This document shows positions 1 to 64,000 of a stretch of DNA of 64,000 bases, in pieces (the first letter of the stretch is position 1; each line of letters opens with the position of its first letter). A model generated the notes under the pieces. That model was not told where the DNA came from, did not search any database, and saw nothing but the letters and a program-made list of their open reading frames with translations. Where the stretch lies: NCBI RefSeq assembly GCF_030408415.1, contig NZ_CP046976.1, forward strand, positions 1,960,372-2,024,371, read 5' to 3'. The translations under genes and the position numbers were made by a program. Source of the stretch: Corynebacterium appendicis CIP 107643 (GTDB taxonomy: Bacteria > Actinomycetota > Actinomycetes > Mycobacteriales > Mycobacteriaceae).

Positions 1-474
1 CTACCGCTTCTTCACGAGCGCCGTCGCCACCGCCGCCCGTCCCTCCCCCGCACCCGTGAAGCCCATGTGGTCCGTTGTCGTCGCTGACACCGACACCGGC
101 GCGCCGAGCGCCTCCGACAGCACCCGCTCCGCCTCCTCGCGCACAGGCCCCATCTTCGGGGTCTGCGCGATCAGCTGCGCCGAGACATTGACCACCTCAA
201 AGCCACGCTTATCGACGAACCCCCTCAGCTCCCCCAGCAACCTCGCCCCCGTCACTCCCTCGTATTCCGGCCGGCCCACACCCACGAAGCTGCCAAGGTC
301 ACCCAACCCCGCCGCAGACAGCACCGCATCCACGATCGCGTGCGAGACCACGTCCCCGTCAGAGTGACCCTCGCACCCCGGTGTGTCCTCGAAGAGCAGG
401 CCCGCGATCCAGCACGGCTTGCCCTCCTCGATCTGGTGGGCATCAAACGCAGTTCCGACGCGCAAATCAGTCAT
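1..474 (-). CDS. ispF: 2-C-methyl-D-erythritol 2,4-cyclodiphosphate synthase
   Basis: Cyclises CDP-methylerythritol 2-phosphate in the non-mevalonate isoprenoid pathway, in the cytoplasm. The 157-aa length is normal for the family. The metal-binding start reads TAFDAHQ, followed by [15 protein letters not shown] and the closing [14 protein letters not shown], all typical IspF blocks. The stop codon lies at the very edge of the window, so the gene is complete. It starts 11 nt after the ispD stop, and carD-ispD-ispF look like one transcript. One CGTCGATAAGC copy lies in it, encoding VDKR. Confidence 0.95.
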
Positions 475-485
475 GCTCCCCGAGA

Positions 486-1265
486 CTAGCTGCCCGGGAC
501 GTCAAAGACCGTCGGCTCCGCCTCTTCCGTGATGCGCTCGGCGAGCACTAGGTCGATCGGGGTGGTGATCTTGAACGCCATCGGGTCGCCCTGCACGGTG
601 GTGACGGGGACACCGAACCACTCCATCAAGCTCGCGTCGTCGGTCGCAGTGAAACCGGGGTGCCCGGCTGCGGGACCTGCCGAAGTTGCGCCCGACGCAG
701 CCGAGCCGACCTGCGCGAAGTATTTCTCGTTGGCTGCGCGCAGGGTGGCCAGGTCGAAGCCCTGCGGCGTCTGCACGGCGCGCAGGGAGGCGCGGTCGGG
801 GGTGCCGAGGACGGTGGAGCCGTCGTCGGAAACTTGCTTGATGGTGTCGGCGACCGGCAGGACAGGTACGACTGCATGGGCCCCGTCCAGGACCGAACGG
901 GCCACACGGGCAATCATTCCGGGCGGGGTGAGGGCACGGGCGGCATCATGGATGAGCACGGTGGCGTCGTCAAGCGAAAGTGCTTGAAGCCCTTCCCACA
1001 CGGAATCCGCGCGTTCCCCCGCGCCGTGGATGAACTGGACGTCGTGGCCGCGCAGCAGGCGGCGAGCGAGCGGCTCCATGTCCGGGCTGACGATCACGCC
1101 GATATGGTCGACGATCTCCGACGTCTCCATCGCCGTGACCGACCGCTCCAGCAGCGAACGTCCGCGCAGCTGCACATACGCCTTCGGGATGTCTGCGCCG
1201 AGCCTCGTTCCGCGCCCGGCGGCGGCGACAAGCGCGACGACCGGGGAGCTAGTCCTCGCTGTCAT
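486..1265 (-). CDS. ispD: 2-C-methyl-D-erythritol 4-phosphate cytidylyltransferase
   Basis: Transfers CMP to methylerythritol 4-phosphate, the step before IspE and IspF. The nucleotide-binding start [14 protein letters not shown] and the middle [14 protein letters not shown] are diagnostic. I chose the ATG at 1265, which overlaps the end of carD by 17 bp and gives 259 aa. The frame is open further upstream to 1352, but that part lies inside carD and adds no family sequence. A short Ala/Gly-rich insert (around residues 195-210) precedes the conserved [12 protein letters not shown] block. Coupled expression with carD is likely. Confidence 0.95.
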
Positions 1266-1842
1266 CGTCGTCGAAGCTAAGGTCGTCGAGGTCGACGTCG
1301 TCCTCAGGATCGAAATCGCCGCTCGGCTTATCGACGAGCCCCTGCTCCACATGCCGCGCGATCACCGCCTGGATCTCCTTCTCCATGCCGTCGGCCTTCT
1401 TCTCGTCCACCGGCTCAGCCAGCGCGAGCTCGCCCACGAGAATCTGGCGGGCCTTGCCAAGCATGCGCTTCTCGCCGGCGGAAAGACCGCGGCCCTGGTC
1501 TCGGCGCCACAGATCGCGCACGACCTCGGCGACCTTGTTGATGTCGCCCGACGCCAGACGCTCCTGGTTCGCCTTGTAACGGCGGGACCAGTTGCCCGCC
1601 TCCTCCACGTCCGTCTCGCGCAGAACCGAGAAGACCTTCCGCAGGCCCTCCTCGCCGACGACGTCGCGGACGCCGACCAGCTCCGCGTTCTTCACCGGCA
1701 CGCGCACCGAAAGGTCCGACTGCAGGATATTCAGGACCAGGAAGTCGAGCTCCTCCCCGCCCATCTCACGCTTTTCAATGTCGGCGATTTTGGCCGCACC
1801 GTGGTGCGGGTAGACGACCACTTCTCCGACTGTGAAATCCAT
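1249..1842 (-). CDS. carD: CarD-family RNA polymerase-binding regulator
   Basis: CarD binds the RNA polymerase beta subunit and stabilises open promoter complexes, notably at rRNA promoters. The N-terminal Tudor-like domain starts [15 protein letters not shown] (residues 1-60). A helical DNA-binding domain follows, containing [17 protein letters not shown]. The extreme C-terminus (about 25 residues) is strongly acidic, [17 protein letters not shown], longer than in mycobacteria. The total of 197 aa is slightly long for the family. The gene heads carD-ispD-ispF, an arrangement shared with Mycobacterium. One CGTCGATAAGC copy encodes VDKP. Confidence 0.95.
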
Positions 1843-1892
1843 GAAGTCTCCTCTTCCGGGTCCTCTTCTTAGGGGATCAAACTAACGTGACG

Positions 1893-1898
1893 ATTCTA
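1893..1898 (-). promoter_or_regulatory. candidate -10 element of the carD operon
   Basis: TAGAAT on the minus strand, about 50 nt upstream of the carD ATG, fits the corynebacterial extended TANNNT pattern. No clear -35 box was recognised, so this is only a candidate. Confidence 0.3.
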
Positions 1899-2065
1899 GC
1901 ACCTGCGCTCTTGCCCCCGCCCCGCTAACCCGGATACCCCCGGATGACCCCCGTTTTGGCGTGGGGCGCATCTCTGCGTGGTCCCCAAACTGTGTATCGG
2001 GGCTGCCGAAAGGCTAAGGTGAATCGGTGATACGCCTTAAAGAACTCTCTATGGAGGACATCGAC

Positions 2066-2617
2066 GTGAAGTCCCTGAAGTCGGTCGCACGCCGCGGTGG
2101 CGCTGTTTCTGTCGCCGCCGCATCCGCTTTGCTGCTCGCCGCTTGCTCGGCAGGCCAGATCACCCAGACCTCTTCCCAGGTCGCGGCAGTCAACGGTGCC
2201 AGCGCCCAGACCGAGGACGGCTCCGTCGCCGTCCGCGACGTCACCGTGCTTCTCGACGAGACTGGCAAGGCCGCCCTCAAGTTCACCGCCACCAACCAGG
2301 ACTACGACATGCGCGAGCACACGCTGCAGTCCGTGGAGGTCGACGGCCAGTCCGTGCAGCTCGGCTCCGTCGACCCGATGCCGTACAACACCACCCTCGT
2401 CGGCGACTCCGCTGACGGCTTGGACACCATGCCGGAAGCCGACATGGACAAGATCCAGTACGTCGAGACCGCGCTCGACAACGACGACTTCGCGTACGGC
2501 GGCAACCTGCCGGTCACGTTCACGTTCGACTCCGGCACGATCGAGACGCTGGCGACCGTCTCCGCGCCGACCGTGAAGTCCGGCGAGTCCCACCGCCAGC
2601 CGGAGGCTGAGCACTAA
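2066..2617 (+). CDS. secreted lipoprotein, LpqE-like
   Basis: A lipoprotein with signal peptide and lipobox LLAAC at about residues 22-26, so it is lipidated and held on the outer face of the membrane. The GTG at 2066 is preferred because GGAGG lies 8 nt before it; the frame is open further upstream. The mature part (about 160 aa) contains a beta-rich stretch with paired motifs such as TLQSVEVDGQSVQLG. It sits between carD (divergent) and radA (same strand), as lpqE does in Mycobacterium tuberculosis. The family function is not established. The gap 1843-2065 holds both promoters and no gene. Confidence 0.8.
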   Translation: MKSLKSVARRGGAVSVAAASALLLAACSAGQITQTSSQVAAVNGASAQTEDGSVAVRDVTVLLDETGKAALKFTATNQDYDMREHTLQSVEVDGQSVQLGSVDPMPYNTTLVGDSADGLDTMPEADMDKIQYVETALDNDDFAYGGNLPVTFTFDSGTIETLATVSAPTVKSGESHRQPEAEH

Positions 2618-2645
2618 TCTCCCAGCGCAGCAGCGCGGGCACTCG

Positions 2646-4172
2646 ATGAAGAAACGCACCGTCCACACGTGCTCCGAGTGCGGCTACTCGTCGCCGAAAT
2701 GGCTCGGCCGCTGCCCAGAATGCGGCGCGTGGGGCACCCTCCAGGAGCAAGCCAGCGCGCCTTCCGCGTCCGCCGCACGACCGGCATCCACGGGACTTAC
2801 CCCCACCAGCGCCGCGCAGCCGATCACGAAAATCGCCGCGAGCGCCGCTTATCGACGCCCCTCCGGCATCTCCGAACTCGACCGCGTCCTCGGCGGCGGC
2901 GTGGTCCCCGGCTCAGTCGTCCTCTTGTCCGGTGAGCCCGGCGTGGGCAAATCCACCCTGCTTCTCGAGGTAGCGAGCCGTTGGGCCGCCGCCTCCGACT
3001 CCGCGTCCGATTCCTCCCCCGCCGCCAGCTCCGAATCACGCGCTGACTCCCCCGCCGCCGGGCGCACCGCGCTGTACGTCACCGCCGAGGAATCCGCCGC
3101 GCAAGTCCGCGGTCGCGCCGAACGCACCGGCGGCCTCAACGACAGGCTCTTCCTCGCCTCGGAGTCGAACTTGGACGTCGTCTTCGGGCACGTCGACGCG
3201 GTGAAGCCGAGCTTGCTCATCGTCGACTCCGTGCAGACCATGCAGGCGCCCGGTGTCGAGGGTGTCGCGGGCGGCGTCGCCCAGTCGCGCGCGGTGACCG
3301 CAGCCCTGACGACCTTGGCGAAGACCACGAACTTGCCGATCCTCCTCGTTGGTCACGTGACCAAGGACGGCAACGTCGCGGGGCCGCGGGTGCTTGAGCA
3401 CTTGGTCGACGTCGTCCTCACCTTCGAAGGCGACCGCCAGACCAGCCTGCGCATGCTGCGGGGCATGAAGAACCGCTTCGGCGCTACCGACGAGGTCGGC
3501 TGTTTCGAGCAGACCTCCGACGGCATCCGCGAGGTGCCGGACCCGTCCGGGCTGTTCCTCTCCCACCGCGGGCAGACACCAGACGGCTCGGCTGTCACCG
3601 TCGCGATGGACGGCGTGCGCCCCATCCTCGCCGAAGTCCAGGCCCTGACCGTCGACCCGGTGAATAAATCGCCGCGTCGCGTCGTCACGGGCCTCGACTT
3701 CAACCGTGTCCCCATGGTCCTCGCTGTCCTTCAAGCGCGGTGCGGGGAAAGGACTAACGACAAGGACGCGTACGTCGCCACCGTCGGCGGCATGCGCATC
3801 ACGGAGACGGCGACAGACCTCGCTGTAGCCCTTGCGACCTGGTCGAGCCTGCACAATCAGCCGCTGCCGCCCAAAACGGTCGTGATCGGCGAGGTGGGGC
3901 TCGCGGGAGAGCTGCGGCGCGTCCCCAACCTGGAGCGCCGGCTCACGGAAGCTGCGCGCCTCGGCTACGAGTACGCGATCGTCCCCGCCGGAAGCGGTAC
4001 ACGCAGCGGCGCGAAGAGCAAGGGAAGTGCAGGGAGCGCAGGTAACGCAGGCAGCCCGAGTACGAAATCAGGTGCGCGCAGCACAGGCAACGGCGCGAGC
4101 ATCCCCGGCATGAGCGTCCGGGAGGTGGGGACGCTGGGGGAGGCGATCGCGTGCGTCGATAAGCGGAAGTAG
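2646..4172 (+). CDS. radA: DNA repair protein RadA (Sms)
   Basis: A RecA-like ATPase that acts as a branch-migration helicase in recombinational repair. In order: a C4 zinc finger (CSECGYSSPKWLGRCPECG, residues 9-27), Walker A GEPGVGKSTLL, the RadA-specific MKNRFGATDEVG motif, and the C-terminal Lon-protease-like fold. Two low-complexity inserts are unusual: a Ser/Ala/Asp run after the Walker region (near residues 118-140) and a Gly/Ser/Lys run near residues 450-485. Two CGTCGATAAGC copies lie in the gene, one as AYRR and one in the last codons (VDKR). It is followed by disA after 12 nt. Confidence 0.95.
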   Translation: MKKRTVHTCSECGYSSPKWLGRCPECGAWGTLQEQASAPSASAARPASTGLTPTSAAQPITKIAASAAYRRPSGISELDRVLGGGVVPGSVVLLSGEPGVGKSTLLLEVASRWAAASDSASDSSPAASSESRADSPAAGRTALYVTAEESAAQVRGRAERTGGLNDRLFLASESNLDVVFGHVDAVKPSLLIVDSVQTMQAPGVEGVAGGVAQSRAVTAALTTLAKTTNLPILLVGHVTKDGNVAGPRVLEHLVDVVLTFEGDRQTSLRMLRGMKNRFGATDEVGCFEQTSDGIREVPDPSGLFLSHRGQTPDGSAVTVAMDGVRPILAEVQALTVDPVNKSPRRVVTGLDFNRVPMVLAVLQARCGERTNDKDAYVATVGGMRITETATDLAVALATWSSLHNQPLPPKTVVIGEVGLAGELRRVPNLERRLTEAARLGYEYAIVPAGSGTRSGAKSKGSAGSAGNAGSPSTKSGARSTGNGASIPGMSVREVGTLGEAIACVDKRK

Positions 4173-4184
4173 ACTTCGTTTCCT

Positions 4185-5225
4185 ATGACCTTCATGCGTG
4201 ACACGCTCCAGCGTCTCGCGCCCGGAACGCAGCTGCGCGACGGGCTTGAGCGCATCAAACGCGGCCACACCGGCGCGCTCATCGTGCTTGGCGACGGCCC
4301 CGAGGTCGCCGACGTGTGTGACGGCGGCATCGAATTCGACGTGCCGTTCACGCCGACACTGCTGCGCGAGCTGTCGAAGATGGACGGCGCCGTCATCTTG
4401 TCCGACGACGCGACCCGCATCACGCGCGCGAACATGCAGCTCGTGCCGTCGCCGTCGTTCCCGACCACCGAAACGGGCACGCGCCACCGCACCGCCGAGC
4501 GCACCGCACTGCATACGGGGGTTCCGGTGGTGTCCGTGTCGGCGTCGATGAATATCGTGACGGTCTACGCCGACGGGAAACGCCACGTCATCGAGGAACC
4601 CGTCGTGCTCATGACGCGCGCACGCCAGGCGATCGCGACGGTGGAGCAGTACCGCTCGCGCGTGGACAAGGCGAACCAGCGTCTCAGCGTCGCGGAAATG
4701 AACCGCTACGCCACCGTCGAGGACGTGCTGCACCTGCTGCAACGCCAGCTTCTCCTGCACCGCGCCGCGCGCGACGTCGACGACCAAATCCTCGAGCTCG
4801 GCGCCGACGCCCGCCAACTCCGCCTCCAGCTCAGCGAACTACGCGGCAGCATCTACCACGACATCGCCATGCTCGTGTGCGATTACGTCGTCGCCGACGG
4901 CGCCCCCAGCAATTCGCTTATCGACGACACCCTCGACCGCCTCTCCCTCCTCCCCGACCCCGAGCTCCTCAACACCTCAGCTCTGGCCAGCGCTTTAGGG
5001 CTGCCCGCCACCGAGGAAAACCTCATGGAGGACGTCACTCCGCGCGGCTACCGCGCCCTGACCCGCATCCCCCGCGTGCAGAAATTCCTCATCGACCACA
5101 TCGTCGCCGAATTCGGCGATCTCGACGCGATCCGTGCCGCCGACCCCGAGCAGCTCGCCACCGCCGAGAACGTCTCGCCGCTGTGGGCGCGCCACATTGT
5201 GGAGGGGCTGCGCCGCCTCGGGTAG
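4185..5225 (+). CDS. disA: diadenylate cyclase DisA (DNA integrity scanning)
   Basis: Makes cyclic di-AMP from two ATP and scans DNA for branched structures as an octamer. The cyclase domain (residues 1-150) shows the DGA motif in SKMDGAVILSDD and the RHR motif in GTRHRTAERTA. A helical linker and a C-terminal helix-hairpin-helix domain (about residues 280-346, RIPRVQKFLIDHI) follow. At 346 aa the length is near the family norm. An alternative ATG lies three codons downstream. The radA-disA pair is conserved in actinobacteria and suggests shared expression. One CGTCGATAAGC copy encodes LID. Confidence 0.95.
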   Translation: MTFMRDTLQRLAPGTQLRDGLERIKRGHTGALIVLGDGPEVADVCDGGIEFDVPFTPTLLRELSKMDGAVILSDDATRITRANMQLVPSPSFPTTETGTRHRTAERTALHTGVPVVSVSASMNIVTVYADGKRHVIEEPVVLMTRARQAIATVEQYRSRVDKANQRLSVAEMNRYATVEDVLHLLQRQLLLHRAARDVDDQILELGADARQLRLQLSELRGSIYHDIAMLVCDYVVADGAPSNSLIDDTLDRLSLLPDPELLNTSALASALGLPATEENLMEDVTPRGYRALTRIPRVQKFLIDHIVAEFGDLDAIRAADPEQLATAENVSPLWARHIVEGLRRLG

Positions 5226-5313
5226 CCTCCGCGCCGCCGGTCTCCCGCGTCGCCGTTCTCCCGCGCCGCGCTGCTCCCCGCGCCGGCTCACCGATCGATC
5301 CTTGTCGCGCCTC

Positions 5314-6234
5314 TTAGCCTGTGATGTTGAAGGTCACAGGTGCCGAGCTCTTCTCACCTAGGAAGCCGACGGCGGCGTAGGCGCCGGGGGCGGCGGGCTG
5401 GCGGGCATCGCAACGCTCGGGCGCCGAGTCCAGTCCCGACCACGCCGCCGTGAACTTCCTCGTCTCGCCCGCCGGGAAGACCTCCTCGCCGGTGATCATC
5501 GGCTTATTGCAGTCGGTGTCGCTCCAGATCTGCTGGTAGCCCTCGCGGGCGATGGAGAACGCGGCGAAACGCAACTGGTTGTCGTCGGTGTCGATGACGC
5601 AGTCCCCGCCCGTCGGGTTGTGGATCAGCACGCTGAACTTCCGCTCCTCCGCCGGCTCGCCCTGGCCGAAAGCCGTCTTGTTGAGCTCCGCCGTCAGCTG
5701 CAGGTCCTCCAGCTCGCACGTCTTCTTCGCGGCGAGGGCTTCGTCGTCGGGCTTCTCTCCGTCTTTGTCCTTGTCCTTGCCGGGTTCGCCTTCTTCGGTG
5801 GCCGCTGCGTCGCTGGATTTAGCGTCGGTGCCGGTCGCGTCGGCAGCGGTGGCGTCGGTTTCGTCGCTGGCGGCATCGGCACCCTCGGGGTTCGGCTCGG
5901 TCGGGGTCGTGACCAACGTCGACGGCGCGGCGGTGGGAGTCTCCGGGGCATCGTCACCGCCGGAGCGCGCGAACGCGGTCAACCCCCACACCACCAGCGC
6001 CACGACAGCGAGGATCACCACGACGGCGGCGACGCGGCGCCGGGTGTAGATCTCCTGCGGCAAGGGCCGGTTGTCGCCGCCGGAGTGCTCGTCTGGGTAG
6101 CCGTCATCAAAACGGTCCGCACGGTCCGCACGGTCAGCGCGGTCGGTGTGGCTAGCACGGCCGAGGTCGGCACGGTCGGCGCGGCTGGAGCCGCGGCCGG
6201 GGCGGTCAGGTCGGTGGGGCGGTTGGTGTGTCAC
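5314..6234 (-). CDS. single-pass membrane protein with Asp-Arg-Ala repeat, unknown function
   Basis: I do not recognise a named family. A GTG start gives 306 aa. Residues 1-60 are charged and disordered and contain a run of DRA/RAD triplets encoded by a 9-bp repeat. One membrane helix follows (VAAVVVILAVVALVVWGL, about residues 69-86), then an acidic Asp/Ala/Thr/Lys-rich linker (residues 95-165), and an exported beta-type domain with several cysteines (KTCELEDLQL, GDCVIDTDDN, SDTDCN, PERCDA). It lies 9 nt behind the carbonic anhydrase gene on the same strand, so they are probably co-transcribed. The gap 5226-5313 shows nothing. Confidence 0.75.
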   Translation of the reverse strand: MTHQPPHRPDRPGRGSSRADRADLGRASHTDRADRADRADRFDDGYPDEHSGGDNRPLPQEIYTRRRVAAVVVILAVVALVVWGLTAFARSGGDDAPETPTAAPSTLVTTPTEPNPEGADAASDETDATAADATGTDAKSSDAAATEEGEPGKDKDKDGEKPDDEALAAKKTCELEDLQLTAELNKTAFGQGEPAEERKFSVLIHNPTGGDCVIDTDDNQLRFAAFSIAREGYQQIWSDTDCNKPMITGEEVFPAGETRKFTAAWSGLDSAPERCDARQPAAPGAYAAVGFLGEKSSAPVTFNITG

Positions 6235-6243
6235 ACCGTGATC

Positions 6244-6858
6244 CTAACCCGCGAAATGCTCCTGAACGCTTGTGACGCGGCCATCTTCAAGCCTGTATCT
6301 TGCGGCTACGACGCCGAGACTGCCGTCAGCCACCTTGCTCTCCAAGGTCGGGATGCGCGCCATGATGTGCTCGGCGGTCACCTCGGCGTGGACTTCTTCG
6401 ATGCCGGCGCGGTCGTCGCGGCCAGCCCGCTTGGCGGCGAGAACACTCGGTGCGATCTTCTCGACGAACACACGCGTCAGATCCGCCGGCAAGTCCCCCT
6501 CTTCGAACGACGACGCAGCCGCGCCGATCGCGCCGCAGCTCTCGTGGCTCAGCACCACGATCAGCGACACGCCCAGCGACTTCACCGCGTACTCAAGGGA
6601 ACCGGTCACTGCCGCGTCGACGCAGCCGCCGGCGGTGCGGATGACGAAAAGGTCGCCGAGGCCGACGTCGAACAGCATCTCGACCGGCACCCGCGAATCC
6701 GAGCACGCCAGCACAGCGGCGAAGGGGGCTTGGCCGGAGCGGAGCTCGGCGCGTCGATAAGCGTTGGTGTTGGGGTGTTCCGGGCTGTCGCTGGCGAATC
6801 TCGCGTTACCCGCTTCAAGATGCGCCCACGCATCCCGCGGAATCTTCCTGAAAGGCAT
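6244..6858 (-). CDS. beta-class carbonic anhydrase
   Basis: Interconverts CO2 and bicarbonate. The zinc site is visible as ACSDSRVP and, 50-60 residues later, HESCGAIGAA, giving the Cys-His-Cys ligand set. The ATG at 6858 gives MPFRKIP and about 204 aa, normal for the family. An ATG at 6879 is also in frame, but it would overlap the divergent mutY promoter. The mutY start lies only 22 bp away on the other strand. One CGTCGATAAGC copy encodes AYRR. Confidence 0.93.
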   Translation of the reverse strand: MPFRKIPRDAWAHLEAGNARFASDSPEHPNTNAYRRAELRSGQAPFAAVLACSDSRVPVEMLFDVGLGDLFVIRTAGGCVDAAVTGSLEYAVKSLGVSLIVVLSHESCGAIGAAASSFEEGDLPADLTRVFVEKIAPSVLAAKRAGRDDRAGIEEVHAEVTAEHIMARIPTLESKVADGSLGVVAARYRLEDGRVTSVQEHFAG

Positions 6859-6880
6859 AGCCACTATTGTTGCACGCATT

Positions 6881-7786
6881 GTGATTGATTCCGCGAAAGT
6901 CACCGCCTGGTACCGCGACAACGCCCGCGACCTGCCCTGGCGGCGCCCCGGCACCACCCCGTGGGGCATCCTGTTGTCCGAGGTGATGAGCCATCAAACC
7001 CCCGTCGCCCGCGTCGCCCCCATCTGGGAAGAATGGATCGCACGCTGGCCCACCCCCGCCGACCTCGCCGCCGCTCCCACCGACGCCGTCCTCCGCGCAT
7101 GGGGCACCCTCGGCTACCCGCGCCGCGCGCTCCGCCTCAAAGAATGCGCGCAAACGCTTGTCGACGCCTGGGACGGTGCCGTCCCCCAATCCGTCGATTC
7201 CTTGCTCGCGCTACCCGGCATCGGCGACTACACAGCCCGCGCCGTCGCCGCCTTCGCCTACGGGCGCGCCGTGCCCGTCGTAGACACCAACGTCCGCCGC
7301 GTCTACGCCCGCGCTGTCCTCGGCCGGCCCGTCGCCCGGCCGCAAAAAGCCGAGCTCGCGTGGGTTGCGGAGCTGCTGCCCGACGCCGACGCTGCGCCCG
7401 ACGCTTCCGCATCCGGCGCCCCAGCCAACCCCGAGGCCGCTGTGTTCTCCGCGGGCCTCATGGAACTCGGCGCCCTCGTGTGCACCGCGACCTCGCCCGC
7501 GTGCGGCGAATGCCCGCTCGGCGACGACTGCGCGTGGCTCGTCGCCGGGTCGCCCGCCCCGACGGCCGACGAACTCGCGCGCCGCAAAGTCCAGAAATTC
7601 GAGGGCACCGACCGGCAAGTCCGCGGCAAAATCATGAAGGTTCTGCGCGAAGCAGACGCGCCCGTCCCCCAGTCGGCGATCGACGTCGTCTGGCCCGACG
7701 ACGCCCAACGCTCCCGTGCCCTCTACTCGCTCCTCGAAGACGGCCTCGCCGCCCAAGACGCCGACGGGCGCTTCCGCCTCCCCTAG
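6881..7786 (+). CDS. mutY: A/G-specific adenine DNA glycosylase
   Basis: Removes adenine mispaired with 8-oxoguanine. The GTG at 6881 gives VIDSAKVTAWYRDNARDLPW, the normal MutY N-terminus. Visible features are the catalytic Glu region SEVMSHQT, the helix-hairpin-helix LPGIGDYTARAV, the catalytic Asp in VVDTNVRRVYAR, and the iron-sulfur cluster cysteines CTATSPACGECPLGDDC. It has 301 aa; the C-terminal Nudix-like domain is reduced to a short helical region. Divergent from the carbonic anhydrase gene. It carries a one-mismatch copy of the dispersed repeat at 7156-7165. Confidence 0.95.
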   Translation: MIDSAKVTAWYRDNARDLPWRRPGTTPWGILLSEVMSHQTPVARVAPIWEEWIARWPTPADLAAAPTDAVLRAWGTLGYPRRALRLKECAQTLVDAWDGAVPQSVDSLLALPGIGDYTARAVAAFAYGRAVPVVDTNVRRVYARAVLGRPVARPQKAELAWVAELLPDADAAPDASASGAPANPEAAVFSAGLMELGALVCTATSPACGECPLGDDCAWLVAGSPAPTADELARRKVQKFEGTDRQVRGKIMKVLREADAPVPQSAIDVVWPDDAQRSRALYSLLEDGLAAQDADGRFRLP

Positions 7787-7821
7787 AGCAGATCCGCGCA
7801 CGTCGCCTCGGCTGCCGCCCG

Positions 7822-7992
7822 CTATTTCCAGCGACCGCGGTACGTCAGCCCGCCGGGCAGCTTCACCCACACGCCACCGCGCGAATTGACCGTCAGCGGC
7901 CCCATCTTCGTGGACATTGACGCGCCCGACTTGGACACGTTGATCCACGAATTCTTGCCGACCTTCTTTTTGTCCCTGTACAGCAGACCCAT
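7822..7992 (-). CDS. DUF4236-like small protein
   Basis: A 56-aa frame with the pattern of short DUF4236 proteins: a start MGLLYRDKKKVG, a central INVSKSGASMS and an end with glycine-rich turns (LPGGLTYRGRWK). The family has no established function. The ATG at 7992 lies in the 282-bp space between mutY (convergent) and the lipase gene (divergent). Codon use is like the neighbours. The assignment rests on the characteristic N(V/L)SKSG motif and spacing. Confidence 0.65.
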   Translation of the reverse strand: MGLLYRDKKKVGKNSWINVSKSGASMSTKMGPLTVNSRGGVWVKLPGGLTYRGRWK

Positions 7993-8055
7993 AGCGCTTC
8001 ATACTACGCACCGGATTTGTTTTTGAATAACCCTTAATTCGACTTCAGATTCACA

Positions 8056-8061
8056 TAGCAT
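8056..8061 (+). promoter_or_regulatory. -10 element, leaderless lipase transcript
   Basis: TAGCAT lies exactly 7 nt before the lipase ATG at 8069, with no ribosome-binding site between. This is the layout of a leaderless mRNA. Confidence 0.45.
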
Positions 8062-8068
8062 CAAGAAT

Positions 8069-9433
8069 ATGTTTTGCATTGCTAACCACAGCGTTACCCG
8101 TTCCGTCTTCGCAATCGCAGTGGCCGCACTGACGCTTGTCACCGCATCCCTCGCGCCGCGCTCAACCGCCGGCGCTCAAACTGCAGACGAGCTCCGCAAC
8201 GGCATCCACCACGCCGCGACGACGCCTGGCGGCGACCCGGTGCACCGCAACGACCCGTTCTACGACGACCCGGTCCCCGCCGCCGAGCTAGACCGTCCGG
8301 GCGAGATTGTGCGCGCACAGCCCGCGCCGCATCTGCTGAATATTCTCGGCCCGGATTTCTACGGCCACGCGAAGCGGATCATCTACACCTCCACGACGGT
8401 CAACGGCGACATCGTGCCGGTCAGCGGGGCGATCATCGAGCCGGCGAATCCGTGGCGCGGGAAGGGGCCCCGCCCAACGGTCGTGTTTGGGCCGGGAACG
8501 CGAGGGGCGGGGGATGCATGTGCGCCGTCGAGGGGCGCGTGGATGATGGGCAAGGTCGACCTGAAAACTGGCGCGGTGGGCACCAACTACGAGCTGCCGA
8601 GCTACCATGCAGCTGCTTTGCTTGGCATGCGGGTTGTCGTCACTGATTACATCGGTTTGGGCACGCGTGGCGCACACACCTATGTGTTGCATGAAGAGGA
8701 GGCCAACGCCATGCTCGATGCCGCCCGCTCCACTGCCCCACCCGGGCACCCAGTGGGTTTTTGGGGATATTCGCAGGGCGGCGGTGCGGCTGCTGCGGCA
8801 GCGGAGCGCGCCTCCACGTACGCTCCCGATGTGAATGTGAAGGCGACGTTCGCGGGAGCCCCGCCGGCTGATCTCTTAGCGACGATGCGCGGAGTGGACA
8901 ATTCCACCATCACCGCAGTTCTCGGTTACGCATTGAGTGGTTGGAAGGAACGCTACCCAGAACTAGGCCCTTCGCTCGAGCCTATCTTGAATAATTCCGG
9001 CCGCGAGTTCCTGGCTTCGGTCGCCACCGAATGCATTGCGGATAGTGCGGTTCGTTGGGGTATGAGCGATTCCCGGGCTTTCACCACTAACGGGAGGAGC
9101 ATCAGCGAGGTCGTCGCAAAGCACCCTGAGTTGCACGCGCTTATCGACGCCCAAAAGCTCGGACGCACCTCCCCCTCCTCCCCCATCATGATCACGACCG
9201 CCGGTAACGACGATGTGGTCCCCTCGGACCAAGTCGTCCAGCTCGCCCGCGACCACTGCGCACTCGGCGCTGATGTCTCCTTCTACGACGGAGCCCTGCC
9301 TCCGCTTACTCCAGGGATCAAAAGCGGCGTCAACCATGCCATCGGCGTGTACGCTCACCTCGCTCCTTCAATGATGTGGATGATGGACCGTTTCAACGGC
9401 GTCCCCAACCAATCCAACTGCGGCACTTTCTAG
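8069..9433 (+). CDS. secreted lipase, LIP family
   Basis: An alpha/beta-hydrolase of the secretory lipase family, likely acting on acylglycerols outside the cell. A signal peptide (residues 1-37, ending near STAGAQT) precedes the mature enzyme. The nucleophile elbow is GYSQGG; the acid Asp is likely in TTAGNDDVVP and the His in GVNHAIG, in the right order. The 454-aa length fits corynebacterial and mycobacterial members. It stands alone with its own promoter and faces clpC tail to tail. One CGTCGATAAGC copy encodes LID. Confidence 0.9.
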   Translation: MFCIANHSVTRSVFAIAVAALTLVTASLAPRSTAGAQTADELRNGIHHAATTPGGDPVHRNDPFYDDPVPAAELDRPGEIVRAQPAPHLLNILGPDFYGHAKRIIYTSTTVNGDIVPVSGAIIEPANPWRGKGPRPTVVFGPGTRGAGDACAPSRGAWMMGKVDLKTGAVGTNYELPSYHAAALLGMRVVVTDYIGLGTRGAHTYVLHEEEANAMLDAARSTAPPGHPVGFWGYSQGGGAAAAAAERASTYAPDVNVKATFAGAPPADLLATMRGVDNSTITAVLGYALSGWKERYPELGPSLEPILNNSGREFLASVATECIADSAVRWGMSDSRAFTTNGRSISEVVAKHPELHALIDAQKLGRTSPSSPIMITTAGNDDVVPSDQVVQLARDHCALGADVSFYDGALPPLTPGIKSGVNHAIGVYAHLAPSMMWMMDRFNGVPNQSNCGTF

Positions 9434-9469
9434 CCGCCCCGCCTGCTACCGCTCATCCGGGCATGAAAA

Positions 9470-9515
9470 ATCCCCACTAGTAAGCGACTGATTTCTCAGT
9501 CCACCTAGTGGGGAT
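9470..9515 (-). terminator. intrinsic terminator of clpC
   Basis: An 11-bp perfect stem (ATCCCCACTAG / CTAGTGGGGAT) with a 24-nt loop, followed on the minus strand by a T run, lies just after the clpC stop. It is also close to the lipase stop on the other strand. Confidence 0.8.
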
Positions 9516-9537
9516 GTGCGGAGACCTCCCGGGGTAG

Positions 9538-12354
9538 CTAGGCCTTGTCGCCGTCGGAGCCTTCCTCGCCGTCGCCGTTGTCTCGCGGCGGTTCGAGGGT
9601 GTCGGTGCCGGTCGCGGTGCCGCCGTTGGTGGAGGGAGCGCTGGCGTCGGCATCTGCGTCAGCATCGGGATCGCCGTCGGCGTCGGGGTCCGGCGGGGTG
9701 GTCGCACGGATCTGCACGTCAGCCTGGCCGTCCTCCGGGGCGATGTCGCGGACATCGTCCTCGTCGAGGTCGCCGAAGGTGTCCTCCGGCAGCGGCTTCG
9801 GCTTCGGGGTGAAGGTGAACTCGGCGTTCTCGTAGTCGCGCGGGCTGTCGGTCTTGCCGTCCCAATTCTTCACGTCGACTTCGATGATCTCGCCGGCGCC
9901 GATTTCGCCGAAGAGGATCTTCTCGGACAGGACGTCCTCGATCTCGCGCTGCAGGGTGCGGCGGAGGGGGCGGGCGCCGAGAACCGGGTCGAAGCCGCGG
10001 GCGGCGAGCAGGTTCTTGGAGGCGTCGGAAAGCTGGATGCCCATGTCCTGAGCCTCGAGGTTCTTCTCCAGGCGGGTGGCCAAGAGCTCGACCATCTCCA
10101 CGATCTGCTCCTGGGTGAGCTGGTGGAAGACGACGATCTCGTCGATACGGTTCAAAAACTCCGGGCGGAAGTGCTTCTTCAGCTCGTCGTTGACCTTGTT
10201 CTTCATGCGCTCGTACTGGGCATCGGCATCCGTGGCGCTGTCGCCGGTGAAGCCCAAGCCGACAGCCTTCGAGATGTCGGAGGTGCCCAGGTTCGAGGTG
10301 AAGATGAGGACGGTGTTCTTGAAGTCGACGTTGCGGCCCTGGCCGTCGGTAAGCCGACCCTCTTCGAGCACCTGCAACAGGGTGTTGTAGATCTCCTTGT
10401 GGGCCTTCTCGATCTCGTCGAAAAGCACGACCGAGAACGGCTTGCGGCGCACCTTCTCGGTGAGCTGGCCGCCCTCCTCGTAGCCGACGTATCCCGGAGG
10501 CGCGCCGAACAGGCGGGAGGCGGTGAAGCGGTCGTGGAACTCGCCCATGTCGACCTGGATCAGCGCGTCTTCCTCGCCGAAGAGGAACTCGGCGAGCGCC
10601 TTGGACAGCTCGGTCTTACCAACGCCGGACGGGCCGGCGAAGATGAACGAGCCGGACGGGCGGCGCGGATCTTTCAGGCCTGCGCGGGTGCGGCGGATAG
10701 CGCGGGAGACAGCCTTGACGGCGTCGTCCTGGCCGATGATGCGCTTGTGCAGCTCCTCTTCCATGTTGAGCAGGCGGCTCGACTCGGACTCGGTGAGCTT
10801 GAACACCGGGATGCCGGTCCAGTGAGCGAGCACGTCAGCGATCTGCTCCTCGCCGACCTCGGCGATGTCCTCGAGCTCGCCGGAGCGCCACTGCTTCTCC
10901 TTTTCGGCGCGCTCCTCGCCCAGCTTGCGCTCGGTGTCGCGCAGGCCGGCGGCCTTCTCAAAGTCCTGTGCGTCGATCGCCGCTTCCTTTTCCTTGCGGA
11001 CGTCGGCGATGCGGTCGTCCACGTCCCGCAGGCCCTTCGGGGCGGTCATGCGCTTGATGCGCATGCGCGCGCCAGCCTCGTCGAGGAGGTCGACGGCCTT
11101 GTCCGGCAGGAAGCGGTCGTTGATGTAGCGGTCCGACAGGTTTGCGGCAGCGGTCAGCGCGTCGTCGGTGTAGGACACGCGGTGGTGCGCCTCGTAGCGG
11201 TCGCGCAGACCCTTGAGGATCTGGATGGTGTCCTCGATGCTCGGCTCATCGACCTGCACCGGCTGGAAACGGCGCTCGAGGGCGGCGTCCTTCTCGATGT
11301 GCTTGCGGTACTCATCGAGAGTCGTCGCGCCGATGGTCTGGAGCTCGCCGCGAGCCAGCTTCGGCTTCAACAGCGAGGCGGCGTCGATCGCACCCTCGGC
11401 TGCACCGGCACCGACGAGCGTGTGGATCTCGTCGATGAACAGGATGATGTCACCGCGCTGGTTGATCTCTTTGAGCACCTTCTTCAGGCGCTCCTCGAAG
11501 TCACCGCGGTAACGGGAACCGGCCACCAGGGAGCCCAGGTCGAGGGAGTAGACCTGCTTGTCCTTCAGGGTCTCCGGGACCTTGCCGTTGGCGATGTCCA
11601 GCGCGAGGCCCTCGACGACGGCAGTCTTGCCGACGCCCGGCTCACCAATCAACACCGGGTTGTTCTTCGTACGGCGCGACAGCACCTGCATGATGCGCTC
11701 GACCTCCTTGTCGCGTCCCACGACCGGGTCGAGCTTGCCTTCCTTCGCGGCGGCCGTCAGGTTGCGGCCGAACTGGTCGAGCACCAACGAGTTGGAGCGC
11801 TCGCCGCCGCCACCGCGCGGGCCGCCCATGCCGCCCTGGCTGGAGCCAGCACCGGCAAGGCTCGGGCCGCTGCCGCCCTGGCCTTCGGCGACCTCGGGGT
11901 TCTGGCCTTCGCCGCCCTCGTAACCCGAGAGCAGCTGGATGACCTGCTGACGCACACGCGGCAAGTCAGCGCCGAGCTTGATCAGCACCTGCGCAGCAAC
12001 ACCCTCACCCTCGCGGATCAGGCCGAGCAGCAGGAACTCCGTGCCGATGTACTTGTGCCCCATCTGCAGGCCCTCGCGCAGAGCGAGCTCCAGCACCTTC
12101 TTGGCGCGCGGCGTGAACGGCACGTGGCCGGTGTGCGGCTGCGAGCCGCGGCCGATGATGTCGATGACCTCGCGGCGCACGTCCTCGAGGTTGATCCCCA
12201 TCGACTCGAGGGCCTTGGCGGCGACGCCTTCGCCCTCCTGGATCAGACCGAGCAGGATGTGCTCGGTGCCGATGTAATTGTGGTTCAGGTCGCGCGCTTC
12301 CTGCTGGGCCAGCACGATCACGCGACGTGCACGGTCGGTAAACCGCTCGAACAT
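9538..12354 (-). CDS. clpC: ClpC ATPase, chaperone subunit of ClpCP protease
   Basis: Unfolds proteins and feeds them to ClpP1P2. The ATG at 12354 gives [20 protein letters not shown], the universal ClpC start, and 938 aa; the frame is open for 74 more codons upstream but those are not family sequence. In order: the double Clp-N repeat (1-150), AAA-1 with [13 protein letters not shown], a UVR-type middle region, AAA-2 with [12 protein letters not shown]. The last roughly 80 residues are an unusual Asp/Ala/Thr-rich acidic tail. No copy of the dispersed 11-mer lies inside the gene. A candidate ClgR box lies 138 bp upstream. Confidence 0.97.
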
Positions 12355-12491
12355 GTGGCAACCCCTTTTTCGCTGTTCGCTAGAGCTAATTCGTTTTAAG
12401 TTCCACCCACCATAACGCGCACGTACACGGCTCCATCCCACGAAAAAAGAGCAAACCTGCAAAACGCCGCAAAACAGCAGCTCCTGGCGCT

Positions 12492-12508
12492 GTTCGCTGG
12501 TAGCGAAC
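12492..12508. promoter_or_regulatory. candidate ClgR operator
   Basis: The 17-bp perfect inverted repeat GTTCGCTGGTAGCGAAC contains CGC-N5-GCG, the core of the ClgR box known from clp genes of corynebacteria and streptomycetes. It lies between clpC and the divergent carbamoyltransferase and could act on both. The match is by eye to the known core. Confidence 0.6.
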
Positions 12509-12520
12509 GGGGGGTGGGAG

Positions 12521-12531
12521 CGTCGATAAGC
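12521..12531 (+). repeat. CGTCGATAAGC element, intergenic copy
   Basis: A copy of the dispersed 11-mer between clpC and the carbamoyltransferase, preceded directly by a G-rich tract (GGGGGGTGGGAG). Confidence 0.9.
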
Positions 12532-12575
12532 GAAATGCGTAAATAGGATGGAACGAAACGAAAAGGAGCTACCCA

Positions 12576-13565
12576 ATGCCTATCAGCCTGTCCGGCCGCA
12601 ATTTTCTGAAGCTGCTCGATTTCACGCCCGAGGAGATCCGCTACCTGATCGACCTGTCGCGGCAATTCAAGAACCTCAAGCTCGCGGGCACGCCGCACAA
12701 GTACCTCGAGGGCAAGAACATCGTGCTGCTGTTCGAGAAAACATCGACGCGCACGCGCTGCTCGTTCGAAGTCGCCGGGCACGACCTCGGCATGGGCGTG
12801 ACCTACCTCGATCCGGGCTCGTCGCAGATGGGTAAGAAGGAATCCATCGCCGACACCGCCCGTGTGCTGGGCCGCATGTTCGACGGCATCGAGTACCGCG
12901 GCTACGGCCAGGAGATCGTCGAGGAGCTCGGCGCGAATGCCGGCGTCCCCGTCTGGAACGGTCTGACCACCGAATTCCACCCCACCCAAATGATCGCCGA
13001 CATGCTCACCATCGAGGAGAACTTCCCGCAGGGGCTACGCGGCCTGAAACTCGTCTACATGGGCGATGCGCGCAACAACGTCGCCAATTCGCTCATGGTC
13101 GCGTGCGCGAAGCTCGGCATCCACTTCGTCGCCTGCGGGCCGAAGGAGCTCATGCCAGAGCAATCGCTTATCGACGCCTGCGCCTCCCTCCCCTCCTCCG
13201 CCCCCATCACCCTCACCGAGAATGTCGACGAAGCCGTCGCCGGCGCCCACGTCATCTACACCGACATCTGGGTCTCCATGGGTGAACCCGACGACATCTG
13301 GGAAGAGCGCATCCGGATTCTCGAGCCCTACCGCGTCACCAGCTCCGTCATGGCCAAAGCCGCCTCCAACGCCATCTTCATGCACTGCCTGCCGTCGTAC
13401 CACGACACCGAGACCACCATCGGCGCCGACATCGCTGAAAAGTTCGGCATCACCGAAATGGAAGTCACCAACGAAGTCTTCGAATCAGCCCAGTCGAAGG
13501 TCTTCGACGAGGCTGAAAACCGCATGCACACGATCAAGGCGATCATGTACGCGACGCTCTCGTAA
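12576..13565 (+). CDS. argF: ornithine carbamoyltransferase, catabolic-like
   Basis: Interconverts ornithine plus carbamoyl phosphate and citrulline. The carbamoyl-phosphate site EKTSTRTRCSFE, the HPTQ motif and HCLPSYHD (usually HCLPAFHD) are present, and the 329-aa length is right. Stretches such as SSQMGKKESIADTARVLGRM and YRGYGQEIVEEL are closer to catabolic ArcB than to the shorter anabolic ArgF. No arginine deiminase, carbamate kinase or arginine biosynthesis gene lies nearby, so its role here is open. A good ribosome site (AAAAGGAG) precedes the ATG. Confidence 0.9.
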   Translation: MPISLSGRNFLKLLDFTPEEIRYLIDLSRQFKNLKLAGTPHKYLEGKNIVLLFEKTSTRTRCSFEVAGHDLGMGVTYLDPGSSQMGKKESIADTARVLGRMFDGIEYRGYGQEIVEELGANAGVPVWNGLTTEFHPTQMIADMLTIEENFPQGLRGLKLVYMGDARNNVANSLMVACAKLGIHFVACGPKELMPEQSLIDACASLPSSAPITLTENVDEAVAGAHVIYTDIWVSMGEPDDIWEERIRILEPYRVTSSVMAKAASNAIFMHCLPSYHDTETTIGADIAEKFGITEMEVTNEVFESAQSKVFDEAENRMHTIKAIMYATLS

Positions 13566-13895
13566 CTATTTGCCCACGTCGGCGCGGCCACGCGCTGCTC
13601 GATTTCACTCGGCGCGCCCCAGCTGAATCCGCCACCTTTCAACCCGGCAGGTGAGCGACGAGGTATCGAGAATTTCGGTGCATGGCGAACTCCCGCCCGC
13701 CGGGTACGTGCTGTGGATGATAGGGAAACTCCCCCCGCAAGCTCCGCCCCAGCAGGACACGGAAAACTTCCTAGCTCCCTAGCCAGGACCCGCCTCGGGG
13801 CTAGACCTGCATGAGCCTCGGATTAGCTTTGGCGCGCACCTGAGCGGCCGCAGGGTTGTTGCGCCCTCGGCCTGGTGGTGTGGTCAGGTTCCGAG
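13566..13895. other. intergenic region, no gene recognised
   Basis: 330 bp between two convergent genes. No open frame with family features, tRNA or clear terminator was seen; only a weak CTAGCC/GGCTAG hairpin near 13779-13804. Confidence 0.5.
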
Positions 13896-14969
13896 CTAGC
13901 TTCCGAACAACAGGTGCATGGCACCGTATTGGTGGGTGGTGTTCGGGACTGGTGTTCCGCGCGGGGAGACCCATGTCGGGGTGCCGTTGCGGATGTGTAT
14001 TCGACCCCGGTGGTGTCGCTCTGGGTCGTCGTCGTTGGTGCGGTTGTGGTACCTGCACAACACTGACAGGTTGTCCATGTTGGTCGGCCCGCCACGGGCC
14101 CACGGTGTGATGTGGTGGACCTCGCAATTATCCGCCGCATGCCGGCAATCCGGCACCGGACACGTCGTCAACGTCGCACGCGCCAGGTCGCGTTGCTTGG
14201 CGTTGGCGAACCGCTTCGCGTGGTACAGGTTCACCGCACCCGCCTGCGGGTGGAACAACGCCACCTCCAAATCCTTTGCGTAATAGTGAGTCAGATACTC
14301 CGCACCAGTCATCGTGGTGCCGTCCGACAGGCCCAGGATCGTCTCATCCCCCTCGCCTGCGAGGATCCTGATGTGCTCTGCCAACGGGACCTGGATCAGC
14401 GGCCGCGGCACAGACTGCGCGACACCGGCACCGCCCCGCAGCAACTCGGCGAACGCCTCGTACATCTGCGGGCCCTCGGGGCGGTCAGGGTCGAGCTTTG
14501 CCCGCAGGGCGTGTTCCAGGTCGGCGATGTCGCGTTCGGCGCCGGTGGCGATGACCGTGCGTTTGCCTTTCCTCGTCCGGCCGAACCGCACTGTGGACTC
14601 CGGGGCGGGTTTATCGGCGTCCGGGTCGGGGATGATGTCTTTGGCGCGGCGCTGCAGCGTCTTGTAGTTGCCGCGCACCGACAACAACGCCAAGCGGAGC
14701 TTCCACGTCTCGCGGTCGGAGGAGACAGCTTTGAGTTGTTGTTCGATGAATACCAGTTGGTCCAACGATTTCGCTGTTTGCCGGGCAACGGTGACAGCGT
14801 TGGCTTGTTGGCGGGAAAACCGGGTTTTTCCGTAGTAGGTGTCAAAGACGCCTTTCCATTCGGCAACGCGGGTGGGGTTGGCGCCGGCGTCGATGAGCAG
14901 CTGGGCGTTGAAGCTGCCCAGCATGTCGATGGCGTTGCCTGCGCCCACGAGCGCCGCGAATTGGTTCAT
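13896..14969 (-). CDS. HNH endonuclease, DUF222/13E12-type
   Basis: A predicted nuclease of a family often present in several copies in actinobacterial genomes. The ATG at 14969 (MNQFAALVGAGNAID) gives 357 aa. The N-terminal two thirds is helical DUF222-like. The C-terminal HNH domain shows CPVPDC, CEVHHITPWARGG and NLSVLCRYHN, the zinc- and metal-binding residues in order. It stands alone between convergent neighbours. Such genes are frequently mobile or recombinogenic, but no flanking repeats were seen. The biological role is unknown. Confidence 0.85.
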   Translation of the reverse strand: MNQFAALVGAGNAIDMLGSFNAQLLIDAGANPTRVAEWKGVFDTYYGKTRFSRQQANAVTVARQTAKSLDQLVFIEQQLKAVSSDRETWKLRLALLSVRGNYKTLQRRAKDIIPDPDADKPAPESTVRFGRTRKGKRTVIATGAERDIADLEHALRAKLDPDRPEGPQMYEAFAELLRGGAGVAQSVPRPLIQVPLAEHIRILAGEGDETILGLSDGTTMTGAEYLTHYYAKDLEVALFHPQAGAVNLYHAKRFANAKQRDLARATLTTCPVPDCRHAADNCEVHHITPWARGGPTNMDNLSVLCRYHNRTNDDDPERHHRGRIHIRNGTPTWVSPRGTPVPNTTHQYGAMHLLFGS

Positions 14970-15182
14970 GCCACAAACGTTAAACCGCGCGCAACACCAG
15001 GTCCATCGAACAATGTCCACTACAGTCGACAACACCAAAACACGCAGGTGAGAAAGGTCGATCGGCCGCGGAATTGAGCGGTGAACGAGGAAAGAGGGAC
15101 AGCAGGCGAAAAAAGGGTGAGCAAACCCCGCCGCATGCCGAAGGGGCGAGGGCGGGGGGCAGGAGAACCCGGGCGAGCGGGG

Positions 15183-16871
15183 TTAGAGAAGGTCGCGGAG
15201 GACGGGGTCGGCGAGCCGGAGGGCGGCGTCGCGGGCTTCCTTGGCATTCACGGCATCGACAGCGTAGTTGGCCATCTGCTTGCAGGTTTCAAAGTCGTGC
15301 AGGCGCAGGGCGGCACGGACCGCGGAGACCTTGGACGGCGCCATGGACAGGGACGACACGCCGAGGCCAACGAGGACGAGGGCCATGAGCGGGTCACCGC
15401 CGGCCTCGCCGCAGACGCCGATGTGCTTGCCGGTGGCGTCGCCGCCGCGGCAGGTCTCACGGATCATGGACAGCACGGCGGGCTGCCACGGTGACAGCAG
15501 CGGCGCGAGCTCTCCCTGGAGGCGGTCGGCGGCCATGGTGTACTGCGACAGGTCGTTGGTGCCGATAGACGCGAAGTCCGCAATGGACAGCACGTTCGCG
15601 GAGCGGATCGCGGCGGCGGGGGTCTCCACCATGATGCCGGCCTTGGGCAGACCGACGGCGCGGCACTTATCGACGAACCACTGCGCCTCATCCACCGTCG
15701 CCACCATCGGGGCCATCACCCACAGGTCGGACGACGGGACGGCCTCACGTGCGGCGGCGAGGGCGGCGAGCTGGTCATCCATGAGCTCTTCACGCACCTG
15801 GGTCAAGCGCACGCCGCGCTGCCCCAGCGCGGGGTTCTCTTCGGGGCCGAGATCGGCGAAGGCGAGCGGCTTGTCGGCACCGGCGTCCAAGGTGCGCACC
15901 ACAACGCGGCGCTCGCCAAAGGACTTCAGCACGGAGGTGTAGGTCTCGGTCTGCTCTTCTACCGTCGGGGCCTGCTCGCGGTCGAGGAAGAGGAACTCGG
16001 TGCGGAACAGCCCGGAGCCCTCGAGGTCCATGGTGGCGGCGTTGGCGGCATCGGCGGCGGTGCCGATGTTGGCCAGCAGTTTCACCTTGTGGCCGTCCTT
16101 TGTGGCGCCTTCACCGGAGGAGCCGGCGAGGGCCTGCGCGCGGCGGCGGGAGCGCTCTTCCAGTTCTTCCACGTCGGAGGCGGACGGGTTGACGATGACT
16201 TCGCCGACGCCGCCGTCGAGGGCGAGGGGGGTGGCGTCGATAAGCGATTCGGTGATTCCTGTGACCTTGACTGCGGCTGGAATGCCGAGCTGCGCGGCGA
16301 GGATCGCGGTGTGCGATGTCGCGCCGCCTGCCTCGGTGACGATGCCGAGGACCATGTCGCGGTCGAGCGTGGCCGTCTCAGCGGGCGCGAGGTCGTGCGC
16401 GACCAGCACCGACGGCTCCGAAAGGTCGGGGACGCCCGGCTCCGGCAGCCCGCGGAGGCGCGCGGTGGCGCGGTCGCGGATGTCGTAGAGGTCGGTGACG
16501 CGCTCGGCCATGTAACCGCCGATCTTGCGCAGCTTCTTCGCGTAGACCTCCACCGCGTCGTGCACGGCGGCCGTGACGCCCTTGCCGTTCTTGAGCTCCT
16601 TGTCGATGCCCTTGACCAGCCCGCGGTCCTTCGCTAGCGCGGCGGTGGCCTCGAGGATCTGCTTCGACGAGTCCGTCGCGTGCGCCGCGCGCTCCGTCAA
16701 CCCGGCAGCGACCTGGTCGAGGGCGTCGCGGACACGCTGTCCGTCGACCTCGACGTCAGCCGACGCGGGCTCGTCGTGGTCGATGCCCACCGCGGGTGTC
16801 ACGAACGCCGCGGGACCCGATGCCGTGCCCGCCGACACCCCGATGCCGTAAAGAACTTTCCTGTCAGTCAT
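15183..16871 (-). CDS. ptsI: phosphoenolpyruvate-protein phosphotransferase (PTS enzyme I)
   Basis: Transfers phosphate from phosphoenolpyruvate to HPr, the first step of PTS sugar uptake. The active-site His lies in GGATSHTAILAAQ (near residue 190), and the PEP-binding TIM barrel contains GTNDLSQYTMAADR and GVCGEAGGDP. The length of 562 aa is normal. The ATG at 16871 overlaps the licT stop (ATGACTGA), so translation is probably coupled; an ATG two codons earlier is also possible. Being last behind licT ties a general PTS protein to a sugar-specific regulator. One CGTCGATAAGC copy encodes LID. Confidence 0.96.
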   Translation of the reverse strand: MTDRKVLYGIGVSAGTASGPAAFVTPAVGIDHDEPASADVEVDGQRVRDALDQVAAGLTERAAHATDSSKQILEATAALAKDRGLVKGIDKELKNGKGVTAAVHDAVEVYAKKLRKIGGYMAERVTDLYDIRDRATARLRGLPEPGVPDLSEPSVLVAHDLAPAETATLDRDMVLGIVTEAGGATSHTAILAAQLGIPAAVKVTGITESLIDATPLALDGGVGEVIVNPSASDVEELEERSRRRAQALAGSSGEGATKDGHKVKLLANIGTAADAANAATMDLEGSGLFRTEFLFLDREQAPTVEEQTETYTSVLKSFGERRVVVRTLDAGADKPLAFADLGPEENPALGQRGVRLTQVREELMDDQLAALAAAREAVPSSDLWVMAPMVATVDEAQWFVDKCRAVGLPKAGIMVETPAAAIRSANVLSIADFASIGTNDLSQYTMAADRLQGELAPLLSPWQPAVLSMIRETCRGGDATGKHIGVCGEAGGDPLMALVLVGLGVSSLSMAPSKVSAVRAALRLHDFETCKQMANYAVDAVNAKEARDAALRLADPVLRDLL

Positions 16872-17877
16872 GCTCATTCCTTTCCGTGTCCGCCAACCTG
16901 GCGATGTGCAAGGTCAGGTAAGCGATCTCGTCTTCCGTCAAAGTCTGGTCGAACCGCAGCTCCGCAACCCGCGCGACCTTACGCGCAAGTCTGTCATGCT
17001 GCGGAAATGCTTGCGCGATCTGGGTGCTCACCGCATCGCTCGCGTGGTCAAGCTGCTCCCCGCGCGCCATCCGCACAAACAGGTAGCGCACGTGGGTGAT
17101 GAAACGCGCCACGCTTATCGACGCCTGCCGCAGCCCCACCCCCCACTCCGCCCCGATGACGTCCAGCATCTGCTGGATCACCCCCGTCATCTGGTACGTG
17201 TAGCTCAGATCCCCGGTGGAGAACCCCGCGTTGACAAGGTGCAGCGCCAGCGCCGTCGCCTCTTCCGCAGGGAGCTGCGTCGCCCGCATTTGCTTATCGA
17301 CGCGCGCGTTAATCTCCCCCAGCAACACCCTCCCCAGAGCGTGCTCGTCCGGGTAGAGGCTGGCCACTTCCGCCTCGAGCGGGTACTGGATAGTCTCCCC
17401 GCTCTCCGCCCGACGCTGAGCCTGGGTGACGTGGTCCGCCAAAGCAGTGACCAGCGTGAGTTTCTCCGGCAGTTTCGCCGACGCACCCGTGGCCGCCACC
17501 GCGTCCTTGAGCGCCTCCGTGACCAACCGGACCGTTTCGTAGGGCACGTACGCCATCATTTCCCCGGCGTGGTCCGGGTCGCGTCCGTCCGCCGGGACGA
17601 AGATCTGCGCGACTTTCGACTCATCGACCTCATCGCCCTGATGCGCACCGAAGCCGATGCCGCGGCCCGTGACCACGACCTGCTCCACAGCCGGGTTCGC
17701 CGGGTTCACCGGGTTCGCCGGATCCGCCGAGTTCGCCAGGTTCTCCGGGTTCGCCGGGCTTCCCGGGTTCGCCGGATGCGCCGGGTTCGCCGAGTTTCCT
17801 GCCGCGCAGCTCGCCCCACCTGGGCGCACGCGGCTCGCGAGCACCACGTTGTTGTTGAACACGCGCAGGATCTTCAT
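16864..17877 (-). CDS. licT: transcriptional antiterminator, BglG/LicT family
   Basis: Binds an RNA antiterminator hairpin and prevents early termination; its two PRD domains are controlled by PTS phosphorylation. The RNA-binding domain starts MKILRVFNNNVVLA and continues with VVVTGRGIGFGAHQGDEVD, but the two halves are split by about 50 residues of Ala-Asn-Pro repeats, which is very unusual. PRD1 and PRD2 follow, with conserved His in LVTALADHV and FITHVRYLF. Total 337 aa against about 280 in the family. The matching RNA target lies upstream of the EIIBCA gene. Two CGTCGATAAGC copies (VDKQ, SIS) lie here. Confidence 0.9.
   Translation of the reverse strand: MKILRVFNNNVVLASRVRPGGASCAAGNSANPAHPANPGSPANPENLANSADPANPVNPANPAVEQVVVTGRGIGFGAHQGDEVDESKVAQIFVPADGRDPDHAGEMMAYVPYETVRLVTEALKDAVAATGASAKLPEKLTLVTALADHVTQAQRRAESGETIQYPLEAEVASLYPDEHALGRVLLGEINARVDKQMRATQLPAEEATALALHLVNAGFSTGDLSYTYQMTGVIQQMLDVIGAEWGVGLRQASISVARFITHVRYLFVRMARGEQLDHASDAVSTQIAQAFPQHDRLARKVARVAELRFDQTLTEDEIAYLTLHIARLADTERNEHD
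17691..17796 (-). repeat. 9-bp in-frame minisatellite in licT
   Basis: About eleven imperfect copies of a 9-bp unit (GGGTTCGCC on the plus strand) encode Asn-Pro-Ala repeats. The unit is a multiple of three, so copy-number change would alter length without a frameshift. Confidence 0.85.
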
Positions 17878-18125
17878 GCTTTCCGTTCTACCGATTTCCG
17901 CTACTCGCTGCGCCCAGATATTCGCTACGCCCAGAGCGCGCCGCGGGCAGCGTTGCGACTGCCCACCTGCCCACCTTGCTGACCGGACTCAGCCGGACTC
18001 AGCCGCCGCAGCTGCACCCGCTGACCGCCGTCGACCGCCTGGGGAGCGCGGAACGGAGTGGGTGCGGGAGCGGAGCGGTCGGGTTCGCTGTACGGAGGTG
18101 GTCGGTGGGCAAGCCCGAGGTGGGA

Positions 18126-20348
18126 TTACTTGGTCACCCGGAGCAGGGGGTCGTTGGGGGTGACGTGGCCGGGGGCGATGTCGTCGATACGCGACATCTT
18201 CTTGGAGTTGACCACGCTGGTGATCACCGTGGGGTCGAATCCCGCGGCGTCGACCGCCGCGAAGTCGACGTCCGCCAAGGGCTCGCCGACCTCGACACGC
18301 TGCTTCTTCTCCACGCGCGGGGTGAAGCCCTCGCCGTCCATCTGCACTGTGTCGATGCCGATGTGGACGAGGATCTCCACACCTTCGTCGGTCTTGATGC
18401 CGTAGGCGTGGCCGGTCTTGGCCACCGAGATGACCTTGCCGGAAACCGGTGCAAGGATCGTGCCGTCAGTCGGGATTACACCAACTGCCTGGCCGAGTGC
18501 GCCAGCTGCGAATGCCGGATCCTTGATCGCTTCCTGCGCGACGACTTCACCAGCCACTGGGGCTGCGATGTCGATGGTCACAGCTTCAGCAGCGGTGGCA
18601 TCAGTTGCGGCGGACTCGGTGGCTGCGGGAGCGGAGTCGGTGGCTGCGGGTGCGGCGGTGGCAGTAGCTGCGGGCGCGGTGGTGGCTGCGGGAGCGGCGT
18701 CGGTGGCAGTAGCGGCCGGGGCGGCGCCAGCCGCGGGAGCGACGGCGGCAGCGGGAGCGGTGTCAGAGGTGGAGGGAGCAAGGGTGGCGTCGATAAGCTG
18801 TTGCTCCTTGCCCTCGCGGGCGAGGCGTGCGCGCTCGAGTGCTTCTTCCTTCTCTTCCGGCGTGCGGTAGTCGGTGAACAGGATGATGAAGAAGGAGGTG
18901 AAGAACGCGACGGCGATGGCGATCATGTACACCCACATCGGGTCGAACACGAACATGGTGGGCAGGGAGGTGAACACGAAGGCGTTCGTCTTCACGCCGC
19001 CGAACGGGGTGCCCAGGATGGCGATGGTCAGGCCGCCAGCGAAGCAGCCGACGAGCATGCGCGGGTAGATCTTCTTGTAGCGCAGGTGGATGCCGTAGAG
19101 GGACGGCTCGGAAATTCCGCCGAGGAGGCCGGCAGCGAGTGCGGAGCCGGAGGTCTGGCGCATGATCGGGTCGCGGTCGCGCATGGAGATGGCTAGGACG
19201 GCTGCGGTGGCACCGAAGGCGGCGAAGTTCCACGCGCCCATGGGGCCCTGGATGAAGTCGTAGCCGAGGGTGTTGATGTTCACCAGCATCAGTGCGTTCA
19301 GCGGCCAGTGCAGGCCGAGCGGCACGAGGAACGGGTAGAGCATCGGGATCAGGATGGCGAAGAGGAACGGCGCGTTGCCGTTGAGCCAGGCCAGGCCGGA
19401 GCCGATCCAGGCGCCGAGGAGGTACCCGAACGGGCCGATGAGCAAGGCGGTGACCGGGATCATGATCAGCAGCGTCAAAAACGGCACGAAGACCATGTGC
19501 ACGGCCGACGGGATGATTTTCTGCAGGCCCTTGTACACGAGCGCGGCGATGGCGGCCATGATCAGCGGGACGAAGACGTTCCCGCCGTAGTCGTTGAGCA
19601 CCAGCGGCAGACCGAAGACATCGATCATGTTCGTCTGGGTGCCAAGCACGGCATTGTCAATGACGCGCACCTCGGGGTGGTCCGCCAGCCCGATGAATTC
19701 GGGGGTGAATAGCGCCAGCATGATTGCGGCGGGCACCCACGGGTCAATCTTGAGTTTCTTGCCCGCGTTGTACGCCACAGCCACGGGCAGGAAGTAGAAC
19801 ACGGAGCGCCACATGGCGTCGACGAACTGCCAACCGGGGCTCTTCACGTCGGCGCGGAAGTCGACGATGCTGAATGCGTCGAGAACTGCGGTGAACGCGA
19901 TGATCAGGGACGCGCCGAGCAGCACGCCGAGAATCGGTCGGAACGAGTCCGAGAGGTACTCGAAGAAGGTGTCCAGCCACGGGAACCGTCCCTGCGCTTT
20001 GGCGCGCTGCTCGGATTTGACGTCGTCGTTGGATTTGGCGGAACGGTTCTTCATCGCGGGCAGAGCCTTGATGTCGTTGTACACGTTCGCGACGTCGCCG
20101 CCGATGATCACTTGGTAGCGGTCGCCGGCTTGCGGGACGGCGCCCATCACTTTCGGGATCGCCTCAAGCTTTTGCTTATCGACGACTCCCCCGTCCCCCA
20201 ATTCAAACCTCAACCTCGTCGCGCAGTGTGTCAGGGACCTGACGTTGTCGGCGCCGCCGATGCCGTCCAGAATCTCCTGCGCCACTGACGTTGCCGGGGC
20301 AGCGCCGCCTGTTGCGGCCGCGGCGCCCGATCCGTGTGCCGTGTTCAT
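18126..20348 (-). CDS. PTS beta-glucoside-type permease, EIIBCA
   Basis: A membrane transporter that takes up and phosphorylates a sugar, probably a beta-glucoside or related sugar to judge by the family and the LicT control. EIIB has the phospho-Cys in HCATRLRF (Cys42); EIIC occupies roughly residues 110-510 with ten or so membrane segments; EIIA at the end has the phospho-His in VLVHIGIDTVQMDGEGF. EIIC and EIIA are joined by an Ala/Pro/Thr linker of about 70 residues. Length 740 aa. Substrate cannot be read from the sequence. Two CGTCGATAAGC copies lie in it (VDKQ, LID). The 248-bp gap behind it (17878-18125) shows no second antiterminator. Confidence 0.9.
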   Translation of the reverse strand: MNTAHGSGAAAATGGAAPATSVAQEILDGIGGADNVRSLTHCATRLRFELGDGGVVDKQKLEAIPKVMGAVPQAGDRYQVIIGGDVANVYNDIKALPAMKNRSAKSNDDVKSEQRAKAQGRFPWLDTFFEYLSDSFRPILGVLLGASLIIAFTAVLDAFSIVDFRADVKSPGWQFVDAMWRSVFYFLPVAVAYNAGKKLKIDPWVPAAIMLALFTPEFIGLADHPEVRVIDNAVLGTQTNMIDVFGLPLVLNDYGGNVFVPLIMAAIAALVYKGLQKIIPSAVHMVFVPFLTLLIMIPVTALLIGPFGYLLGAWIGSGLAWLNGNAPFLFAILIPMLYPFLVPLGLHWPLNALMLVNINTLGYDFIQGPMGAWNFAAFGATAAVLAISMRDRDPIMRQTSGSALAAGLLGGISEPSLYGIHLRYKKIYPRMLVGCFAGGLTIAILGTPFGGVKTNAFVFTSLPTMFVFDPMWVYMIAIAVAFFTSFFIILFTDYRTPEEKEEALERARLAREGKEQQLIDATLAPSTSDTAPAAAVAPAAGAAPAATATDAAPAATTAPAATATAAPAATDSAPAATESAATDATAAEAVTIDIAAPVAGEVVAQEAIKDPAFAAGALGQAVGVIPTDGTILAPVSGKVISVAKTGHAYGIKTDEGVEILVHIGIDTVQMDGEGFTPRVEKKQRVEVGEPLADVDFAAVDAAGFDPTVITSVVNSKKMSRIDDIAPGHVTPNDPLLRVTK

Positions 20349-20403
20349 ATCCAGCTCCTTTTCGCTGTGTCCGGGCTGTTGTCCGTGCAGCGGGCATGAA
20401 AAA

Positions 20404-20433
20404 AGACCCGGGCATAGGTGAATGCCCAGGTCT
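20404..20433 (-). terminator. conditional terminator before the EIIBCA gene
   Basis: A 12-bp stem (AGACCTGGGCAT / ATGCCCGGGTCT, with one mismatch) and 6-nt loop are followed on the minus strand by six T. It lies 55 bp upstream of the permease ATG, in the untranslated leader, and its 5' arm overlaps the antiterminator element. Confidence 0.9.
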
Positions 20434-20463
20434 TGCCCCGCGTCTGTTGGCGGGTAACAACCC
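20428..20463 (-). promoter_or_regulatory. RAT element, LicT-binding RNA antiterminator
   Basis: The minus-strand RNA reads GGGTTGTTACCC, a short variable stretch, then GGGGCAAGACC. This matches the ribonucleic antiterminator of the BglG/LicT family (GGATTGTTACTG and GGCAAAACC). Its 3' end shares bases with the terminator stem, so the two folds exclude each other. LicT, encoded downstream, is the obvious partner. Confidence 0.88.
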
Positions 20464-20550
20464 TGTTGGTATGTTCCGGTCTCCAGCTTACCCCCGCGGC
20501 CCGGAAATCCCCGCGCAGAAGTTCAGGCGAACGGACACATTCGGGGGTGG

Positions 20551-21009
20551 TTACTGCAGCGGCACACCGTTAGCGTCGCGGTCGTAGCCGCCGCCACCGG
20601 TGAGGACCATGACCATTTCCACCAGAGACCACAGCCACAGCGCGCCGAGAATGAGGAAGCCGATGAGGAAGATCGCCGTGATGCAGCCGACGAAGAACAG
20701 GACGAGCTTGGTGATACCGAGGTTGGTCTGCCCCATGTAGAAGTTGCCGATGCCCAACTCACCCAAGAAGAAGAACAGCAGCGCGGCCACGACCTTGTTC
20801 TTCGGGGCGTACGGCATCTGCTGGTACTGGTTGTACGGCTGCACCTGGCCCTGCTGGGGCTGACCGTACTGCGGCTGGGAGTACTGAGTCTGCTGCGGCT
20901 GGGCGAACGCCGCGTAGTAGTTGTTGGAGCCTGCACCGGAGTTGTTCACCGGCAAGCCGTCCTTGTCGTACTGCTGGCCGTGGGAGTTGCCCTGCCAAGA
21001 GGTGCTCAT
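20551..21009 (-). CDS. TM2-domain membrane protein
   Basis: The N-terminal 65 residues are a Gln/Tyr/Pro-rich disordered region. Two membrane helices follow (VVAALLFFFLGELGIGNFYM and LVLFFVGCITAIFLIGFLIL), with the GxxxxHxFYxG-like turn of TM2 domains appearing as LGIGNFYMGQTNLGI. 152 aa. TM2 proteins are widespread but without a known function. It lies between the PTS leader and a lipoprotein gene on the same strand. Confidence 0.85.
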   Translation of the reverse strand: MSTSWQGNSHGQQYDKDGLPVNNSGAGSNNYYAAFAQPQQTQYSQPQYGQPQQGQVQPYNQYQQMPYAPKNKVVAALLFFFLGELGIGNFYMGQTNLGITKLVLFFVGCITAIFLIGFLILGALWLWSLVEMVMVLTGGGGYDRDANGVPLQ

Positions 21010-21115
21010 CGGGGGGAGGTCCTTTCGACTATTCGAAGATCACAACAGACTGTATCGCGCTGCGAGCCTACGCGCGACATCGATGGGGAAGATAAATGCG
21101 GGGTGAAGGGGTGGG

Positions 21116-21126
21116 CGTCGATAAGC
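21116..21126 (+). repeat. CGTCGATAAGC element, intergenic copy
   Basis: A copy of the dispersed 11-mer just after the lipoprotein gene, preceded by a G-rich tract (GGGGTGAAGGGGTGGG). Confidence 0.9.
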
Positions 21127-21136
21127 GTGCTCTTTT

Positions 21137-21778
21137 TTAGCAGGGGTCCAGCGCCAAACGTGCCTCGTCGACGTCGGCGGCTGAGGCGTCCGGGAACGAG
21201 CCGTCGACGAGCGGGCGCACGTTGCCGCCGTAGGTCGACTTCGCTCGGCACGCCGCGTCCTTGTCGCTGCCGAAGTCGAGGTAGATCGGGTAAATGTCCT
21301 TGCCGTCGACGCTCTTTCGCAGCGAATCGCAGTGGCCCGGCACCGTGAATTCCTTGCCCTCCGGGTCGGCGAACATGACCGCCTGCACGAGCCGGTCGAA
21401 GGTCGCCTTCTCGTCGCCCTCGTCGATCACGGAGTCGACGATCAAGATGTAGCGCCCGTCGCACGCCGGGAACGACGCTTCCTTGCCGGCCTCACCGAGA
21501 CCGACGTTCGTGATGTAGCCGTCGTTGTTCTTCACGCGGTCGTACGAATACGCACCGTCGTCGGGCTTCTCGCTGGTGGTCTCGGCTGCGACCGTCGTCG
21601 TTTCGGTCGCGGTCGTGGTCGTTTCACTTGACGACGGCTCCGACGGTTCCGTTTCCGGAATCACCGAGTTCACCGCCTCCGGCCCCGGCTCCTCCAAGTT
21701 CGACGAGCACGCTGCAGTTCCGGTAGCGAGCGCTGCGGCAGCGGCGACGGCGCCTAATGTTCGGGAAAATGCACGCAT
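21137..21778 (-). CDS. lipoprotein of unknown function
   Basis: A signal peptide with the lipobox-like GTAACSS (Cys24) is followed by a Ser/Thr/Glu-rich linker (to about residue 70) and a folded domain with four cysteines (FPACDGRY, VPGHCDSL, DAACRAK, LALDPC end). The last residue is Cys. I do not recognise a named family. 213 aa. The domain probably faces the cell wall space. It lies between lysS (upstream on the same strand) and the TM2 gene. The 120-bp gap to lysS shows nothing. Confidence 0.8.
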   Translation of the reverse strand: MRAFSRTLGAVAAAAALATGTAACSSNLEEPGPEAVNSVIPETEPSEPSSSETTTTATETTTVAAETTSEKPDDGAYSYDRVKNNDGYITNVGLGEAGKEASFPACDGRYILIVDSVIDEGDEKATFDRLVQAVMFADPEGKEFTVPGHCDSLRKSVDGKDIYPIYLDFGSDKDAACRAKSTYGGNVRPLVDGSFPDASAADVDEARLALDPC

Positions 21779-21898
21779 GAGACGAGCGTAACCCGCCGCC
21801 CCCGGGAAGTGGGAACGGCGGGTGAGAACGAGGCGCTGGAAACAGGACGCACAGGTCGCGCGAGCTGCAGCGAGTAAAACCAGCGCGACCGCGGCGCG

Positions 21899-23437
21899 CT
21901 ACGCCTCCGGGCGCACCATCGGGAACAGTACGGTCTCGCGGATGCCCAGGCCGGTCAGAGCCATGAGAAGGCGATCGATGCCCATGCCGGTGCCGGCTGT
22001 GGGCGGCATGCCTTGCTCCATCGCGGCGAGGAAGTCCTCGTCGAGGACCATGGCTTCGTCATCGCCGTCGGCGGCGAGGCGGGCCTGGTCTTCGAAGCGC
22101 TCGCGCTGGATGACGGGGTCGACGAGCTCGGAGTAGCCGGTGGCCAGCTCGAAGCCGCGGACGTAGAGGTCCCACTTCTCGGTGACGCGGGGCTTGGAAC
22201 GGTGGTCGCGGGTCAGCGGGGAGGTCTCGACCGGGAAGTTGATCACGAAGGTCGGCTCGTAGAGCTGGTCGGAGCAGAGCTCTTCCCAGATTTCCTCGAC
22301 GAGTTTGCCGTGGCCCCAGCCGGCGTTCTCGGGCACCTTGACGCCGATTTCGGCGGCGATGCCCTTGAGATCGTCGACGGTGGAGTCGATGGTCACCTCG
22401 GGCTGGCCGGGGAATTTGCGCGCCAGCGCTTCATTGAGGGACGGGTACATTTCCAGGACTTTCCATTCGCCGCCGAGGTCGTACTCAGTGCCGTCGGCAA
22501 GCGTGACGGTGGTGGAACCGAAGACTTCCTGGGCGCAGAACTGGACGGCGCCCTTGATGGTTTCGGCGCCTTCCTTGTAGGTTCCCCACGCCTGGTAGGT
22601 CTCCATCATGGTGAATTCCGGGCTGTGGGAGCTGTCGACGCCCTCGTTGCGGAAGTTGCGGTTGATCTCGAAGACGCGCTCGATGCCGCCGACGACGCAA
22701 CGCTTGAGGTAGAGCTCCGGCGCGATGCGCAGGTAGAGGTCGATGTCGAGGGCGTTGGAGTGCGTCTCGAAGGGGCGCGCGGCGGCGCCGCCGTGCAGCG
22801 TCTGCAGCATCGGGGTCTCGACCTCGACGAAGTCCAGCCCGGTGAGGTACTTGCGCAGCGCAGCGATGACCTTGATGCGGGTCAGCGCATTCTTCCGGGC
22901 GTCTTCGCGCATGATCAGGTCGGTGTAGCGGTAGCGCACGCGCTGCTCTTCGTTCATGTCGGCGAACGCGACGGGCAGCGGGCGCAGCGCCTTGGACGCC
23001 ATGTGCCAGGACTTCGCCATGACGGACAGCTCGCCGCGCTTGGAGGCGATGACGCGGCCGCGCACGGAGACGATGTCGCCCAAGTCCGTGTCGGCCTTCC
23101 AATCGGCGAGAGCTTCCTCGCCGACTTCAGCCAAGGAGAGCATGACCTGGAGTTGGGTGCCGTCGCCTTCTTGGAGCGTCGCAAAGCACAGCTTGCCCGT
23201 GTTGCGCTGGAACATGATGCGGCCCGCGACCGCGACCTCGTCCTGTGTCTCCTGGCCAGCCTCGAGGGTGGTCACCCCGTCAGCGCCAGATTCAACGACG
23301 GTGTATTTCTCGCGCAGTTCGCGTAACGACGTCGTCCGGTCCACCTCCACCGGGTACGCGTCTTTGCCCTGCTCGAGGAGTTTTTCGCGCTTTGCGCGGC
23401 GGATCTGCTGCTGCTCTGAAAGGTCCTGGGTAGTCAC
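21899..23437 (-). CDS. lysS: lysyl-tRNA synthetase, class II
   Basis: Charges tRNA-Lys. A GTG start gives 512 aa. The anticodon-binding OB domain (residues 60-180, [20 protein letters not shown]) is followed by the catalytic core with motif 2 ([20 protein letters not shown]) and motif 3 ([15 protein letters not shown]). No copy of the dispersed 11-mer lies in this conserved gene. The gap 23438-23602 downstream of the next gene shows no feature. Confidence 0.97.
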
Positions 23438-23602
23438 GATGCTCTACCGTAGTCGGTTCCGCCTACCAATAGTCGGGAAGGGTCCACACAGGCGGGTCGT
23501 CGAGGGACCCGTCCGTGGTGAGTCTCCTCCAGGTTCTGCGAGCACCCGGCCCACTGCTGCCGCTGCCGCCACACCGTTGCAGCGCGTGCGGCGAGCCGGC
23601 TT

Positions 23603-24766
23603 TTAGCCGCGCGTCTTCTCGCAGAGGTTGAGGTACATGCGCTTGCTCTCCGCCTCGCCGCCGTTGACGACGAGCAGGTACTGCGCGTCGTCGCCCTCCG
23701 GCGCGATGCGGTACGCCGGCGGGGTGACGCCGTCCATCTTGTAGGAGCGCGCCGAGCAGACATTGTTGCCGATGACCTCCGCGTCGCCCTCCGGCAACTG
23801 CTGGTCGCGGTTGGCCTCCGTGCCGTAGTCGATGACGCTCACGCCGAGCGCCTTGTCCGAGCAGCGGATGCGCGCGTCTTCGCCGCTATTCGGAGCCATG
23901 GACGTGCACTTCATGCCCAGCCAGCCCTTCTGGCCGCTTTGCTCGGAGATGATCTGCGGGAACGTATCCGCCATTTCCTGTTCCTTGGCGTTCCAGGCTT
24001 CGCCGCTGTTGCTCCACAGCCACCAGCCGCCGGCTGCGATGGCGAGAAGCACCAGCACGATCGCGCCGATAAGCCACGGCGACGCACCCTTCTTCTCCGC
24101 TGTGGCGACATCGGACTGCGCGGGATCCGTGGACTGTCCGGACTGCGCCACTTGGGTGTCGCCCGACGTTGGTTGCGTCGACTGGGTTTGCCGCGTCTGC
24201 TGCGTATTCTGGTTCTGTTGGCTCGGGTAGCCGTACTGTGGCTGGCTCTGGCTCTGGAATCCGTACTGCCCCGGGAACGAGCCGGTGTTCGGCCCCTGGT
24301 AGACGGGGATGTTCGTGGTCGTAGGGAAGGAGCTCCAGTTCGGGGCGGCGCCCGGTGCCCCCGGTGTGCTCTGCGCGCCCTGTGCACTCGTGGCGCCCGG
24401 AACCGCCTGACCAGGACGCACTGCCTCGGCGTTCGGGTTAGTGTCCGGGAAGTACTGCTTCGGCTTCTTGCGCTTCGGCTTAGAGGCCGCGATCGAGGAA
24501 GAGTCAGCAGCGGTGCCCGGATCGGCGGCAGCCATCTGGCGCAGGGCCGGGACATCGATGGTGGGGGCGGTGGGGTCGTCAAGACGCGTGTCGTACATCT
24601 TCCGGCGGCCGGGGTCACCGAGGATGCGGCGGGCGACTTGGAGTTCGTCGCGGGCGGCGTCGCTAAGCGACCTTGAATTGAGGCGCTCGTCGATGACCTT
24701 GCCCAGCGTTTCCGCGTCCTTGCCGCGGTCGAGTCCGAGCGAGTCGTAGAAATTGTGGTGTGCCAA
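23603..24766 (-). CDS. membrane protein with degenerate J-like N-terminus
   Basis: A TTG start after AAGGACC gives 387 aa. Residues 1-65 resemble a J-domain in its outer helices (NFYDSLGLDRG, ARRILGDPGRRKMYDTRL) but the HPD tripeptide needed to stimulate DnaK is missing. A Gln/Pro/Thr-rich disordered stretch, one membrane helix (WLIGAIVLVLLAIAAGGWWL, about residues 229-248) and an exported domain with cysteines (MKCTSM, IRCSDKA, NNVCSAR) follow. I infer a membrane-anchored protein with a cytoplasmic J-like module; the function is unknown. Confidence 0.75.
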   Translation of the reverse strand: MAHHNFYDSLGLDRGKDAETLGKVIDERLNSRSLSDAARDELQVARRILGDPGRRKMYDTRLDDPTAPTIDVPALRQMAAADPGTAADSSSIAASKPKRKKPKQYFPDTNPNAEAVRPGQAVPGATSAQGAQSTPGAPGAAPNWSSFPTTTNIPVYQGPNTGSFPGQYGFQSQSQPQYGYPSQQNQNTQQTRQTQSTQPTSGDTQVAQSGQSTDPAQSDVATAEKKGASPWLIGAIVLVLLAIAAGGWWLWSNSGEAWNAKEQEMADTFPQIISEQSGQKGWLGMKCTSMAPNSGEDARIRCSDKALGVSVIDYGTEANRDQQLPEGDAEVIGNNVCSARSYKMDGVTPPAYRIAPEGDDAQYLLVVNGGEAESKRMYLNLCEKTRG

Positions 24767-24837
24767 AGCGGGGGTCCTTAAGCATGGCCGGAAAATGACG
24801 GAAAAACTGCTGCATTAAACATAGCGCGCCAGTTATT

Positions 24838-25641
24838 TTACGGCCCAGGCTGCTCGCCCATGTTCTTGAAGCCGACCCCGACGGGGACGCCGACATTGTC
24901 GATGAGACGCACGTCGCCGAAGCGCGCGGCGGCGAGCAGGCGGGCGTCGCCGACGGCGGGCGCGTCTCCGAAGGACAGGGAGCGCAACGCGAGGTAGTCG
25001 GGGGTGATACCGGCGGCCTCGAGGACGCCGCGGGCGGTCTCGATGACTTTCTCGGGGCCGTGCTCTGCGGCGTGCGCGCCGGCGGTGAGCGCGGCGGACA
25101 GCGCGAGCGCGTCGTCCTGGAACTGCTCGGGCACATCGGCGTTTCGTAGCGACATGGCCACGCCGTTTCCCGCCCGAACAGTGGGCAGGCTGTGCAGCTG
25201 AACCTCCATGCGCAATCCGCTGACCGCCTGCTGGAGCGCGACGAGCTCCTCGAAGTCCTTCTCGCCCACCACGACATCGGTGGCGTGGGTGGCGTTGATC
25301 GCGGCGATCGTGCGCGTGACAGCCCGCGCTACCTGCGCCGGGTCTTCGAGGTGGTCGAGCTGCGGCACGACGCGGACCTCGGTGGGAAGCTCGCCGTGGA
25401 AGACGACATCGACACCCTCGCGCGCGAAGTCCTCCGGGACGTCGTCGCCATTGTAGGTCACCATGACGACGCCGCCGAGCAGCGATTTCGCCGCGCGGAT
25501 CAGCGCGATGTGCCCCGCGTGCAAACCTTTTCCGAGCGGCACGAGCACCACGCGCTTACCGGTCTTGCGGAAGGCGCGGCCATACGTCGCCAGCTGCGCG
25601 GGGTCAGTGACCACGACAGCTTTACCAGGTTCAAAACTCAT
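24838..25641 (-). CDS. panC: pantoate-beta-alanine ligase
   Basis: Joins pantoate and beta-alanine to pantothenate using ATP. The HxGH signature is present as GLHAGHIALIRAA, the EKDFEEL block matches the usual KDFQQ region, and VRAGNGVAMSLRN replaces the usual VREPDGLAMSSRN. At 267 aa it is a little short and rather divergent, but its place next to the Rossmann-fold gene and the fol operon is the normal panC position in this order. It overlaps the upstream gene by 11 bp. Confidence 0.88.
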   Translation of the reverse strand: MSFEPGKAVVVTDPAQLATYGRAFRKTGKRVVLVPLGKGLHAGHIALIRAAKSLLGGVVMVTYNGDDVPEDFAREGVDVVFHGELPTEVRVVPQLDHLEDPAQVARAVTRTIAAINATHATDVVVGEKDFEELVALQQAVSGLRMEVQLHSLPTVRAGNGVAMSLRNADVPEQFQDDALALSAALTAGAHAAEHGPEKVIETARGVLEAAGITPDYLALRSLSFGDAPAVGDARLLAAARFGDVRLIDNVGVPVGVGFKNMGEQPGP

Positions 25642-26308
25642 GCGTCCCAGGGTACGGCCAGCCGGTTCGAGCCCGACGACGCCCCTCCAACCCCTCGTAC
25701 AGCTCCCTCGCCGCCGGGTCCGCGAAGGCGGAGCGAATCGTCTCGAGGGTCGCCGCGTCTTCCGGGTATGCGTAAGGCCGCTCCGATCCGTGAATGAAAT
25801 CCTCGGCCTTCACCTCGATGCCGGGAATGACGCCGCGCAGCAGGTTGTAGGCGTCCAGACGCACTTCGTACTCGAGCGCGCGCAGGCGCTGCGCCGCCAT
25901 CAGCGTGGGCCGTTGCTCGTCGGCGACCGGGACGGGTGTTCCGCCAATCTCGCTGATCAGCAGGTTCACGGTGGCCTCGCCGAGTTCGTCGGCGGCGGCC
26001 GTGACCCAGAAATCGTCGAAAATATGGTGCGCGGCCATCACCACCGCACCGCGCACCTCCAGCGGGTCGAGGATCTGAACACCTTCGCCGAGCAGCGTGT
26101 GCAAAACCATCTGGCCGTGCCGGACGTGCGGTTCCAACGCTGTGATCACAGCGGGGGTGTGGGGCGCGGGTGCGTCGATAAGCACGAGATCGTTGTTCGC
26201 CGCCTCCGCGACGGGCGCATCAGCGGTGACTGCGTGACCCACGCGCGCGAGTTCGTCGGAGAGTGTGCTGCCGTGGGAGGCCCACACCCGCAGGCGCGGT
26301 GCGTGCAC
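25631..26308 (-). CDS. Rossmann-like protein upstream of panC (Rv3603c-like)
   Basis: A GTG start shares one base with the stop of the preceding gene; 225 aa. The N-terminal half looks like a dinucleotide-binding fold without a clear glycine motif (LRVWASHGSTLSDELARVGH, DLVLIDAPAP), the C-terminal half is helical (DFWVTAAADELGEATVNLL), as in DUF2520-type proteins. The neighbour relation to panC is conserved in Mycobacterium (Rv3603c), which suggests a link with pantothenate or folate supply, but no reaction is known. One CGTCGATAAGC copy encodes LID. Confidence 0.75.
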   Translation of the reverse strand: MHAPRLRVWASHGSTLSDELARVGHAVTADAPVAEAANNDLVLIDAPAPHTPAVITALEPHVRHGQMVLHTLLGEGVQILDPLEVRGAVVMAAHHIFDDFWVTAAADELGEATVNLLISEIGGTPVPVADEQRPTLMAAQRLRALEYEVRLDAYNLLRGVIPGIEVKAEDFIHGSERPYAYPEDAATLETIRSAFADPAARELYEGLEGRRRARTGWPYPGTHEF

Positions 26309-27672
26309 TACTGACCCTTCTTGCTGCGTGCGAGCAACTCAGCGACGGTGAGTGCGCCTTCGCGGTTCTCGTCCGCGCGGCGGCGGCCGCGGGAATCAGC
26401 TTCCTGCTCCGCCTCGGCTTGACGCGCCTGTTCAGCCTTGCGGGCTTCTTCTGCCTTGTGGGCTTCCTCGGCGCGGCGTGCCTCCTTTGCACGGCGGGCC
26501 TCCTCCTCACGGCGCCGCTGTTCCTCGCGACGTTTCTGCTCTACGCGGCGCTCGCGACGCTGCTGGGCCTCCTGCTGCTGACGCTGTTGGAGTTCGCGCT
26601 CGCGGTCGAGCTCTTCCTGGCGCTCGCGGATGAGATCCGTCAGCGGGTTGCGGCCTTCCGGCGCGCGGTGCGAGCCGACGCGACCTGCGACGGCATCCGA
26701 CGACGGGCCGCGGTGCACGTGCGGTTGTTGCCGCGGCTGATCTTGCGCGGCCGGGCGCTGCTGCGGTTGTTGCGGCTGCTGCTCTGCCTGCTGCTGACCG
26801 GGCTGCTTTGTCAGCGCGTTGATGGCCTGGTCCTCGTCCGCGTCGCGCACCGGTTTGATGCGGGAGGTGACTTCCTTGTCGTTGGGTGCGGACCAACGCG
26901 TGGACTCGCCGCGCTGCGGCTGCTCTGGCCACTGCTTCGGCTTCTCAGGCGCCGGGGCCGGCTTCGGCTGGGCTTGCTGCGGCTGCTGGCGGGACGGCTC
27001 GGGGCGCTGCGGCTGTGCGGCCTGCGGGGTCGGCTGCGCCGGTTGCTGGGGGCGCTGCTTCGGCCGGGACTGGGGCTGCGGCGCCTGCTGCTCACGCTGC
27101 GGCTGGTGCGCGGGTTGCGGCTGCGCAGCGCGCTGCGGTTGTGCCGGCTGGGCGGCGGCCTGCGGATCGCGCGCCGGCTGCTGCGGCTGGGGCGCGACAC
27201 GGCTGGCGCGGGCCTCGATCTCCTTCACCCGGCGGGCCTCGGCCTGGAGGGCGGCGGGCTCGTAGCCGAACTCGCGGCCGGAGAGGTCCTCGAGCTGGGC
27301 GCGGAGGGTGGCCAGCTCGGCGCGGATCTCGCGGAGGACCTCGGTGTCGACGGCCGGGGGCAGGCCTTCGCCGGCGCGGGCGGCCTCGAGGGCGTGGCGG
27401 TCGGCTTCGTTGCGGGCGCGGAGAGCTTCGAGCTCAGCCTGGTATTCGCGCTCGCGGGCGTCGAGCTCGGCGCGGGCGCGGTCACGGTCGTTGCGGGTGC
27501 GGGTGACCAGGAGGAAGCCGCAGATGGCGGCCCACAGGGCGGCCAACAGGGCGATTTGCAGCCATACGGCGGAGTCGCTGAACAGCATGATCACTGTAGC
27601 GATGAGTGCCAGAGCGATCAGGACGATCATCCACACATTGCCGCCGTCGCGCGACCGATTTTCCGCAGTCAT
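26308..27672 (-). CDS. membrane protein with Gln/Pro and Arg/Glu repeats (DUF6779-like)
   Basis: The ATG at 27672 gives 454 aa. Two membrane helices (VWMIVLIALALIATVIML, LQIALLAALWAAICGFLLV) lie in the first 60 residues, followed by a coiled coil (residues 65-150), a Gln/Pro/Ala-rich region (about 160-330) and a highly charged Arg/Glu/Lys coil (about 360-440). It corresponds in place and layout to the Rv3604c protein next to fol genes. The function is unknown; the form suggests a cell-envelope scaffold, which is inference. Confidence 0.75.
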   Translation of the reverse strand: MTAENRSRDGGNVWMIVLIALALIATVIMLFSDSAVWLQIALLAALWAAICGFLLVTRTRNDRDRARAELDAREREYQAELEALRARNEADRHALEAARAGEGLPPAVDTEVLREIRAELATLRAQLEDLSGREFGYEPAALQAEARRVKEIEARASRVAPQPQQPARDPQAAAQPAQPQRAAQPQPAHQPQREQQAPQPQSRPKQRPQQPAQPTPQAAQPQRPEPSRQQPQQAQPKPAPAPEKPKQWPEQPQRGESTRWSAPNDKEVTSRIKPVRDADEDQAINALTKQPGQQQAEQQPQQPQQRPAAQDQPRQQPHVHRGPSSDAVAGRVGSHRAPEGRNPLTDLIRERQEELDRERELQQRQQQEAQQRRERRVEQKRREEQRRREEEARRAKEARRAEEAHKAEEARKAEQARQAEAEQEADSRGRRRADENREGALTVAELLARSKKGQ

Positions 27673-27682
27673 GCCCAACACT

Positions 27683-28150
27683 CTAACCCGCTGGTTCCCC
27701 TTCGGCGGGTGGCGACACCTCGCAGGAGCGTTCAAGAACCACTCCAGCAACGGCCAAAGCGGCCCCGCCGAGCGCCCCGGAGATGACCCCGGGCGCGTCG
27801 GCCTGCGCCGCGGTGAGGGTGCCCAGCCGGGGCAGCACCCACACGACAAGGCCCAGGAACACGCCGCCGAGAATCGCGCCGGACCAGGCGCTGGCTTTGC
27901 CGACGACCATGAAATTGGCCATCATCATCGGGTTGATCTGCGAGCGGTCGAGCCCCACGCGCCCTTCCTCCCGGCGGCGGCGCACCATCACGGCGAGGAA
28001 CACGCACAAAGCGGCGACTGCCCACAGCGGCAGCGACCACAGCGGGGAGATGGTCTGCCACGCGCCGTAGAACCGCCGGACCAGGATCAAGGCGGCCGCG
28101 GCGAAGAAGCCGGCGGCGCCGACCAGGGCGGTCACGTTGGTGCGGGTCAT
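27683..28150 (-). CDS. DUF3180 membrane protein
   Basis: A 155-aa integral membrane protein with four predicted helices and a short loop containing GLDRSQINPMMMANFMVVGK, typical of DUF3180. The start overlaps the folK stop by 4 bp (ATGA). It sits at its conserved place behind folK in actinobacteria (Rv3605c). The function is unknown. Confidence 0.88.
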   Translation of the reverse strand: MTRTNVTALVGAAGFFAAAALILVRRFYGAWQTISPLWSLPLWAVAALCVFLAVMVRRRREEGRVGLDRSQINPMMMANFMVVGKASAWSGAILGGVFLGLVVWVLPRLGTLTAAQADAPGVISGALGGAALAVAGVVLERSCEVSPPAEGEPAG

Positions 28151-28617
28151 AGCGGGGTCACCTCGTCGTCAAGCTTTGAAGCAAGCTTATCGACGCCCCG
28201 TCCCCCAAGCCGCGCGCCCCTGTCCACCTCGAGCCACGGGACGAGGACGAAGGCGCGCTCGTGCGCGCGCGGGTGCGGGACGGTCAGCTCCGGCGTATCG
28301 ACGGTGATCTCTTCGCCGCCGTCGCCGTAGAGCGCGACGATGTCGACATCCAGCGTGCGCGGACCCCAGCGGACCTCGCGCACACGGTGGGCGTCCTGCT
28401 CGAGGCGCTGGCAGCGCGCGAGAAGCTCGTGCGGGGTCTCGGCGACGTCGACGATGAGGATCTGGTTGAGAAAATCGTCCTGGTCCACCCCGCCCCACGG
28501 CGCGGTGCGGTAGATGCGCGAGGCGGCGACGAGCTCATCGGCGAAATCCTTTTCCACCGACGCCAGGTGCGCGCGGGAGTCCTCCAGATTCGACCCGGTC
28601 AACAGCACGGCACGCAT
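28147..28617 (-). CDS. folK: 2-amino-4-hydroxy-6-hydroxymethyldihydropteridine pyrophosphokinase
   Basis: Pyrophosphorylates the pterin intermediate of folate synthesis. GSNLEDSRAHL at the start, a middle YRTAPWGGVDQDDFLNQ and the signature RWGPRTLDVDIVALYG, then PHPRAHERAFVLVPW, are all present. 156 aa. It lies 9 nt after folB. A Gly-rich end carries one CGTCGATAAGC copy (VDKL). Confidence 0.95.
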   Translation of the reverse strand: MRAVLLTGSNLEDSRAHLASVEKDFADELVAASRIYRTAPWGGVDQDDFLNQILIVDVAETPHELLARCQRLEQDAHRVREVRWGPRTLDVDIVALYGDGGEEITVDTPELTVPHPRAHERAFVLVPWLEVDRGARLGGRGVDKLASKLDDEVTPL

Positions 28618-28626
28618 AGCGGCTCC

Positions 28627-29025
28627 TTAATTTCCAGCCGCCGGACGGTTGGTCGCCATCGATTTGCGGGAGCGGCGGGCGGTGACGGCGACGTCGTCGA
28701 GCACGAGCCCGACTGGCGCATGCGGCTTATGCACGGTGACCTCCACGGCGTGGAGCGCATCGAATGTGGCCATGGCGGCCTCGGCGATCTGCGTGGCCAC
28801 GGTTTCGACGAGCGCCCGGCGCGTGCCCGCGACGATGTCAGCGGCGAGCTGCGCCAACTCCGCGTAGTTGACGGTCTTGGTCAGGTCGTCGTCGCGGGCC
28901 GCATCGGCGAAGTCGAGCCACGCCGTGATGTCGACGATGAAGGGCTGGCCGAATTCCGCCTCGTGCGGCAGGACGCCGTGGCCCGCGTGGACGCGGATGC
29001 CGGTGAGCTGGATGCGGTCGGCCAT
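28627..29025 (-). CDS. folB: dihydroneopterin aldolase
   Basis: Cleaves dihydroneopterin in folate synthesis. The start MADRIQLTGIRVHAGHGVLPHE and the internal VNYAELAQLA are family motifs; the active Lys region appears as VTVHKPHAPVG. 132 aa. Its ATG directly follows the folP stop (TAGATG). Confidence 0.95.
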   Translation of the reverse strand: MADRIQLTGIRVHAGHGVLPHEAEFGQPFIVDITAWLDFADAARDDDLTKTVNYAELAQLAADIVAGTRRALVETVATQIAEAAMATFDALHAVEVTVHKPHAPVGLVLDDVAVTARRSRKSMATNRPAAGN

Positions 29026-29910
29026 CTACACCTCCCCGGTTTCCGAGCCGTAGGACGCGCCGAGACGCCATGCCGCGGCGACATCGACGGCGTCGCGGGA
29101 GACGTCGACCTCGTGGACGCGCACGCCCCACGCGCCGAGGTGCGCGCTGACCGCGGTGACTGCGGCAGTGGCGGGGTCCGCAAGAGACGGGTTCGCTTCC
29201 AGGCCGCGGTTCGCGCGGATCTCAGTGAGGAAGCGCTTGCGGGACGCGCCGACAAGAACAGGCAGGTCGCCCGCGATGAACTCGGGCAAAGCGTTGAGCA
29301 GCGCCCAGTTGTCGGCGGCGGTCTTGGCAAAGCCGAGACCCGGGTCGAGCACGATCTGCGAGTGCTCCACGCCGGCGGCGACGGCATTGTCGGTCAGGCG
29401 CTTCAGGGTGTCGCGAACATCGGCCACGACATCGCCGCCGTGGTCCGCGGAACCGGCGGCGTCGCCGAATTCCGCGTTGTGCACAGTGCGCCAGTGCATC
29501 AGGCACACCGGCAGGCCGGTCTCCGCCATGACGGCGTACATGTCCCGGTCGGCGAGCCCGCCGGAAACGTCGTTGATCATGTCCACGCCGGCCTCAGCGG
29601 CGACACGCGCGGTCGAGGCGCGCATCGTGTCCACCGACGTTCGGATTCCCTCCGCGTGCAGCGCCTCGATCACGGGCTTCACGCGCTGCGCTTCCAGCTC
29701 GGCCGGCACACGCGTGGCGCCCGGCCGTGTTGACTCCGCGCCGACGTCGATCATGTCGGCGCCCTGCGCCACGAGGTCCTTCGCGTGCGCGATGGCGGCA
29801 TCGCGGTCGAGCCACTTCCCGCCGTCGGAAAAGCTGTCTTCCGTGACGTTGAGAATGCCCATGACCATCGTGCGCCCGGCGGGCGCGGTCAAATCAGCGA
29901 CAGTGACCAA
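29026..29910 (-). CDS. folP: dihydropteroate synthase
   Basis: Condenses p-aminobenzoate with the pterin pyrophosphate; the sulfonamide target. MGILNVTEDSFSDGG, GADMIDVGAESTRPGA and the late LVGASRKRFL are the classic blocks. I chose the TTG at 29910, which has GGGGG a few bases upstream; an ATG at codon 15 would cut into the first strand. 294 aa. Confidence 0.95.
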   Translation of the reverse strand: MVTVADLTAPAGRTMVMGILNVTEDSFSDGGKWLDRDAAIAHAKDLVAQGADMIDVGAESTRPGATRVPAELEAQRVKPVIEALHAEGIRTSVDTMRASTARVAAEAGVDMINDVSGGLADRDMYAVMAETGLPVCLMHWRTVHNAEFGDAAGSADHGGDVVADVRDTLKRLTDNAVAAGVEHSQIVLDPGLGFAKTAADNWALLNALPEFIAGDLPVLVGASRKRFLTEIRANRGLEANPSLADPATAAVTAVSAHLGAWGVRVHEVDVSRDAVDVAAAWRLGASYGSETGEV

Positions 29911-29913
29911 TTT

Positions 29914-30531
29914 CTACCCCCTGATCAGGCTCAGAACCTCCGCGCGGGAGGCAGCATTTCGTTTGAATCCGCCGCGCACAGCCGACGTCGTCGTCATCGC
30001 GCCGGGCTTGCGGATGCCGCGCATCGCCATGCACAGGTGCTCGCATTCGATCACGACGATCACCGATTGAGCATGAAGCTTATCGACGAGTGCATCCGCG
30101 ATCTGACTCGTCAGCCTCTCCTGCACCTGCGGCCGCTTGGCGTACATGTCCGCCAGGCGCGCCAGCTTGGACAGACCGGTGACGTGACCGTCCTCGCCCG
30201 GGATGTACCCGATGTGCGCCACCCCGTAGAAGGGCACGAGGTGGTGTTCGCAGGTGGAGTAGATCGGCACATCGCGCACGAGGACGAGCTCCTCGTGGTT
30301 CTCCGCGAAGGTCTTCTCCAGCACCGTCGTCGGGTCCGTGTGCAGGCCCGCGAAGACTTCCTCGTAGGCCCGCGCGACGCGCGCCGGGGTGTCCACCAGA
30401 CCTTCGCGGTCCGGGTCCTCTCCCACGGCGAGCAGCAGTTCGCGCACGGCCGCTTCGGCGCGCTCGCGGTCGAATGCGGGACGCTCTTCCTTCTCCGCCT
30501 GCTCCACCGCCGCGTAATCGTTCTCAGTCAT
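29914..30531 (-). CDS. folE: GTP cyclohydrolase I
   Basis: Opens GTP to dihydroneopterin triphosphate, the first folate step. The zinc and active-site residues are visible in [19 protein letters not shown] and in the later [16 protein letters not shown]. The ATG at 30531 overlaps the ftsH stop by 8 bp (ATGACTGA) and gives 205 aa; the frame continues upstream inside ftsH. One CGTCGATAAGC copy encodes VDKL. Confidence 0.96.
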
Positions 30532-33148
30532 TCTCCGGCCTCCTGTGGCGCGCTCCGTAATCGGGCTCCGTTCGCGGCAACTGCTCCGTGGGTTCCGATC
30601 CCTCGCGCAACTGCGGCTCCGCGACACCGGGCGCGTCGGCGCTCGGCGATTCCTCGCCGGTGCTCCCGGCAGTGTTTTCGCCGCTCTTCTTCGCGTTTTC
30701 GGCACGGTCGTCCCAGACGTGGTCCGGCTGCTCGCTCTCCGGCAGGCGGAAACCGATCACCTCGGTCGGCGGTGCCGGCTGCGGCTGGTTCGGGTTCGGC
30801 TGGTGTTGCTGAGCCTGCGCCGGGTTACCCGGGTTCACCGGGTACTGCGCCTGGCCCGGATGCTGATTCGGGTGCGGCCATTGTTTCGGGCCAGGCTGGC
30901 CCGGCTGCGGCTGCGACTGCGGGGCCGGCTGCTGCGCGTGACCGTCGCCGGTGAAGGACCAGTCGGCTGGCGGCTGGGGGCCGTCGTAACGCGGCTGGCT
31001 CTGGTTCTGGCCCGGTTGACCGGGCTGGCTCTGGTACTGGCCGGGCTGATCAGGCTGGTTCGGCTGCCAGCGGGTGGAGCCGTCACCCGGAGCGCCCGGG
31101 GCCGGAGCATTCTGGCCCTGCGGCATCCAGCGCTGGTTCAGCTCGGCTTCGCGCTGGGCCTGGCGGCGGGCGCGGGCCTGCTGGGAAGCCTCAAGCAGGG
31201 AGAACTTCTTCGGCGGTTCCTCGCCGCGCTCCTCGGCGAGCTCCACCGGGGTCTTGACTGGCTCGCGGTCGGGCTGGCGGGGGAAGCGGGCGTCGTCAAG
31301 CTCAAGCCCGGAGCCGGCCGGTTCGATGCCGTCGAAGATGGCCTCGAGGTCGCCGCGGCGCAGCGTCTCCTTTTCCAGCAGTTTGGAGGCGAGGGTGTCT
31401 AGGTAGTCGCGGTTGTCGGCGAGGATGGAGTAGGCGCGCTGGTGGGCGGCGTCGATAAGCTCGTGCACCTCGCGGTCGATGGTCTCGGCGACGGCGGGCG
31501 AATAGTCGAGCGTGCCGCCGCCCATGGCGCGGGCGAAGGGGTCGCCGTCCTCGTCGCCGTACTTGACGGTGCCGAGTGCTGCGCTCATGCCGTATTCCAT
31601 GACCATGCCGCGCGCGATCTTGGTCGCTTGCTCAATGTCGGCGGATGCGCCGGTGGTGGGCTCGCCGAAGACGAGTTCCTCGGCCGCGCGGCCGCCCATG
31701 GCGAAGACGAGGCGGGCGAAGAGCTCGTCGCGGTTGTACATGCCCTTGTCGTCCTCCGCGGCGGTCATGGCGTGGCCGCCGGTGCGACCGCGGGCCAGGA
31801 TGGTGACCTTGTACACGCGCTCGATGTCTTTGAGCGCCCACGCGGCGAGCGTGTGGCCGCCCTCGTGGTACGCGGTGACCTTCTTCTCCTTTTCGGAGAT
31901 GACCTTCGACGAGCGGCGCGGGCCGCCGATGACGCGGTCGGTGGCTTCTTCCAGCGCGTCGGCCGTGATCACGTTACCTCCGATGCGGGCGGTGAGCAGT
32001 GCGGCCTCGTTGAGCACGTTCGCCAGATCCGCGCCCGACATGCCGGCGGTGCGCTTGGCCAGCGACTTCAAATCAACGTCCGAGCCGAGTGGCTTGCCGT
32101 GCGCGTGCACTACGAGGATCTTCTCACGGCCGGCGAGGTCCGGGTTGGTCACCGGGATCTGGCGGTCGAAGCGGCCCGGGCGGAGCAGTGCCGGGTCGAG
32201 GATGTCCGGGCGGTTAGTGGCCGCGATGAGGATGACGCCCTCGCGGTCGCCGAAGCCGTCCATCTCGACGAGCAGCTGGTTGAGCGTCTGCTCGCGCTCG
32301 TCGTGGCCGCCGCCGGTACCGGAACCGCGCTGTCGGCCAACGGCGTCGATCTCGTCGACGAAGATGATGCACGGGCTATTTTCGCGTGCCTGCTTGAACA
32401 GGTCGCGGACGCGGGAGGCACCGACACCGACGAACATCTCCACGAAGTCGGAACCCGAGATGGAGTAGAACGGCACGCCGGCCTCGCCCGCGACGGCGCG
32501 GGCGAGCAGCGTCTTACCGGTGCCCGGCGGACCGTAGAGCAGCACGCCGCGCGGAATCTTCGCGCCCAGCTGCTCGTAGATCTGCGGGTCCTGCAGGAAA
32601 TCCTTGATCTCCTGCAGCTCGTCGACTGCCTCGTCCGCGCCGGCGACATCCGCGAACGTGTTCGTCGGCATGTCCTTGGTCAGCTTCTTCGCGCGCGAGC
32701 CGCCGATGCCGAACATCCCGCCGCCCGACTGCATGCGCGACATGAAGAAGAAGATCAGGCCGAAGATCAAAAGCATCGGCAACATGAAGCCGAGCATGGA
32801 CAGCAGGAACGACTCCTGCGTCACGTTCGTGGTGTACTTGTCCGGCTCCGCCCCCTTGACCGCGTTGAAGATCTCCGGGGTGGTGCGTGCCGGGTACTGC
32901 GCCTGGATCTCCTCGATCCCCTCGCGTTCCTCCACGGTGATCGGCTCGCGCAGCGTCAGGCGGACGCGTTGCTCGCGGTCGTCGATCTGCGCTTCCTCGA
33001 CGTTCTTGTCGGCGAGCTGTTGCAGGGCGACAGAGGTGTCGACTTCGGAATAATTGCGCGAATCGTCGCCGATCAGCGTGAGCAGGTACAGCAGAATCAG
33101 CAGGACGGCACCGATGATGCCGTAGCGCGCGACAGTCTTGTTTTTCAT
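30524..33148 (-). CDS. ftsH: ATP-dependent zinc metalloprotease FtsH
   Basis: A membrane-bound AAA protease for membrane and regulatory proteins. Two membrane helices (residues 9-25 and about 112-132) flank an outer domain; the AAA module shows [19 protein letters not shown]; the protease motif is [12 protein letters not shown]. The core ends near residue 640 and is followed by about 230 residues rich in Gln, Pro and Gly, ending in acidic repeats, an unusually long tail (874 aa in total). One CGTCGATAAGC copy encodes LID in the conserved ELIDAAH. The 102-bp gap after the hpt gene (33149-33250) is the likely promoter. Confidence 0.97.
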
Positions 33149-33250
33149 CTAGTCCTGTTATGGGGTGATTAGCCGGAAGTTGTAGTTCTTACAGCCTACT
33201 CACCGTGGCAAGTCACGCCCTAGCGGCGGTGCTCACGCCCGCCGCGCGGT

Positions 33251-33907
33251 TTAGATCTCGACGGCTTCCGGCCCCTCTTCGCGCGAGGGCACCGGCTCTT
33301 CCCCGACGTCCGAGTACACGCGCGGGTGCAGCGTGCCCACGTACGGCAGATCGCGGTAGCGCTCCGCGTAGTCCAGGCCATAGCCGATGACGAACTCGTT
33401 CGGAATGTCGAAGCCCACGTCGAACAGGCCGATCTTCGCCGTCTGCACCTCAGGCTTGCGCAGCAGCGTGATCACATTCAGGCTCTTCGGCTGGCGGCCG
33501 GACAGGTTCTTCAGCAGCCACGACAGCGTCAGACCCGAATCGATGATGTCCTCCACCACGAGCACGTCGCGACCGGAGATCTCCTTATCCAGGTCCTTCA
33601 TGATGCGCACAACGCCCGAGCTCGTCGTCGAGTTGCCGTAGCTGGACACCGCCATGAACTCGACCTCAGACGGGATCGACAGCGCACGCGCGAAGTCGGT
33701 GAGGAAGTACACCGCGCCCTTGAGCACGCACACGAGGATGAGGTCGTCTTCCGCGCCGCGGTAGAGCTCGGAGACCTTGTCCGCCATCTCCTGGATACGG
33801 TCGTTCAGCTCGTCCTCCGGGATGAGGATCGCTTCCACGTCGTCGCCGTAGCGGTTTGCCGGGACATCGAAATCTTTGCTGTCGCGCAGCCGCGTTCCTT
33901 CAGCCAT
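33251..33907 (-). CDS. hpt: hypoxanthine phosphoribosyltransferase
   Basis: Purine salvage enzyme making IMP or GMP. The PRPP loop VLVVEDIIDSGLTLSWLL, the early VCVLKGAVYFLTDF and FVIGYGLDYAERYRDLP are typical. 218 aa, with a slightly long N-terminus and an acidic end. It lies between tilS and ftsH as in mycobacteria. Confidence 0.95.
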   Translation of the reverse strand: MAEGTRLRDSKDFDVPANRYGDDVEAILIPEDELNDRIQEMADKVSELYRGAEDDLILVCVLKGAVYFLTDFARALSIPSEVEFMAVSSYGNSTTSSGVVRIMKDLDKEISGRDVLVVEDIIDSGLTLSWLLKNLSGRQPKSLNVITLLRKPEVQTAKIGLFDVGFDIPNEFVIGYGLDYAERYRDLPYVGTLHPRVYSDVGEEPVPSREEGPEAVEI

Positions 33908-33929
33908 ACAGCTATCTTGCCAGACATTC

Positions 33930-33940
33930 GCTTATCGACG
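33930..33940 (-). repeat. CGTCGATAAGC element, intergenic copy
   Basis: A copy of the dispersed 11-mer 22 bp upstream of the hpt start, with a C-rich tract after it on the plus strand (CTCCCCCGCCCCC). Confidence 0.9.
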
Positions 33941-34036
33941 ACTCCCCCGCCCCCTCATTCCTCACCCCAGCCACTCTGTCCTTCGATACGCCGGAGGTAT
34001 CCGGAGATATACGGCAACACCCGGCCTGAATACGGT

Positions 34037-34130
34037 GCCACTAGATGCGTTTGAAAGCGCTTCCTAAATCCCCAGGTCAACTGTTTCCACTGTGACGGAA
34101 GTGACTCGGATCTCAAACGCATCTAGTGGC
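34037..34130. repeat. 94-bp palindromic element A
   Basis: Perfect 18-bp terminal inverted repeats (GCCACTAGATGCGTTTGA) enclose 58 bp. The interior shares CTAAA, CC, CAGGT and TGTT blocks in the same order with element B at 37145-37236. It lies in the space upstream of hpt, before tilS. No open frame inside. Confidence 0.85.
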
Positions 34131-34135
34131 GTTCT

Positions 34136-34222
34136 ACGTGCTGCGCGAGACGCGGCATGTGCTGCGCGAGACGCGGCATGTGCTGCGTGCGAGACTCGGC
34201 ATGTGCAGCGTGCGAGACTCGG
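34136..34222. repeat. tandem repeat of 21-23 bp, four copies
   Basis: Four head-to-tail units starting ATGTGCTGCG (or ACGTGCTGCG) and ending GAGAC-CGGC: two 21-bp and two 23-bp versions. They run directly into the tilS stop codon and begin 5 bp after palindromic element A. Confidence 0.85.
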
Positions 34223-35152
34223 CTAACAGACAACAAGAAAACTCTCGATGCGGGCGACGCTAAGGCCGCCACCGATCGCCACGGGGCCCTGCCCGTGCCA
34301 GTCGGTGCAAAGACGCTCGATATCCGCCAGCTGCGCACCGCCGATTGTTTGCTGCCCTTGCTCGCGCAGCCACGCGAGGATCCGGCGCTGGCGAACGGGC
34401 GCGGGAGCGGCGGCCAAAACGGCGCAGTCGCTGGTCGGGCTGAGGTCGGTCAACGACGCGAGGAGAGCCTGGTCCGCGGCGATGCGCTCGGCGGTGCGGG
34501 CGAGTGTCGGCACGGCATCGCCGCCGATGAGGTCGGTCAAGGCGGGAATGACTGATTGACGGACGGCGACGCGGCGGTAGGCGGGGTCGTCGTTCATCGG
34601 GTCATGCCAGGGTTCAAGCCCGAGCTCGGCGCAGGCGCCGACGGTGTCGGCGCGGCGGACACCCAAAAAAGGCCTGACCAGACGTGGGCCGGCATCGAGA
34701 ACCGAGACCGGCGCCATTCCGGCGGGGTTGCCGCGCAGGGCACCGAGCAGGAGGGTCTCCGCCTGGTCGTCGAGGGTGTGGGCGGCCCAGATATCGCGGC
34801 CGTGTTCCGCCGCGGCGCTGGCAAGCGCAGCGTAGCGGGCAGTGCGGGCGGCGGCTTCGACGCTCTCGCCCGGCGCGGCATCTACGGTCACGCGGACAAT
34901 ATCGGCCAGTACCCCAAGTTCAGCTGCCTGGGCGGCGGCACGGGCAGCCACATCGGCGGAACCGTCCTGCAGCCCGTGGTCGACCACGAGGGCGCGGACG
35001 TTCTTGTTCTCGGCGGCGGCTGCGGCAACGAGGGCCAGGGAGTCCGGCCCTCCGGAGAGCCCGATGAAGGCGGGATCGGTGAGGGGGCGCAGGGGGCGTC
35101 GACAAGCGAGAAAATGCGGCGACTGGCGAGGCCAGAACGGTGCTTGCGGCAT
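34223..35152 (-). CDS. tilS: tRNA(Ile)-lysidine synthase
   Basis: Changes C34 of the isoleucine CAU tRNA to lysidine, essential for decoding AUA. The ATP-binding PP-loop is GLSGGPDSLALV, followed by VDHGLQ and AAHTLDDQAETLLL. 309 aa, short as in actinobacteria (no long C-terminal domain). It starts 5 nt after the dacB stop on the same strand. A one-mismatch copy of the 11-mer core lies at 35098-35107. Confidence 0.93.
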   Translation of the reverse strand: MPQAPFWPRQSPHFLACRRPLRPLTDPAFIGLSGGPDSLALVAAAAAENKNVRALVVDHGLQDGSADVAARAAAQAAELGVLADIVRVTVDAAPGESVEAAARTARYAALASAAAEHGRDIWAAHTLDDQAETLLLGALRGNPAGMAPVSVLDAGPRLVRPFLGVRRADTVGACAELGLEPWHDPMNDDPAYRRVAVRQSVIPALTDLIGGDAVPTLARTAERIAADQALLASLTDLSPTSDCAVLAAAPAPVRQRRILAWLREQGQQTIGGAQLADIERLCTDWHGQGPVAIGGGLSVARIESFLVVC

Positions 35153-35157
35153 GGGCG

Positions 35158-36420
35158 CTAGTACTGGCGGAGCGTGGACGTGAATTCGTCCATGAGGCGG
35201 CGCGCGGTGAGAATGTCGCTGTCGTTGCTGATCATGGCGAATGTGTACACGTTGCCCACCTCGGACGTGACCGTGCCGACCAGCGCGGACGTGCCGGTCA
35301 GCGTGCCGGTCTTCGCGCGGACCCAGCCCTTGCCGTCGAGGTCGCCGTAGCGGTCGTAGAGCGTGCCGTCGCCGCCTGCGATCGCGAGGGTGGGCAGCAG
35401 GTCGCGCAGCTCGTCGGTGGAGGTGGCGCGGAGCATGATGTCGTCGAGAAGCCGCGGCGGAATGAGATCGAAGCGCGACAGCCCGCTGCTGTCCGCCAAC
35501 GTCACGCCGGAGATGTCGAAGCCGTGCTCGGTGAGCGTGTCCAGCGTGGCCTGGGGTGAAGTGCCGCCGCGCTTGCGGGCGACCTCGCGGCCGATCGCTT
35601 CGGCCATGACGTTGTCCGATTCCTTGACCATCTCGCGCATGCGCTCGGTCAGTGGCGGCGACTCCACGCTGGCCACGACCTCGCCGTCTTCCGGCGCGGG
35701 GCCGAAACCGACGGTCTGCGCGCCGACCTTGTCCGCGAGCGTCTGCGCCACATCCAGCGCCGGGGTGTGGGAGCGCGGCACATCGCCGCTGGGCTCACCG
35801 TTCAGGCGTGCGCCGCTGATCATCGCGGGCTCCATGGGGGCGACGAAGCCGCCGTCGATGTCCAGCGGATCCCAGCCCGGCATCTGGGTCTCCTCAGGCC
35901 AGATCGACGTGTCGATGTACACGGCGGAGGCGTCGCCGACCTTTTCAGCCAGCTCGTCGACATCTTTCGGTGTGAGCCACACATCTCCCGCAGCCTTGAT
36001 GGTCACCGCGTCGCCCTTGCGCACGACGTCGGTTTTCAGCGTCGCGTCCGGCTCGAGCGTGTACAGCGCCGCCGCCGCGGTGAGCATCTTCGTCGCACTG
36101 GCCGGCTGCAACGGATCGCCAGCCGCCTGCTCGAAGACCGTTGCCCCCGTCGTACCGTTGCTCACGCGCACGTGCAGCTTGCCGAACTGCGGGTTCGCCG
36201 CCTGCGCCCCCAGCTCTTCCTTCACCTTCGCCTCGTCGACCGGCTCCCCCGCCGCCGGCTCCACCGGCAACGGCTCCGGCAGCTCCATCGAATACGCCGG
36301 CGCATGGTTCAACTCGCCCAGCTCACGCTGCGCCACCACGCCCGTGCCCGCCGCACCTGCGACAGCCACCACTGCGACAGCGCCCACGGCCCACGGCCAC
36401 TTCTTTTTCGTTTTGCTCAT
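35158..36420 (-). CDS. dacB: D-alanyl-D-alanine carboxypeptidase/endopeptidase (PBP4, S13 family)
   Basis: Trims peptidoglycan peptides outside the membrane. The ATG at 36420 gives MSKTKKKWPWAVGAVAVVAV, an N-terminal membrane anchor, and 420 aa. The three active-site motifs are SATK (in QPASATKMLTAA), SDN (in ESDNVMAEAI) and KTG (in RAKTGTLTGT). It forms a same-strand block with tilS, hpt and ftsH. Confidence 0.95.
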   Translation of the reverse strand: MSKTKKKWPWAVGAVAVVAVAGAAGTGVVAQRELGELNHAPAYSMELPEPLPVEPAAGEPVDEAKVKEELGAQAANPQFGKLHVRVSNGTTGATVFEQAAGDPLQPASATKMLTAAAALYTLEPDATLKTDVVRKGDAVTIKAAGDVWLTPKDVDELAEKVGDASAVYIDTSIWPEETQMPGWDPLDIDGGFVAPMEPAMISGARLNGEPSGDVPRSHTPALDVAQTLADKVGAQTVGFGPAPEDGEVVASVESPPLTERMREMVKESDNVMAEAIGREVARKRGGTSPQATLDTLTEHGFDISGVTLADSSGLSRFDLIPPRLLDDIMLRATSTDELRDLLPTLAIAGGDGTLYDRYGDLDGKGWVRAKTGTLTGTSALVGTVTSEVGNVYTFAMISNDSDILTARRLMDEFTSTLRQY

Positions 36421-36539
36421 CGGGGTTAAGGGTAGCGCGGATAGTCCATGCCACCGGAACAGACGCCTGCCCTCCGTTTCGGAGAACTCCATCGAGGAAA
36501 TCAGCGGAGATAATGGTGGCAGAGAGAGGAGGGACAACG

Positions 36540-36785
36540 ATGACTTCGAAGATGACCAAGGAAGATAGACGACGCGAGTGGGCCAAACTTGCGGTCAAAG
36601 CTAGCGAGCAGACTGGCGAGCCACTTCCACAAGACTTTTACGAGCGCACTGGGATTCGACCTACCAAGAGCGATTCTTTTCGCGCATACGTCAAGCGGAC
36701 ATCTCGCAAAAGAGTATCTCGCAAGGGGAACAGCGCTAAGCTCCCCGGGCACCGGCAATCAGACTGCGGACATCCCGGACCCTGA
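36540..36785 (+). CDS. small basic protein, unknown
   Basis: An 81-aa frame starting MTSKMTKEDRRREW with a strong ribosome site (AGGAGGG, 6 nt before the ATG). It is rich in Lys and Arg, with a short helical start and a basic end (SRKRVSRKG). No family was recognised. It is divergent from dacB and convergent with the ribbon-helix-helix gene. It could be a toxin partner or merely a chance frame; the ribosome site favours a real gene. Confidence 0.45.
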   Translation: MTSKMTKEDRRREWAKLAVKASEQTGEPLPQDFYERTGIRPTKSDSFRAYVKRTSRKRVSRKGNSAKLPGHRQSDCGHPGP

Positions 36786-36807
36786 TGACCGCGTCATCGG
36801 CAACCGT

Positions 36808-37044
36808 CTAGGCAACCCCCGCCTCGATGAAGCGTCGGAGCACGACGCCGGTAGCCACGTTTTCCTCGCGCGCAATCTCGCGCACCGCCTCCAGCACCGC
36901 CGTGGGCAGACGCACAGTGAAAGCACTCATCGCGTCCGCACCTGACCGGTCACCGAAATCTGCCGGCGTCGCACGCTCGACAAACTCTGAGGTGTCGGTG
37001 TTGTCGTAGAAATCGCGCAACTTCGAAACATCCTCGCTGTGCAT
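36808..37044 (-). CDS. ribbon-helix-helix (antitoxin-like) protein
   Basis: The ATG at 37044 (MHSEDVSKLRDFYD) has AGGAAG before it and gives 78 aa. The N-terminal half is acidic; the C-terminal 40 residues look like a CopG-type ribbon-helix-helix: MSAFTVRLPTAVLEAVREIA and NVATGVVLRRFIEAGVA. Such proteins bind DNA as dimers and are often antitoxins. No recognisable toxin is adjacent on the same strand. The frame is open upstream to 37170, but without a ribosome site. Confidence 0.7.
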   Translation of the reverse strand: MHSEDVSKLRDFYDNTDTSEFVERATPADFGDRSGADAMSAFTVRLPTAVLEAVREIAREENVATGVVLRRFIEAGVA

Positions 37045-37144
37045 AGCTGTTCGCTTCCTCCCTAAACTTTTCACATCCCCGCCCCCTCGTGTACGTATCG
37101 CACACGCCCACCGGCGTTGCATTCTCCCCGCTCGCCGTGCTCTC

Positions 37145-37236
37145 CCACTAGATGCGTCCGAAACCGCCATCTAAAACCGCAGGTGAAATGTTGCCTAAGT
37201 TGCTACTGGGATCCGAACCTCAAACGGATCTAGTGG
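37145..37236. repeat. 92-bp palindromic element B
   Basis: Imperfect 17-bp terminal inverted repeats (CCACTAGATGCGTCCGA against CCACTAGATCCGTTTGA). Ends and interior blocks match element A. It lies in the 368-bp gap between the ribbon-helix-helix gene and ppa. The rest of that gap (37237-37412) holds a short GAGCGAAAC tandem run and the ppa ribosome site AAAGGAG, no gene. Confidence 0.85.
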
Positions 37237-37412
37237 CGCGCCCGGGTCCACGGCCAATCCAGACCGAAACAACCACGAAACCGTGACCACTCCCCGAGCG
37301 AAACCGAGCGAAACCGAGCTGCCCGCGCAAACCCCACTACCCCGCACACCCCGCCCAGCCCGCAGGCTACGATGGTCCCCAGAATTGCACCGCTACAGAT
37401 AAAGGAGCGCAC

Positions 37413-37949
37413 ATGGCTATTGAGGTCATCATTGAGATCCCGAAGGGTTCCCGCAACAAGTACGAGGTCGACCACGAGTCCGGCCGCGTCTTCCTGGACC
37501 GTTACCTGTTCACCCCGATGGCGTACCCGGCGGATTACGGCTTCATCGACAACACGCTCGCGGACGACGGCGACCCGCTGGACGCCCTCGTCATCACTCC
37601 GGAGCCGGTCTTCCCGGGCGTGACGGTCATTGCGCGCCCGATCGGCGTGTTCAAGATGACCGACGAGGCCGGCGGCGACGACAAACTCCTCTGCGTCCTC
37701 GACGACGTGCGCTACGAGTCCTACCAGGACATCGACGACGTCTCCGACTTTGTCAAGGACGAGATCGAGCACTTCTTCGTCCACTACAAGGACCTCGAGC
37801 CCAACAAGGAGGTCACTGGTTCCGGCTGGGGCGACAAGGCCGAGGCCGAGAAGATCTTCGAGGACTCCCTGAAGAACTTCAAGGCCCAGGGCGAGGAGAA
37901 CTCCCGCGAGAACCTCGAAGAAACCAAGGAAGCGAAGACCGTCAACTAA
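37413..37949 (+). CDS. ppa: inorganic pyrophosphatase
   Basis: Hydrolyses pyrophosphate and drives biosynthesis. Family I features: [38 protein letters not shown] with the metal-binding aspartates, and VCVLDD-like [10 protein letters not shown]. 178 aa; the last 15 residues are a charged extension. A terminator follows. Confidence 0.97.
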
Positions 37950-37971
37950 AGCCTTTCGCTTCTCGACGAAC

Positions 37972-38013
37972 GCCCTTCCCGCACCCCACCTTCCGTGCGT
38001 GAAGGGCATTTTT
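37972..38013 (+). terminator. intrinsic terminator of ppa
   Basis: A 7-bp stem (GCCCTTC / GAAGGGC), with further pairing inside the loop (CGCAC/GTGCG), is followed by ATTTTT. Confidence 0.8.
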
Positions 38014-38029
38014 GCATGAAAGCCGGCCC

Positions 38030-38866
38030 CTACTCGGGCTGATCCACAACCCCCTGCAGCTGCCACCCGATGACGGCGTTGCGCACGGCATCTTCGAAGG
38101 GGTTTGCGGGCTGGATGCAGGAGATGGTGAGCAGGCGGCCGGGCATGGGGACATTGCCCCAGATCTCGGCGGACTGGGACAGGCCCTCCTTGTCGGGCTC
38201 GTGGAGGTCGGTGGCTTGGTATGTGAGCCAGCGGTCACCGGATTCCTGGGTCTTCAGATACATGGTGTCGCCGGGGTTGATGGTGTGGCGCTGGCCTTGA
38301 ACGTCGTAAAGCTTGTCGAAGACGGCGGGCACGCCTGCCGCCGCGTGGCCCGCGATGACGACGATGTCCTCGCTGGTGGTGCCGGGCAGCACGTAGGGCT
38401 TGTCCTTGGCGGTGAACGCGCAGGCTTCGCTGAGGGTGTCGGGGTCGATCGCGCCGTCTTTGAAGCGGCAGTCGCCTTCCTCAAATTTGGCGGTCATGTC
38501 GAGGCCGGGGATACGCATCTCCACGGGCCGCGACGGCGGGATGTCCGCCTCCCCGACGTCGATGGGCTGCTCCACCGCCTGATTCGCCTGCTCCTTCCAC
38601 GCCTTCATCTCGCGGTCGTGTTCGCTGGGCACGCAGGCACGGATGAACCCCACGACGAGCACAAGCATCAGCAGCACAGCGACAATGCGGCGCATCTTGT
38701 ACACCCACGGCGGCTGCGGCTTGAAGCGCCGCGGCGGGGTCGCTGGTTTTACGGAAGGGTCCGGGGTGCGGCGGGGGGCGGCGGGACGTCGATAAGCGTC
38801 GCGCGTCGCGAGCGACACCTGCGGGGTTGTCCGCGGTGTGTACCCGCGCGCGTCGTCGCCAGCCAT
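38030..38866 (-). CDS. sortase-family transpeptidase (class E/F-like)
   Basis: A membrane-anchored cysteine transpeptidase. After a Pro/Arg-rich cytoplasmic start comes one membrane helix (IVAVLLMLVLVVGFI, about residues 60-74). The sortase barrel shows the catalytic His in VVIAGHAAAG, a GDTMYLKT strand and the catalytic Cys in LLTISCIQP, followed by a candidate Arg in DAVRNAV. 278 aa. The motif is less canonical (TISC instead of TxTC), so the exact class is uncertain. A possible substrate with an NAETG end lies at 40097. One CGTCGATAAGC copy encodes AYRR. Confidence 0.75.
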   Translation of the reverse strand: MAGDDARGYTPRTTPQVSLATRDAYRRPAAPRRTPDPSVKPATPPRRFKPQPPWVYKMRRIVAVLLMLVLVVGFIRACVPSEHDREMKAWKEQANQAVEQPIDVGEADIPPSRPVEMRIPGLDMTAKFEEGDCRFKDGAIDPDTLSEACAFTAKDKPYVLPGTTSEDIVVIAGHAAAGVPAVFDKLYDVQGQRHTINPGDTMYLKTQESGDRWLTYQATDLHEPDKEGLSQSAEIWGNVPMPGRLLTISCIQPANPFEDAVRNAVIGWQLQGVVDQPE

Positions 38867-38886
38867 AGCAAAAACAATAGTTCATC

Positions 38887-38892
38887 TAGACT
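38887..38892 (+). promoter_or_regulatory. -10 element of the rhodanese gene
   Basis: TAGACT ends 6 nt before the ATG at 38899, with no ribosome site between; the transcript is probably leaderless. Confidence 0.4.
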
Positions 38893-38898
38893 GGCGCC

Positions 38899-39189
38899 AT
38901 GAAGTCAGTACAGGTCAACGAAGTACCCGAAAACGCCCAGCTTATCGACGTCCGCGAGCCCGACGAGTTCTCCGACACCCACGCCAGAGGCGCCGTGAAC
39001 TTGCCTCTGTCCAACTTCGCAGCTCTCTCCGAGCAGATCGACTTTGATCAGCCCATCTACGTCATCTGCAAATCCGGCGGTCGTTCCGTCGAGGCCTCCC
39101 AGTACCTCGAAGCTGTCCGCGGCACCGAAGCGATCAACGTTGTCGGCGGCACCCAGGCGTGGGTCGAAGCTGGTCTGCCGACCGAGTAG
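38899..39189 (+). CDS. rhodanese-domain protein
   Basis: A single-domain sulfurtransferase of 96 aa. The domain reads LIDVREPDEF, then the active loop CKSGGRS with the persulfide-carrying Cys and a closing VVGGTQAWVEAGLP. The substrate is unknown. The gene is divergent from the sortase gene, 32 bp away. One CGTCGATAAGC copy encodes the conserved LID of the family signature. A hairpin without a T run follows (39198-39236). Confidence 0.92.
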   Translation: MKSVQVNEVPENAQLIDVREPDEFSDTHARGAVNLPLSNFAALSEQIDFDQPIYVICKSGGRSVEASQYLEAVRGTEAINVVGGTQAWVEAGLPTE

Positions 39190-39256
39190 TTCCAGCTGGG
39201 TTGGTGGGGTGTTTTATCTTCACCCCCAACCAACCATAGGAATCCCCCATCACTGC

Positions 39257-39262
39257 TAGATT
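39257..39262 (+). promoter_or_regulatory. -10 element of the MarR-type gene
   Basis: TAGATT lies exactly 7 nt before the ATG at 39270 with no ribosome site; this fixes that ATG as the likely leaderless start over an in-frame TTG and ATG just upstream. Confidence 0.45.
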
Positions 39263-39269
39263 GATGCAC

Positions 39270-39890
39270 ATGGCAGAATCCTTGGAGCACCCCACCGCCC
39301 TGACCCGATCCCCCTCGTTCCAGATCGAGCGCGTCCGCCGCGCCACGAAGGACGAGGTGGAAAAAGCATTGGCCGCACTCGGCGCAACCATGCGCGAGTT
39401 CTGGGTGCTGACATGCACTCTCGAGCACGCCGCGAGCCAGACCCAGCTTTCCGAGCTCCTCGCCATCGACGCCTCCGACATGGTGCGCCTCATCGACTCC
39501 CTCGAGACCCACGGCTGGGTCTCCCGCGAGCGCGACCCCAAGGACCGCCGCCGCCAGATCATCATCCCCACCGACGAGGGTGCCAAGGCTCAGGAACAGC
39601 TCGCCGCCGCCGTGGCCGAAGCCGAAGACCGAGCTCTCGATGCCACCACGACCAAGCAGCTGAAGCACCTCCGCAAGCTGTCCCAGGCGATCATGACCGA
39701 GCCGCACGGCTCCGATGAGGCTGACACTGCCGGGAACGGCTCCCCCGCTGACTCCCCCAAAGACACCGACTCCAACTCGTCGTCCGAGAAGTCGGACAAA
39801 TCGGAGAAGCCTGCCAAGGCTGACAAGCCCGACAAATCCGAGAAGTCCGGAAAGTCAGGCAAATCCGGGAAGTCCGGCAAGTCCAAGTAG
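39270..39890 (+). CDS. MarR-family transcriptional regulator with Lys-Ser-Gly tail
   Basis: A winged-helix regulator. The DNA-binding domain spans residues 30-120: MREFWVLTCTLEHAASQTQL, LLAIDASDMVRLIDSLETHG and the wing VSRERDPKDRRRQIIIPTDEG. The last 60 residues are disordered and repetitive, with KSGKSGKSGKSGKSK at the end, encoded by a 9-bp repeat. No such tail belongs to the family. 206 aa. Target and ligand are unknown; it stands alone behind the rhodanese gene. Confidence 0.85.
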   Translation: MAESLEHPTALTRSPSFQIERVRRATKDEVEKALAALGATMREFWVLTCTLEHAASQTQLSELLAIDASDMVRLIDSLETHGWVSRERDPKDRRRQIIIPTDEGAKAQEQLAAAVAEAEDRALDATTTKQLKHLRKLSQAIMTEPHGSDEADTAGNGSPADSPKDTDSNSSSEKSDKSEKPAKADKPDKSEKSGKSGKSGKSGKSK

Positions 39891-40032
39891 CCTGCCACCG
39901 ATCCGGCTGGCGGGCGCACACCTGTTCCTCGGGCCGCTGGATCTAGATTGACCTTGACTTCGTTGTGGCACGCAAAAGCCCAGGTCGATTTTTGTGTCCG
40001 CGGCAACGACTGGAACTATCTCCGGACGGCAA

Positions 40033-40084
40033 AACTCCCCACCGCTGCCGGCGAGTGATGCCAGCAGCAGCAGGGTGGGGAGTT
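40033..40084 (-). terminator. intrinsic terminator of the NAETG surface-protein gene
   Basis: An inverted repeat AACTCCCCACC / GGTGGGGAGTT with extra GC pairs is followed on the minus strand by TTTT. It lies between two convergent genes. Confidence 0.75.
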
Positions 40085-40096
40085 GAAGTTCATGCC

Positions 40097-40552
40097 TTAG
40101 ACCAGGCGACGGCGACCGAACGCGAAGATCGCTGCACCCATGATGGATGCGAGCAGCAGGCCAACCAAGCCCTTCGCGATGGTGTTGTTGCCGGTCTCAG
40201 CGTTGACGCCGCGCTCGGAGTCAGCAGCATCGTTGCCGCCAACCTCGACGACCTCGTCGCCTGCCGGAACATACTGCTCGTCGCCAGCTGGAGCACCCTG
40301 CTCGCCCTCAGCGTTATCGGCTTCGAGGGCGATCTTCTTTTCGTCCTCGATCTGGTCGACCGGGGTGTAGACGAGTCCCGCGTCGTTGACGTAGAACTGG
40401 CCGTTGCTGTGCAGGTACCAGGTCGCACCCTCGTGGTTGATGGTGGCGGCCGGTGCACCCAGATTCTTCTGAGCGTCGGCAGCCGGTGGGGCACCCAGAG
40501 CAAGGGCGCCGGACAGCGCGATGGCAATAGCGGTCTTGTTGAAGCGCTTCAT
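40097..40552 (-). CDS. secreted surface protein with NAETG-type C-terminal signal
   Basis: The ATG at 40552 has GAGGAGAG before it and gives 151 aa: a signal peptide (MKRFNKTAIAIALSGALALG, cut near AADA), an acidic, low-complexity middle (residues 60-120), and an end VNAETG followed by a hydrophobic helix (LVGLLLASIMGAAIFAFG) and RRR. This is the layout of a sortase signal; NAETG differs by one residue from the LAxTG motif of class E sortases. No other domain was recognised. The sortase-like gene at 38030 is 1.2 kb away. Confidence 0.7.
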   Translation of the reverse strand: MKRFNKTAIAIALSGALALGAPPAADAQKNLGAPAATINHEGATWYLHSNGQFYVNDAGLVYTPVDQIEDEKKIALEADNAEGEQGAPAGDEQYVPAGDEVVEVGGNDAADSERGVNAETGNNTIAKGLVGLLLASIMGAAIFAFGRRRLV

Positions 40553-40680
40553 AGATTCTCTCCTCGGGGAAGTTGGAAACGGAAAAGAGTCCCAAAGCAA
40601 GGTGGTGAACCGTGCAGCCAAGAGACAAGTCTCGACCCGTACTTCAGGGTTAGCTCCACTGTAAGTGAGAGTCACACTAA

Positions 40681-41151
40681 TCACAACGGCATCACAGGCA
40701 CCATCCGTGGGCTTTCGATAGCCACGGTGAGGACCGGCTTCGACTTGGCGTCGACGCTGGTGGAGCCCACCATCTGGTCCTGCGCGTTAGTCGACGCGAC
40801 CGTAGCCCTGTCGAACTTGATGCACTTCGTCTGCGGCAGGGTGGACTCGTCCCCCCACACCCTGTACTCCGCACCGACCTTGAGGTCCTTGACCACATCG
40901 TCTTTGTTTCAGCCGACGGTGATCGTGCCCTCCACAGGCGCGATGTTCGGTAGGTAGAGTTTCTTCGCCGCGTCGTAGGTGCCCTCGCGATCGGAGCGGT
41001 ATTTCACGTTGAAGGTCGCGCCGTCCAGATCCTTGCCGCTCGCATCTTTGCGCGATGTGAGCTGCAGTTGCTTTTCGACGTCGAATTGCGTCGTGCCGCA
41101 TTTGATCCTGAATCTGTACGCCAGGTTCGGGATCGTGCTCGCTCCGTTCAC
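40681..41151 (-). pseudogene. remnant of a surface-protein domain gene (DUF5979-like)
   Basis: One reading frame runs through this stretch but is broken by a TGA at 40909-40911. The text before it (KCGTTQFDVEKQLQLTS, GTYDAAKKLYLPNIAPV, GTITVG) and after it (NKDDVVKDLKVGAEYRVWGD) forms one Ig-like domain of the kind repeated in corynebacterial pilus and surface proteins. A TAG lies directly before the first GTG, and neither signal peptide nor anchor is present. So it is a fragment, and no product is expected. Confidence 0.7.
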
Positions 41152-41229
41152 CTATTCACTGTCCGTGATTTATACATGCAACTGAATGAATTGACTCCCG
41201 GCCGAGGAATTGCGTCGGCGGCAACACAC

Positions 41230-41835
41230 TCAGGAGCCGAAGGCCGCCTTGATCGACGCGATCGTCACGGCAGAACCCTCGGCGCATACGATAGCCACTT
41301 CGACCGCATCGCCGAAGGTGCCACGGAGCGCGGCGAAGCCGCAGTCGACGGCCGTGGCGGAGTTGATGGGCATACCGGTCATCAGCATGGTGCGGGCGCG
41401 GGCACCGCCGACGAGGCCAGCGAGAGCGTCGGCAAGCTCGGGCGTGACGGGAACGCCCATCCGCGCCACCGGAATGGCAAAGCGTGCCGGTGGCGCCACC
41501 ACCCGGATATCGCACGCCCCCGCCAGCATCGCCCCGGCACCGATCGCCGGGCCGTTCACGTACGCCACCACTGCTTTCTCCGCGCCACGGATGATCTCCA
41601 GCACGCGTTTCAGCGCCGGGTAGATCGCGGCAGGATCGCCGGAGGACAAGTCTGCCCCAGCGGAAAAGGCGGAGCCGGCGCCGGTAAGGAGGATCGAGGG
41701 GGCGTCGCTAAGCTCCTGCTCAAGCGTTTCCGCGAGCTCGACGAGCAACTCTTCGCTGAGCGCGTTGCGCTTCTCGTCGCGGTCGATGGTCAGGACGGCG
41801 ACGCTGTCTGCGGGGCGGGTGACGTTGATGAACAC
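41230..41835 (-). CDS. enoyl-CoA hydratase/isomerase family protein
   Basis: A crotonase-fold enzyme. TIDRDEKRNALSEELL at the start, the oxyanion-hole region AGSAFSAGADLSSGD, and AYVNGPAIGAGAMLAGACDIR are typical. The GTG at 41835 is preferred because a -10 box TAGGGT lies 7 nt upstream (leaderless), giving 201 aa; the family usually has about 250, so the C-terminal helices are short. Substrate unknown. A variant repeat core (GTCGCTAAGC) lies at 41704-41713. Confidence 0.82.
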   Translation of the reverse strand: MFINVTRPADSVAVLTIDRDEKRNALSEELLVELAETLEQELSDAPSILLTGAGSAFSAGADLSSGDPAAIYPALKRVLEIIRGAEKAVVAYVNGPAIGAGAMLAGACDIRVVAPPARFAIPVARMGVPVTPELADALAGLVGGARARTMLMTGMPINSATAVDCGFAALRGTFGDAVEVAIVCAEGSAVTIASIKAAFGS

Positions 41836-41912
41836 ACTGACGACCCTATGCCCAGCGGGCGGGGCGCACAACGGGAGCGGGGTTGAATCTCGCTAGGACA
41901 GAAACGAAAACT

Positions 41913-42004
41913 TAGATGTTAACCCCAAAAATTAGTTTCCCGAGTGATCCGACGAACCCGCCGAAATCTCACCTGGGGAAACTAAGTTCTGGGGTCAACA
42001 TCTA
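41913..42004. repeat. 92-bp palindromic element C
   Basis: Near-perfect 29-bp terminal inverted repeats (TAGATGTTAACCCCAAAA against TAGATGTTGACCCCAGAA in the outer part) enclose a short loop with CTCACCTGGGG. Size, ends (CTAGATG) and the CCCAGGTGA core recall elements A and B, though most bases differ. It lies between the hydratase gene and ppk2. Confidence 0.8.
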
Positions 42005-42033
42005 GCCAAGGCTAGAACCCGAGACCTGAGAAA

Positions 42034-42927
42034 CTAGTCCCCGATCTGGTCGCGGCCACGCTTCACGATCAGCGGGTCCGGCTCCCCCACCACGTCGTGG
42101 TCCTTGTTCGTGTATTCGAACTTGGACAGGATGTAGCGCATCGCGTTGACGCGGGCGCGCTTTTTGTCGTTGGACTTGATGGTCACCCACGGGGACTCGT
42201 CGGTGTCCGTGTAGCGGAACTGCTCTTCCTTCGCGCGGGTGTAGTCGTCCCACTTGTCCAGCGAGGCGAGGTCCATCGGCGACAGCTTCCACTGGCGCAC
42301 CGGGTCGACCTGGCGGATGGCGAAGCGGGTGCGCTGCTCCTTGCGGGTGACGGAGAACCAGAACTTGGTCAGGGAAATGCCGGAGCCGAGGATCATGTTC
42401 TCCAGCATCGGCACCTCTCGCAGGAACTCAGCATGCTGCGACTCGGTGCAGAAGCCCATGACGCGCTCCACGCCCGAGCGGTTGTACCAGGAGCGGTCGA
42501 AGAAGACGATCTCGCCGCCGGCCGGGAAGTGCTCGATGTAGCGCTGGAAGTACCAGGAGGTCGACTCGCGCGGCGACGGCTTCTCCAGCGCGACCGTGCG
42601 CGCACCACGCGGATTCAGGTGCTCGTTGAAGCGCTTGATCGTGCCACCCTTACCAGCTGCGTCACGGCCCTCAAAGATGATGATATGGCGCTGGCCCGTG
42701 TCCTTGGTCCAGTTCTGCCACTTCAGCAGCTCGATCTGCAGTGCGCGCTTCACCTTGTCGTATTCGTCGCGCGTCATTCGCTCGTCGTACGGGTAATTCT
42801 CGCGCCACGTCTGAATCGGGGTGCCGTCCGCCTGCAGCAGCACTGGGTCGTCTTCGTCGGAGTCGTCGACGTAGTAGCCTTCGGTCTGCGTCAAGTCGAT
42901 CAAGGGCATGTCATCATCGTTCGCCAT
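42034..42927 (-). CDS. ppk2: polyphosphate kinase 2
   Basis: Transfers phosphate between polyphosphate and nucleoside diphosphates. The ATG at 42927 gives 297 aa. Walker A FEGRDAAGKGGTIKR, Walker B-like FFDRSWYNRSGVERVMGF and the lid TRKEQRTRFAIRQVDP are diagnostic of class I PPK2. An acidic N-terminus of about 45 residues precedes the domain. Its place beside porA/porH and groEL matches C. glutamicum. Confidence 0.95.
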   Translation of the reverse strand: MANDDDMPLIDLTQTEGYYVDDSDEDDPVLLQADGTPIQTWRENYPYDERMTRDEYDKVKRALQIELLKWQNWTKDTGQRHIIIFEGRDAAGKGGTIKRFNEHLNPRGARTVALEKPSPRESTSWYFQRYIEHFPAGGEIVFFDRSWYNRSGVERVMGFCTESQHAEFLREVPMLENMILGSGISLTKFWFSVTRKEQRTRFAIRQVDPVRQWKLSPMDLASLDKWDDYTRAKEEQFRYTDTDESPWVTIKSNDKKRARVNAMRYILSKFEYTNKDHDVVGEPDPLIVKRGRDQIGD

Positions 42928-42969
42928 GCACGCCAGTTTAGCGGCGCGCGCGTGCCCCCGCTGACCAAC

Positions 42970-42980
42970 GCTTATCGACG
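42970..42980 (-). repeat. CGTCGATAAGC element, intergenic copy
   Basis: A copy of the dispersed 11-mer between ppk2 and the porin genes, followed on the plus strand by a strong C tract (CCCCCCCACCCCCC). Confidence 0.9.
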
Positions 42981-43017
42981 TTCGCCTCAACCCCCCCACC
43001 CCCCAATAAATGCAGAA

Positions 43018-43041
43018 ATCCCGCTGCAAAAGCAGCGGGAT
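43018..43041 (-). terminator. terminator of the porH-porA transcript
   Basis: A perfect 10-bp stem (ATCCCGCTGC / GCAGCGGGAT) with a 4-nt loop, followed on the minus strand by TTTCTG. Confidence 0.75.
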
Positions 43042-43082
43042 CCTTGGGTGCTCGCTATATCTCTAGCGAAGCTGGGCTCCTA

Positions 43083-43214
43083 CTACGGGAGGAGGCCGAG
43101 CAGGGTCGCGAGGCCGTCAGCGGCGGTGACGAGCGGCTTCATGAAGCTGTAGATCGGCTCCCAGATAGTGCCGATTGCGGATGCGAAGTCGGAAGAACCC
43201 TGAATGAATTCCAT
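43083..43214 (-). CDS. porA: PorA-type outer-membrane porin peptide
   Basis: A 43-aa peptide starting MEFIQGSSDFASAIG and ending LGLLP, with AGGAGA 7 nt before its ATG. In C. glutamicum the hetero-oligomeric mycomembrane channel is formed by PorA (45 aa) and PorH (57 aa), encoded between ppk2 and groEL; the place, order and sizes here match. The peptide has no signal sequence and is amphipathic, as expected. Sequence identity to PorA is low by eye, so position and size carry the call. Confidence 0.78.
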   Translation of the reverse strand: MEFIQGSSDFASAIGTIWEPIYSFMKPLVTAADGLATLLGLLP

Positions 43215-43254
43215 GATATTTCTCCTGTGATGTATTTAGAGCTGGTAGGTCAGA

Positions 43255-43428
43255 TTAGTTGGAGGACCCGGAAGAGAGGGCCTCGAAGGTCTCCTCCTTG
43301 AAGAAATCCTTGATCTTGTCGGTCGGGGTCGAACCGAAGAAATCGGTCAGGCCGCTGATGACCTTGTTCCAGCCGTTCCAGGTGTCCTGGAAGTTCTCGA
43401 GGTGCCAGATGATGGTGTTCACGTCCAT
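43255..43428 (-). CDS. porH: PorH-type outer-membrane porin peptide
   Basis: A 57-aa peptide starting MDVNTIIWHLENFQ, with AAGGAGA before the ATG. It is exactly as long as C. glutamicum PorH, lacks a signal peptide, and ends in an acidic-polar stretch (EETFEALSSGSSN). It precedes porA by 40 nt and is probably co-transcribed. Both peptides form the cation channel of the mycolic-acid outer membrane in related species and are there mycoloylated on serine; serines are available near the ends here. Confidence 0.78.
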   Translation of the reverse strand: MDVNTIIWHLENFQDTWNGWNKVISGLTDFFGSTPTDKIKDFFKEETFEALSSGSSN

Positions 43429-43855
43429 ATGAAAATCTCCTTGAAGTCACCGGCTGACGCCGGATGAGGTTTCTGGTGTTCAGACACCCCGATCGGGCGT
43501 CGCGAGTGCAATATTGCCATAGATCTCTCAGCCGTCAATACGTGTGGAGGCTCTACGCGGCTAGAGCTGACAACCTCGGGCGAGACCTGGAACGTGAACT
43601 TTAGGTGAAGCGAACGGCGCCATACGCCACTGCCTGCACGTTTTTCGGTGCAAAATTTACAGTTCGGAAAACAACTGCTTTCCTAGTAATACGCCGTAGA
43701 CAAGCTACGATATGCCGAAACCTTCGGAAAAGAACTTTCCTTGACTATTCCAAAGTCCCCCAATCCGGGGGTATAACAGAGATCCACTTTGACCAAACGT
43801 GCTCCTGCGACCCAGTTGCTTCACAGCGCAATGTTGCTGGAACGTGACAGAACAA
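43429..43855. other. AT-richer leader and promoter region of porH
   Basis: About 430 bp with lower GC than the surroundings and no credible gene. It should hold the porH promoter and a long untranslated leader. A small hairpin CCCCC/GGGGG lies near 43757-43772. Confidence 0.5.
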
Positions 43856-43901
43856 TCCCCACCCTTAAGCAATCGGTACAGCGATCGCCTAGGGGTGGGG
43901 A
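43856..43901 (-). terminator. terminator of groEL
   Basis: A 9-bp perfect stem (TCCCCACCC / GGGTGGGGA) with a 28-nt loop that also contains CGATCG, followed on the minus strand by TTGTTCTG. It lies 45 bp after the groEL stop. Confidence 0.65.
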
Positions 43902-43922
43902 CAGTGGGAACGCGGGTAGGCG

Positions 43923-43933
43923 CGTCGATAAGC
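43923..43933 (+). repeat. CGTCGATAAGC element, intergenic copy
   Basis: A copy of the dispersed 11-mer between the groEL stop (43946) and its terminator, preceded by G-rich sequence. Confidence 0.9.
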
Positions 43934-43945
43934 GAGAAAGCTCGC

Positions 43946-45631
<1,686 letters not shown>

Positions 45632-45710
45632 TCATAAAAGGTCCAAGCGGGCGCCCGCGACGGCACGGCTGGTGAGTGCAAAACAGCCTCACCCGCTCGA
45701 AATGAACTTT

Positions 45711-45737
45711 TTAGCACTCACTTGGCGGGAGTGCTAA
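45711..45737. promoter_or_regulatory. CIRCE operator (HrcA site)
   Basis: TTAGCACTC and GAGTGCTAA separated by 9 nt form the perfect CIRCE element, the binding site of the heat-shock repressor HrcA. It controls the divergently read groEL gene. Confidence 0.95.
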
Positions 45738-45825
45738 AGCCATTTTTAGCAGTGTGCGGCTGCAAGTGCAATGTTGGGGCGAGGCCGTGGCACGCGCCTC
45801 TAGCGCTACTCGACGCTACGTGGCG

Positions 45826-47844
45826 CTACTTCGTGCTGTCGACAGTCCCGGCGCGCTCAGCGGCGGCTGCCGCATCAGCCGGCGCCGTGATGGGCAGTTC
45901 CTTCGCGGCCTTGGCGGTGCGCTTGTAGATGAACGCGATGGCGGCGACGAAGAGGACGACGCCGACCAGCGTGGTCCAGGCGTTCTCCTCGAAGATCTCC
46001 AGCGGGCTCTCCCCCTGGGCAGTGGCGATGATGCCGGCATTGACCACGCCGAACAGGGACTCGCCGACGATGAGGCCGGTGGCGCCCAGGGTGCCCATGC
46101 GGATCGCGGACTCAGGGTTGCGCTGGTGGGAGGCCCAGCGGTTGTAGAAGTGGCCGATGGCGGCACCGATCGGGACCATCACAGTGACGCTGACCGGCAA
46201 GTACATGCCCATGCCAACAGCCAGCGGCGGCAGGGAGTACTTCTTGTCGGTGGTGGCGGTGAGGATCTCGTCGATGATGATCACGACGCTGCCGATGGCG
46301 GCGCCGAGGAAGATGAGGTTCCAGTTCAGGGAGTCGTCGAAAATACCGGTGGCGACAGAGGACATGAGCACTGCCTGCGGGGCAGCGAGCGCGTCGGGGC
46401 CGGCGCCTTCCATGCCGTCGAAGCCGAAGCCGGTCAGCATCAGCTGGAGCACGGGCGGAATCACCAGCGAACCGAAAACGACACCGATGACGAGAGCGAC
46501 CTGCTGCTTCCACGGTGTGGCGCCGACGAGCTGGCCGGTCTTCAGGTCCTGCAGGTTGTCGTTGGAGATCGTGGCGATGCCGAAGACGATCGCGGCGGTG
46601 AACAGCGTGTAGGCCACCAGGGAGGACGCGGACGCGTCAGTACCCGCGGTGAAAGCGGCGATGAGCAGAGCAGACGCGATCACCGCGATGATGCCCACCG
46701 AGGAAATCGGCGAGTTCGACGCACCGATCAGGCCAGCCATGTAACCGCAGACCGAGGCGATCACCAAGCCGGCGATGAGGATGAACAGGACAGAGATCGT
46801 CGTCAAAGCGAAGGCGTGCTGGTGAATATCGGTGTCGCGCTGGAAGTCCCAGAGCAGGAAGCCGATCGGGATCATGGACACCAAGATGACTGTGGAGACG
46901 ATCGGGAACGGTATGTCCTGCTCCGTCACGTCGACCTCTGTGCCGGCGGCGCGCTTGCGCGAGCTGGACAGGGAGGCGCTGACCCCCTTGACCACCGGAC
47001 CGGTGATCTTGATCAGGGTCCACAGTGCGGCGACGGCCATGGTGCCCACGCCGATGAAGCGGATCTCGGAGGCGAAGGTGGTGGAGACGATCTCGGAGAG
47101 ATCGGCGACGGAACCGTCGACAATCGACGACGTGCGCCACGGAAGAAGAATGAAGAAGGAGATGACCACACCGGTGAGCATGGCGATGCCGACCGTCATG
47201 CCCACGAGGTGGCCCACGCCGATGAGCGCGAGGGAGAGCGAGCCGCCCAACATCGTCGCGCCCTTGGCGAATTTGAAGGTGCCCGCGATCTCGCTGGCAG
47301 CCGCCTTCATCGCGGCGAGCAGGCCGTAGAACGCGGAGACGATGCCGCCGATGACGATGGTGCGCAGACCCTTGACGTTCTCCTCGTTATTCGGGTCGCC
47401 GTCGCCGACGCGCAGCACCTCGGCTGCTGCCACGCCCTCCGGATACGGCAGGTCGGAGCCGGTGACCAGCGCGCGGCGCAGCGGCACCGAGAACATCACG
47501 CCCAGCGTGCCGCCGAGCGCGCACACCAGCGCCGTCGTCCAGAACGGGAAGCCCTGCCAGTAGCCGATCATCACCAGACCCGGCAGCACGAAGATGATCG
47601 CAGACAGCGTGCCCGCCGCCGACGCGATCGTCTGCACAATGTTGTTCTCCTTCACATTGTGCCCGGCAAATTTGCGCAGCACCGCCATCGAAATGACGGC
47701 CGCAGGAATGGACGTCGCGAACGTCAGGCCCACTTTCAGGCCCAGGTACACATTCGCCGCGGTGAACACGAGCGTGATCAAACCGCCGATGATGATGCCG
47801 CGCAGTGTGAGCTCGCGCAGTTGCGTCCCGTTATCCATTTCCAA
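45826..47844 (-). CDS. oligopeptide transporter, OPT family
   Basis: A polytopic membrane protein of 672 aa with about 15 hydrophobic segments. The first half contains VYLGLKVGLTFATSIPAAVI, PYPEGVAAAEVLR and GIVSAFYGLL, the second QLVGATPWKQQVALVIGVV and PLAVGMGMYLPVSVTV; these are OPT signatures. The substrate may be a peptide or a metal chelate. It stands alone downstream of nothing on the same strand except the small frame at 47963. Confidence 0.92.
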   Translation of the reverse strand: MEMDNGTQLRELTLRGIIIGGLITLVFTAANVYLGLKVGLTFATSIPAAVISMAVLRKFAGHNVKENNIVQTIASAAGTLSAIIFVLPGLVMIGYWQGFPFWTTALVCALGGTLGVMFSVPLRRALVTGSDLPYPEGVAAAEVLRVGDGDPNNEENVKGLRTIVIGGIVSAFYGLLAAMKAAASEIAGTFKFAKGATMLGGSLSLALIGVGHLVGMTVGIAMLTGVVISFFILLPWRTSSIVDGSVADLSEIVSTTFASEIRFIGVGTMAVAALWTLIKITGPVVKGVSASLSSSRKRAAGTEVDVTEQDIPFPIVSTVILVSMIPIGFLLWDFQRDTDIHQHAFALTTISVLFILIAGLVIASVCGYMAGLIGASNSPISSVGIIAVIASALLIAAFTAGTDASASSLVAYTLFTAAIVFGIATISNDNLQDLKTGQLVGATPWKQQVALVIGVVFGSLVIPPVLQLMLTGFGFDGMEGAGPDALAAPQAVLMSSVATGIFDDSLNWNLIFLGAAIGSVVIIIDEILTATTDKKYSLPPLAVGMGMYLPVSVTVMVPIGAAIGHFYNRWASHQRNPESAIRMGTLGATGLIVGESLFGVVNAGIIATAQGESPLEIFEENAWTTLVGVVLFVAAIAFIYKRTAKAAKELPITAPADAAAAAERAGTVDSTK

Positions 47845-47944
47845 CCTTTCTCACGGTGTAATGGCAGGAACATTACTCTGCCGCCAACAACGGTTGAAAA
47901 CTGGAACGATCTATGCGGGCCAGGGGTTTTGACCGGCCACGCGC

Positions 47945-47955
47945 CGTCGATAAGC
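47945..47955 (+). repeat. CGTCGATAAGC element, intergenic copy
   Basis: A copy of the dispersed 11-mer 8 bp beyond the stop of the small membrane-protein frame; AGGGG lies 17 bp before it. Confidence 0.9.
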
Positions 47956-47962
47956 GTTGCCC

Positions 47963-48361
47963 CTAGAACTCGCTGTGGAACCTGCCGCTCTTTCTGCGCA
48001 CGACCACCACGGGCCTCGGCTGCGGGAGCCAGTAGCGGAAATAGCGCTCCTTCATGTGTGCGATTGCCGCTTGATGTCTTTGGGCAGGCCGATCGCCTCG
48101 CCACACTAGCCGAACGGCAGCTCCTCCCCCGACAGCATGCGCGCGACCTTTCGGTTCTGCATCGGGTCCTCGTTGCCTTTCCAGCGCGCGTTCTTGTCCA
48201 CAGAGATGTCCACGGCGACCATGCTCCCGCTTGACGACGGGGTCGAACAGGTTCCTGACATACGGCCACGCGATCTGCACGACCAGCGAGACGAGCAAAA
48301 GGGTCAGGACGACCGTTTTGAACGGATCCTCCGCCATGTGCCCCGCGAACCATTCCGTCAC
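47963..48361 (-). CDS. small membrane protein frame, possibly decayed
   Basis: A GTG start gives 132 aa: MTEWFAGHMAEDPF, a membrane helix (TVVLTLLLVSLVVQIAW), then a basic region of poor quality and an end KERYFRYWLPQPRPVVVV that again looks like protein. A second frame inside it (48106-48222, ATG after CGGGAG, 38 aa, VAVDISVDKNARWKGNEDP) reads better in the middle. This may be two overlapping small genes or one gene with compensating frameshifts. No family was recognised. Confidence 0.4.
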   Translation of the reverse strand: MTEWFAGHMAEDPFKTVVLTLLLVSLVVQIAWPYVRNLFDPVVKREHGRRGHLCGQERALERQRGPDAEPKGRAHAVGGGAAVRLVWRGDRPAQRHQAAIAHMKERYFRYWLPQPRPVVVVRRKSGRFHSEF

Positions 48362-48451
48362 CTCACGCACCCCCCTAGGTCGATGTAGCGCCGATGCTAC
48401 AAGGCAGACGCGCCGCGCACCGCGGATTCGGGCGCTGGTACGTTCGAGCTC

Positions 48452-49837
48452 ATGAGCACTTTTGAACCGAACCGCGAACGGATTTTCAACGACCTTTCCG
48501 CACTCGTGTCCTTCAATTCGCCCCACTCCGTGCCGGAGCTCGCCGAGCAGCACGCCGGCGCCGCCGACTGGGTCGCAAGCGCCTTGGCCGAGCGCGGCCT
48601 CGAGGTCGAGCGCCACGCCACCGTGGACAACGCCGACGCGATCATCGCCCGCAAGCACGTCAGCGACGACGCCCCGACCGTCCTCCTTTACTCCCACTAC
48701 GACGTCGTCCCGGCCGGCGACCCGGCAGCCTGGACCGCGGACCCGTTCACGCTCACCGAGCGCGACGGCCGCTGGTACGGCCGCGGCGCCGCCGACTGCA
48801 AGGGCAACGTCGCGATGCACCTTGAGGCACTTCGGCTTATCGACGAAGCCGGCGGCACCGACGCCAACCTCGTCGTCCTCGTCGAGGGCTCCGAGGAGCT
48901 CGGCGGCGGTGGTCTGGAGAATCTGATCGAGGAGAAGCCGGAACTGTTCGCAGCCGACATCATTCTCATCGCCGACTCCGGCAACGTCACCGTGGGCACC
49001 CCGACCCTGACCACCGCTCTGCGCGGCGGCGCCCAGCTCAAGGTCACGGTGGAGACCCTCCGCGGCGCCATCCACTCCGGCACCTTCGGCGGCCCCGCCC
49101 CGGACCCGGTCGCCGCCCTCATCCGCACGCTCGATTCGCTCCGCGACGAGACTGGCCGCACCACCATCGACGGCCTGGGCGACGCCCTTTCCGCCACCTG
49201 GCCCGGTCAGCCCTACGACACCGAAGCCTTCCGCAAGGACGCCGGCGTCCTCGACGGCGTCTCCCTCATGGGCGACATCGACTCTGGCGGCGAGAACGCC
49301 GCCGACATGGTGTGGGCCCGCCCCGCCGTCACCGTCATTGGCTTCACCTCCACCCCGGTCGACGAGGCCGTCAACGCCATCATCCCCCGCGCCGAAGCCC
49401 AGCTGAACCTCCGCGTCCCCGCTGGCATGGACCCCGCCGCGGCCGCCGAGGCCCTGAAGAAGCACATCATCGACCACACCCCCTGGGGCGCCAAGGTCGA
49501 GGTGGAGATCTTCGACGTCAACCACGGCTTCGCTACCGACCCGTCCCGCCCGGCCATCGCCCTCCTCGGCGAGTGCCTCGAGGAGGCGTACAAGGAGGCA
49601 CCCGCTTCCGCCGCCCCCGGCGGCGTGTCCAACGACCTCGTTTCCGTCGGTTCCGGCGGCTCCATCCCCCTGACCGCCAAGCTGCAGGAGCACTACCCCG
49701 ACGCCGCCATCGCCATGTACGGCGTCGAGGACAACAACGCCGGCATCCACTCCGTCGACGAGTCCGTGCACCCGTTCGAGATCGAGCGCGTGGCCGTCGC
49801 CGAGGCGAAGTTCCTCCAGCGTGTCACCTCGCTGTAA
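48452..49837 (+). CDS. M20-family dipeptidase/metallopeptidase
   Basis: A zinc-dependent peptidase of 461 aa, probably cytoplasmic. Metal ligands appear in LLYSHYDVVP (His, Asp), GRGAADCKGN (Asp), EGSEELGG (Glu-Glu) and near the end GVEDNNAGIHSVDE (His). A dimerisation domain fills the middle (about residues 190-340). The substrate may be a dipeptide; DapE activity is less likely because the characteristic residues differ. One CGTCGATAAGC copy encodes LID. Element D follows as its terminator. Confidence 0.9.
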   Translation: MSTFEPNRERIFNDLSALVSFNSPHSVPELAEQHAGAADWVASALAERGLEVERHATVDNADAIIARKHVSDDAPTVLLYSHYDVVPAGDPAAWTADPFTLTERDGRWYGRGAADCKGNVAMHLEALRLIDEAGGTDANLVVLVEGSEELGGGGLENLIEEKPELFAADIILIADSGNVTVGTPTLTTALRGGAQLKVTVETLRGAIHSGTFGGPAPDPVAALIRTLDSLRDETGRTTIDGLGDALSATWPGQPYDTEAFRKDAGVLDGVSLMGDIDSGGENAADMVWARPAVTVIGFTSTPVDEAVNAIIPRAEAQLNLRVPAGMDPAAAAEALKKHIIDHTPWGAKVEVEIFDVNHGFATDPSRPAIALLGECLEEAYKEAPASAAPGGVSNDLVSVGSGGSIPLTAKLQEHYPDAAIAMYGVEDNNAGIHSVDESVHPFEIERVAVAEAKFLQRVTSL

Positions 49838-49890
49838 GTCGGGCTAGGGTGCCGCGCCCCGCCGGCCACGGCAACAGTCGGCTACGGCAC

Positions 49891-49960
49891 AAACCCAGCT
49901 ACTTAGACCCAGCTAATTGCCCTAAAACCGGTGAATAGCTGGATCCAGGTAGCTGGGTTT
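49891..49960. repeat. 70-bp palindromic element D, likely terminator
   Basis: Outer arms AAACCCAGCTAC / GTAGCTGGGTTT are perfect, and the repeat continues with mismatches to a loop GCCCTAAAACCGGTG. A TTTT end on the plus strand suits termination of the peptidase gene. Confidence 0.75.
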
Positions 49961-50041
49961 TCATTGCGTGGCCGCAGCTGCCCGAACTGGCGCAATCTGG
50001 ACCCCGCGGCGAGACCGCGAAAACTAATTTCTCGAAATGTG

Positions 50042-50071
50042 TTGCGCATCACGCTTTACGTTGGCTAGTCT
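50042..50071 (+). promoter_or_regulatory. promoter of the leucine leader
   Basis: TTGCGC and TAGTCT are separated by 18 nt. The -10 box ends exactly 7 nt before the ATG of the leader peptide, so that peptide would be made from a leaderless start. Confidence 0.55.
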
Positions 50072-50078
50072 CAGACAC

Positions 50079-50153
50079 ATGCGAAAGCCGATTCTTCTAC
50101 GAGCCCTAGTACTCAAGGTGGTACTAGAGGCCACCGACCCCAACGCGGAGTAA
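50079..50153 (+). CDS. leucine-rich leader peptide (attenuator)
   Basis: A 24-aa frame with five leucine codons within twelve codons, three of them the rare CTA (residues 6, 7, 10, 12 and 16, in PILLRALVLKVVLEA). It begins 7 nt after a -10 box. The codons lie in a hairpin CTAGTAC / GTACTAG, and further GC-rich hairpins follow (ACCGACTC pairs with GAGTCGGT at 50153-50210). This is the form of a leucine-responsive attenuator. No clear T-rich terminator follows, so control may also act on translation. Confidence 0.7.
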   Translation: MRKPILLRALVLKVVLEATDPNAE

Positions 50154-50252
50154 CCGACTCCCCGCGGCGTGGGGCAGTGGTCGTTAACCACCCAGTACAG
50201 CGAGTCGGTACACCCCACACAATCACCGCGAAACGTAGAAGGACACGTGACC

Positions 50253-50870
50253 GTGTTTCACACCTCGACTCAGCACACCCAGCGCACCCAGAATTCCGGC
50301 AACCAGACTCGTACCACCGCAACTTCCACCGCAACCACCTCGGAGTTTGTCGGCAACGGCTTCACTACCACCCAGAACAACGCTCCCCAACGGACCCGCA
50401 CGGAAGAGCGCGACCCGTTCCAGATCCGCTTCGATTCCCAGCGCCGCCTGCCGCGCGAGCTGCGCGAAGAGGCCATGGGCATGAACTGGACGCTCTTCAG
50501 TGCGACGTACGCGCCGACGCCGACGGTCAAGATCGCAGACATCGAGGCCCGTCGCGACCACTGGTGTTACACCACCTACTCGGCGAATATCACGCGCACG
50601 TCGAAGACGTTCCCGCCGGAGACGACGCACCACGAGGTCGCCACGTCGGGTCCGGCGCACGCGTTCGGGGCGATGCTTGCCGACGCAGGCCGCTACGTCG
50701 AGATCCTCGAATTCCACCAATTCACTCTGCACGAGGCCACGTTCACCGCCATCAAAGTCGCTCACCAAATCAACGAGAGCGACACCGCGTGGGCGATCGG
50801 GTTCGGTGCGACGAGCGAGACATCGATCGCCGCCGCGATGGCCTCGGGCGCACAGCGCATCTACGGCTAA
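50253..50870 (+). CDS. stand-alone LeuA regulatory (dimerisation) domain protein
   Basis: The GTG at 50253, with AGAAGGA 9 nt upstream, gives about 205 aa. After a Thr/Gln-rich start (to residue 55) comes a domain with FRLPRELREE-like text (RRLPRELREEAMGMNW) and an end resembling the leucine-binding domain of isopropylmalate synthase: ATSGPAHAFGAMLADAG, TFTAIKVAH, WAIGFGATSETSIAAAMAS. No catalytic barrel is present. Together with the leucine leader this suggests a leucine-sensing or LeuA-modulating protein; that role is inference. Confidence 0.6.
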   Translation: MFHTSTQHTQRTQNSGNQTRTTATSTATTSEFVGNGFTTTQNNAPQRTRTEERDPFQIRFDSQRRLPRELREEAMGMNWTLFSATYAPTPTVKIADIEARRDHWCYTTYSANITRTSKTFPPETTHHEVATSGPAHAFGAMLADAGRYVEILEFHQFTLHEATFTAIKVAHQINESDTAWAIGFGATSETSIAAAMASGAQRIYG

Positions 50871-50975
50871 CACCGCGGACACAACACTGCGATTAAGAAC
50901 GAGGTGCCGTGCGAATGGAAAAAATTCGCCACGTCACCCCCGAATAAAACTGAGTAGGTAGACTGCAAACGTTGG

Positions 50976-51001
50976 TCGCGCCAGCGATGACGCGCCTTTT
51001 T
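50976..51001 (+). terminator. hairpin with T run before mrpA
   Basis: GCGCCA and TGACGCGC pair around GCGA and are followed by TTTTT. It lies 105 nt after the LeuA-domain gene and could end that transcript. The rest of the 268-bp gap (50871-51138) should hold the mrp promoter; nothing else seen. Confidence 0.5.
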
Positions 51002-51138
51002 GATTTGGTTATACGTTGTTTTCCCAAGTTGGCAGGGTGTTTTCGCGTGCGCGCTGTTGGTTCAAGTGCTGCTTTCCGCATGGGCCAACGCACTCTTGAT
51101 ACCCCGCCGGACACGACACTCGGGAGGGCCGTGACACC

Positions 51139-54100
51139 GTGATCACCCTGCTTCTGGCGCTGATCGCCGCCGCAGCAGCAGCACCGCCATTGCTGCGGAC
51201 GTTTGGGCGTCCGGCATTCGGCCTGCTAGCGCTCGTGCCGGGGCTGGGTTTCGGGTGGCTGGTCTACCAGTTCGCGAACGGCACGTTCAAAGACGGCGGC
51301 GAAATCCAGGCGGCGTATCCCTGGATGCCGGGAATGCACCTCAACCTCGAATTCCGGCTCGACGCGTACGCGGGGCTGTTCGGCCTGATCATCCTGGGCG
51401 TTGGCGCGCTGGTGCTCTTGTACTGCTGGGGGTATTTCAACTCGAACCCGCGGCGGCTGAGCATTTTCGGCGCGGAGCTGACTATGTTCGCGATGGCGAT
51501 GTACGGCCTGGTCATCGCAGACAACTTCCTGATGATGTACATCTTCTGGGAAATCACCTCGGTGCTGTCGTTCCTGCTGGTCTCCTACTACGGCGAACGG
51601 GCGTCGTCGCGCAGGGCGGCGACGCAGGCGCTGTTGGTCACCACGTTCGGCGGACTGGCGATGCTTGTGGGGCTCATTCTCTTCGGCACGCAGACTGGGG
51701 CGTGGAAGATCTCGCAGATCGCCGGAATGACGGATCTGGACCAGATCACGGGCATCACCGCGGCAATCACGCTGATCTTGCTGGGCGCGCTGACGAAGTC
51801 GGCGCAAGCCCCGTTTCACTTCTGGCTCCCGGGTGCGATGGCGGCGCCGACACCGGTGTCGGCATACCTGCACTCCGCTGCCATGGTGAAGGCAGGCATC
51901 TATCTGGTGGGGCGGTTGGCGCCGGACTTCGCGTCGATAAGCGTGTGGCACATTGTGGTGCTGCCTGCCGGCGTGTTCACGATGCTGCTTGGCGGCTGGA
52001 TGGCGCTCAAGCAGCGCGATCTCAAGCTGATTCTCGCCTACGGCACGGTCTCGCAGCTGGGGTTCATGACGGCGGTCGTGGGCGTGGGTTCGCGCGAGGC
52101 GACCATGGCGGGGCTCGCATTGGTCTTCGCGCACTCGCTGTTCAAGGCGGCGCTGTTCATGATCGTCGGCGCGATCGACCACACCTCAGGAACTCGCGAT
52201 ATCCGTGAGCTGTCGGGCCTGGGACGCAAGGAACCGCTGGTCGCCGTGCTGGCGGCGATCGCGGCGGCGTCGATGGCGGGCATCCCGCCACTGTGGGGCT
52301 TCGTCGCGAAGGAAGCGGTGCTCGAAGCCACGCTCCACGAGGAGCTGTTGTACGGCATGCCGCGCAACGTGCTACTCGTAGGTTTCGTGCTCGGCTCCGT
52401 GCTGACCATGACGTATTCGCTGTACTTCCTGTGGGGCGCGTTCGCGCGCAAACCGGGAAAGGAAATGCGCGCAGAGCTTATCGACGGCACCTCCCCCGCC
52501 GTCCGCGACATGCACCCCATCGAATTCCTGCAGTGGGCTCCCCCTGCGGTCCTCGTGCTGCTCACAGTGGTCTTCGGTCTCGTGCCGGCGCCGCTGTCGA
52601 ACCTGTTCAACCAGTACCTGAACGTGCGGTTCCCGGAGGCCGAGCACCAGGACTTGGCGCTGTGGCACGGCGTCACGATCCCGCTGGGCCTGAGTGCCGT
52701 GATCATCGCGGCCGGCGCGGTGATGTTCTGGCAGCGCGAGGTAGTCAAAAAGGCGCAGTTCGAACGACCCGCCCTGGGCGATGCGGATGCGCTATGGGAC
52801 AACATGCTGATAGTGCTGCGGCAGGCGTCGCTACGCCTGACGGCGTCGACTCAGCGCGGTTCGCTGACCATCAACCTCGCGGTGATTTTCAGCGTGCTCA
52901 TGGTAGTTCCGCTGGGTGCGCTGCTCTTCGGAGATAGCGCGGACACGCACATGATCCTGTGGGATAACCCTTGGCAAGGCATGACAGTGGTCGTGATCGC
53001 TAGCGCCGCCGTGGCAGCGACCGTGATCCGGAATCGTCTGTCGCTGATCATTCTGGTCGGGCTCACCGGCTACGGCTCGGCGGTGCTCTTCGCGCTGCAC
53101 GGCGCCCCGGACTTGGCGCTGACGCAGGTGCTGGTGGAGACCCTGGTGATGGTCGTGTTCATGCTGGTCCTGCGCAAGCTTCCCACCGAGATCGACGTGA
53201 AGAAGGACGCCGACGTGCGCATGCGCGCGTGGCTGTCGGTGGGAACAGGCCTGTCCGTCGTCGTGGTCGCGATGGCGGCGATGTCCGCGCGCATGCGCGA
53301 GCCGATTTCGAAGCTCATGCCGGACCTCGCCTACGAGATCGGCCACGGCCGCAATACCGTGAACGTTCTGCTCGTGGACCTGCGCGCGACGGACACCCTG
53401 GGCGAGATCAGCGTGCTGGTCATCGCCGCGACCGGCGTGGCCAGCCTGATCTACCGCACCGAATCCTTCACCCGCGACTCGCGCCGCCCGACGCTGTCCG
53501 CGCGCCGCCCGCGCTGGCTCGCCTCGGGCGTGGAGGGCGAGAAGGCCCAAAACCGCTCGATCATGGTCGACGTGGTCACCCGCCTGCTCTTCCCGGCCAT
53601 GGTGCTGCTTTCCGCCTACTTCTTCTTCTCCGGCCACAACTCCCCCGGTGGTGGCTTCGCCGGTGGCCTAGTCATGGGGCTTGCTCTCACGCTGCGCTAC
53701 CTGGCCGGCGGCCGCGACGAGCTGGAGGAGGCACTGCCGGTCGACCCGTCGAAACTGCTCGGCACCGGTCTGCTGCTCTCCGGAGCGGCAGCCGTCATCC
53801 CAATGTTCCTCGGCCACCCGCCGCTTGCCAGCGGCTACATCGAGCCGGAGCTTCCGCTCATCGGGACCGTCACGGTGCCGTCGGCGCTGCTTTTCGATGC
53901 TGGCGTCTACACCATCGTCATCGGCCTGGTCATGCACATCCTCACCTCACTCGGCAGCCAGATCGACCGCGAAGAGGACCAGCGTAAGGAACGCGCCCGC
54001 GACCGTGCCCGCGCCCTGCAGCGCAAGAACGAGGAGCGCAAGCGCGCCCGCGAAGAGAACGCCCGGCAGCGAGCGGCGGAGCGTGCCGAGCAACGCTCGG

Positions 54101-54276
54101 CGGAGCAACGCGCCGCCGAGCGGTCCTCCGAGCAGGCGGCCGAGCGCATCGCGCAGCGGGTCTCCCAGCGCTCATCGCAAAGACGGTCGCAGAGTTCCGG
54201 CTCCACCAGGCTGAAAGAGCATGAGGGCGGGACGGATGTCGTCGATAAGCGTGCTGAAAATGGAAGGGAGGCGTGA
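51139..54276 (+). CDS. mrpA: Mrp Na+/H+ antiporter subunit A fused to B
   Basis: The largest subunit of the multi-protein cation/proton antiporter, related to complex I NuoL. A GTG start with GGGAGGG 10 nt upstream gives 1045 aa. The N-terminal half has NuoL-like helices (KSAQAPFHFWLPGAMAAPTP). The second half carries the MrpB-type domain with FSGHNSPGGGFAGGL. The last roughly 90 residues are an Arg/Glu/Ala/Gln coil not seen in typical MrpA. Three CGTCGATAAGC copies lie in it (SIS, LID, VDKR). Confidence 0.95.
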   Translation: MITLLLALIAAAAAAPPLLRTFGRPAFGLLALVPGLGFGWLVYQFANGTFKDGGEIQAAYPWMPGMHLNLEFRLDAYAGLFGLIILGVGALVLLYCWGYFNSNPRRLSIFGAELTMFAMAMYGLVIADNFLMMYIFWEITSVLSFLLVSYYGERASSRRAATQALLVTTFGGLAMLVGLILFGTQTGAWKISQIAGMTDLDQITGITAAITLILLGALTKSAQAPFHFWLPGAMAAPTPVSAYLHSAAMVKAGIYLVGRLAPDFASISVWHIVVLPAGVFTMLLGGWMALKQRDLKLILAYGTVSQLGFMTAVVGVGSREATMAGLALVFAHSLFKAALFMIVGAIDHTSGTRDIRELSGLGRKEPLVAVLAAIAAASMAGIPPLWGFVAKEAVLEATLHEELLYGMPRNVLLVGFVLGSVLTMTYSLYFLWGAFARKPGKEMRAELIDGTSPAVRDMHPIEFLQWAPPAVLVLLTVVFGLVPAPLSNLFNQYLNVRFPEAEHQDLALWHGVTIPLGLSAVIIAAGAVMFWQREVVKKAQFERPALGDADALWDNMLIVLRQASLRLTASTQRGSLTINLAVIFSVLMVVPLGALLFGDSADTHMILWDNPWQGMTVVVIASAAVAATVIRNRLSLIILVGLTGYGSAVLFALHGAPDLALTQVLVETLVMVVFMLVLRKLPTEIDVKKDADVRMRAWLSVGTGLSVVVVAMAAMSARMREPISKLMPDLAYEIGHGRNTVNVLLVDLRATDTLGEISVLVIAATGVASLIYRTESFTRDSRRPTLSARRPRWLASGVEGEKAQNRSIMVDVVTRLLFPAMVLLSAYFFFSGHNSPGGGFAGGLVMGLALTLRYLAGGRDELEEALPVDPSKLLGTGLLLSGAAAVIPMFLGHPPLASGYIEPELPLIGTVTVPSALLFDAGVYTIVIGLVMHILTSLGSQIDREEDQRKERARDRARALQRKNEERKRAREENARQRAAERAEQRSAEQRAAERSSEQAAERIAQRVSQRSSQRRSQSSGSTRLKEHEGGTDVVDKRAENGREA

Positions 54277-54767
54277 CCGTGGAAGCGAACCTATTTTTGA
54301 TCATCGCCTCCGGCGTGCTGATCGCGGCGGGCGTGTACCTGATGCTCGACCGCGCGATGACGCGGATGCTGCTCGGCGTGATACTGATCGGCAACGGCGC
54401 GAATTTGCTGCTGCTCCAATCGGGTGGTCAAGCGGGCGCTCCGCCGATCATCGGCCGTGAGTCAATGGCCGCGGACCAGACGGCGGACCCGCTGGCGCAA
54501 GCGATGATTCTGACCGCGATCGTGATCTCGATGGCGATGGTGTCGTTCATCTTGGCGCTGCTCTACAGGCAGTACCGCTACCGCACCGACGACGTCATCG
54601 AGCACGACGCGGAGGACCAGGCGATCGCCGCGCGCCCGGCGACCCCCTCAGCTGCGCCTGATGCGGATGCATCCGACGACCCGGAGACCGGCCGTCTACG
54701 CAGCGGCGGCGACGCATTCGGCCCGCGCTCCTTCGAGGAGCCGCTGAAGGAGGGTGACGATGACTGA
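54273..54767 (+). CDS. mrpC: Mrp antiporter subunit C
   Basis: A NuoK-like membrane subunit of 164 aa with three helices (LFLIIASGVLIAAGVYLML, MLLGVILIGNGANLLLLQ, ILTAIVISMAMVSFILALLY) and an acidic C-terminal tail of about 55 residues. The GTG start overlaps the mrpA stop by 4 bp. Confidence 0.93.
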   Translation: MTVEANLFLIIASGVLIAAGVYLMLDRAMTRMLLGVILIGNGANLLLLQSGGQAGAPPIIGRESMAADQTADPLAQAMILTAIVISMAMVSFILALLYRQYRYRTDDVIEHDAEDQAIAARPATPSAAPDADASDDPETGRLRSGGDAFGPRSFEEPLKEGDDD

Positions 54768-56586
54768 TCCTGCATTCGCACACCCGACGTTCTACGAGAA
54801 CTACGTCGACTTCCTGCTGCCGGTGATGCCGTACCTCATCCCGCTGCCGGTGCTGCTGCCGGCACTGGCCGCGGCGCTGATTCTGCTTGCGGGCAAGAGT
54901 CGCGCTCTGCAGCGCAATATCGCGTTCTTCACCTTCCTGGTGCTCGCGGTGATCGCGGCATCGATGATTCTGGTGGCGGATATCGCCGGCATCCAGACGC
55001 TGCAGATGGGCGGCTGGGATGCGCCGATCGGCATCACGTTCGTGGCCGACCGGTTGTCCGGAATCATGCTGTTCGTCTCGGCGATCGTGCTGTTCTGCGT
55101 CATGTGGTTCGCGATCAGCCAGGGTATCCGCGACGGCAACGAGAACGACCCGGTCGATGTCTTCCTGCCGATCTACATGCTGCTGTCGATGGGCGTGAAC
55201 TTGTCGTTCCTCGCGGGCGACCTGTTCAACCTGTACGTCGGCTTCGAGATCTTCCTGGTGGCGTCCTACATCCTGCTCACCATGGGCGCCTCGCCGCTGC
55301 GTGTGCGCGCGGGTATTAGCTACGTGATGGTCTCGATGGCGTCATCGATGATCTTCATCTTCGCCCTCGGTCTCGTCTACGCGTCGGTGGGCACAGTGAA
55401 TATGGCGCAGGCGGGCATGCGGCTGGAGGAGATTCCCGACGGCACGCGCGCCGCGATCTTCGCCACCTTGCTCGTGGCCTTCGGCATCAAGGCGGCGGTC
55501 TTCCCGCTCGACGCGTGGCTGCCGGACTCCTACCCCACCGCCGCATCCCTGGTCACCGCAGTGTTCGCGGGCCTGCTCACCAAGGTCGGCGTCTACTCCA
55601 TCATCCGCGTGCGCGTGACCATGTTCCCCGACCAACCGTTGAGCAACCTGCTCATGTGGGTCGCGCTCGCCACGATGGTGGTGGGCGTGATGGGTGCACT
55701 GGCGCAGAACGACATCAAGCGTCTTTTGTCGTTCACCCTGGTCAGCCACATCGGCTACATGATCTTCGGTGTCGCCCTGGGCACCTCGCACGGACTAAGC
55801 GGCGCGATCTTCTACGCTGTCCACCACATTCTGGTGCAGACCTCGCTGTTCCTCGTGGTCAGCCTCATCGAGCGCCAGATGGGCTCCTCGCAGCTGCGCC
55901 GCCTGGGCTCGCTGATGTACACCGCGCCCGTCATCGCACTGCTCTACATCGTCCCCGCGCTCAACCTGGGCGGCATCCCGCCGTTCTCCGGCTTCATCGG
56001 CAAGGTCATGCTCATCGAGGCCGGCGCCGAGGACGGCTCGTGGCGCTCGTGGGTGCTCATCGTCGGCGCCGTTGTCACCTCGCTGCTCACGCTCTACGCC
56101 ATGATGATCGTTTGGTCCAAGGCATTCCTCCGCGACCGCTCCGACGCTCCCGAAGGCAATGTCGTCTCCGTCCGCCTCAGCCCGCTCGGCGACGTCTCCG
56201 ACACCGTCGCGCTCGAAGACAGCCACGACGCCGGCCGCGTCCCCGCCGGCATGGTCGCCTCCACCGCAACACTCGTCGCCGCGTCCGTGGCCATCACCTT
56301 CCTCGCCGGCCCCATCTCCGCGATCACCGGCCGCGCCGCCGACTCCGCGCTCGACACCGCGCTTTACCGCCACGCGGTGCTTGGCGACGACTGGTCGAAT
56401 CCTTCCCGGACGCTGGATCACACCACGCTTGACGACGATTCCGACGCCCTCCCCAACCGCGTCCACGACATCGAGGAACCCAGCCCCGGCGTGACGACGA
56501 TACCCGTTCCCTCCCCCGTGCCCGAGTCGGGCGAGCCGGCTGGGCCTGCGGAGCCGGCTGAACCTGATGAGGAGGCGAACCAATGA
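54760..56586 (+). CDS. mrpD: Mrp antiporter subunit D
   Basis: A NuoM/NuoN-like proton-pumping subunit of 608 aa with about 14 helices. The key Lys/Glu helices are visible in GIKAAVFPLDAWLPDSYP and QNDIKRLLSFTLVSHIGYM. The ATG at 54760 has AAGGAGG in front and overlaps mrpC by 8 bp; an in-frame GTG lies two codons earlier. The last 70 residues are Pro/Glu/Asp-rich and not part of the core. Confidence 0.95.
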   Translation: MTDPAFAHPTFYENYVDFLLPVMPYLIPLPVLLPALAAALILLAGKSRALQRNIAFFTFLVLAVIAASMILVADIAGIQTLQMGGWDAPIGITFVADRLSGIMLFVSAIVLFCVMWFAISQGIRDGNENDPVDVFLPIYMLLSMGVNLSFLAGDLFNLYVGFEIFLVASYILLTMGASPLRVRAGISYVMVSMASSMIFIFALGLVYASVGTVNMAQAGMRLEEIPDGTRAAIFATLLVAFGIKAAVFPLDAWLPDSYPTAASLVTAVFAGLLTKVGVYSIIRVRVTMFPDQPLSNLLMWVALATMVVGVMGALAQNDIKRLLSFTLVSHIGYMIFGVALGTSHGLSGAIFYAVHHILVQTSLFLVVSLIERQMGSSQLRRLGSLMYTAPVIALLYIVPALNLGGIPPFSGFIGKVMLIEAGAEDGSWRSWVLIVGAVVTSLLTLYAMMIVWSKAFLRDRSDAPEGNVVSVRLSPLGDVSDTVALEDSHDAGRVPAGMVASTATLVAASVAITFLAGPISAITGRAADSALDTALYRHAVLGDDWSNPSRTLDHTTLDDDSDALPNRVHDIEEPSPGVTTIPVPSPVPESGEPAGPAEPAEPDEEANQ

Positions 56587-57146
56587 TTCCCGATAACCTC
56601 CCCTCGCCGCGCCTGACGTCGGCCGGCAGTCTCTCCGACCGCTTCCGCCCCTGGTTCATCTTCTGGATGACGCTCATGTGGATCCTGCTCATGGGCGAGA
56701 TCACCTGGGCGAATGTTGTCGCCGGGGCTGGCCTGGGATTGGCAATCACGATGCTGCTGCCCCTGCCGAAGCTGCCCACCGGCGGCGTGAGCGTGAACCT
56801 GCCGAAGCTGGTCGTGTTCCTCATCCGGTGGGTGGGCGAACTCCTCGTCGCGGCGGTCCAGGTGTCGTGGTTGGCGATCCGCCCGGCGGGCCCGCCCAAA
56901 AGCGCGATCTTCAAAGTCCCGATGCGTCTCAATTCCGAGCTGGTGCTCTACTTCGCCACGTGCGCCTACAACCTCCAGCCCGGCGGCTGCGTCACCGATA
57001 TCGACCTGGCGAACCGCACGTGGACCATCCACGTCCTGTCCGCGGGGACGCAGAAGGATGTGGAGAAGGCGCTGGCGGACGTCGATAAGCTTGAGCGCTC
57101 GATGATCGCTATTTTTGAGAAGAGAAAGGCCCACAAACATGGATGA
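56583..57146 (+). CDS. mrpE: Mrp antiporter subunit E
   Basis: A small membrane subunit needed for full antiporter activity; 187 aa. Two to three helices (FIFWMTLMWILLMGEITW, LVVFLIRWVGELLVAAVQV) and a soluble C-terminal domain with TDIDLANRTWTIHVL. It overlaps mrpD by 4 bp. One CGTCGATAAGC copy encodes VDKL. Confidence 0.93.
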   Translation: MIPDNLPSPRLTSAGSLSDRFRPWFIFWMTLMWILLMGEITWANVVAGAGLGLAITMLLPLPKLPTGGVSVNLPKLVVFLIRWVGELLVAAVQVSWLAIRPAGPPKSAIFKVPMRLNSELVLYFATCAYNLQPGGCVTDIDLANRTWTIHVLSAGTQKDVEKALADVDKLERSMIAIFEKRKAHKHG

Positions 57147-57417
57147 CGCGATCTACAACTCCGTGCTCGCGGTGGCGGCTGTGCTGCTCGTAGTCGGGTT
57201 TTTCATCACGACATGGCGACTGGTGATCGGGCCGAATTCGCTCGACCGCGCCATCGCGATGGACGGCATTGTCGCCTCCATCCAGTGCGCGCTGGCGACC
57301 TATATTTGCTGGACGCTGGACACGACCGTGGTCAACGCGATGGTCGTCGTGGCGCTCCTCGGCTTCATCGGCTCGCTGTCCGTCGCCCGCTTCCGCAAGA
57401 GGGACGGTGCGGTCTAA
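57139..57417 (+). CDS. mrpF: Mrp antiporter subunit F
   Basis: A 92-aa subunit with three helices. The ATG at 57139 gives MDDAIYNSVLAVAAVLLVVG; a frame open eight codons further upstream lies in mrpE. The family motif RLVIGPNSLDRAIAMDG is present. It overlaps mrpE by 8 bp. Confidence 0.93.
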   Translation: MDDAIYNSVLAVAAVLLVVGFFITTWRLVIGPNSLDRAIAMDGIVASIQCALATYICWTLDTTVVNAMVVVALLGFIGSLSVARFRKRDGAV

Positions 57418-57800
57418 TGTCGCTGAATTGGGAATTCATCTCCGACGTCCTGTCGCTGATCTTCATCGTGCTCGGCGCGCTGCAGGTCTTCTTCGCGTCC
57501 GTCGGCATCGCGCGCTTCAACACCACGCTCGCGCGCGTCCACGCCGTGACCAAGCCGCAGACCGTCGGTCTCATCATGGTGATCCTCGGTGTCATCTTCC
57601 GCCTGACCGGATCCGAGCATTTCGACGTCGGCCAGCGCGGCGACGTGGGCATGCTCTTCCTGCTCGTCCTCTTCGCGCTCATGACCAACCCGGTCACCGC
57701 ACAGCGCCTCGGCCGCGTGTCCCGCCGCGAGGGCCTCTACGGCGACGAGGACGACATCGCCGTCAACGAGCACCCCGGCGATCTGCAGCGGAGCGCTTAG
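57417..57800 (+). CDS. mrpG: Mrp antiporter subunit G
   Basis: The last subunit, 127 aa with three helices. The ATG shares one base with the mrpF stop (TAATG). ASVGIARFNTTLARVHAVTKPQ is the MrpG signature. The C-terminal 30 residues are charged. It closes the operon mrpA(B)CDEFG; all six genes overlap, pointing to strict co-translation. Confidence 0.93.
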   Translation: MSLNWEFISDVLSLIFIVLGALQVFFASVGIARFNTTLARVHAVTKPQTVGLIMVILGVIFRLTGSEHFDVGQRGDVGMLFLLVLFALMTNPVTAQRLGRVSRREGLYGDEDDIAVNEHPGDLQRSA

Positions 57801-57830
57801 CTCGGGCGCTCGGGTTTTGAACGCTGGGTT

Positions 57831-58994
57831 TTATGCGCCCGGGTGCCCGGCGCGGAGCTCGTCCACCGCCTGGTCCACCGCGCCGCGCCAATCGCCCGTC
57901 GCCTCGTACACCGCGCGCTGACGCTGGTAGGCCGCGCCGTTGTCCACGATCTTTTCAATCAGGTTCAGCTCGTCGACGCAGCTGAGACGCTTAGCGACGG
58001 GCCGCAGCTGACCCACCATGTCCCTCAACTCATCGGTGACCAGGCGCTCGTCTGTGTCCCGGCTGGTGATCACCTCGGCCTCGAGCCCGTAGCGGGCCCC
58101 GCGCCACTTATTCTCCGCCACGTGCCAGGGCTGGAGAGTGGGGAGTTCCTCTCCGCGGTCGATCATCTCGTCGTAGTGCACGACGAGGCAGTGCGTCAGC
58201 GCGACAATGGCGGCGAGCTCTTCCAGGTTCGTCGCCGCGTCCGAAATGCGCACCTCGACGGTGCCCCACTTGGCGGCGGGGCGGACGTCGAAATGCATGG
58301 ATCCGGTGTGCGACGTCACGCCAGACTTCGTCTGGTCGCGCATGAAATCGACCCACTCCTGCCAGCTTCCGAACTGGTACGGCATGCCCGCTGTGGGCAA
58401 CTGCTGGTAGAGCATCGTGCGGTTCGACGCGTAGCCGGTGTCCAGGCCCTCCCACGCCGGGCTCGACGCGCTAATGGCCAGCAGGTGCGGGTACTTCGTC
58501 ATCACCGCGTTGATGATCGGCCACACACGGTCCTCATGGCGGATGCCCACATGCACGTGCGTGCCCCACAGCAGCATCTGCTGGCCCCAGTACTGGGTCC
58601 GGTTGATGATCTCCGTGTACGTCGGCTTGTCCCCCACCGGCTGCGTCCGGAAATCCGCGAACGGGTGTCCTCCGCCCGCCCACAGCTTCAAGTTCTTCTC
58701 GTCCGTGACTTGCTGGATCTTGTCCTTGGTCTCCCGCAGGTAGGCCATCGCCTCGGCGGTGGTCTGGCACACCGGCGTGACCAGCTCGATGGTGTTCTTC
58801 AGGAACTCCTTTTCCAGGTGCGTCTCCGGCCACCGCTGCTCCACCGCCTCGATGACCTCGGCCGCGTACGGCACCAAGTCCCTGGTCTCCGGGTCGACGA
58901 GAGCGATCTCCCACTCGACCCCCAGGCTCGGCCCCTCCGAACGGTTGAAGTCCCGGAAAGGATCCATCACTGCCTGGTTTTCTGGCACAGTCAT
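57831..58994 (-). CDS. carboxylate-amine ligase, GCS2 family (YbdK-like)
   Basis: An ATP-dependent ligase related to glutamate-cysteine ligase. [37 protein letters not shown], and [21 protein letters not shown] are the family blocks. The ATG at 58994 gives 387 aa; a TTG at 59012 is also in frame. The amine substrate cannot be deduced. A one-mismatch core of the dispersed repeat lies at 57989-57998. Confidence 0.88.
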
Positions 58995-59014
58995 TCTCTC
59001 TGAATACGGCAAGA

Positions 59015-59046
59015 ACCGCCCCCGCGCAAATCATTGCGGGGGCGGT
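59015..59046 (-). terminator. terminator of the LytR_C gene
   Basis: A perfect 11-bp GC-rich stem (ACCGCCCCCGC / GCGGGGGCGGT) with a 10-nt loop and TTCTT after it on the minus strand. It lies only 20 bp before the next gene, so that gene's promoter must lie in or next to it. Confidence 0.65.
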
Positions 59047-59117
59047 CCGGGGTTTAGTTTCAGGGTTCTAGCCGTGGCGGCCGCTCTAGTTTGGCTCGGG
59101 CCGCACTGAGACCGCGT

Positions 59118-60530
59118 TTACAGGGCGACCTCGCGGTTCTCCGCCAGCACCAGCGTCAGCGAACCGGGCTTCTTGGCCTCGGCGGGGACGCGGTCGTCGT
59201 TAGCAATCGCGATGCCGCCGACCGTGTCCGCCAGCTCGCGCGCCCGGTCCTCAGCCCCCGGCGTGGCGGGGTCGAACAGCACCGTGTTCTGCTCGAAGAT
59301 CGCGGACTCGCCCGGGATGTTGCCGACCTCGCCGACATTGATTCCCTTGCCGCGCGCCTGGCCCGCGACCTGGTCCGCGAAGCCCGGCATCGCCGAGTTG
59401 TTGTAGACGTTCACCGTCTGGTTCTCCCGCGTCATCGGGTTGTTCGGGCCTGCCGGCGCGTTGTTGTCGGCCTGGCCTGCGCCCGCGCCCGGCTGGCGGT
59501 TCTGGTCGCCCGCCTCGCCGCCCTGCTGGGCGTTGGCGTTCTCGGCATTCTGGCCGTTTTGGCCGTTGGCGTCGTCGGAGTTCTGGCCTGCGTTATTCCG
59601 CGCGTTCGGGTCGTTGGGGTTCTCGCCCTGGGCCGCGCCGTTCTGGCCGCTTTGGCCGTTCTGCCCCTGCACGTCCTGGCCGCTCTGGTCCTGCGCCGAC
59701 TGGCTTGCCGGATCGTTGGCCGCCTGATCGTCGGAGCCTCCCTTAGTCATCGCGTACACACCCCACAGTGCCAGCAGCAGTGCCACGGCAATGAGGATCA
59801 TGGCGAGACCGCGCTTCGGCACGCCGCCCGCAGCGGCCGCGGTGCTCGATCCGGTGCCGGCTGCACCTGCCGCTCGCTTGCGCGGTGCGCCTTCGCTAGC
59901 GGCGGCCGTGGCGCCAGCTCCTGCGGCGGCGACGGCTCGGTCGTCTTCATCGTTGACGTGTTCTGCGCGGTCATCGACGCGGTCGTAATCGTCGTAGTCG
60001 GCGCGATCGTCGTAGGCCGCGGCTTTGGAGGTGTAGCCGTAGTCGTTGTCGCCCTCGATGTAATCGGCGGGTTCGAGTTCGGGCTCGACATAATCGGCAC
60101 CGGCTGTTCCGGCTTCGTGGTTAGGCGCGTAGCCGTAGCCATCCCCGCGGGTTTCGCGGCCCCCGGTGTAGCCGTAGCCGGCAGAGTCGGCCTCGTCGCG
60201 ACGGTGGTGCTTGCCGCGCGCAACCGGTTCACGCTGGGCGGCCTCGTCAGCTGTAATTTCACCGGTTGAAGTCGTGTGGTACGTGCGGTCGGCTCGGGGG
60301 TCGTACTGGTCGCGGGAGTCGTAGTACTCATCCAACGCCTCGTCGAAGGAGCTGTCACCGGCGGCTTCGTAGTGGTCGGATGCAGGTTCCTGCACCAGGT
60401 CGTCCGCGAGGTCGTCGCGGTCCTGCAGCAGATCCTCGCCTTTGTCGCGGCTAAAGAACTTGCGTGCGCCGCCGAAGCGGCCTTTGCGCGGGTCACGGTT
60501 ACCAGGATTCACATTAGTCACAGCCGTCAC
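59118..60530 (-). CDS. membrane protein with C-terminal LytR_C domain
   Basis: 470 aa. Residues 1-225 are an acidic, Tyr/Asp-rich cytoplasmic region with repeated Asp-Tyr and Gly-Tyr runs. One membrane helix (LAMILIAVALLLALWGVYAM) follows, then a Gln/Asn/Gly-rich linker (about 260-370) and a LytR_C domain (VNVYNNSAMPGFADQVAGQA, NTVLFDPATPGAEDRARELA, SLTLVLAENREV). Such domains occur in cell-wall proteins; no LCP catalytic domain is present. It probably works in the envelope, details unknown. Confidence 0.85.
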   Translation of the reverse strand: MTAVTNVNPGNRDPRKGRFGGARKFFSRDKGEDLLQDRDDLADDLVQEPASDHYEAAGDSSFDEALDEYYDSRDQYDPRADRTYHTTSTGEITADEAAQREPVARGKHHRRDEADSAGYGYTGGRETRGDGYGYAPNHEAGTAGADYVEPELEPADYIEGDNDYGYTSKAAAYDDRADYDDYDRVDDRAEHVNDEDDRAVAAAGAGATAAASEGAPRKRAAGAAGTGSSTAAAAGGVPKRGLAMILIAVALLLALWGVYAMTKGGSDDQAANDPASQSAQDQSGQDVQGQNGQSGQNGAAQGENPNDPNARNNAGQNSDDANGQNGQNAENANAQQGGEAGDQNRQPGAGAGQADNNAPAGPNNPMTRENQTVNVYNNSAMPGFADQVAGQARGKGINVGEVGNIPGESAIFEQNTVLFDPATPGAEDRARELADTVGGIAIANDDRVPAEAKKPGSLTLVLAENREVAL

Positions 60531-60579
60531 CCTAATGTGCTGAACCGTTCATTCTTTATCCCAACACGCCGAAACCGCC

Positions 60580-60648
60580 AACTATGCGCTGCATAGTCCC
60601 AGGGGAAATGCCGGTGCCTGCCGCGTGCCGACTATGCCCTGCATAGTT
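60580..60648. repeat. palindromic element E (double palindrome)
   Basis: Two arms, AACTATGCGCTGCATAGT and ACTATGCCCTGCATAGTT, are each self-complementary and complementary to each other; the space between has CCCAGGGGAAATG. It lies in the 174-bp gap between the LytR_C and DUF3263 genes. Confidence 0.75.
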
Positions 60649-60704
60649 CCTGCGGTTATGCCGAGACCGACGAGCGGAGGGAGCCAAGCGGACCCAGCAA
60701 ACCG

Positions 60705-60932
60705 CTACCCCTCACCACCACCGAGAACGCGCTGCTCCCGGATGCGCTGCAGACGCCGGACGAGCTGGGGCCGCTCGGCGAGCGCGTCGGGAGAATCGAT
60801 CAGAGAGTTGAGCTTCTGGTAGTACCGGAACGGAGATATGCCCAGCTCAGCGCGGATGGCGTCTTCGCGGGCGCCGAGGCTGCGGGGGGCGCGGCCAGCG
60901 AAATCGAGAATAGCCAAGTCAGACGGGTCCAC
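60705..60932 (-). CDS. DUF3263 protein, putative DNA-binding
   Basis: The GTG at 60932 gives 75 aa: [20 protein letters not shown], then [20 protein letters not shown], a helix-turn-helix-like block typical of DUF3263. It starts 7 nt after a -10 box (TATAGT), so it is leaderless. It is divergent from def, as in related genomes. The function is unknown. Confidence 0.85.
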
Positions 60933-60939
60933 AGCCGAA

Positions 60940-60970
60940 ACTATAACGGCCCGACCCGCGAAACTATACT
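60940..60970. promoter_or_regulatory. divergent leaderless promoters for DUF3263 and def
   Basis: TATAGT on the minus strand (60940-60945) lies 7 nt before the DUF3263 GTG; TATACT on the plus strand (60965-60970) lies 7 nt before the def ATG. Each promoter must use sequence overlapping the other gene's -10 region, so both may compete. Confidence 0.6.
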
Positions 60971-60977
60971 GAACCGC

Positions 60978-61541
60978 ATGATCCGACCGATTGTCATTTA
61001 CGGCGACCCTGTCCTGCATACCCCGACTGAACCGGTGACGGAGCCGATCGAGGAGCTGCAGGAGCTCATTGCGGACATGCACGAGACGATGGACGCGGCG
61101 CACGGGGTGGGGCTAGCGGCGAACCAGATTGGCGTCGATAAGCGGCTGTTCGTCTACCACTGCCCGGACGGCGACACGATGCGCCGCGGCACGGTGATCA
61201 ATCCGGTGCTGGAGACTAGCGAGATCCCGAAGACGATGCCGAGCGAGGACGACGACGAAGGCTGCCTGTCCGTCCCGGGCGAGTCCTTCCCCACCGGCCG
61301 CGCGGACTGGGCGAAGGTGACGGGCCTGGACGAGAACGGCAACGAGATCGAGGTCGAGGGCGCCGGTTTCTTCGCGCGCTGCCTGCAGCATGAGGTCGGC
61401 CACCTCGACGGGTACGTCTACCTGGATGTCCTCACCGGACGCTACAAGCGTGAGGCCAAGCGCGCGATCAAGCGCAACGGTTGGGACCACGCGGGCAACA
61501 CGTGGCTGCCGGGCACGGACCCCGACCCGTTCGGCCACTAG
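60978..61541 (+). CDS. def: peptide deformylase
   Basis: Removes formyl groups from new proteins. The three motifs are [20 protein letters not shown] and QHEVGHLDG (the usual HExDH has Gly here). 187 aa. Leaderless start as judged by the -10 box 7 nt upstream. One CGTCGATAAGC copy encodes VDKR directly after the first motif. Confidence 0.95.
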
Positions 61542-62548
61542 TGTTCCGTAAAGAACCGGTCAGCCCCGGCGACCGCGTCGTCGTCCGCCGCAGGCACGGC
61601 AACCACGCCACAGACGTCATCGGGCACGTGGTCACGCTCGACCCGCTCGTCGTCCGCCCGCAGAAAGTTGGTGGCCTCCCATCGGACGCGGAGGCGATCC
61701 GCATCGACGAACCGATCGTCGTCCGCCGCCTCAGCCCGCGCCGCATCCGCAACAGCGACATCCGCGCCGTCGAGACCGCCACGGCCCGCGCGTTCCCCGG
61801 CCAAGAGCATTCGCTTATCGACGCCTGGCTTGCCCGCTCCGGCTCCTCCATCACCGAACGCTCTAATTCCGCTACCCCGATCGGGCACTCGGCCAGCCTG
61901 CAGCCGGTGCCGATCGACAAGATTGGGCAGTTCTACCGCGAACGCAGGATGCCGGTGCGGTTGCTGATCCCGGAGCGCATCGGCAAGCCGGCTCTCCACT
62001 TGGTCGAACGAAATCCGAACGCTTGGGAGCTCGGCCCGGAGATCATCACGATGACCCGGTCGCTCGAGGATCTCGGGGACCTACCCGCCTCCAAGCCCGA
62101 CGTAGAATTCCGCATCGACACAGAGCCCGACGACGCCTGGCTGGACATGTACCACTTCCGCGGCCGTCCGCTGCCGCCGGAAGCGCTCGCGGAGCTGGCA
62201 GAGGAGATCGACGGGGAGCTCGGCTTCGGCCGCCTGCTCGCGCACGCCCGCGAGCCCGACGAGCACACCATCGCGATCACACGCGGCACCATCACCTCGT
62301 CCGATGACGGACGCGTCTGGCTCGGCTACTCCGCCGTCGAGGTCGCGCCGGACTACCGCCGCCAAGGCCTCGGCATCGCGCTCGGCGAGCACATGCTCCA
62401 CTGGGGAGCCTCCCGCGGCGCGACCAACGCCTACCTGCAAGTCCTCGCCACCAACGACGCCGGGATCGGGCTGTACGACAAGCTCGGATTCATCGAGCAC
62501 CACCGCCACCGCTACGCCACCCTGAAACTCGAGGGTGATCTAGGGTAG
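61541..62548 (+). CDS. GNAT-family N-acetyltransferase
   Basis: A GTG start that shares one base with the def stop gives 335 aa. The first 70 residues form a small beta domain (SPGDRVVVRRRHG), a linker with one CGTCGATAAGC copy (LID) follows, and the C-terminal GNAT fold shows the acetyl-CoA loop EVAPDYRRQGLGIALGEH and LQVLATNDAGIGLYDKLGF. The substrate is unknown; coupling with def suggests housekeeping. Confidence 0.85.
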   Translation: MFRKEPVSPGDRVVVRRRHGNHATDVIGHVVTLDPLVVRPQKVGGLPSDAEAIRIDEPIVVRRLSPRRIRNSDIRAVETATARAFPGQEHSLIDAWLARSGSSITERSNSATPIGHSASLQPVPIDKIGQFYRERRMPVRLLIPERIGKPALHLVERNPNAWELGPEIITMTRSLEDLGDLPASKPDVEFRIDTEPDDAWLDMYHFRGRPLPPEALAELAEEIDGELGFGRLLAHAREPDEHTIAITRGTITSSDDGRVWLGYSAVEVAPDYRRQGLGIALGEHMLHWGASRGATNAYLQVLATNDAGIGLYDKLGFIEHHRHRYATLKLEGDLG

Positions 62549-62553
62549 AGCGC

Positions 62554-63336
62554 ATGCGGATTGCCACGTGGAACATCAACTCGGTGCGTACGCGCGTCGA
62601 CCGCGCCGTCGCGTTTCTGGAGCGCAACGACATCGACGTCCTGGCTATGCAGGAAACCAAGTGCGCGGACGACAAATTCCCGTACTCGGCGTTCGAGGCG
62701 GCGGGCTACGAGGTCGCCCACGTCGGCTACCACCAGTGGAACGGTGTCGCGCTGATTTCGCGCGTGGGCCTGGACAATGTCAGAGACCACTTCCCCAACC
62801 AGCCGCGCTTCCACAAAGATCCTGAAAAACCGCAAGAACGAGAGGCACGAGCAGTCGGCGCCACCTGCGGCGGGGTGGACATCTGGAGCCTGTACGTCCC
62901 CAACGGCCGCGAGATCGGCGACCGCCACTACGACTACAAGCTCGAGTTCCTGTGGCGCCTCGCCGAGGCCGTCGAGCCGGGTACTCCGCAGGTCTTCTGC
63001 GGCGACTACAACATCGCCCCGACCGACAAGGACGTGTGGGACCGCGCCTTCTTCGAAGGCAAGACGCACGTCACGGAGCCGGAGCGTGCGGCCTTCGACA
63101 ACCTCCTCGAATCCGGGCTCGCTCCCATTAAGCACGAGGACCCGTATTCATATTGGGATTACAAGGCCATGCGCTTCCAAAAGAATGAAGGCATGCTCAT
63201 CGATTTCCAGTTGACGGGAATGGAGGCAGGGGGGTTCGTCGATAAGCATGAGCGCGAAGGCAAGGGCGCTTCTGACCACGCACCCGTCGTCGCGGACTAC
63301 GACGTGACGCGCGTGCTTATCGACGACGTCCGATGA
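62554..63336 (+). CDS. xthA: exodeoxyribonuclease III (AP endonuclease)
   Basis: Cuts DNA at abasic sites in base-excision repair. MRIATWNINSVRTRVDR, LAMQETKCADDKFP, FCGDYNIAPTDKDVW and GASDHAPVVADY carry the metal and catalytic residues. 260 aa. It follows the acetyltransferase by 5 nt and overlaps cls by 4 bp. Two CGTCGATAAGC copies in opposite orientation lie 78 bp apart in its last 100 bp (VDKH, LID), outside the catalytic motifs. Confidence 0.96.
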   Translation: MRIATWNINSVRTRVDRAVAFLERNDIDVLAMQETKCADDKFPYSAFEAAGYEVAHVGYHQWNGVALISRVGLDNVRDHFPNQPRFHKDPEKPQEREARAVGATCGGVDIWSLYVPNGREIGDRHYDYKLEFLWRLAEAVEPGTPQVFCGDYNIAPTDKDVWDRAFFEGKTHVTEPERAAFDNLLESGLAPIKHEDPYSYWDYKAMRFQKNEGMLIDFQLTGMEAGGFVDKHEREGKGASDHAPVVADYDVTRVLIDDVR

Positions 63337-64000
63337 TCCCCGACCTTTCCACCTGGCAACTGATCCTGATGATCGTGGATTACACGATCAAATTCGCCGT
63401 GATCGGTGTCATCCCCGAAAACCGCAAACCGTCCAGCGCGAACGCATGGCTGCTGGTCATCCTCCTGATCCCGTTCATCGGCCTGCCGCTGTATTTCTTC
63501 TTCGGTTCGACGTATCTCTCGCGGCGGCGCCACCGCATCCAAAAAGAAGCGCACAACGAGATCAACGACGTCCACGCCGAATTCCCCGACGTGCCCGACA
63601 GCGTGCGACTCTCCGGCGACGTCGCGTCGATGGCGCACCTCAACCGCACGCTCACCGGGTACCCCGCGCTCGAAGGCCACGCGAAAGCGCTGTGGACCGA
63701 CTACCAAAAGACAATGCTGCGCATCGCCGAGCTTATCGACGCCTCCACCTCCCACGTCCACATCGAAATCTACGCCCAAGCCTGGGACACCACGACAGCC
63801 CCCGTGTTCGAGGCAATGGAGCGCGCCGTTTCCCGCGGCGTGAAAGTCCGTGTGCTTTTCGACCACATCGGCTCCCAGAAATACCCCGGCTTCCGCGCGT
63901 TCAAGCGCAAGCTCACCGCCGCCGGCATCGAGTGGAACCTCATGCTTCCCCTGCTGCCGCTGCAGTGGCGCTTCCGCCGGCCCGACCTGCGCAACCACCG
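63333..64000 (+). CDS. cls: cardiolipin synthase, partial
   Basis: A membrane phospholipase-D-type enzyme that joins phosphatidylglycerols. Two N-terminal helices (LILMIVDYTIKFAVIGVI, WLLVILLIPFIGLPLYFFF) and the start of the PLD domain (HVHIEIYAQAWDTTTAPVFE, VKVRVLFDHIGSQKYPGF) are seen. The window ends just before the expected first HxK motif (at LRNHR), so the remaining half is not visible. The ATG overlaps the xthA stop by 4 bp. One CGTCGATAAGC copy encodes LID. Confidence 0.92.
   Translation, partial: MIPDLSTWQLILMIVDYTIKFAVIGVIPENRKPSSANAWLLVILLIPFIGLPLYFFFGSTYLSRRRHRIQKEAHNEINDVHAEFPDVPDSVRLSGDVASMAHLNRTLTGYPALEGHAKALWTDYQKTMLRIAELIDASTSHVHIEIYAQAWDTTTAPVFEAMERAVSRGVKVRVLFDHIGSQKYPGFRAFKRKLTAAGIEWNLMLPLLPLQWRFRRPDLRNH

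What the first reader, a model, noticed from the sequence alone, without database searches (positions are those of the whole stretch)
207..63741. A dense dispersed 11-mer, CGTCGATAAGC, resembling a DNA uptake sequence
Thirty-five exact copies lie in 64 kb, one per 1.8 kb; random sequence of this composition would give far fewer than one. Copies are balanced between strands (16 and 19), spread over unrelated genes and intergenic DNA, and not part of a longer repeat. Density, length and strand balance resemble the uptake sequences of Neisseriaceae and Pasteurellaceae. Strand balance speaks against Chi-, KOPS- or terminus-type signals, and the site is not a palindrome like HIP1. Other options are a nucleoid-protein site or a recombination signal. 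I know of no such element described in Corynebacterium.
Basis: partly seen in the sequence, partly recalled or inferred. Interest (0 to 1): 0.92.

Follow-up and report, generated by a model that had tools for sequence, protein, structure and literature searches.

The report
Corynebacterium DNA self-recognition word with dialects
Most of the Corynebacterium genomes examined carry hundreds to two thousand copies of one short DNA word, preceded by a G-rich stretch and spelled differently in different lineages, which looks like a mark for recognising DNA of their own kind during DNA uptake, a trait best known from two Gram-negative families.

Summary
CGTCGATAAGC occurs 35 times in the window (shuffles 0.01) and 585 times in the 2.28-Mb genome (reversed pattern 1). 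All 35 window copies have more G than C in the 33 nt on the 5' side (means 17.7 and 5.3), so the element is about 44 bp and polar. CRTCGNNAAGC reaches 5x its control in 148 of 201 Corynebacterium genomes, stays below 2.5x in 46 and lies between in 7; in 140 genomes of 30 other genera it reaches at most 2.7x. Lineages use dialects (CATCGGCAAGC and others) with the same flank. At 86% identity 17 of 23 aligned sites are preserved, against 27.5% of nearby 11-mers. Orientation by replichore is 152:155 and RecC is found in 0 of 201 genomes, against KOPS and RecBCD-Chi. Best reading: an uptake-sequence-like word kept by biased DNA uptake through a Tad/Flp pilus and ComEA/ComEC. Uptake is inferred: no receptor was found, and word-free genomes also have comEC and often tad genes. 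The paper searches gave no earlier description.

The parts
207..217 (-). core CGTCGATAAGC; the 33 nt on its 5' side have 21 G, 3 C
1326..1336 (-). core; flank 17 G, 7 C
2847..2857 (-). core, inside a radA-like gene (AAA_25 + Zn ribbon); flank 17 G, 6 C
4154..4164 (+). core, same radA-like gene; flank 20 G, 5 C
4916..4926 (-). core, in a disA-like gene; flank 21 G, 3 C
6752..6762 (+). core; flank 18 G, 8 C
9139..9149 (-). core, in a secretory-lipase gene; flank 19 G, 4 C
12521..12531 (+). core, in a ClpC-like gene; flank 17 G, 6 C
13166..13176 (-). core, in a carbamoyltransferase gene (OTCace); flank 22 G, 3 C
16235..16245 (+). core, in a PEP-utilising enzyme gene; flank 18 G, 10 C
17113..17123 (-). 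core, in a PRD/CAT antiterminator-like gene; flank 22 G, 5 C
17292..17302 (-). core, same gene; flank 18 G, 4 C
18788..18798 (+). core, in a PTS EIIABC gene; flank 19 G, 3 C
20174..20184 (-). core, same PTS gene; flank 18 G, 1 C
21116..21126 (+). core; flank 18 G, 1 C
26173..26183 (+). core; flank 18 G, 6 C
28185..28195 (-). core; flank 21 G, 6 C
30078..30088 (-). core; flank 13 G, 7 C; identical in G071, G035, G162, G149
31450..31460 (+). core, in an ftsH-like gene; flank 19 G, 6 C; identical in G071, G035, G162, G149
33930..33940 (-). core; flank 21 G, 2 C
38787..38797 (+). core; flank 22 G, 6 C
38940..38950 (-). core; flank 15 G, 8 C; identical in G035, G162, G178, G122
42970..42980 (-). 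core, in a PPK2 gene; flank 18 G, 2 C
43923..43933 (+). core; flank 19 G, 4 C
47945..47955 (+). core; flank 13 G, 10 C
48835..48845 (-). core, in an M20 peptidase gene; flank 15 G, 9 C
51932..51942 (+). core, in an Mrp-type antiporter gene; flank 14 G, 8 C
52476..52486 (-). core, same gene; flank 19 G, 6 C
54240..54250 (+). core, same gene; flank 15 G, 5 C
57080..57090 (+). core; flank 16 G, 5 C
61133..61143 (+). core; flank 16 G, 7 C
61813..61823 (-). core, in a GNAT acetyltransferase gene; flank 17 G, 7 C
63237..63247 (+). core, in an endonuclease/exonuclease/phosphatase-family gene; flank 15 G, 4 C
63315..63325 (-). core, same gene; flank 14 G, 6 C
63731..63741 (-). core; flank 16 G, 3 C
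35097..35107 (+). example of a variant copy (CGTCGACAAGC; flank 20 G, 4 C). The window has 25 variants CGTCGNNAAGC with NN other than AT; 20 of 25 have more G than C in the flank

Best explanation
An uptake-sequence-like self-recognition signal, evolved independently of the Gram-negative ones. Shown: a polar element of about 44 bp (33 nt rich in G and poor in C, then C-R-T-C-G-n-n-A-A-G-C), hundreds to about two thousand copies in 148 of 201 Corynebacterium genomes, preserved at orthologous places, with lineage dialects. Inferred: a surface DNA receptor, perhaps a minor pilin or accessory of the Tad/Flp pilus encoded beside topA, binds this element on free duplex DNA; DNA carrying it is pulled in more often, made single-stranded at ComEA/ComEC and recombined. 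Biased uptake then spreads the word through the population, so it accumulates, mainly by substitution, wherever the sequence tolerates it (molecular drive). When receptor specificity shifts, the genome drifts to a new dialect; when the bias is lost, the words decay.
For: Density and spread: 585 exact and 1387 relaxed copies in the own genome; 148 of 201 genus genomes at least 5x control. No replichore bias: 152 vs 155 in 504 kb (dnaA opens the contig; terminus assumed halfway). Preservation: 17 of 23 aligned sites identical in G035 (86% identity; control 11-mers 27.5%), 8 of 16 in G162 (79%; 10%), 3 of 9 in G149 (76%; 6%), 0 of 7 in G041, where the word is rare (5%). Of the non-identical window sites 29 of 36 align without a gap. 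The G-rich flank shows at synonymous positions of genes on either strand and between genes and on average fades as the core is mismatched, so flank and core behave as one unit. Dialects with the same flank, with a change between sister clades (G006/G105/G153 CA; G004/G093/G199 CG), as described for DUS (PMC3630211, abstract and section 6). Two of 20 sampled 20-kb stretches, one with relaxase, transposase and metal-transport genes, hold 1 and 2 relaxed sites where about 11.6 are expected. comEA, comEC and a Tad-type cluster are in the own genome (TadZ, TadB, TadE and TadF are named by position and similarity, not by Pfam); in the actinobacterium Micrococcus luteus tad genes and comEC are needed for transformation (PMC4322843, passages). 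Best T2SSE matches of E 1e-47 or lower occur in 138 of 148 word-rich, 4 of 7 intermediate and 13 of 46 word-free genomes (cut-off chosen after seeing the values).
Against: No uptake or transformation data. ComEC is in 201 of 201 genomes, word-free ones included. Word-free G014, G152 and C. meridianum and the weakly raised C. uropygiale give matches to TadZ, TadA, TadC, Flp, TadE and TadF. The T2SSE association is confounded by phylogeny. Columns that separate CA from CG dialects are about as rare in Tad proteins (TadE 1 of 99, TadF 0 of 107, TadA 6 of 375, TadB 4 of 259) as in TopA (10 of 968) and the DEAD helicase (5 of 780). TadE, TadF, Flp and ComEA of the own genome are acidic. Genes with unusual codon use are not poorer in sites (0.73 per kb against 0.48-0.53 in the three most typical fifths), so general depletion from foreign DNA is not shown. 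Five copies changed only at position 8 and eight changed only at position 11, with AT in the middle, keep a G-rich flank, so not every core base is strictly needed.
Confidence: 0.68

Rival explanations
1. A chromosome-organising or nucleoid-protein site: an unknown DNA-binding protein uses the element as an anchor along the chromosome.
For: Spread over the genome, slightly more even than random in the window (spacing CV 0.73, 3.3% of random draws as even; 5.7% for relaxed copies); strong preservation of sites.
Against: Near absence from two sampled regions, and dialect change and loss among related species, are unlike essential segregation or architecture sites, which have to change together with their protein (established knowledge). 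No bias by replichore.
Confidence: 0.16
2. A recombination hotspot (Chi-like) read by an end-processing helicase-nuclease.
For: Polar, G-rich on one side, frequent, and preserved.
Against: RecC was found in 0 of 201 genomes (among 14 control genomes the search rang in E. coli only); no leading-strand bias (152:155); known Chi sites are short (recalled). AdnAB, the alternative actinobacterial machine (recalled), was not searched.
Confidence: 0.07
3. A recognition site for a duplex DNA translocase that moves chromosomal DNA between cells (TraB-like) rather than a pilus-based uptake system.
For: Would also give self-biased DNA transfer and drive; FtsK/TraB-type domains read short sites (recalled).
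Against: KOPS-type polarity by replichore is absent. No such translocase was searched for, so this is hardly tested.
Confidence: 0.05
4. DnaA-box-like titration sites: the complement GCTTATCGACG resembles TTATC(C/A)A(C/A)A.
For: Seven of nine positions fit the DnaA box quoted in PMC3164646 (passages).
Against: Other dialects (e.g. GCTTGCCGATG) lose the resemblance while keeping density and flank.
Confidence: 0.02
5. A by-product of codon usage, a shared protein motif or a mobile repeat.
For: 97 of 115 genic copies lie in one frame per strand (VDK sense 37, LID antisense 60).
Against: Copies between genes, other frames, the G-rich flank at synonymous sites, reversed-pattern control of 1, and mainly in-place substitution.
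Confidence: 0.02

Closest known systems
DNA uptake sequence (DUS) of Neisseriaceae, with dialects
   Same: Dispersed, non-palindromic short word in thousands or hundreds of copies, with dialects that differ at a few positions around an invariant core (PMC3630211, abstract and section 6).
   Different: Unrelated sequence; a 33-nt G-rich flank on one side; sparser (585 exact and 1387 relaxed copies here, one per 1.6 kb relaxed, against about 1900 10-mers in meningococci in PMC3630211 section 6); no counterpart of the receptor ComP identified; phylum Actinomycetota and a Tad/Flp-type pilus. No enrichment between genes.
Uptake signal sequence (USS) of Pasteurellaceae
   Same: Short core plus a flanking compositional pattern (the A/T tracts of the USS are recalled); fewer single-mismatch than exact copies (764 and 1471 in H. 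influenzae, PMC1939737, passages; 108 and 133 in 464 kb here, of which 72 at positions 6-7).
   Different: Flank is G-rich and on the 5' side; core unrelated; two loose positions inside the core.
AIMS/KOPS G-rich octamers
   Same: G-rich; 15 of 151 flanks contain an actinobacterial AIMS octamer against 0.5% of random 33-mers (octamers from PMC3164646, passages).
   Different: AIMS are over-represented on leading strands (PMC3164646, passages); this element is not (152:155) and has a fixed core next to the G tract.
HIP1 of cyanobacteria (recalled)
   Same: Very abundant short word in a genome.
   Different: HIP1 is a palindrome without a polar flank (recalled).

Membership tests
DNA uptake sequence (DUS/USS class) | Genome-wide over-representation of a short non-palindromic word | tested here: met
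   585 vs control 1; 148 of 201 genomes at least 5x relaxed control
DNA uptake sequence (DUS/USS class) | Both orientations equally, over both replichores | tested here: met
   282:303; 152:155 by replichore in 504 kb
DNA uptake sequence (DUS/USS class) | Sites preserved at orthologous places and arising mainly by substitution | tested here: met
   17/23, 8/16, 3/9 identical against 27.5%, 10%, 6% for control 11-mers; gaps in 7 of 36 non-identical window sites and 7 of 19 non-identical sites of relatives
DNA uptake sequence (DUS/USS class) | Dialects between related lineages | tested here: met
DNA uptake sequence (DUS/USS class) | Depletion in recently acquired DNA | tested here: inconclusive
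   Two sampled regions almost free of sites, but codon-atypical genes are not depleted
DNA uptake sequence (DUS/USS class) | Competence machinery present | tested here: met
   ComEC, ComEA, a T2SSE ATPase, a T2SSF protein and a Flp-like pilin in the own genome; ComEC in 201 of 201, so not discriminating
DNA uptake sequence (DUS/USS class) | Preferential uptake or transformation by DNA carrying the word | not testable with these tools
   needs an experiment
DNA uptake sequence (DUS/USS class) | Cognate DNA-binding receptor (ComP-like minor pilin) | tested here: inconclusive
   No clear excess of dialect-tracking residues in Tad proteins; candidate pilins acidic
Chi site | Acts on RecBCD; leading-strand bias | tested here: not met
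   RecC 0 of 201; 152:155
KOPS / AIMS | Polarity from origin to terminus | tested here: not met
   152:155
DnaA box | Keeps TTATC(C/A)A(C/A)A | tested here: not met
   Two mismatches in the own dialect, more in other dialects
HIP1-type word | Palindrome | tested here: not met
   CGTCGATAAGC is not its own complement

The most novel reading that the evidence does not exclude
Most of the genus Corynebacterium runs a self-selective DNA exchange system that crosses the mycomembrane by a Tad/Flp pilus and reads a bipartite, polar signal (33-nt G-rich tract followed by CRTCGNNAAGC) with species dialects. It would be an uptake language of independent origin in another phylum, with a receptor type not yet described and with dialect switches acting as barriers to gene exchange between sister species.
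Probability: 0.55. Interest if true: 0.93.

Novelty: new variant of a known kind. Interest (0 to 1): 0.86.

Why it matters
In the papers seen, sequence-selective DNA uptake by abundant genomic words is a matter of Neisseriaceae and Pasteurellaceae (PMC1939737 passages; PMC7811141 listing; other forms of selectivity, such as that of Campylobacter, are recalled). An independent case in Actinomycetota, with many naturally varying species, would make testable why uptake sequences evolve (drive or selection), how a dialect changes, and how DNA crosses a mycomembrane. It would predict which Corynebacterium species are naturally transformable, and give a handle on gene flow in a genus that holds skin commensals, industrial strains and pathogens.

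Tried and rejected
Rejected or weak: (1) Chi via RecBCD: RecC not found in 201 of 201. (2) KOPS/AIMS: no replichore bias. (3) DnaA box: lost in other dialects. (4) G-quadruplex as the essential part: 11 of 151 flanks match a four-run G3 pattern (0.06% of random 33-mers), so enriched but not general. (5) ComEC length or domains as the difference between word-rich and word-free genomes: by eye, in the capped listing, open frames looked longer in word-free genomes, but nine ComEC proteins (two from word-free genomes) showed no clean split. (6) Residue-dialect association in Flp, TadE, TadF, TadZ, TadA, TadB, TadC against the DEAD helicase and TopA: no clear excess of separating columns. Between the two sister clades of different dialect the Tad proteins do differ at more columns (11-26%, TadF most) than DEAD and TopA (7-8%), which faster evolution alone would give. 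(7) Hidden dialects in word-free genomes: word, gapped-word and flank scans of samples from a part of them gave nothing convincing; weak signals (GCGTCG in G152, GGCGTCA in the C. jeikeium loci) were not followed further. (8) Depletion in codon-atypical genes: not found, if anything the reverse. (9) The word was not counted in a named C. glutamicum genome.

There, C. pygosceleis and C. uropygiale carry the label NEG although their genomes are about 3x over control. In one search loci in state NEG or MIX were left out. In one search sites without an alignment are not in the fractions (12 of 35 for G035, 19 for G162, 26 for G149, 31 for G071, 29 each for G178 and G122, 28 for G041).
Full report
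Observation. The window holds 35 exact copies of CGTCGATAAGC, 16 on + and 19 on -, against 0.01 expected in shuffles. The whole genome (one contig of 2,284,440 bases; the window is 1960372-2024371) holds 585, 282 and 303 on the two strands, against 1 for the reversed pattern. In 504 kb sampled from this genome it is the most over-represented word of 8-12 nt (151 against 2.2 by a 4th-order Markov model). The finding is real and genome-wide.

Anatomy. In 151 sampled copies the 33 nt on the 5' side average 10.2 more G than C (random 33-mers: 0.05, sd 4.5), and 97% have more G than C. In the window all 35 have. The 3' side shows no comparable bias, apart from a G right after the core in 67 of 133. 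The G excess is seen at third codon positions when the gene runs with the element (32 copies: G 0.59-0.72 between -33 and -4, gene average 0.35), when it runs against it (51 copies: 0.69-0.85 against 0.49 for C in genes), and in 30 copies between called genes. It is therefore a property of the element and not of codon use. Positions 6 and 7 of the core are loose: of 108 single-mismatch copies in 464 kb, 72 lie there (reversed word: 14 in all). The flank serves as an independent readout: mean G-C is 10.2 for exact cores, 6.7 for CGTCGNNAAGC with other middles, 1.5 over copies with position 8 changed and 0.3 with position 3 changed; but the few copies that keep the AT middle and differ only at position 8 (5 copies, 9.4) or 11 (8 copies, 6.6) keep the flank. 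The element is about 44 bp and polar. A blind scan for words that follow a G-rich, C-poor stretch finds the same word (TCGATAAG, z 26.6).

Distribution. Exact copies in 201 genus genomes: 65 genomes have 0-13, 5 have 14-35 and 131 have 36 or more. With CRTCGNNAAGC, 148 of 201 genomes reach at least 5x the reversed-pattern control (median 1162 against 83, highest 2032), 46 are below 2.5x and 7 lie between. In 140 genomes of 30 other genera of the family the highest ratio is 2.7 (genus g5) and most are near 1; I did not follow the small excess in g5, g20 and g23. Of 20 whole genomes reached through named loci, 12 are word-rich: Corynebacterium sp. Marseille-P3884 and p3-SID1145, C. meitnerae, C. 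tuscaniense, C. glaucum, C. riegelii, C. mucifaciens, C. minutissimum, C. propinquum, C. pseudodiphtheriticum, C. lipophiloflavum and C. oculi. Six are near background: C. jeikeium Cj47444, C. dentalis, C. spheniscorum, C. kalidii, Dietzia aurantiaca and Mycolicibacterium brisbanense. C. pygosceleis and C. uropygiale are at about 3x.

Dialects. Sampling genomes with few exact copies showed related words: CATCGGCAAGC in G006 and G053, CATCGACAAGC and CATCGATAAGC in G111, CATCGNCAAGC in G144, CGTCGTCAAT and CGTCGGAAA in G048. Locus L123 favours CGTCGGNAAGC; G113, G164 and G175 have only 2-4 exact copies but 1812-1973 relaxed ones, of which 56-72 are of the CA type, so they may share that form. 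These dialects, L123 apart (not tested), have the G-rich 5' flank between about -33 and -1, weakest in G111 (0.34-0.38 against 0.28), while two unrelated abundant words do not. CATCGNNAAGC makes up most of an above-background count in 13 genomes: 11 of the 148 and the intermediate G073 and G084. On a tree of the neighbouring DEAD helicase (86 loci) the labels CG, CA and NEG are clustered (14 changes, shuffled mean 29.3) but change several times: CA and CG clades are sisters (G006/G105/G153 against G004/G093/G199), and word-rich and word-free species are neighbours (G143/G014, C. oculi/zg-331, TAE3-ERU12/G039). I found no substitute word in the word-free genomes sampled.

Preservation. Against orthologous DNA, 17 of 23 aligned window sites are identical in G035 (86.4% identity), where 27.5% of neighbouring 11-mers are; 3 more differ only at positions 6-7. 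In G162 it is 8 of 16 against 10%, in G149 3 of 9 against 6%, in G122 2 of 6 against 11%, in G178 1 of 6 against 6%, in G071 4 of 4 against 40%, and in G041 (about 3x control) 0 of 7 against 5%. Of the 36 non-identical window sites 29 align without a gap; in the reverse comparison 12 of 19 do. So the word comes and goes mainly by substitution. Two of 20 sampled 20-kb stretches have no exact copy; they hold 1 and 2 relaxed copies where about 11.6 would be expected. One carries a relaxase, a transposase and a heavy-metal ATPase; the other a transporter, an amidohydrolase and chorismate-enzyme genes. But codon-atypical genes in general are not poorer in sites, rather richer, so depletion from foreign DNA remains a lead.

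What it is not. Orientation by replichore is 152:155 (dnaA opens the contig; the terminus is assumed halfway), against KOPS, AIMS and Chi. RecC was not found in any of 201 genomes. The DnaA-box resemblance of one dialect is lost in others. It is not a palindrome, not a protein motif and not a mobile repeat.

Mechanism. The pattern - dense, strand-balanced, kept at its places, built mainly by substitution, loose at two positions, nearly absent from two sampled regions, lineage-specific in spelling - is that of an uptake sequence spread by biased DNA uptake. The own genome has comEA (helix-hairpin-helix domain), comEC and a Tad/Flp-type cluster beside topA (TadZ, TadB, TadE and TadF named by position and similarity). 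In Micrococcus luteus tad genes and comEC are needed for transformation, and tad together with comEA/comEC is said to be frequent in Actinobacteria (PMC4322843, passages). T2SSE matches of E 1e-47 or lower occur in 138 of 148 word-rich, 4 of 7 intermediate and 13 of 46 word-free genomes (cut-off chosen afterwards), but this follows phylogeny, ComEC is everywhere, and word-free G014 has matches to TadZ, TadA, TadC, Flp, TadE and TadF. The receptor is not identified: no clear excess of dialect-tracking residues in the Tad proteins, and the small pilins are acidic. Uptake bias is therefore inferred, at 0.68.

Novelty. Searches of the held library for the 11-mer and its complement (five papers, unrelated by title, not opened), for Corynebacterium with DNA uptake sequence, uptake signal sequence, competence or over-represented words (in some only 10 of 78 and 10 of 42 hits were listed), for uptake dialects with Actinobacteria and for M. 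luteus transformation showed no description of such an element in the listings and passages seen. PMC5217627, which ran a motif search over many genomes, reports CRISPR-derived patterns for three Corynebacterium species in the passages seen. Most subscription papers and bioRxiv preprints are not in this library.

Noticed in passing
L123 and genomes G113, G164, G175: L123 favours the middle G-N (CGTCGGNAAGC); the three genomes have 2-4 exact copies but 1812-1973 relaxed ones.
   Followed up: partly
G143: Mixed genome: 1337 CA-type of 1689 relaxed copies, the rest CG-type; perhaps caught in a dialect change.
   Followed up: no
G128 and G147 samples (L058-L065, L079, L080): Word-free genomes with CGGCGTCC/GGACGCCG over-represented 2-3x, without a marked G-rich flank; cause unknown.
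   Followed up: partly
G152 samples (L036-L040, L073): GCGTCG (130 copies) has a weak G-rich 5' flank (z 5.8) with no clear continuation; could be a decayed or degenerate form.
   Followed up: partly
G133 samples (L041-L045): Word-free genome with a repeated palindrome ATGCACGTGCAT (8 counts over both strands) and GCCCGGCTTCGG.
   Followed up: no
L011 (own genome 800001-820000): Region with relaxase, rve transposase, heavy-metal ATPase and pyridine nucleotide-disulfide reductase genes; almost free of the word.
   Followed up: partly
L014 (own genome 1100001-1120000): Almost word-free region with strong GC skew, MFS transporter, PabAB-like chorismate enzyme and near-identical ABC-transporter protein starts near both ends.
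   Followed up: no
Flanks of the sites, own genome: 15 of 151 flanks contain an actinobacterial AIMS octamer (random 0.5%); the two kinds of G-rich signal may overlap.
   Followed up: no
family genera g5, g20 and g23 (for example G297, G315): CRTCGNNAAGC at about 2 (up to 2.7) times its reversed control outside Corynebacterium.
   Followed up: no
L067:9441-11033: ComEC of 531 aa for which Pfam lists only the Competence domain; no metallo-beta-lactamase domain was listed.
   Followed up: no
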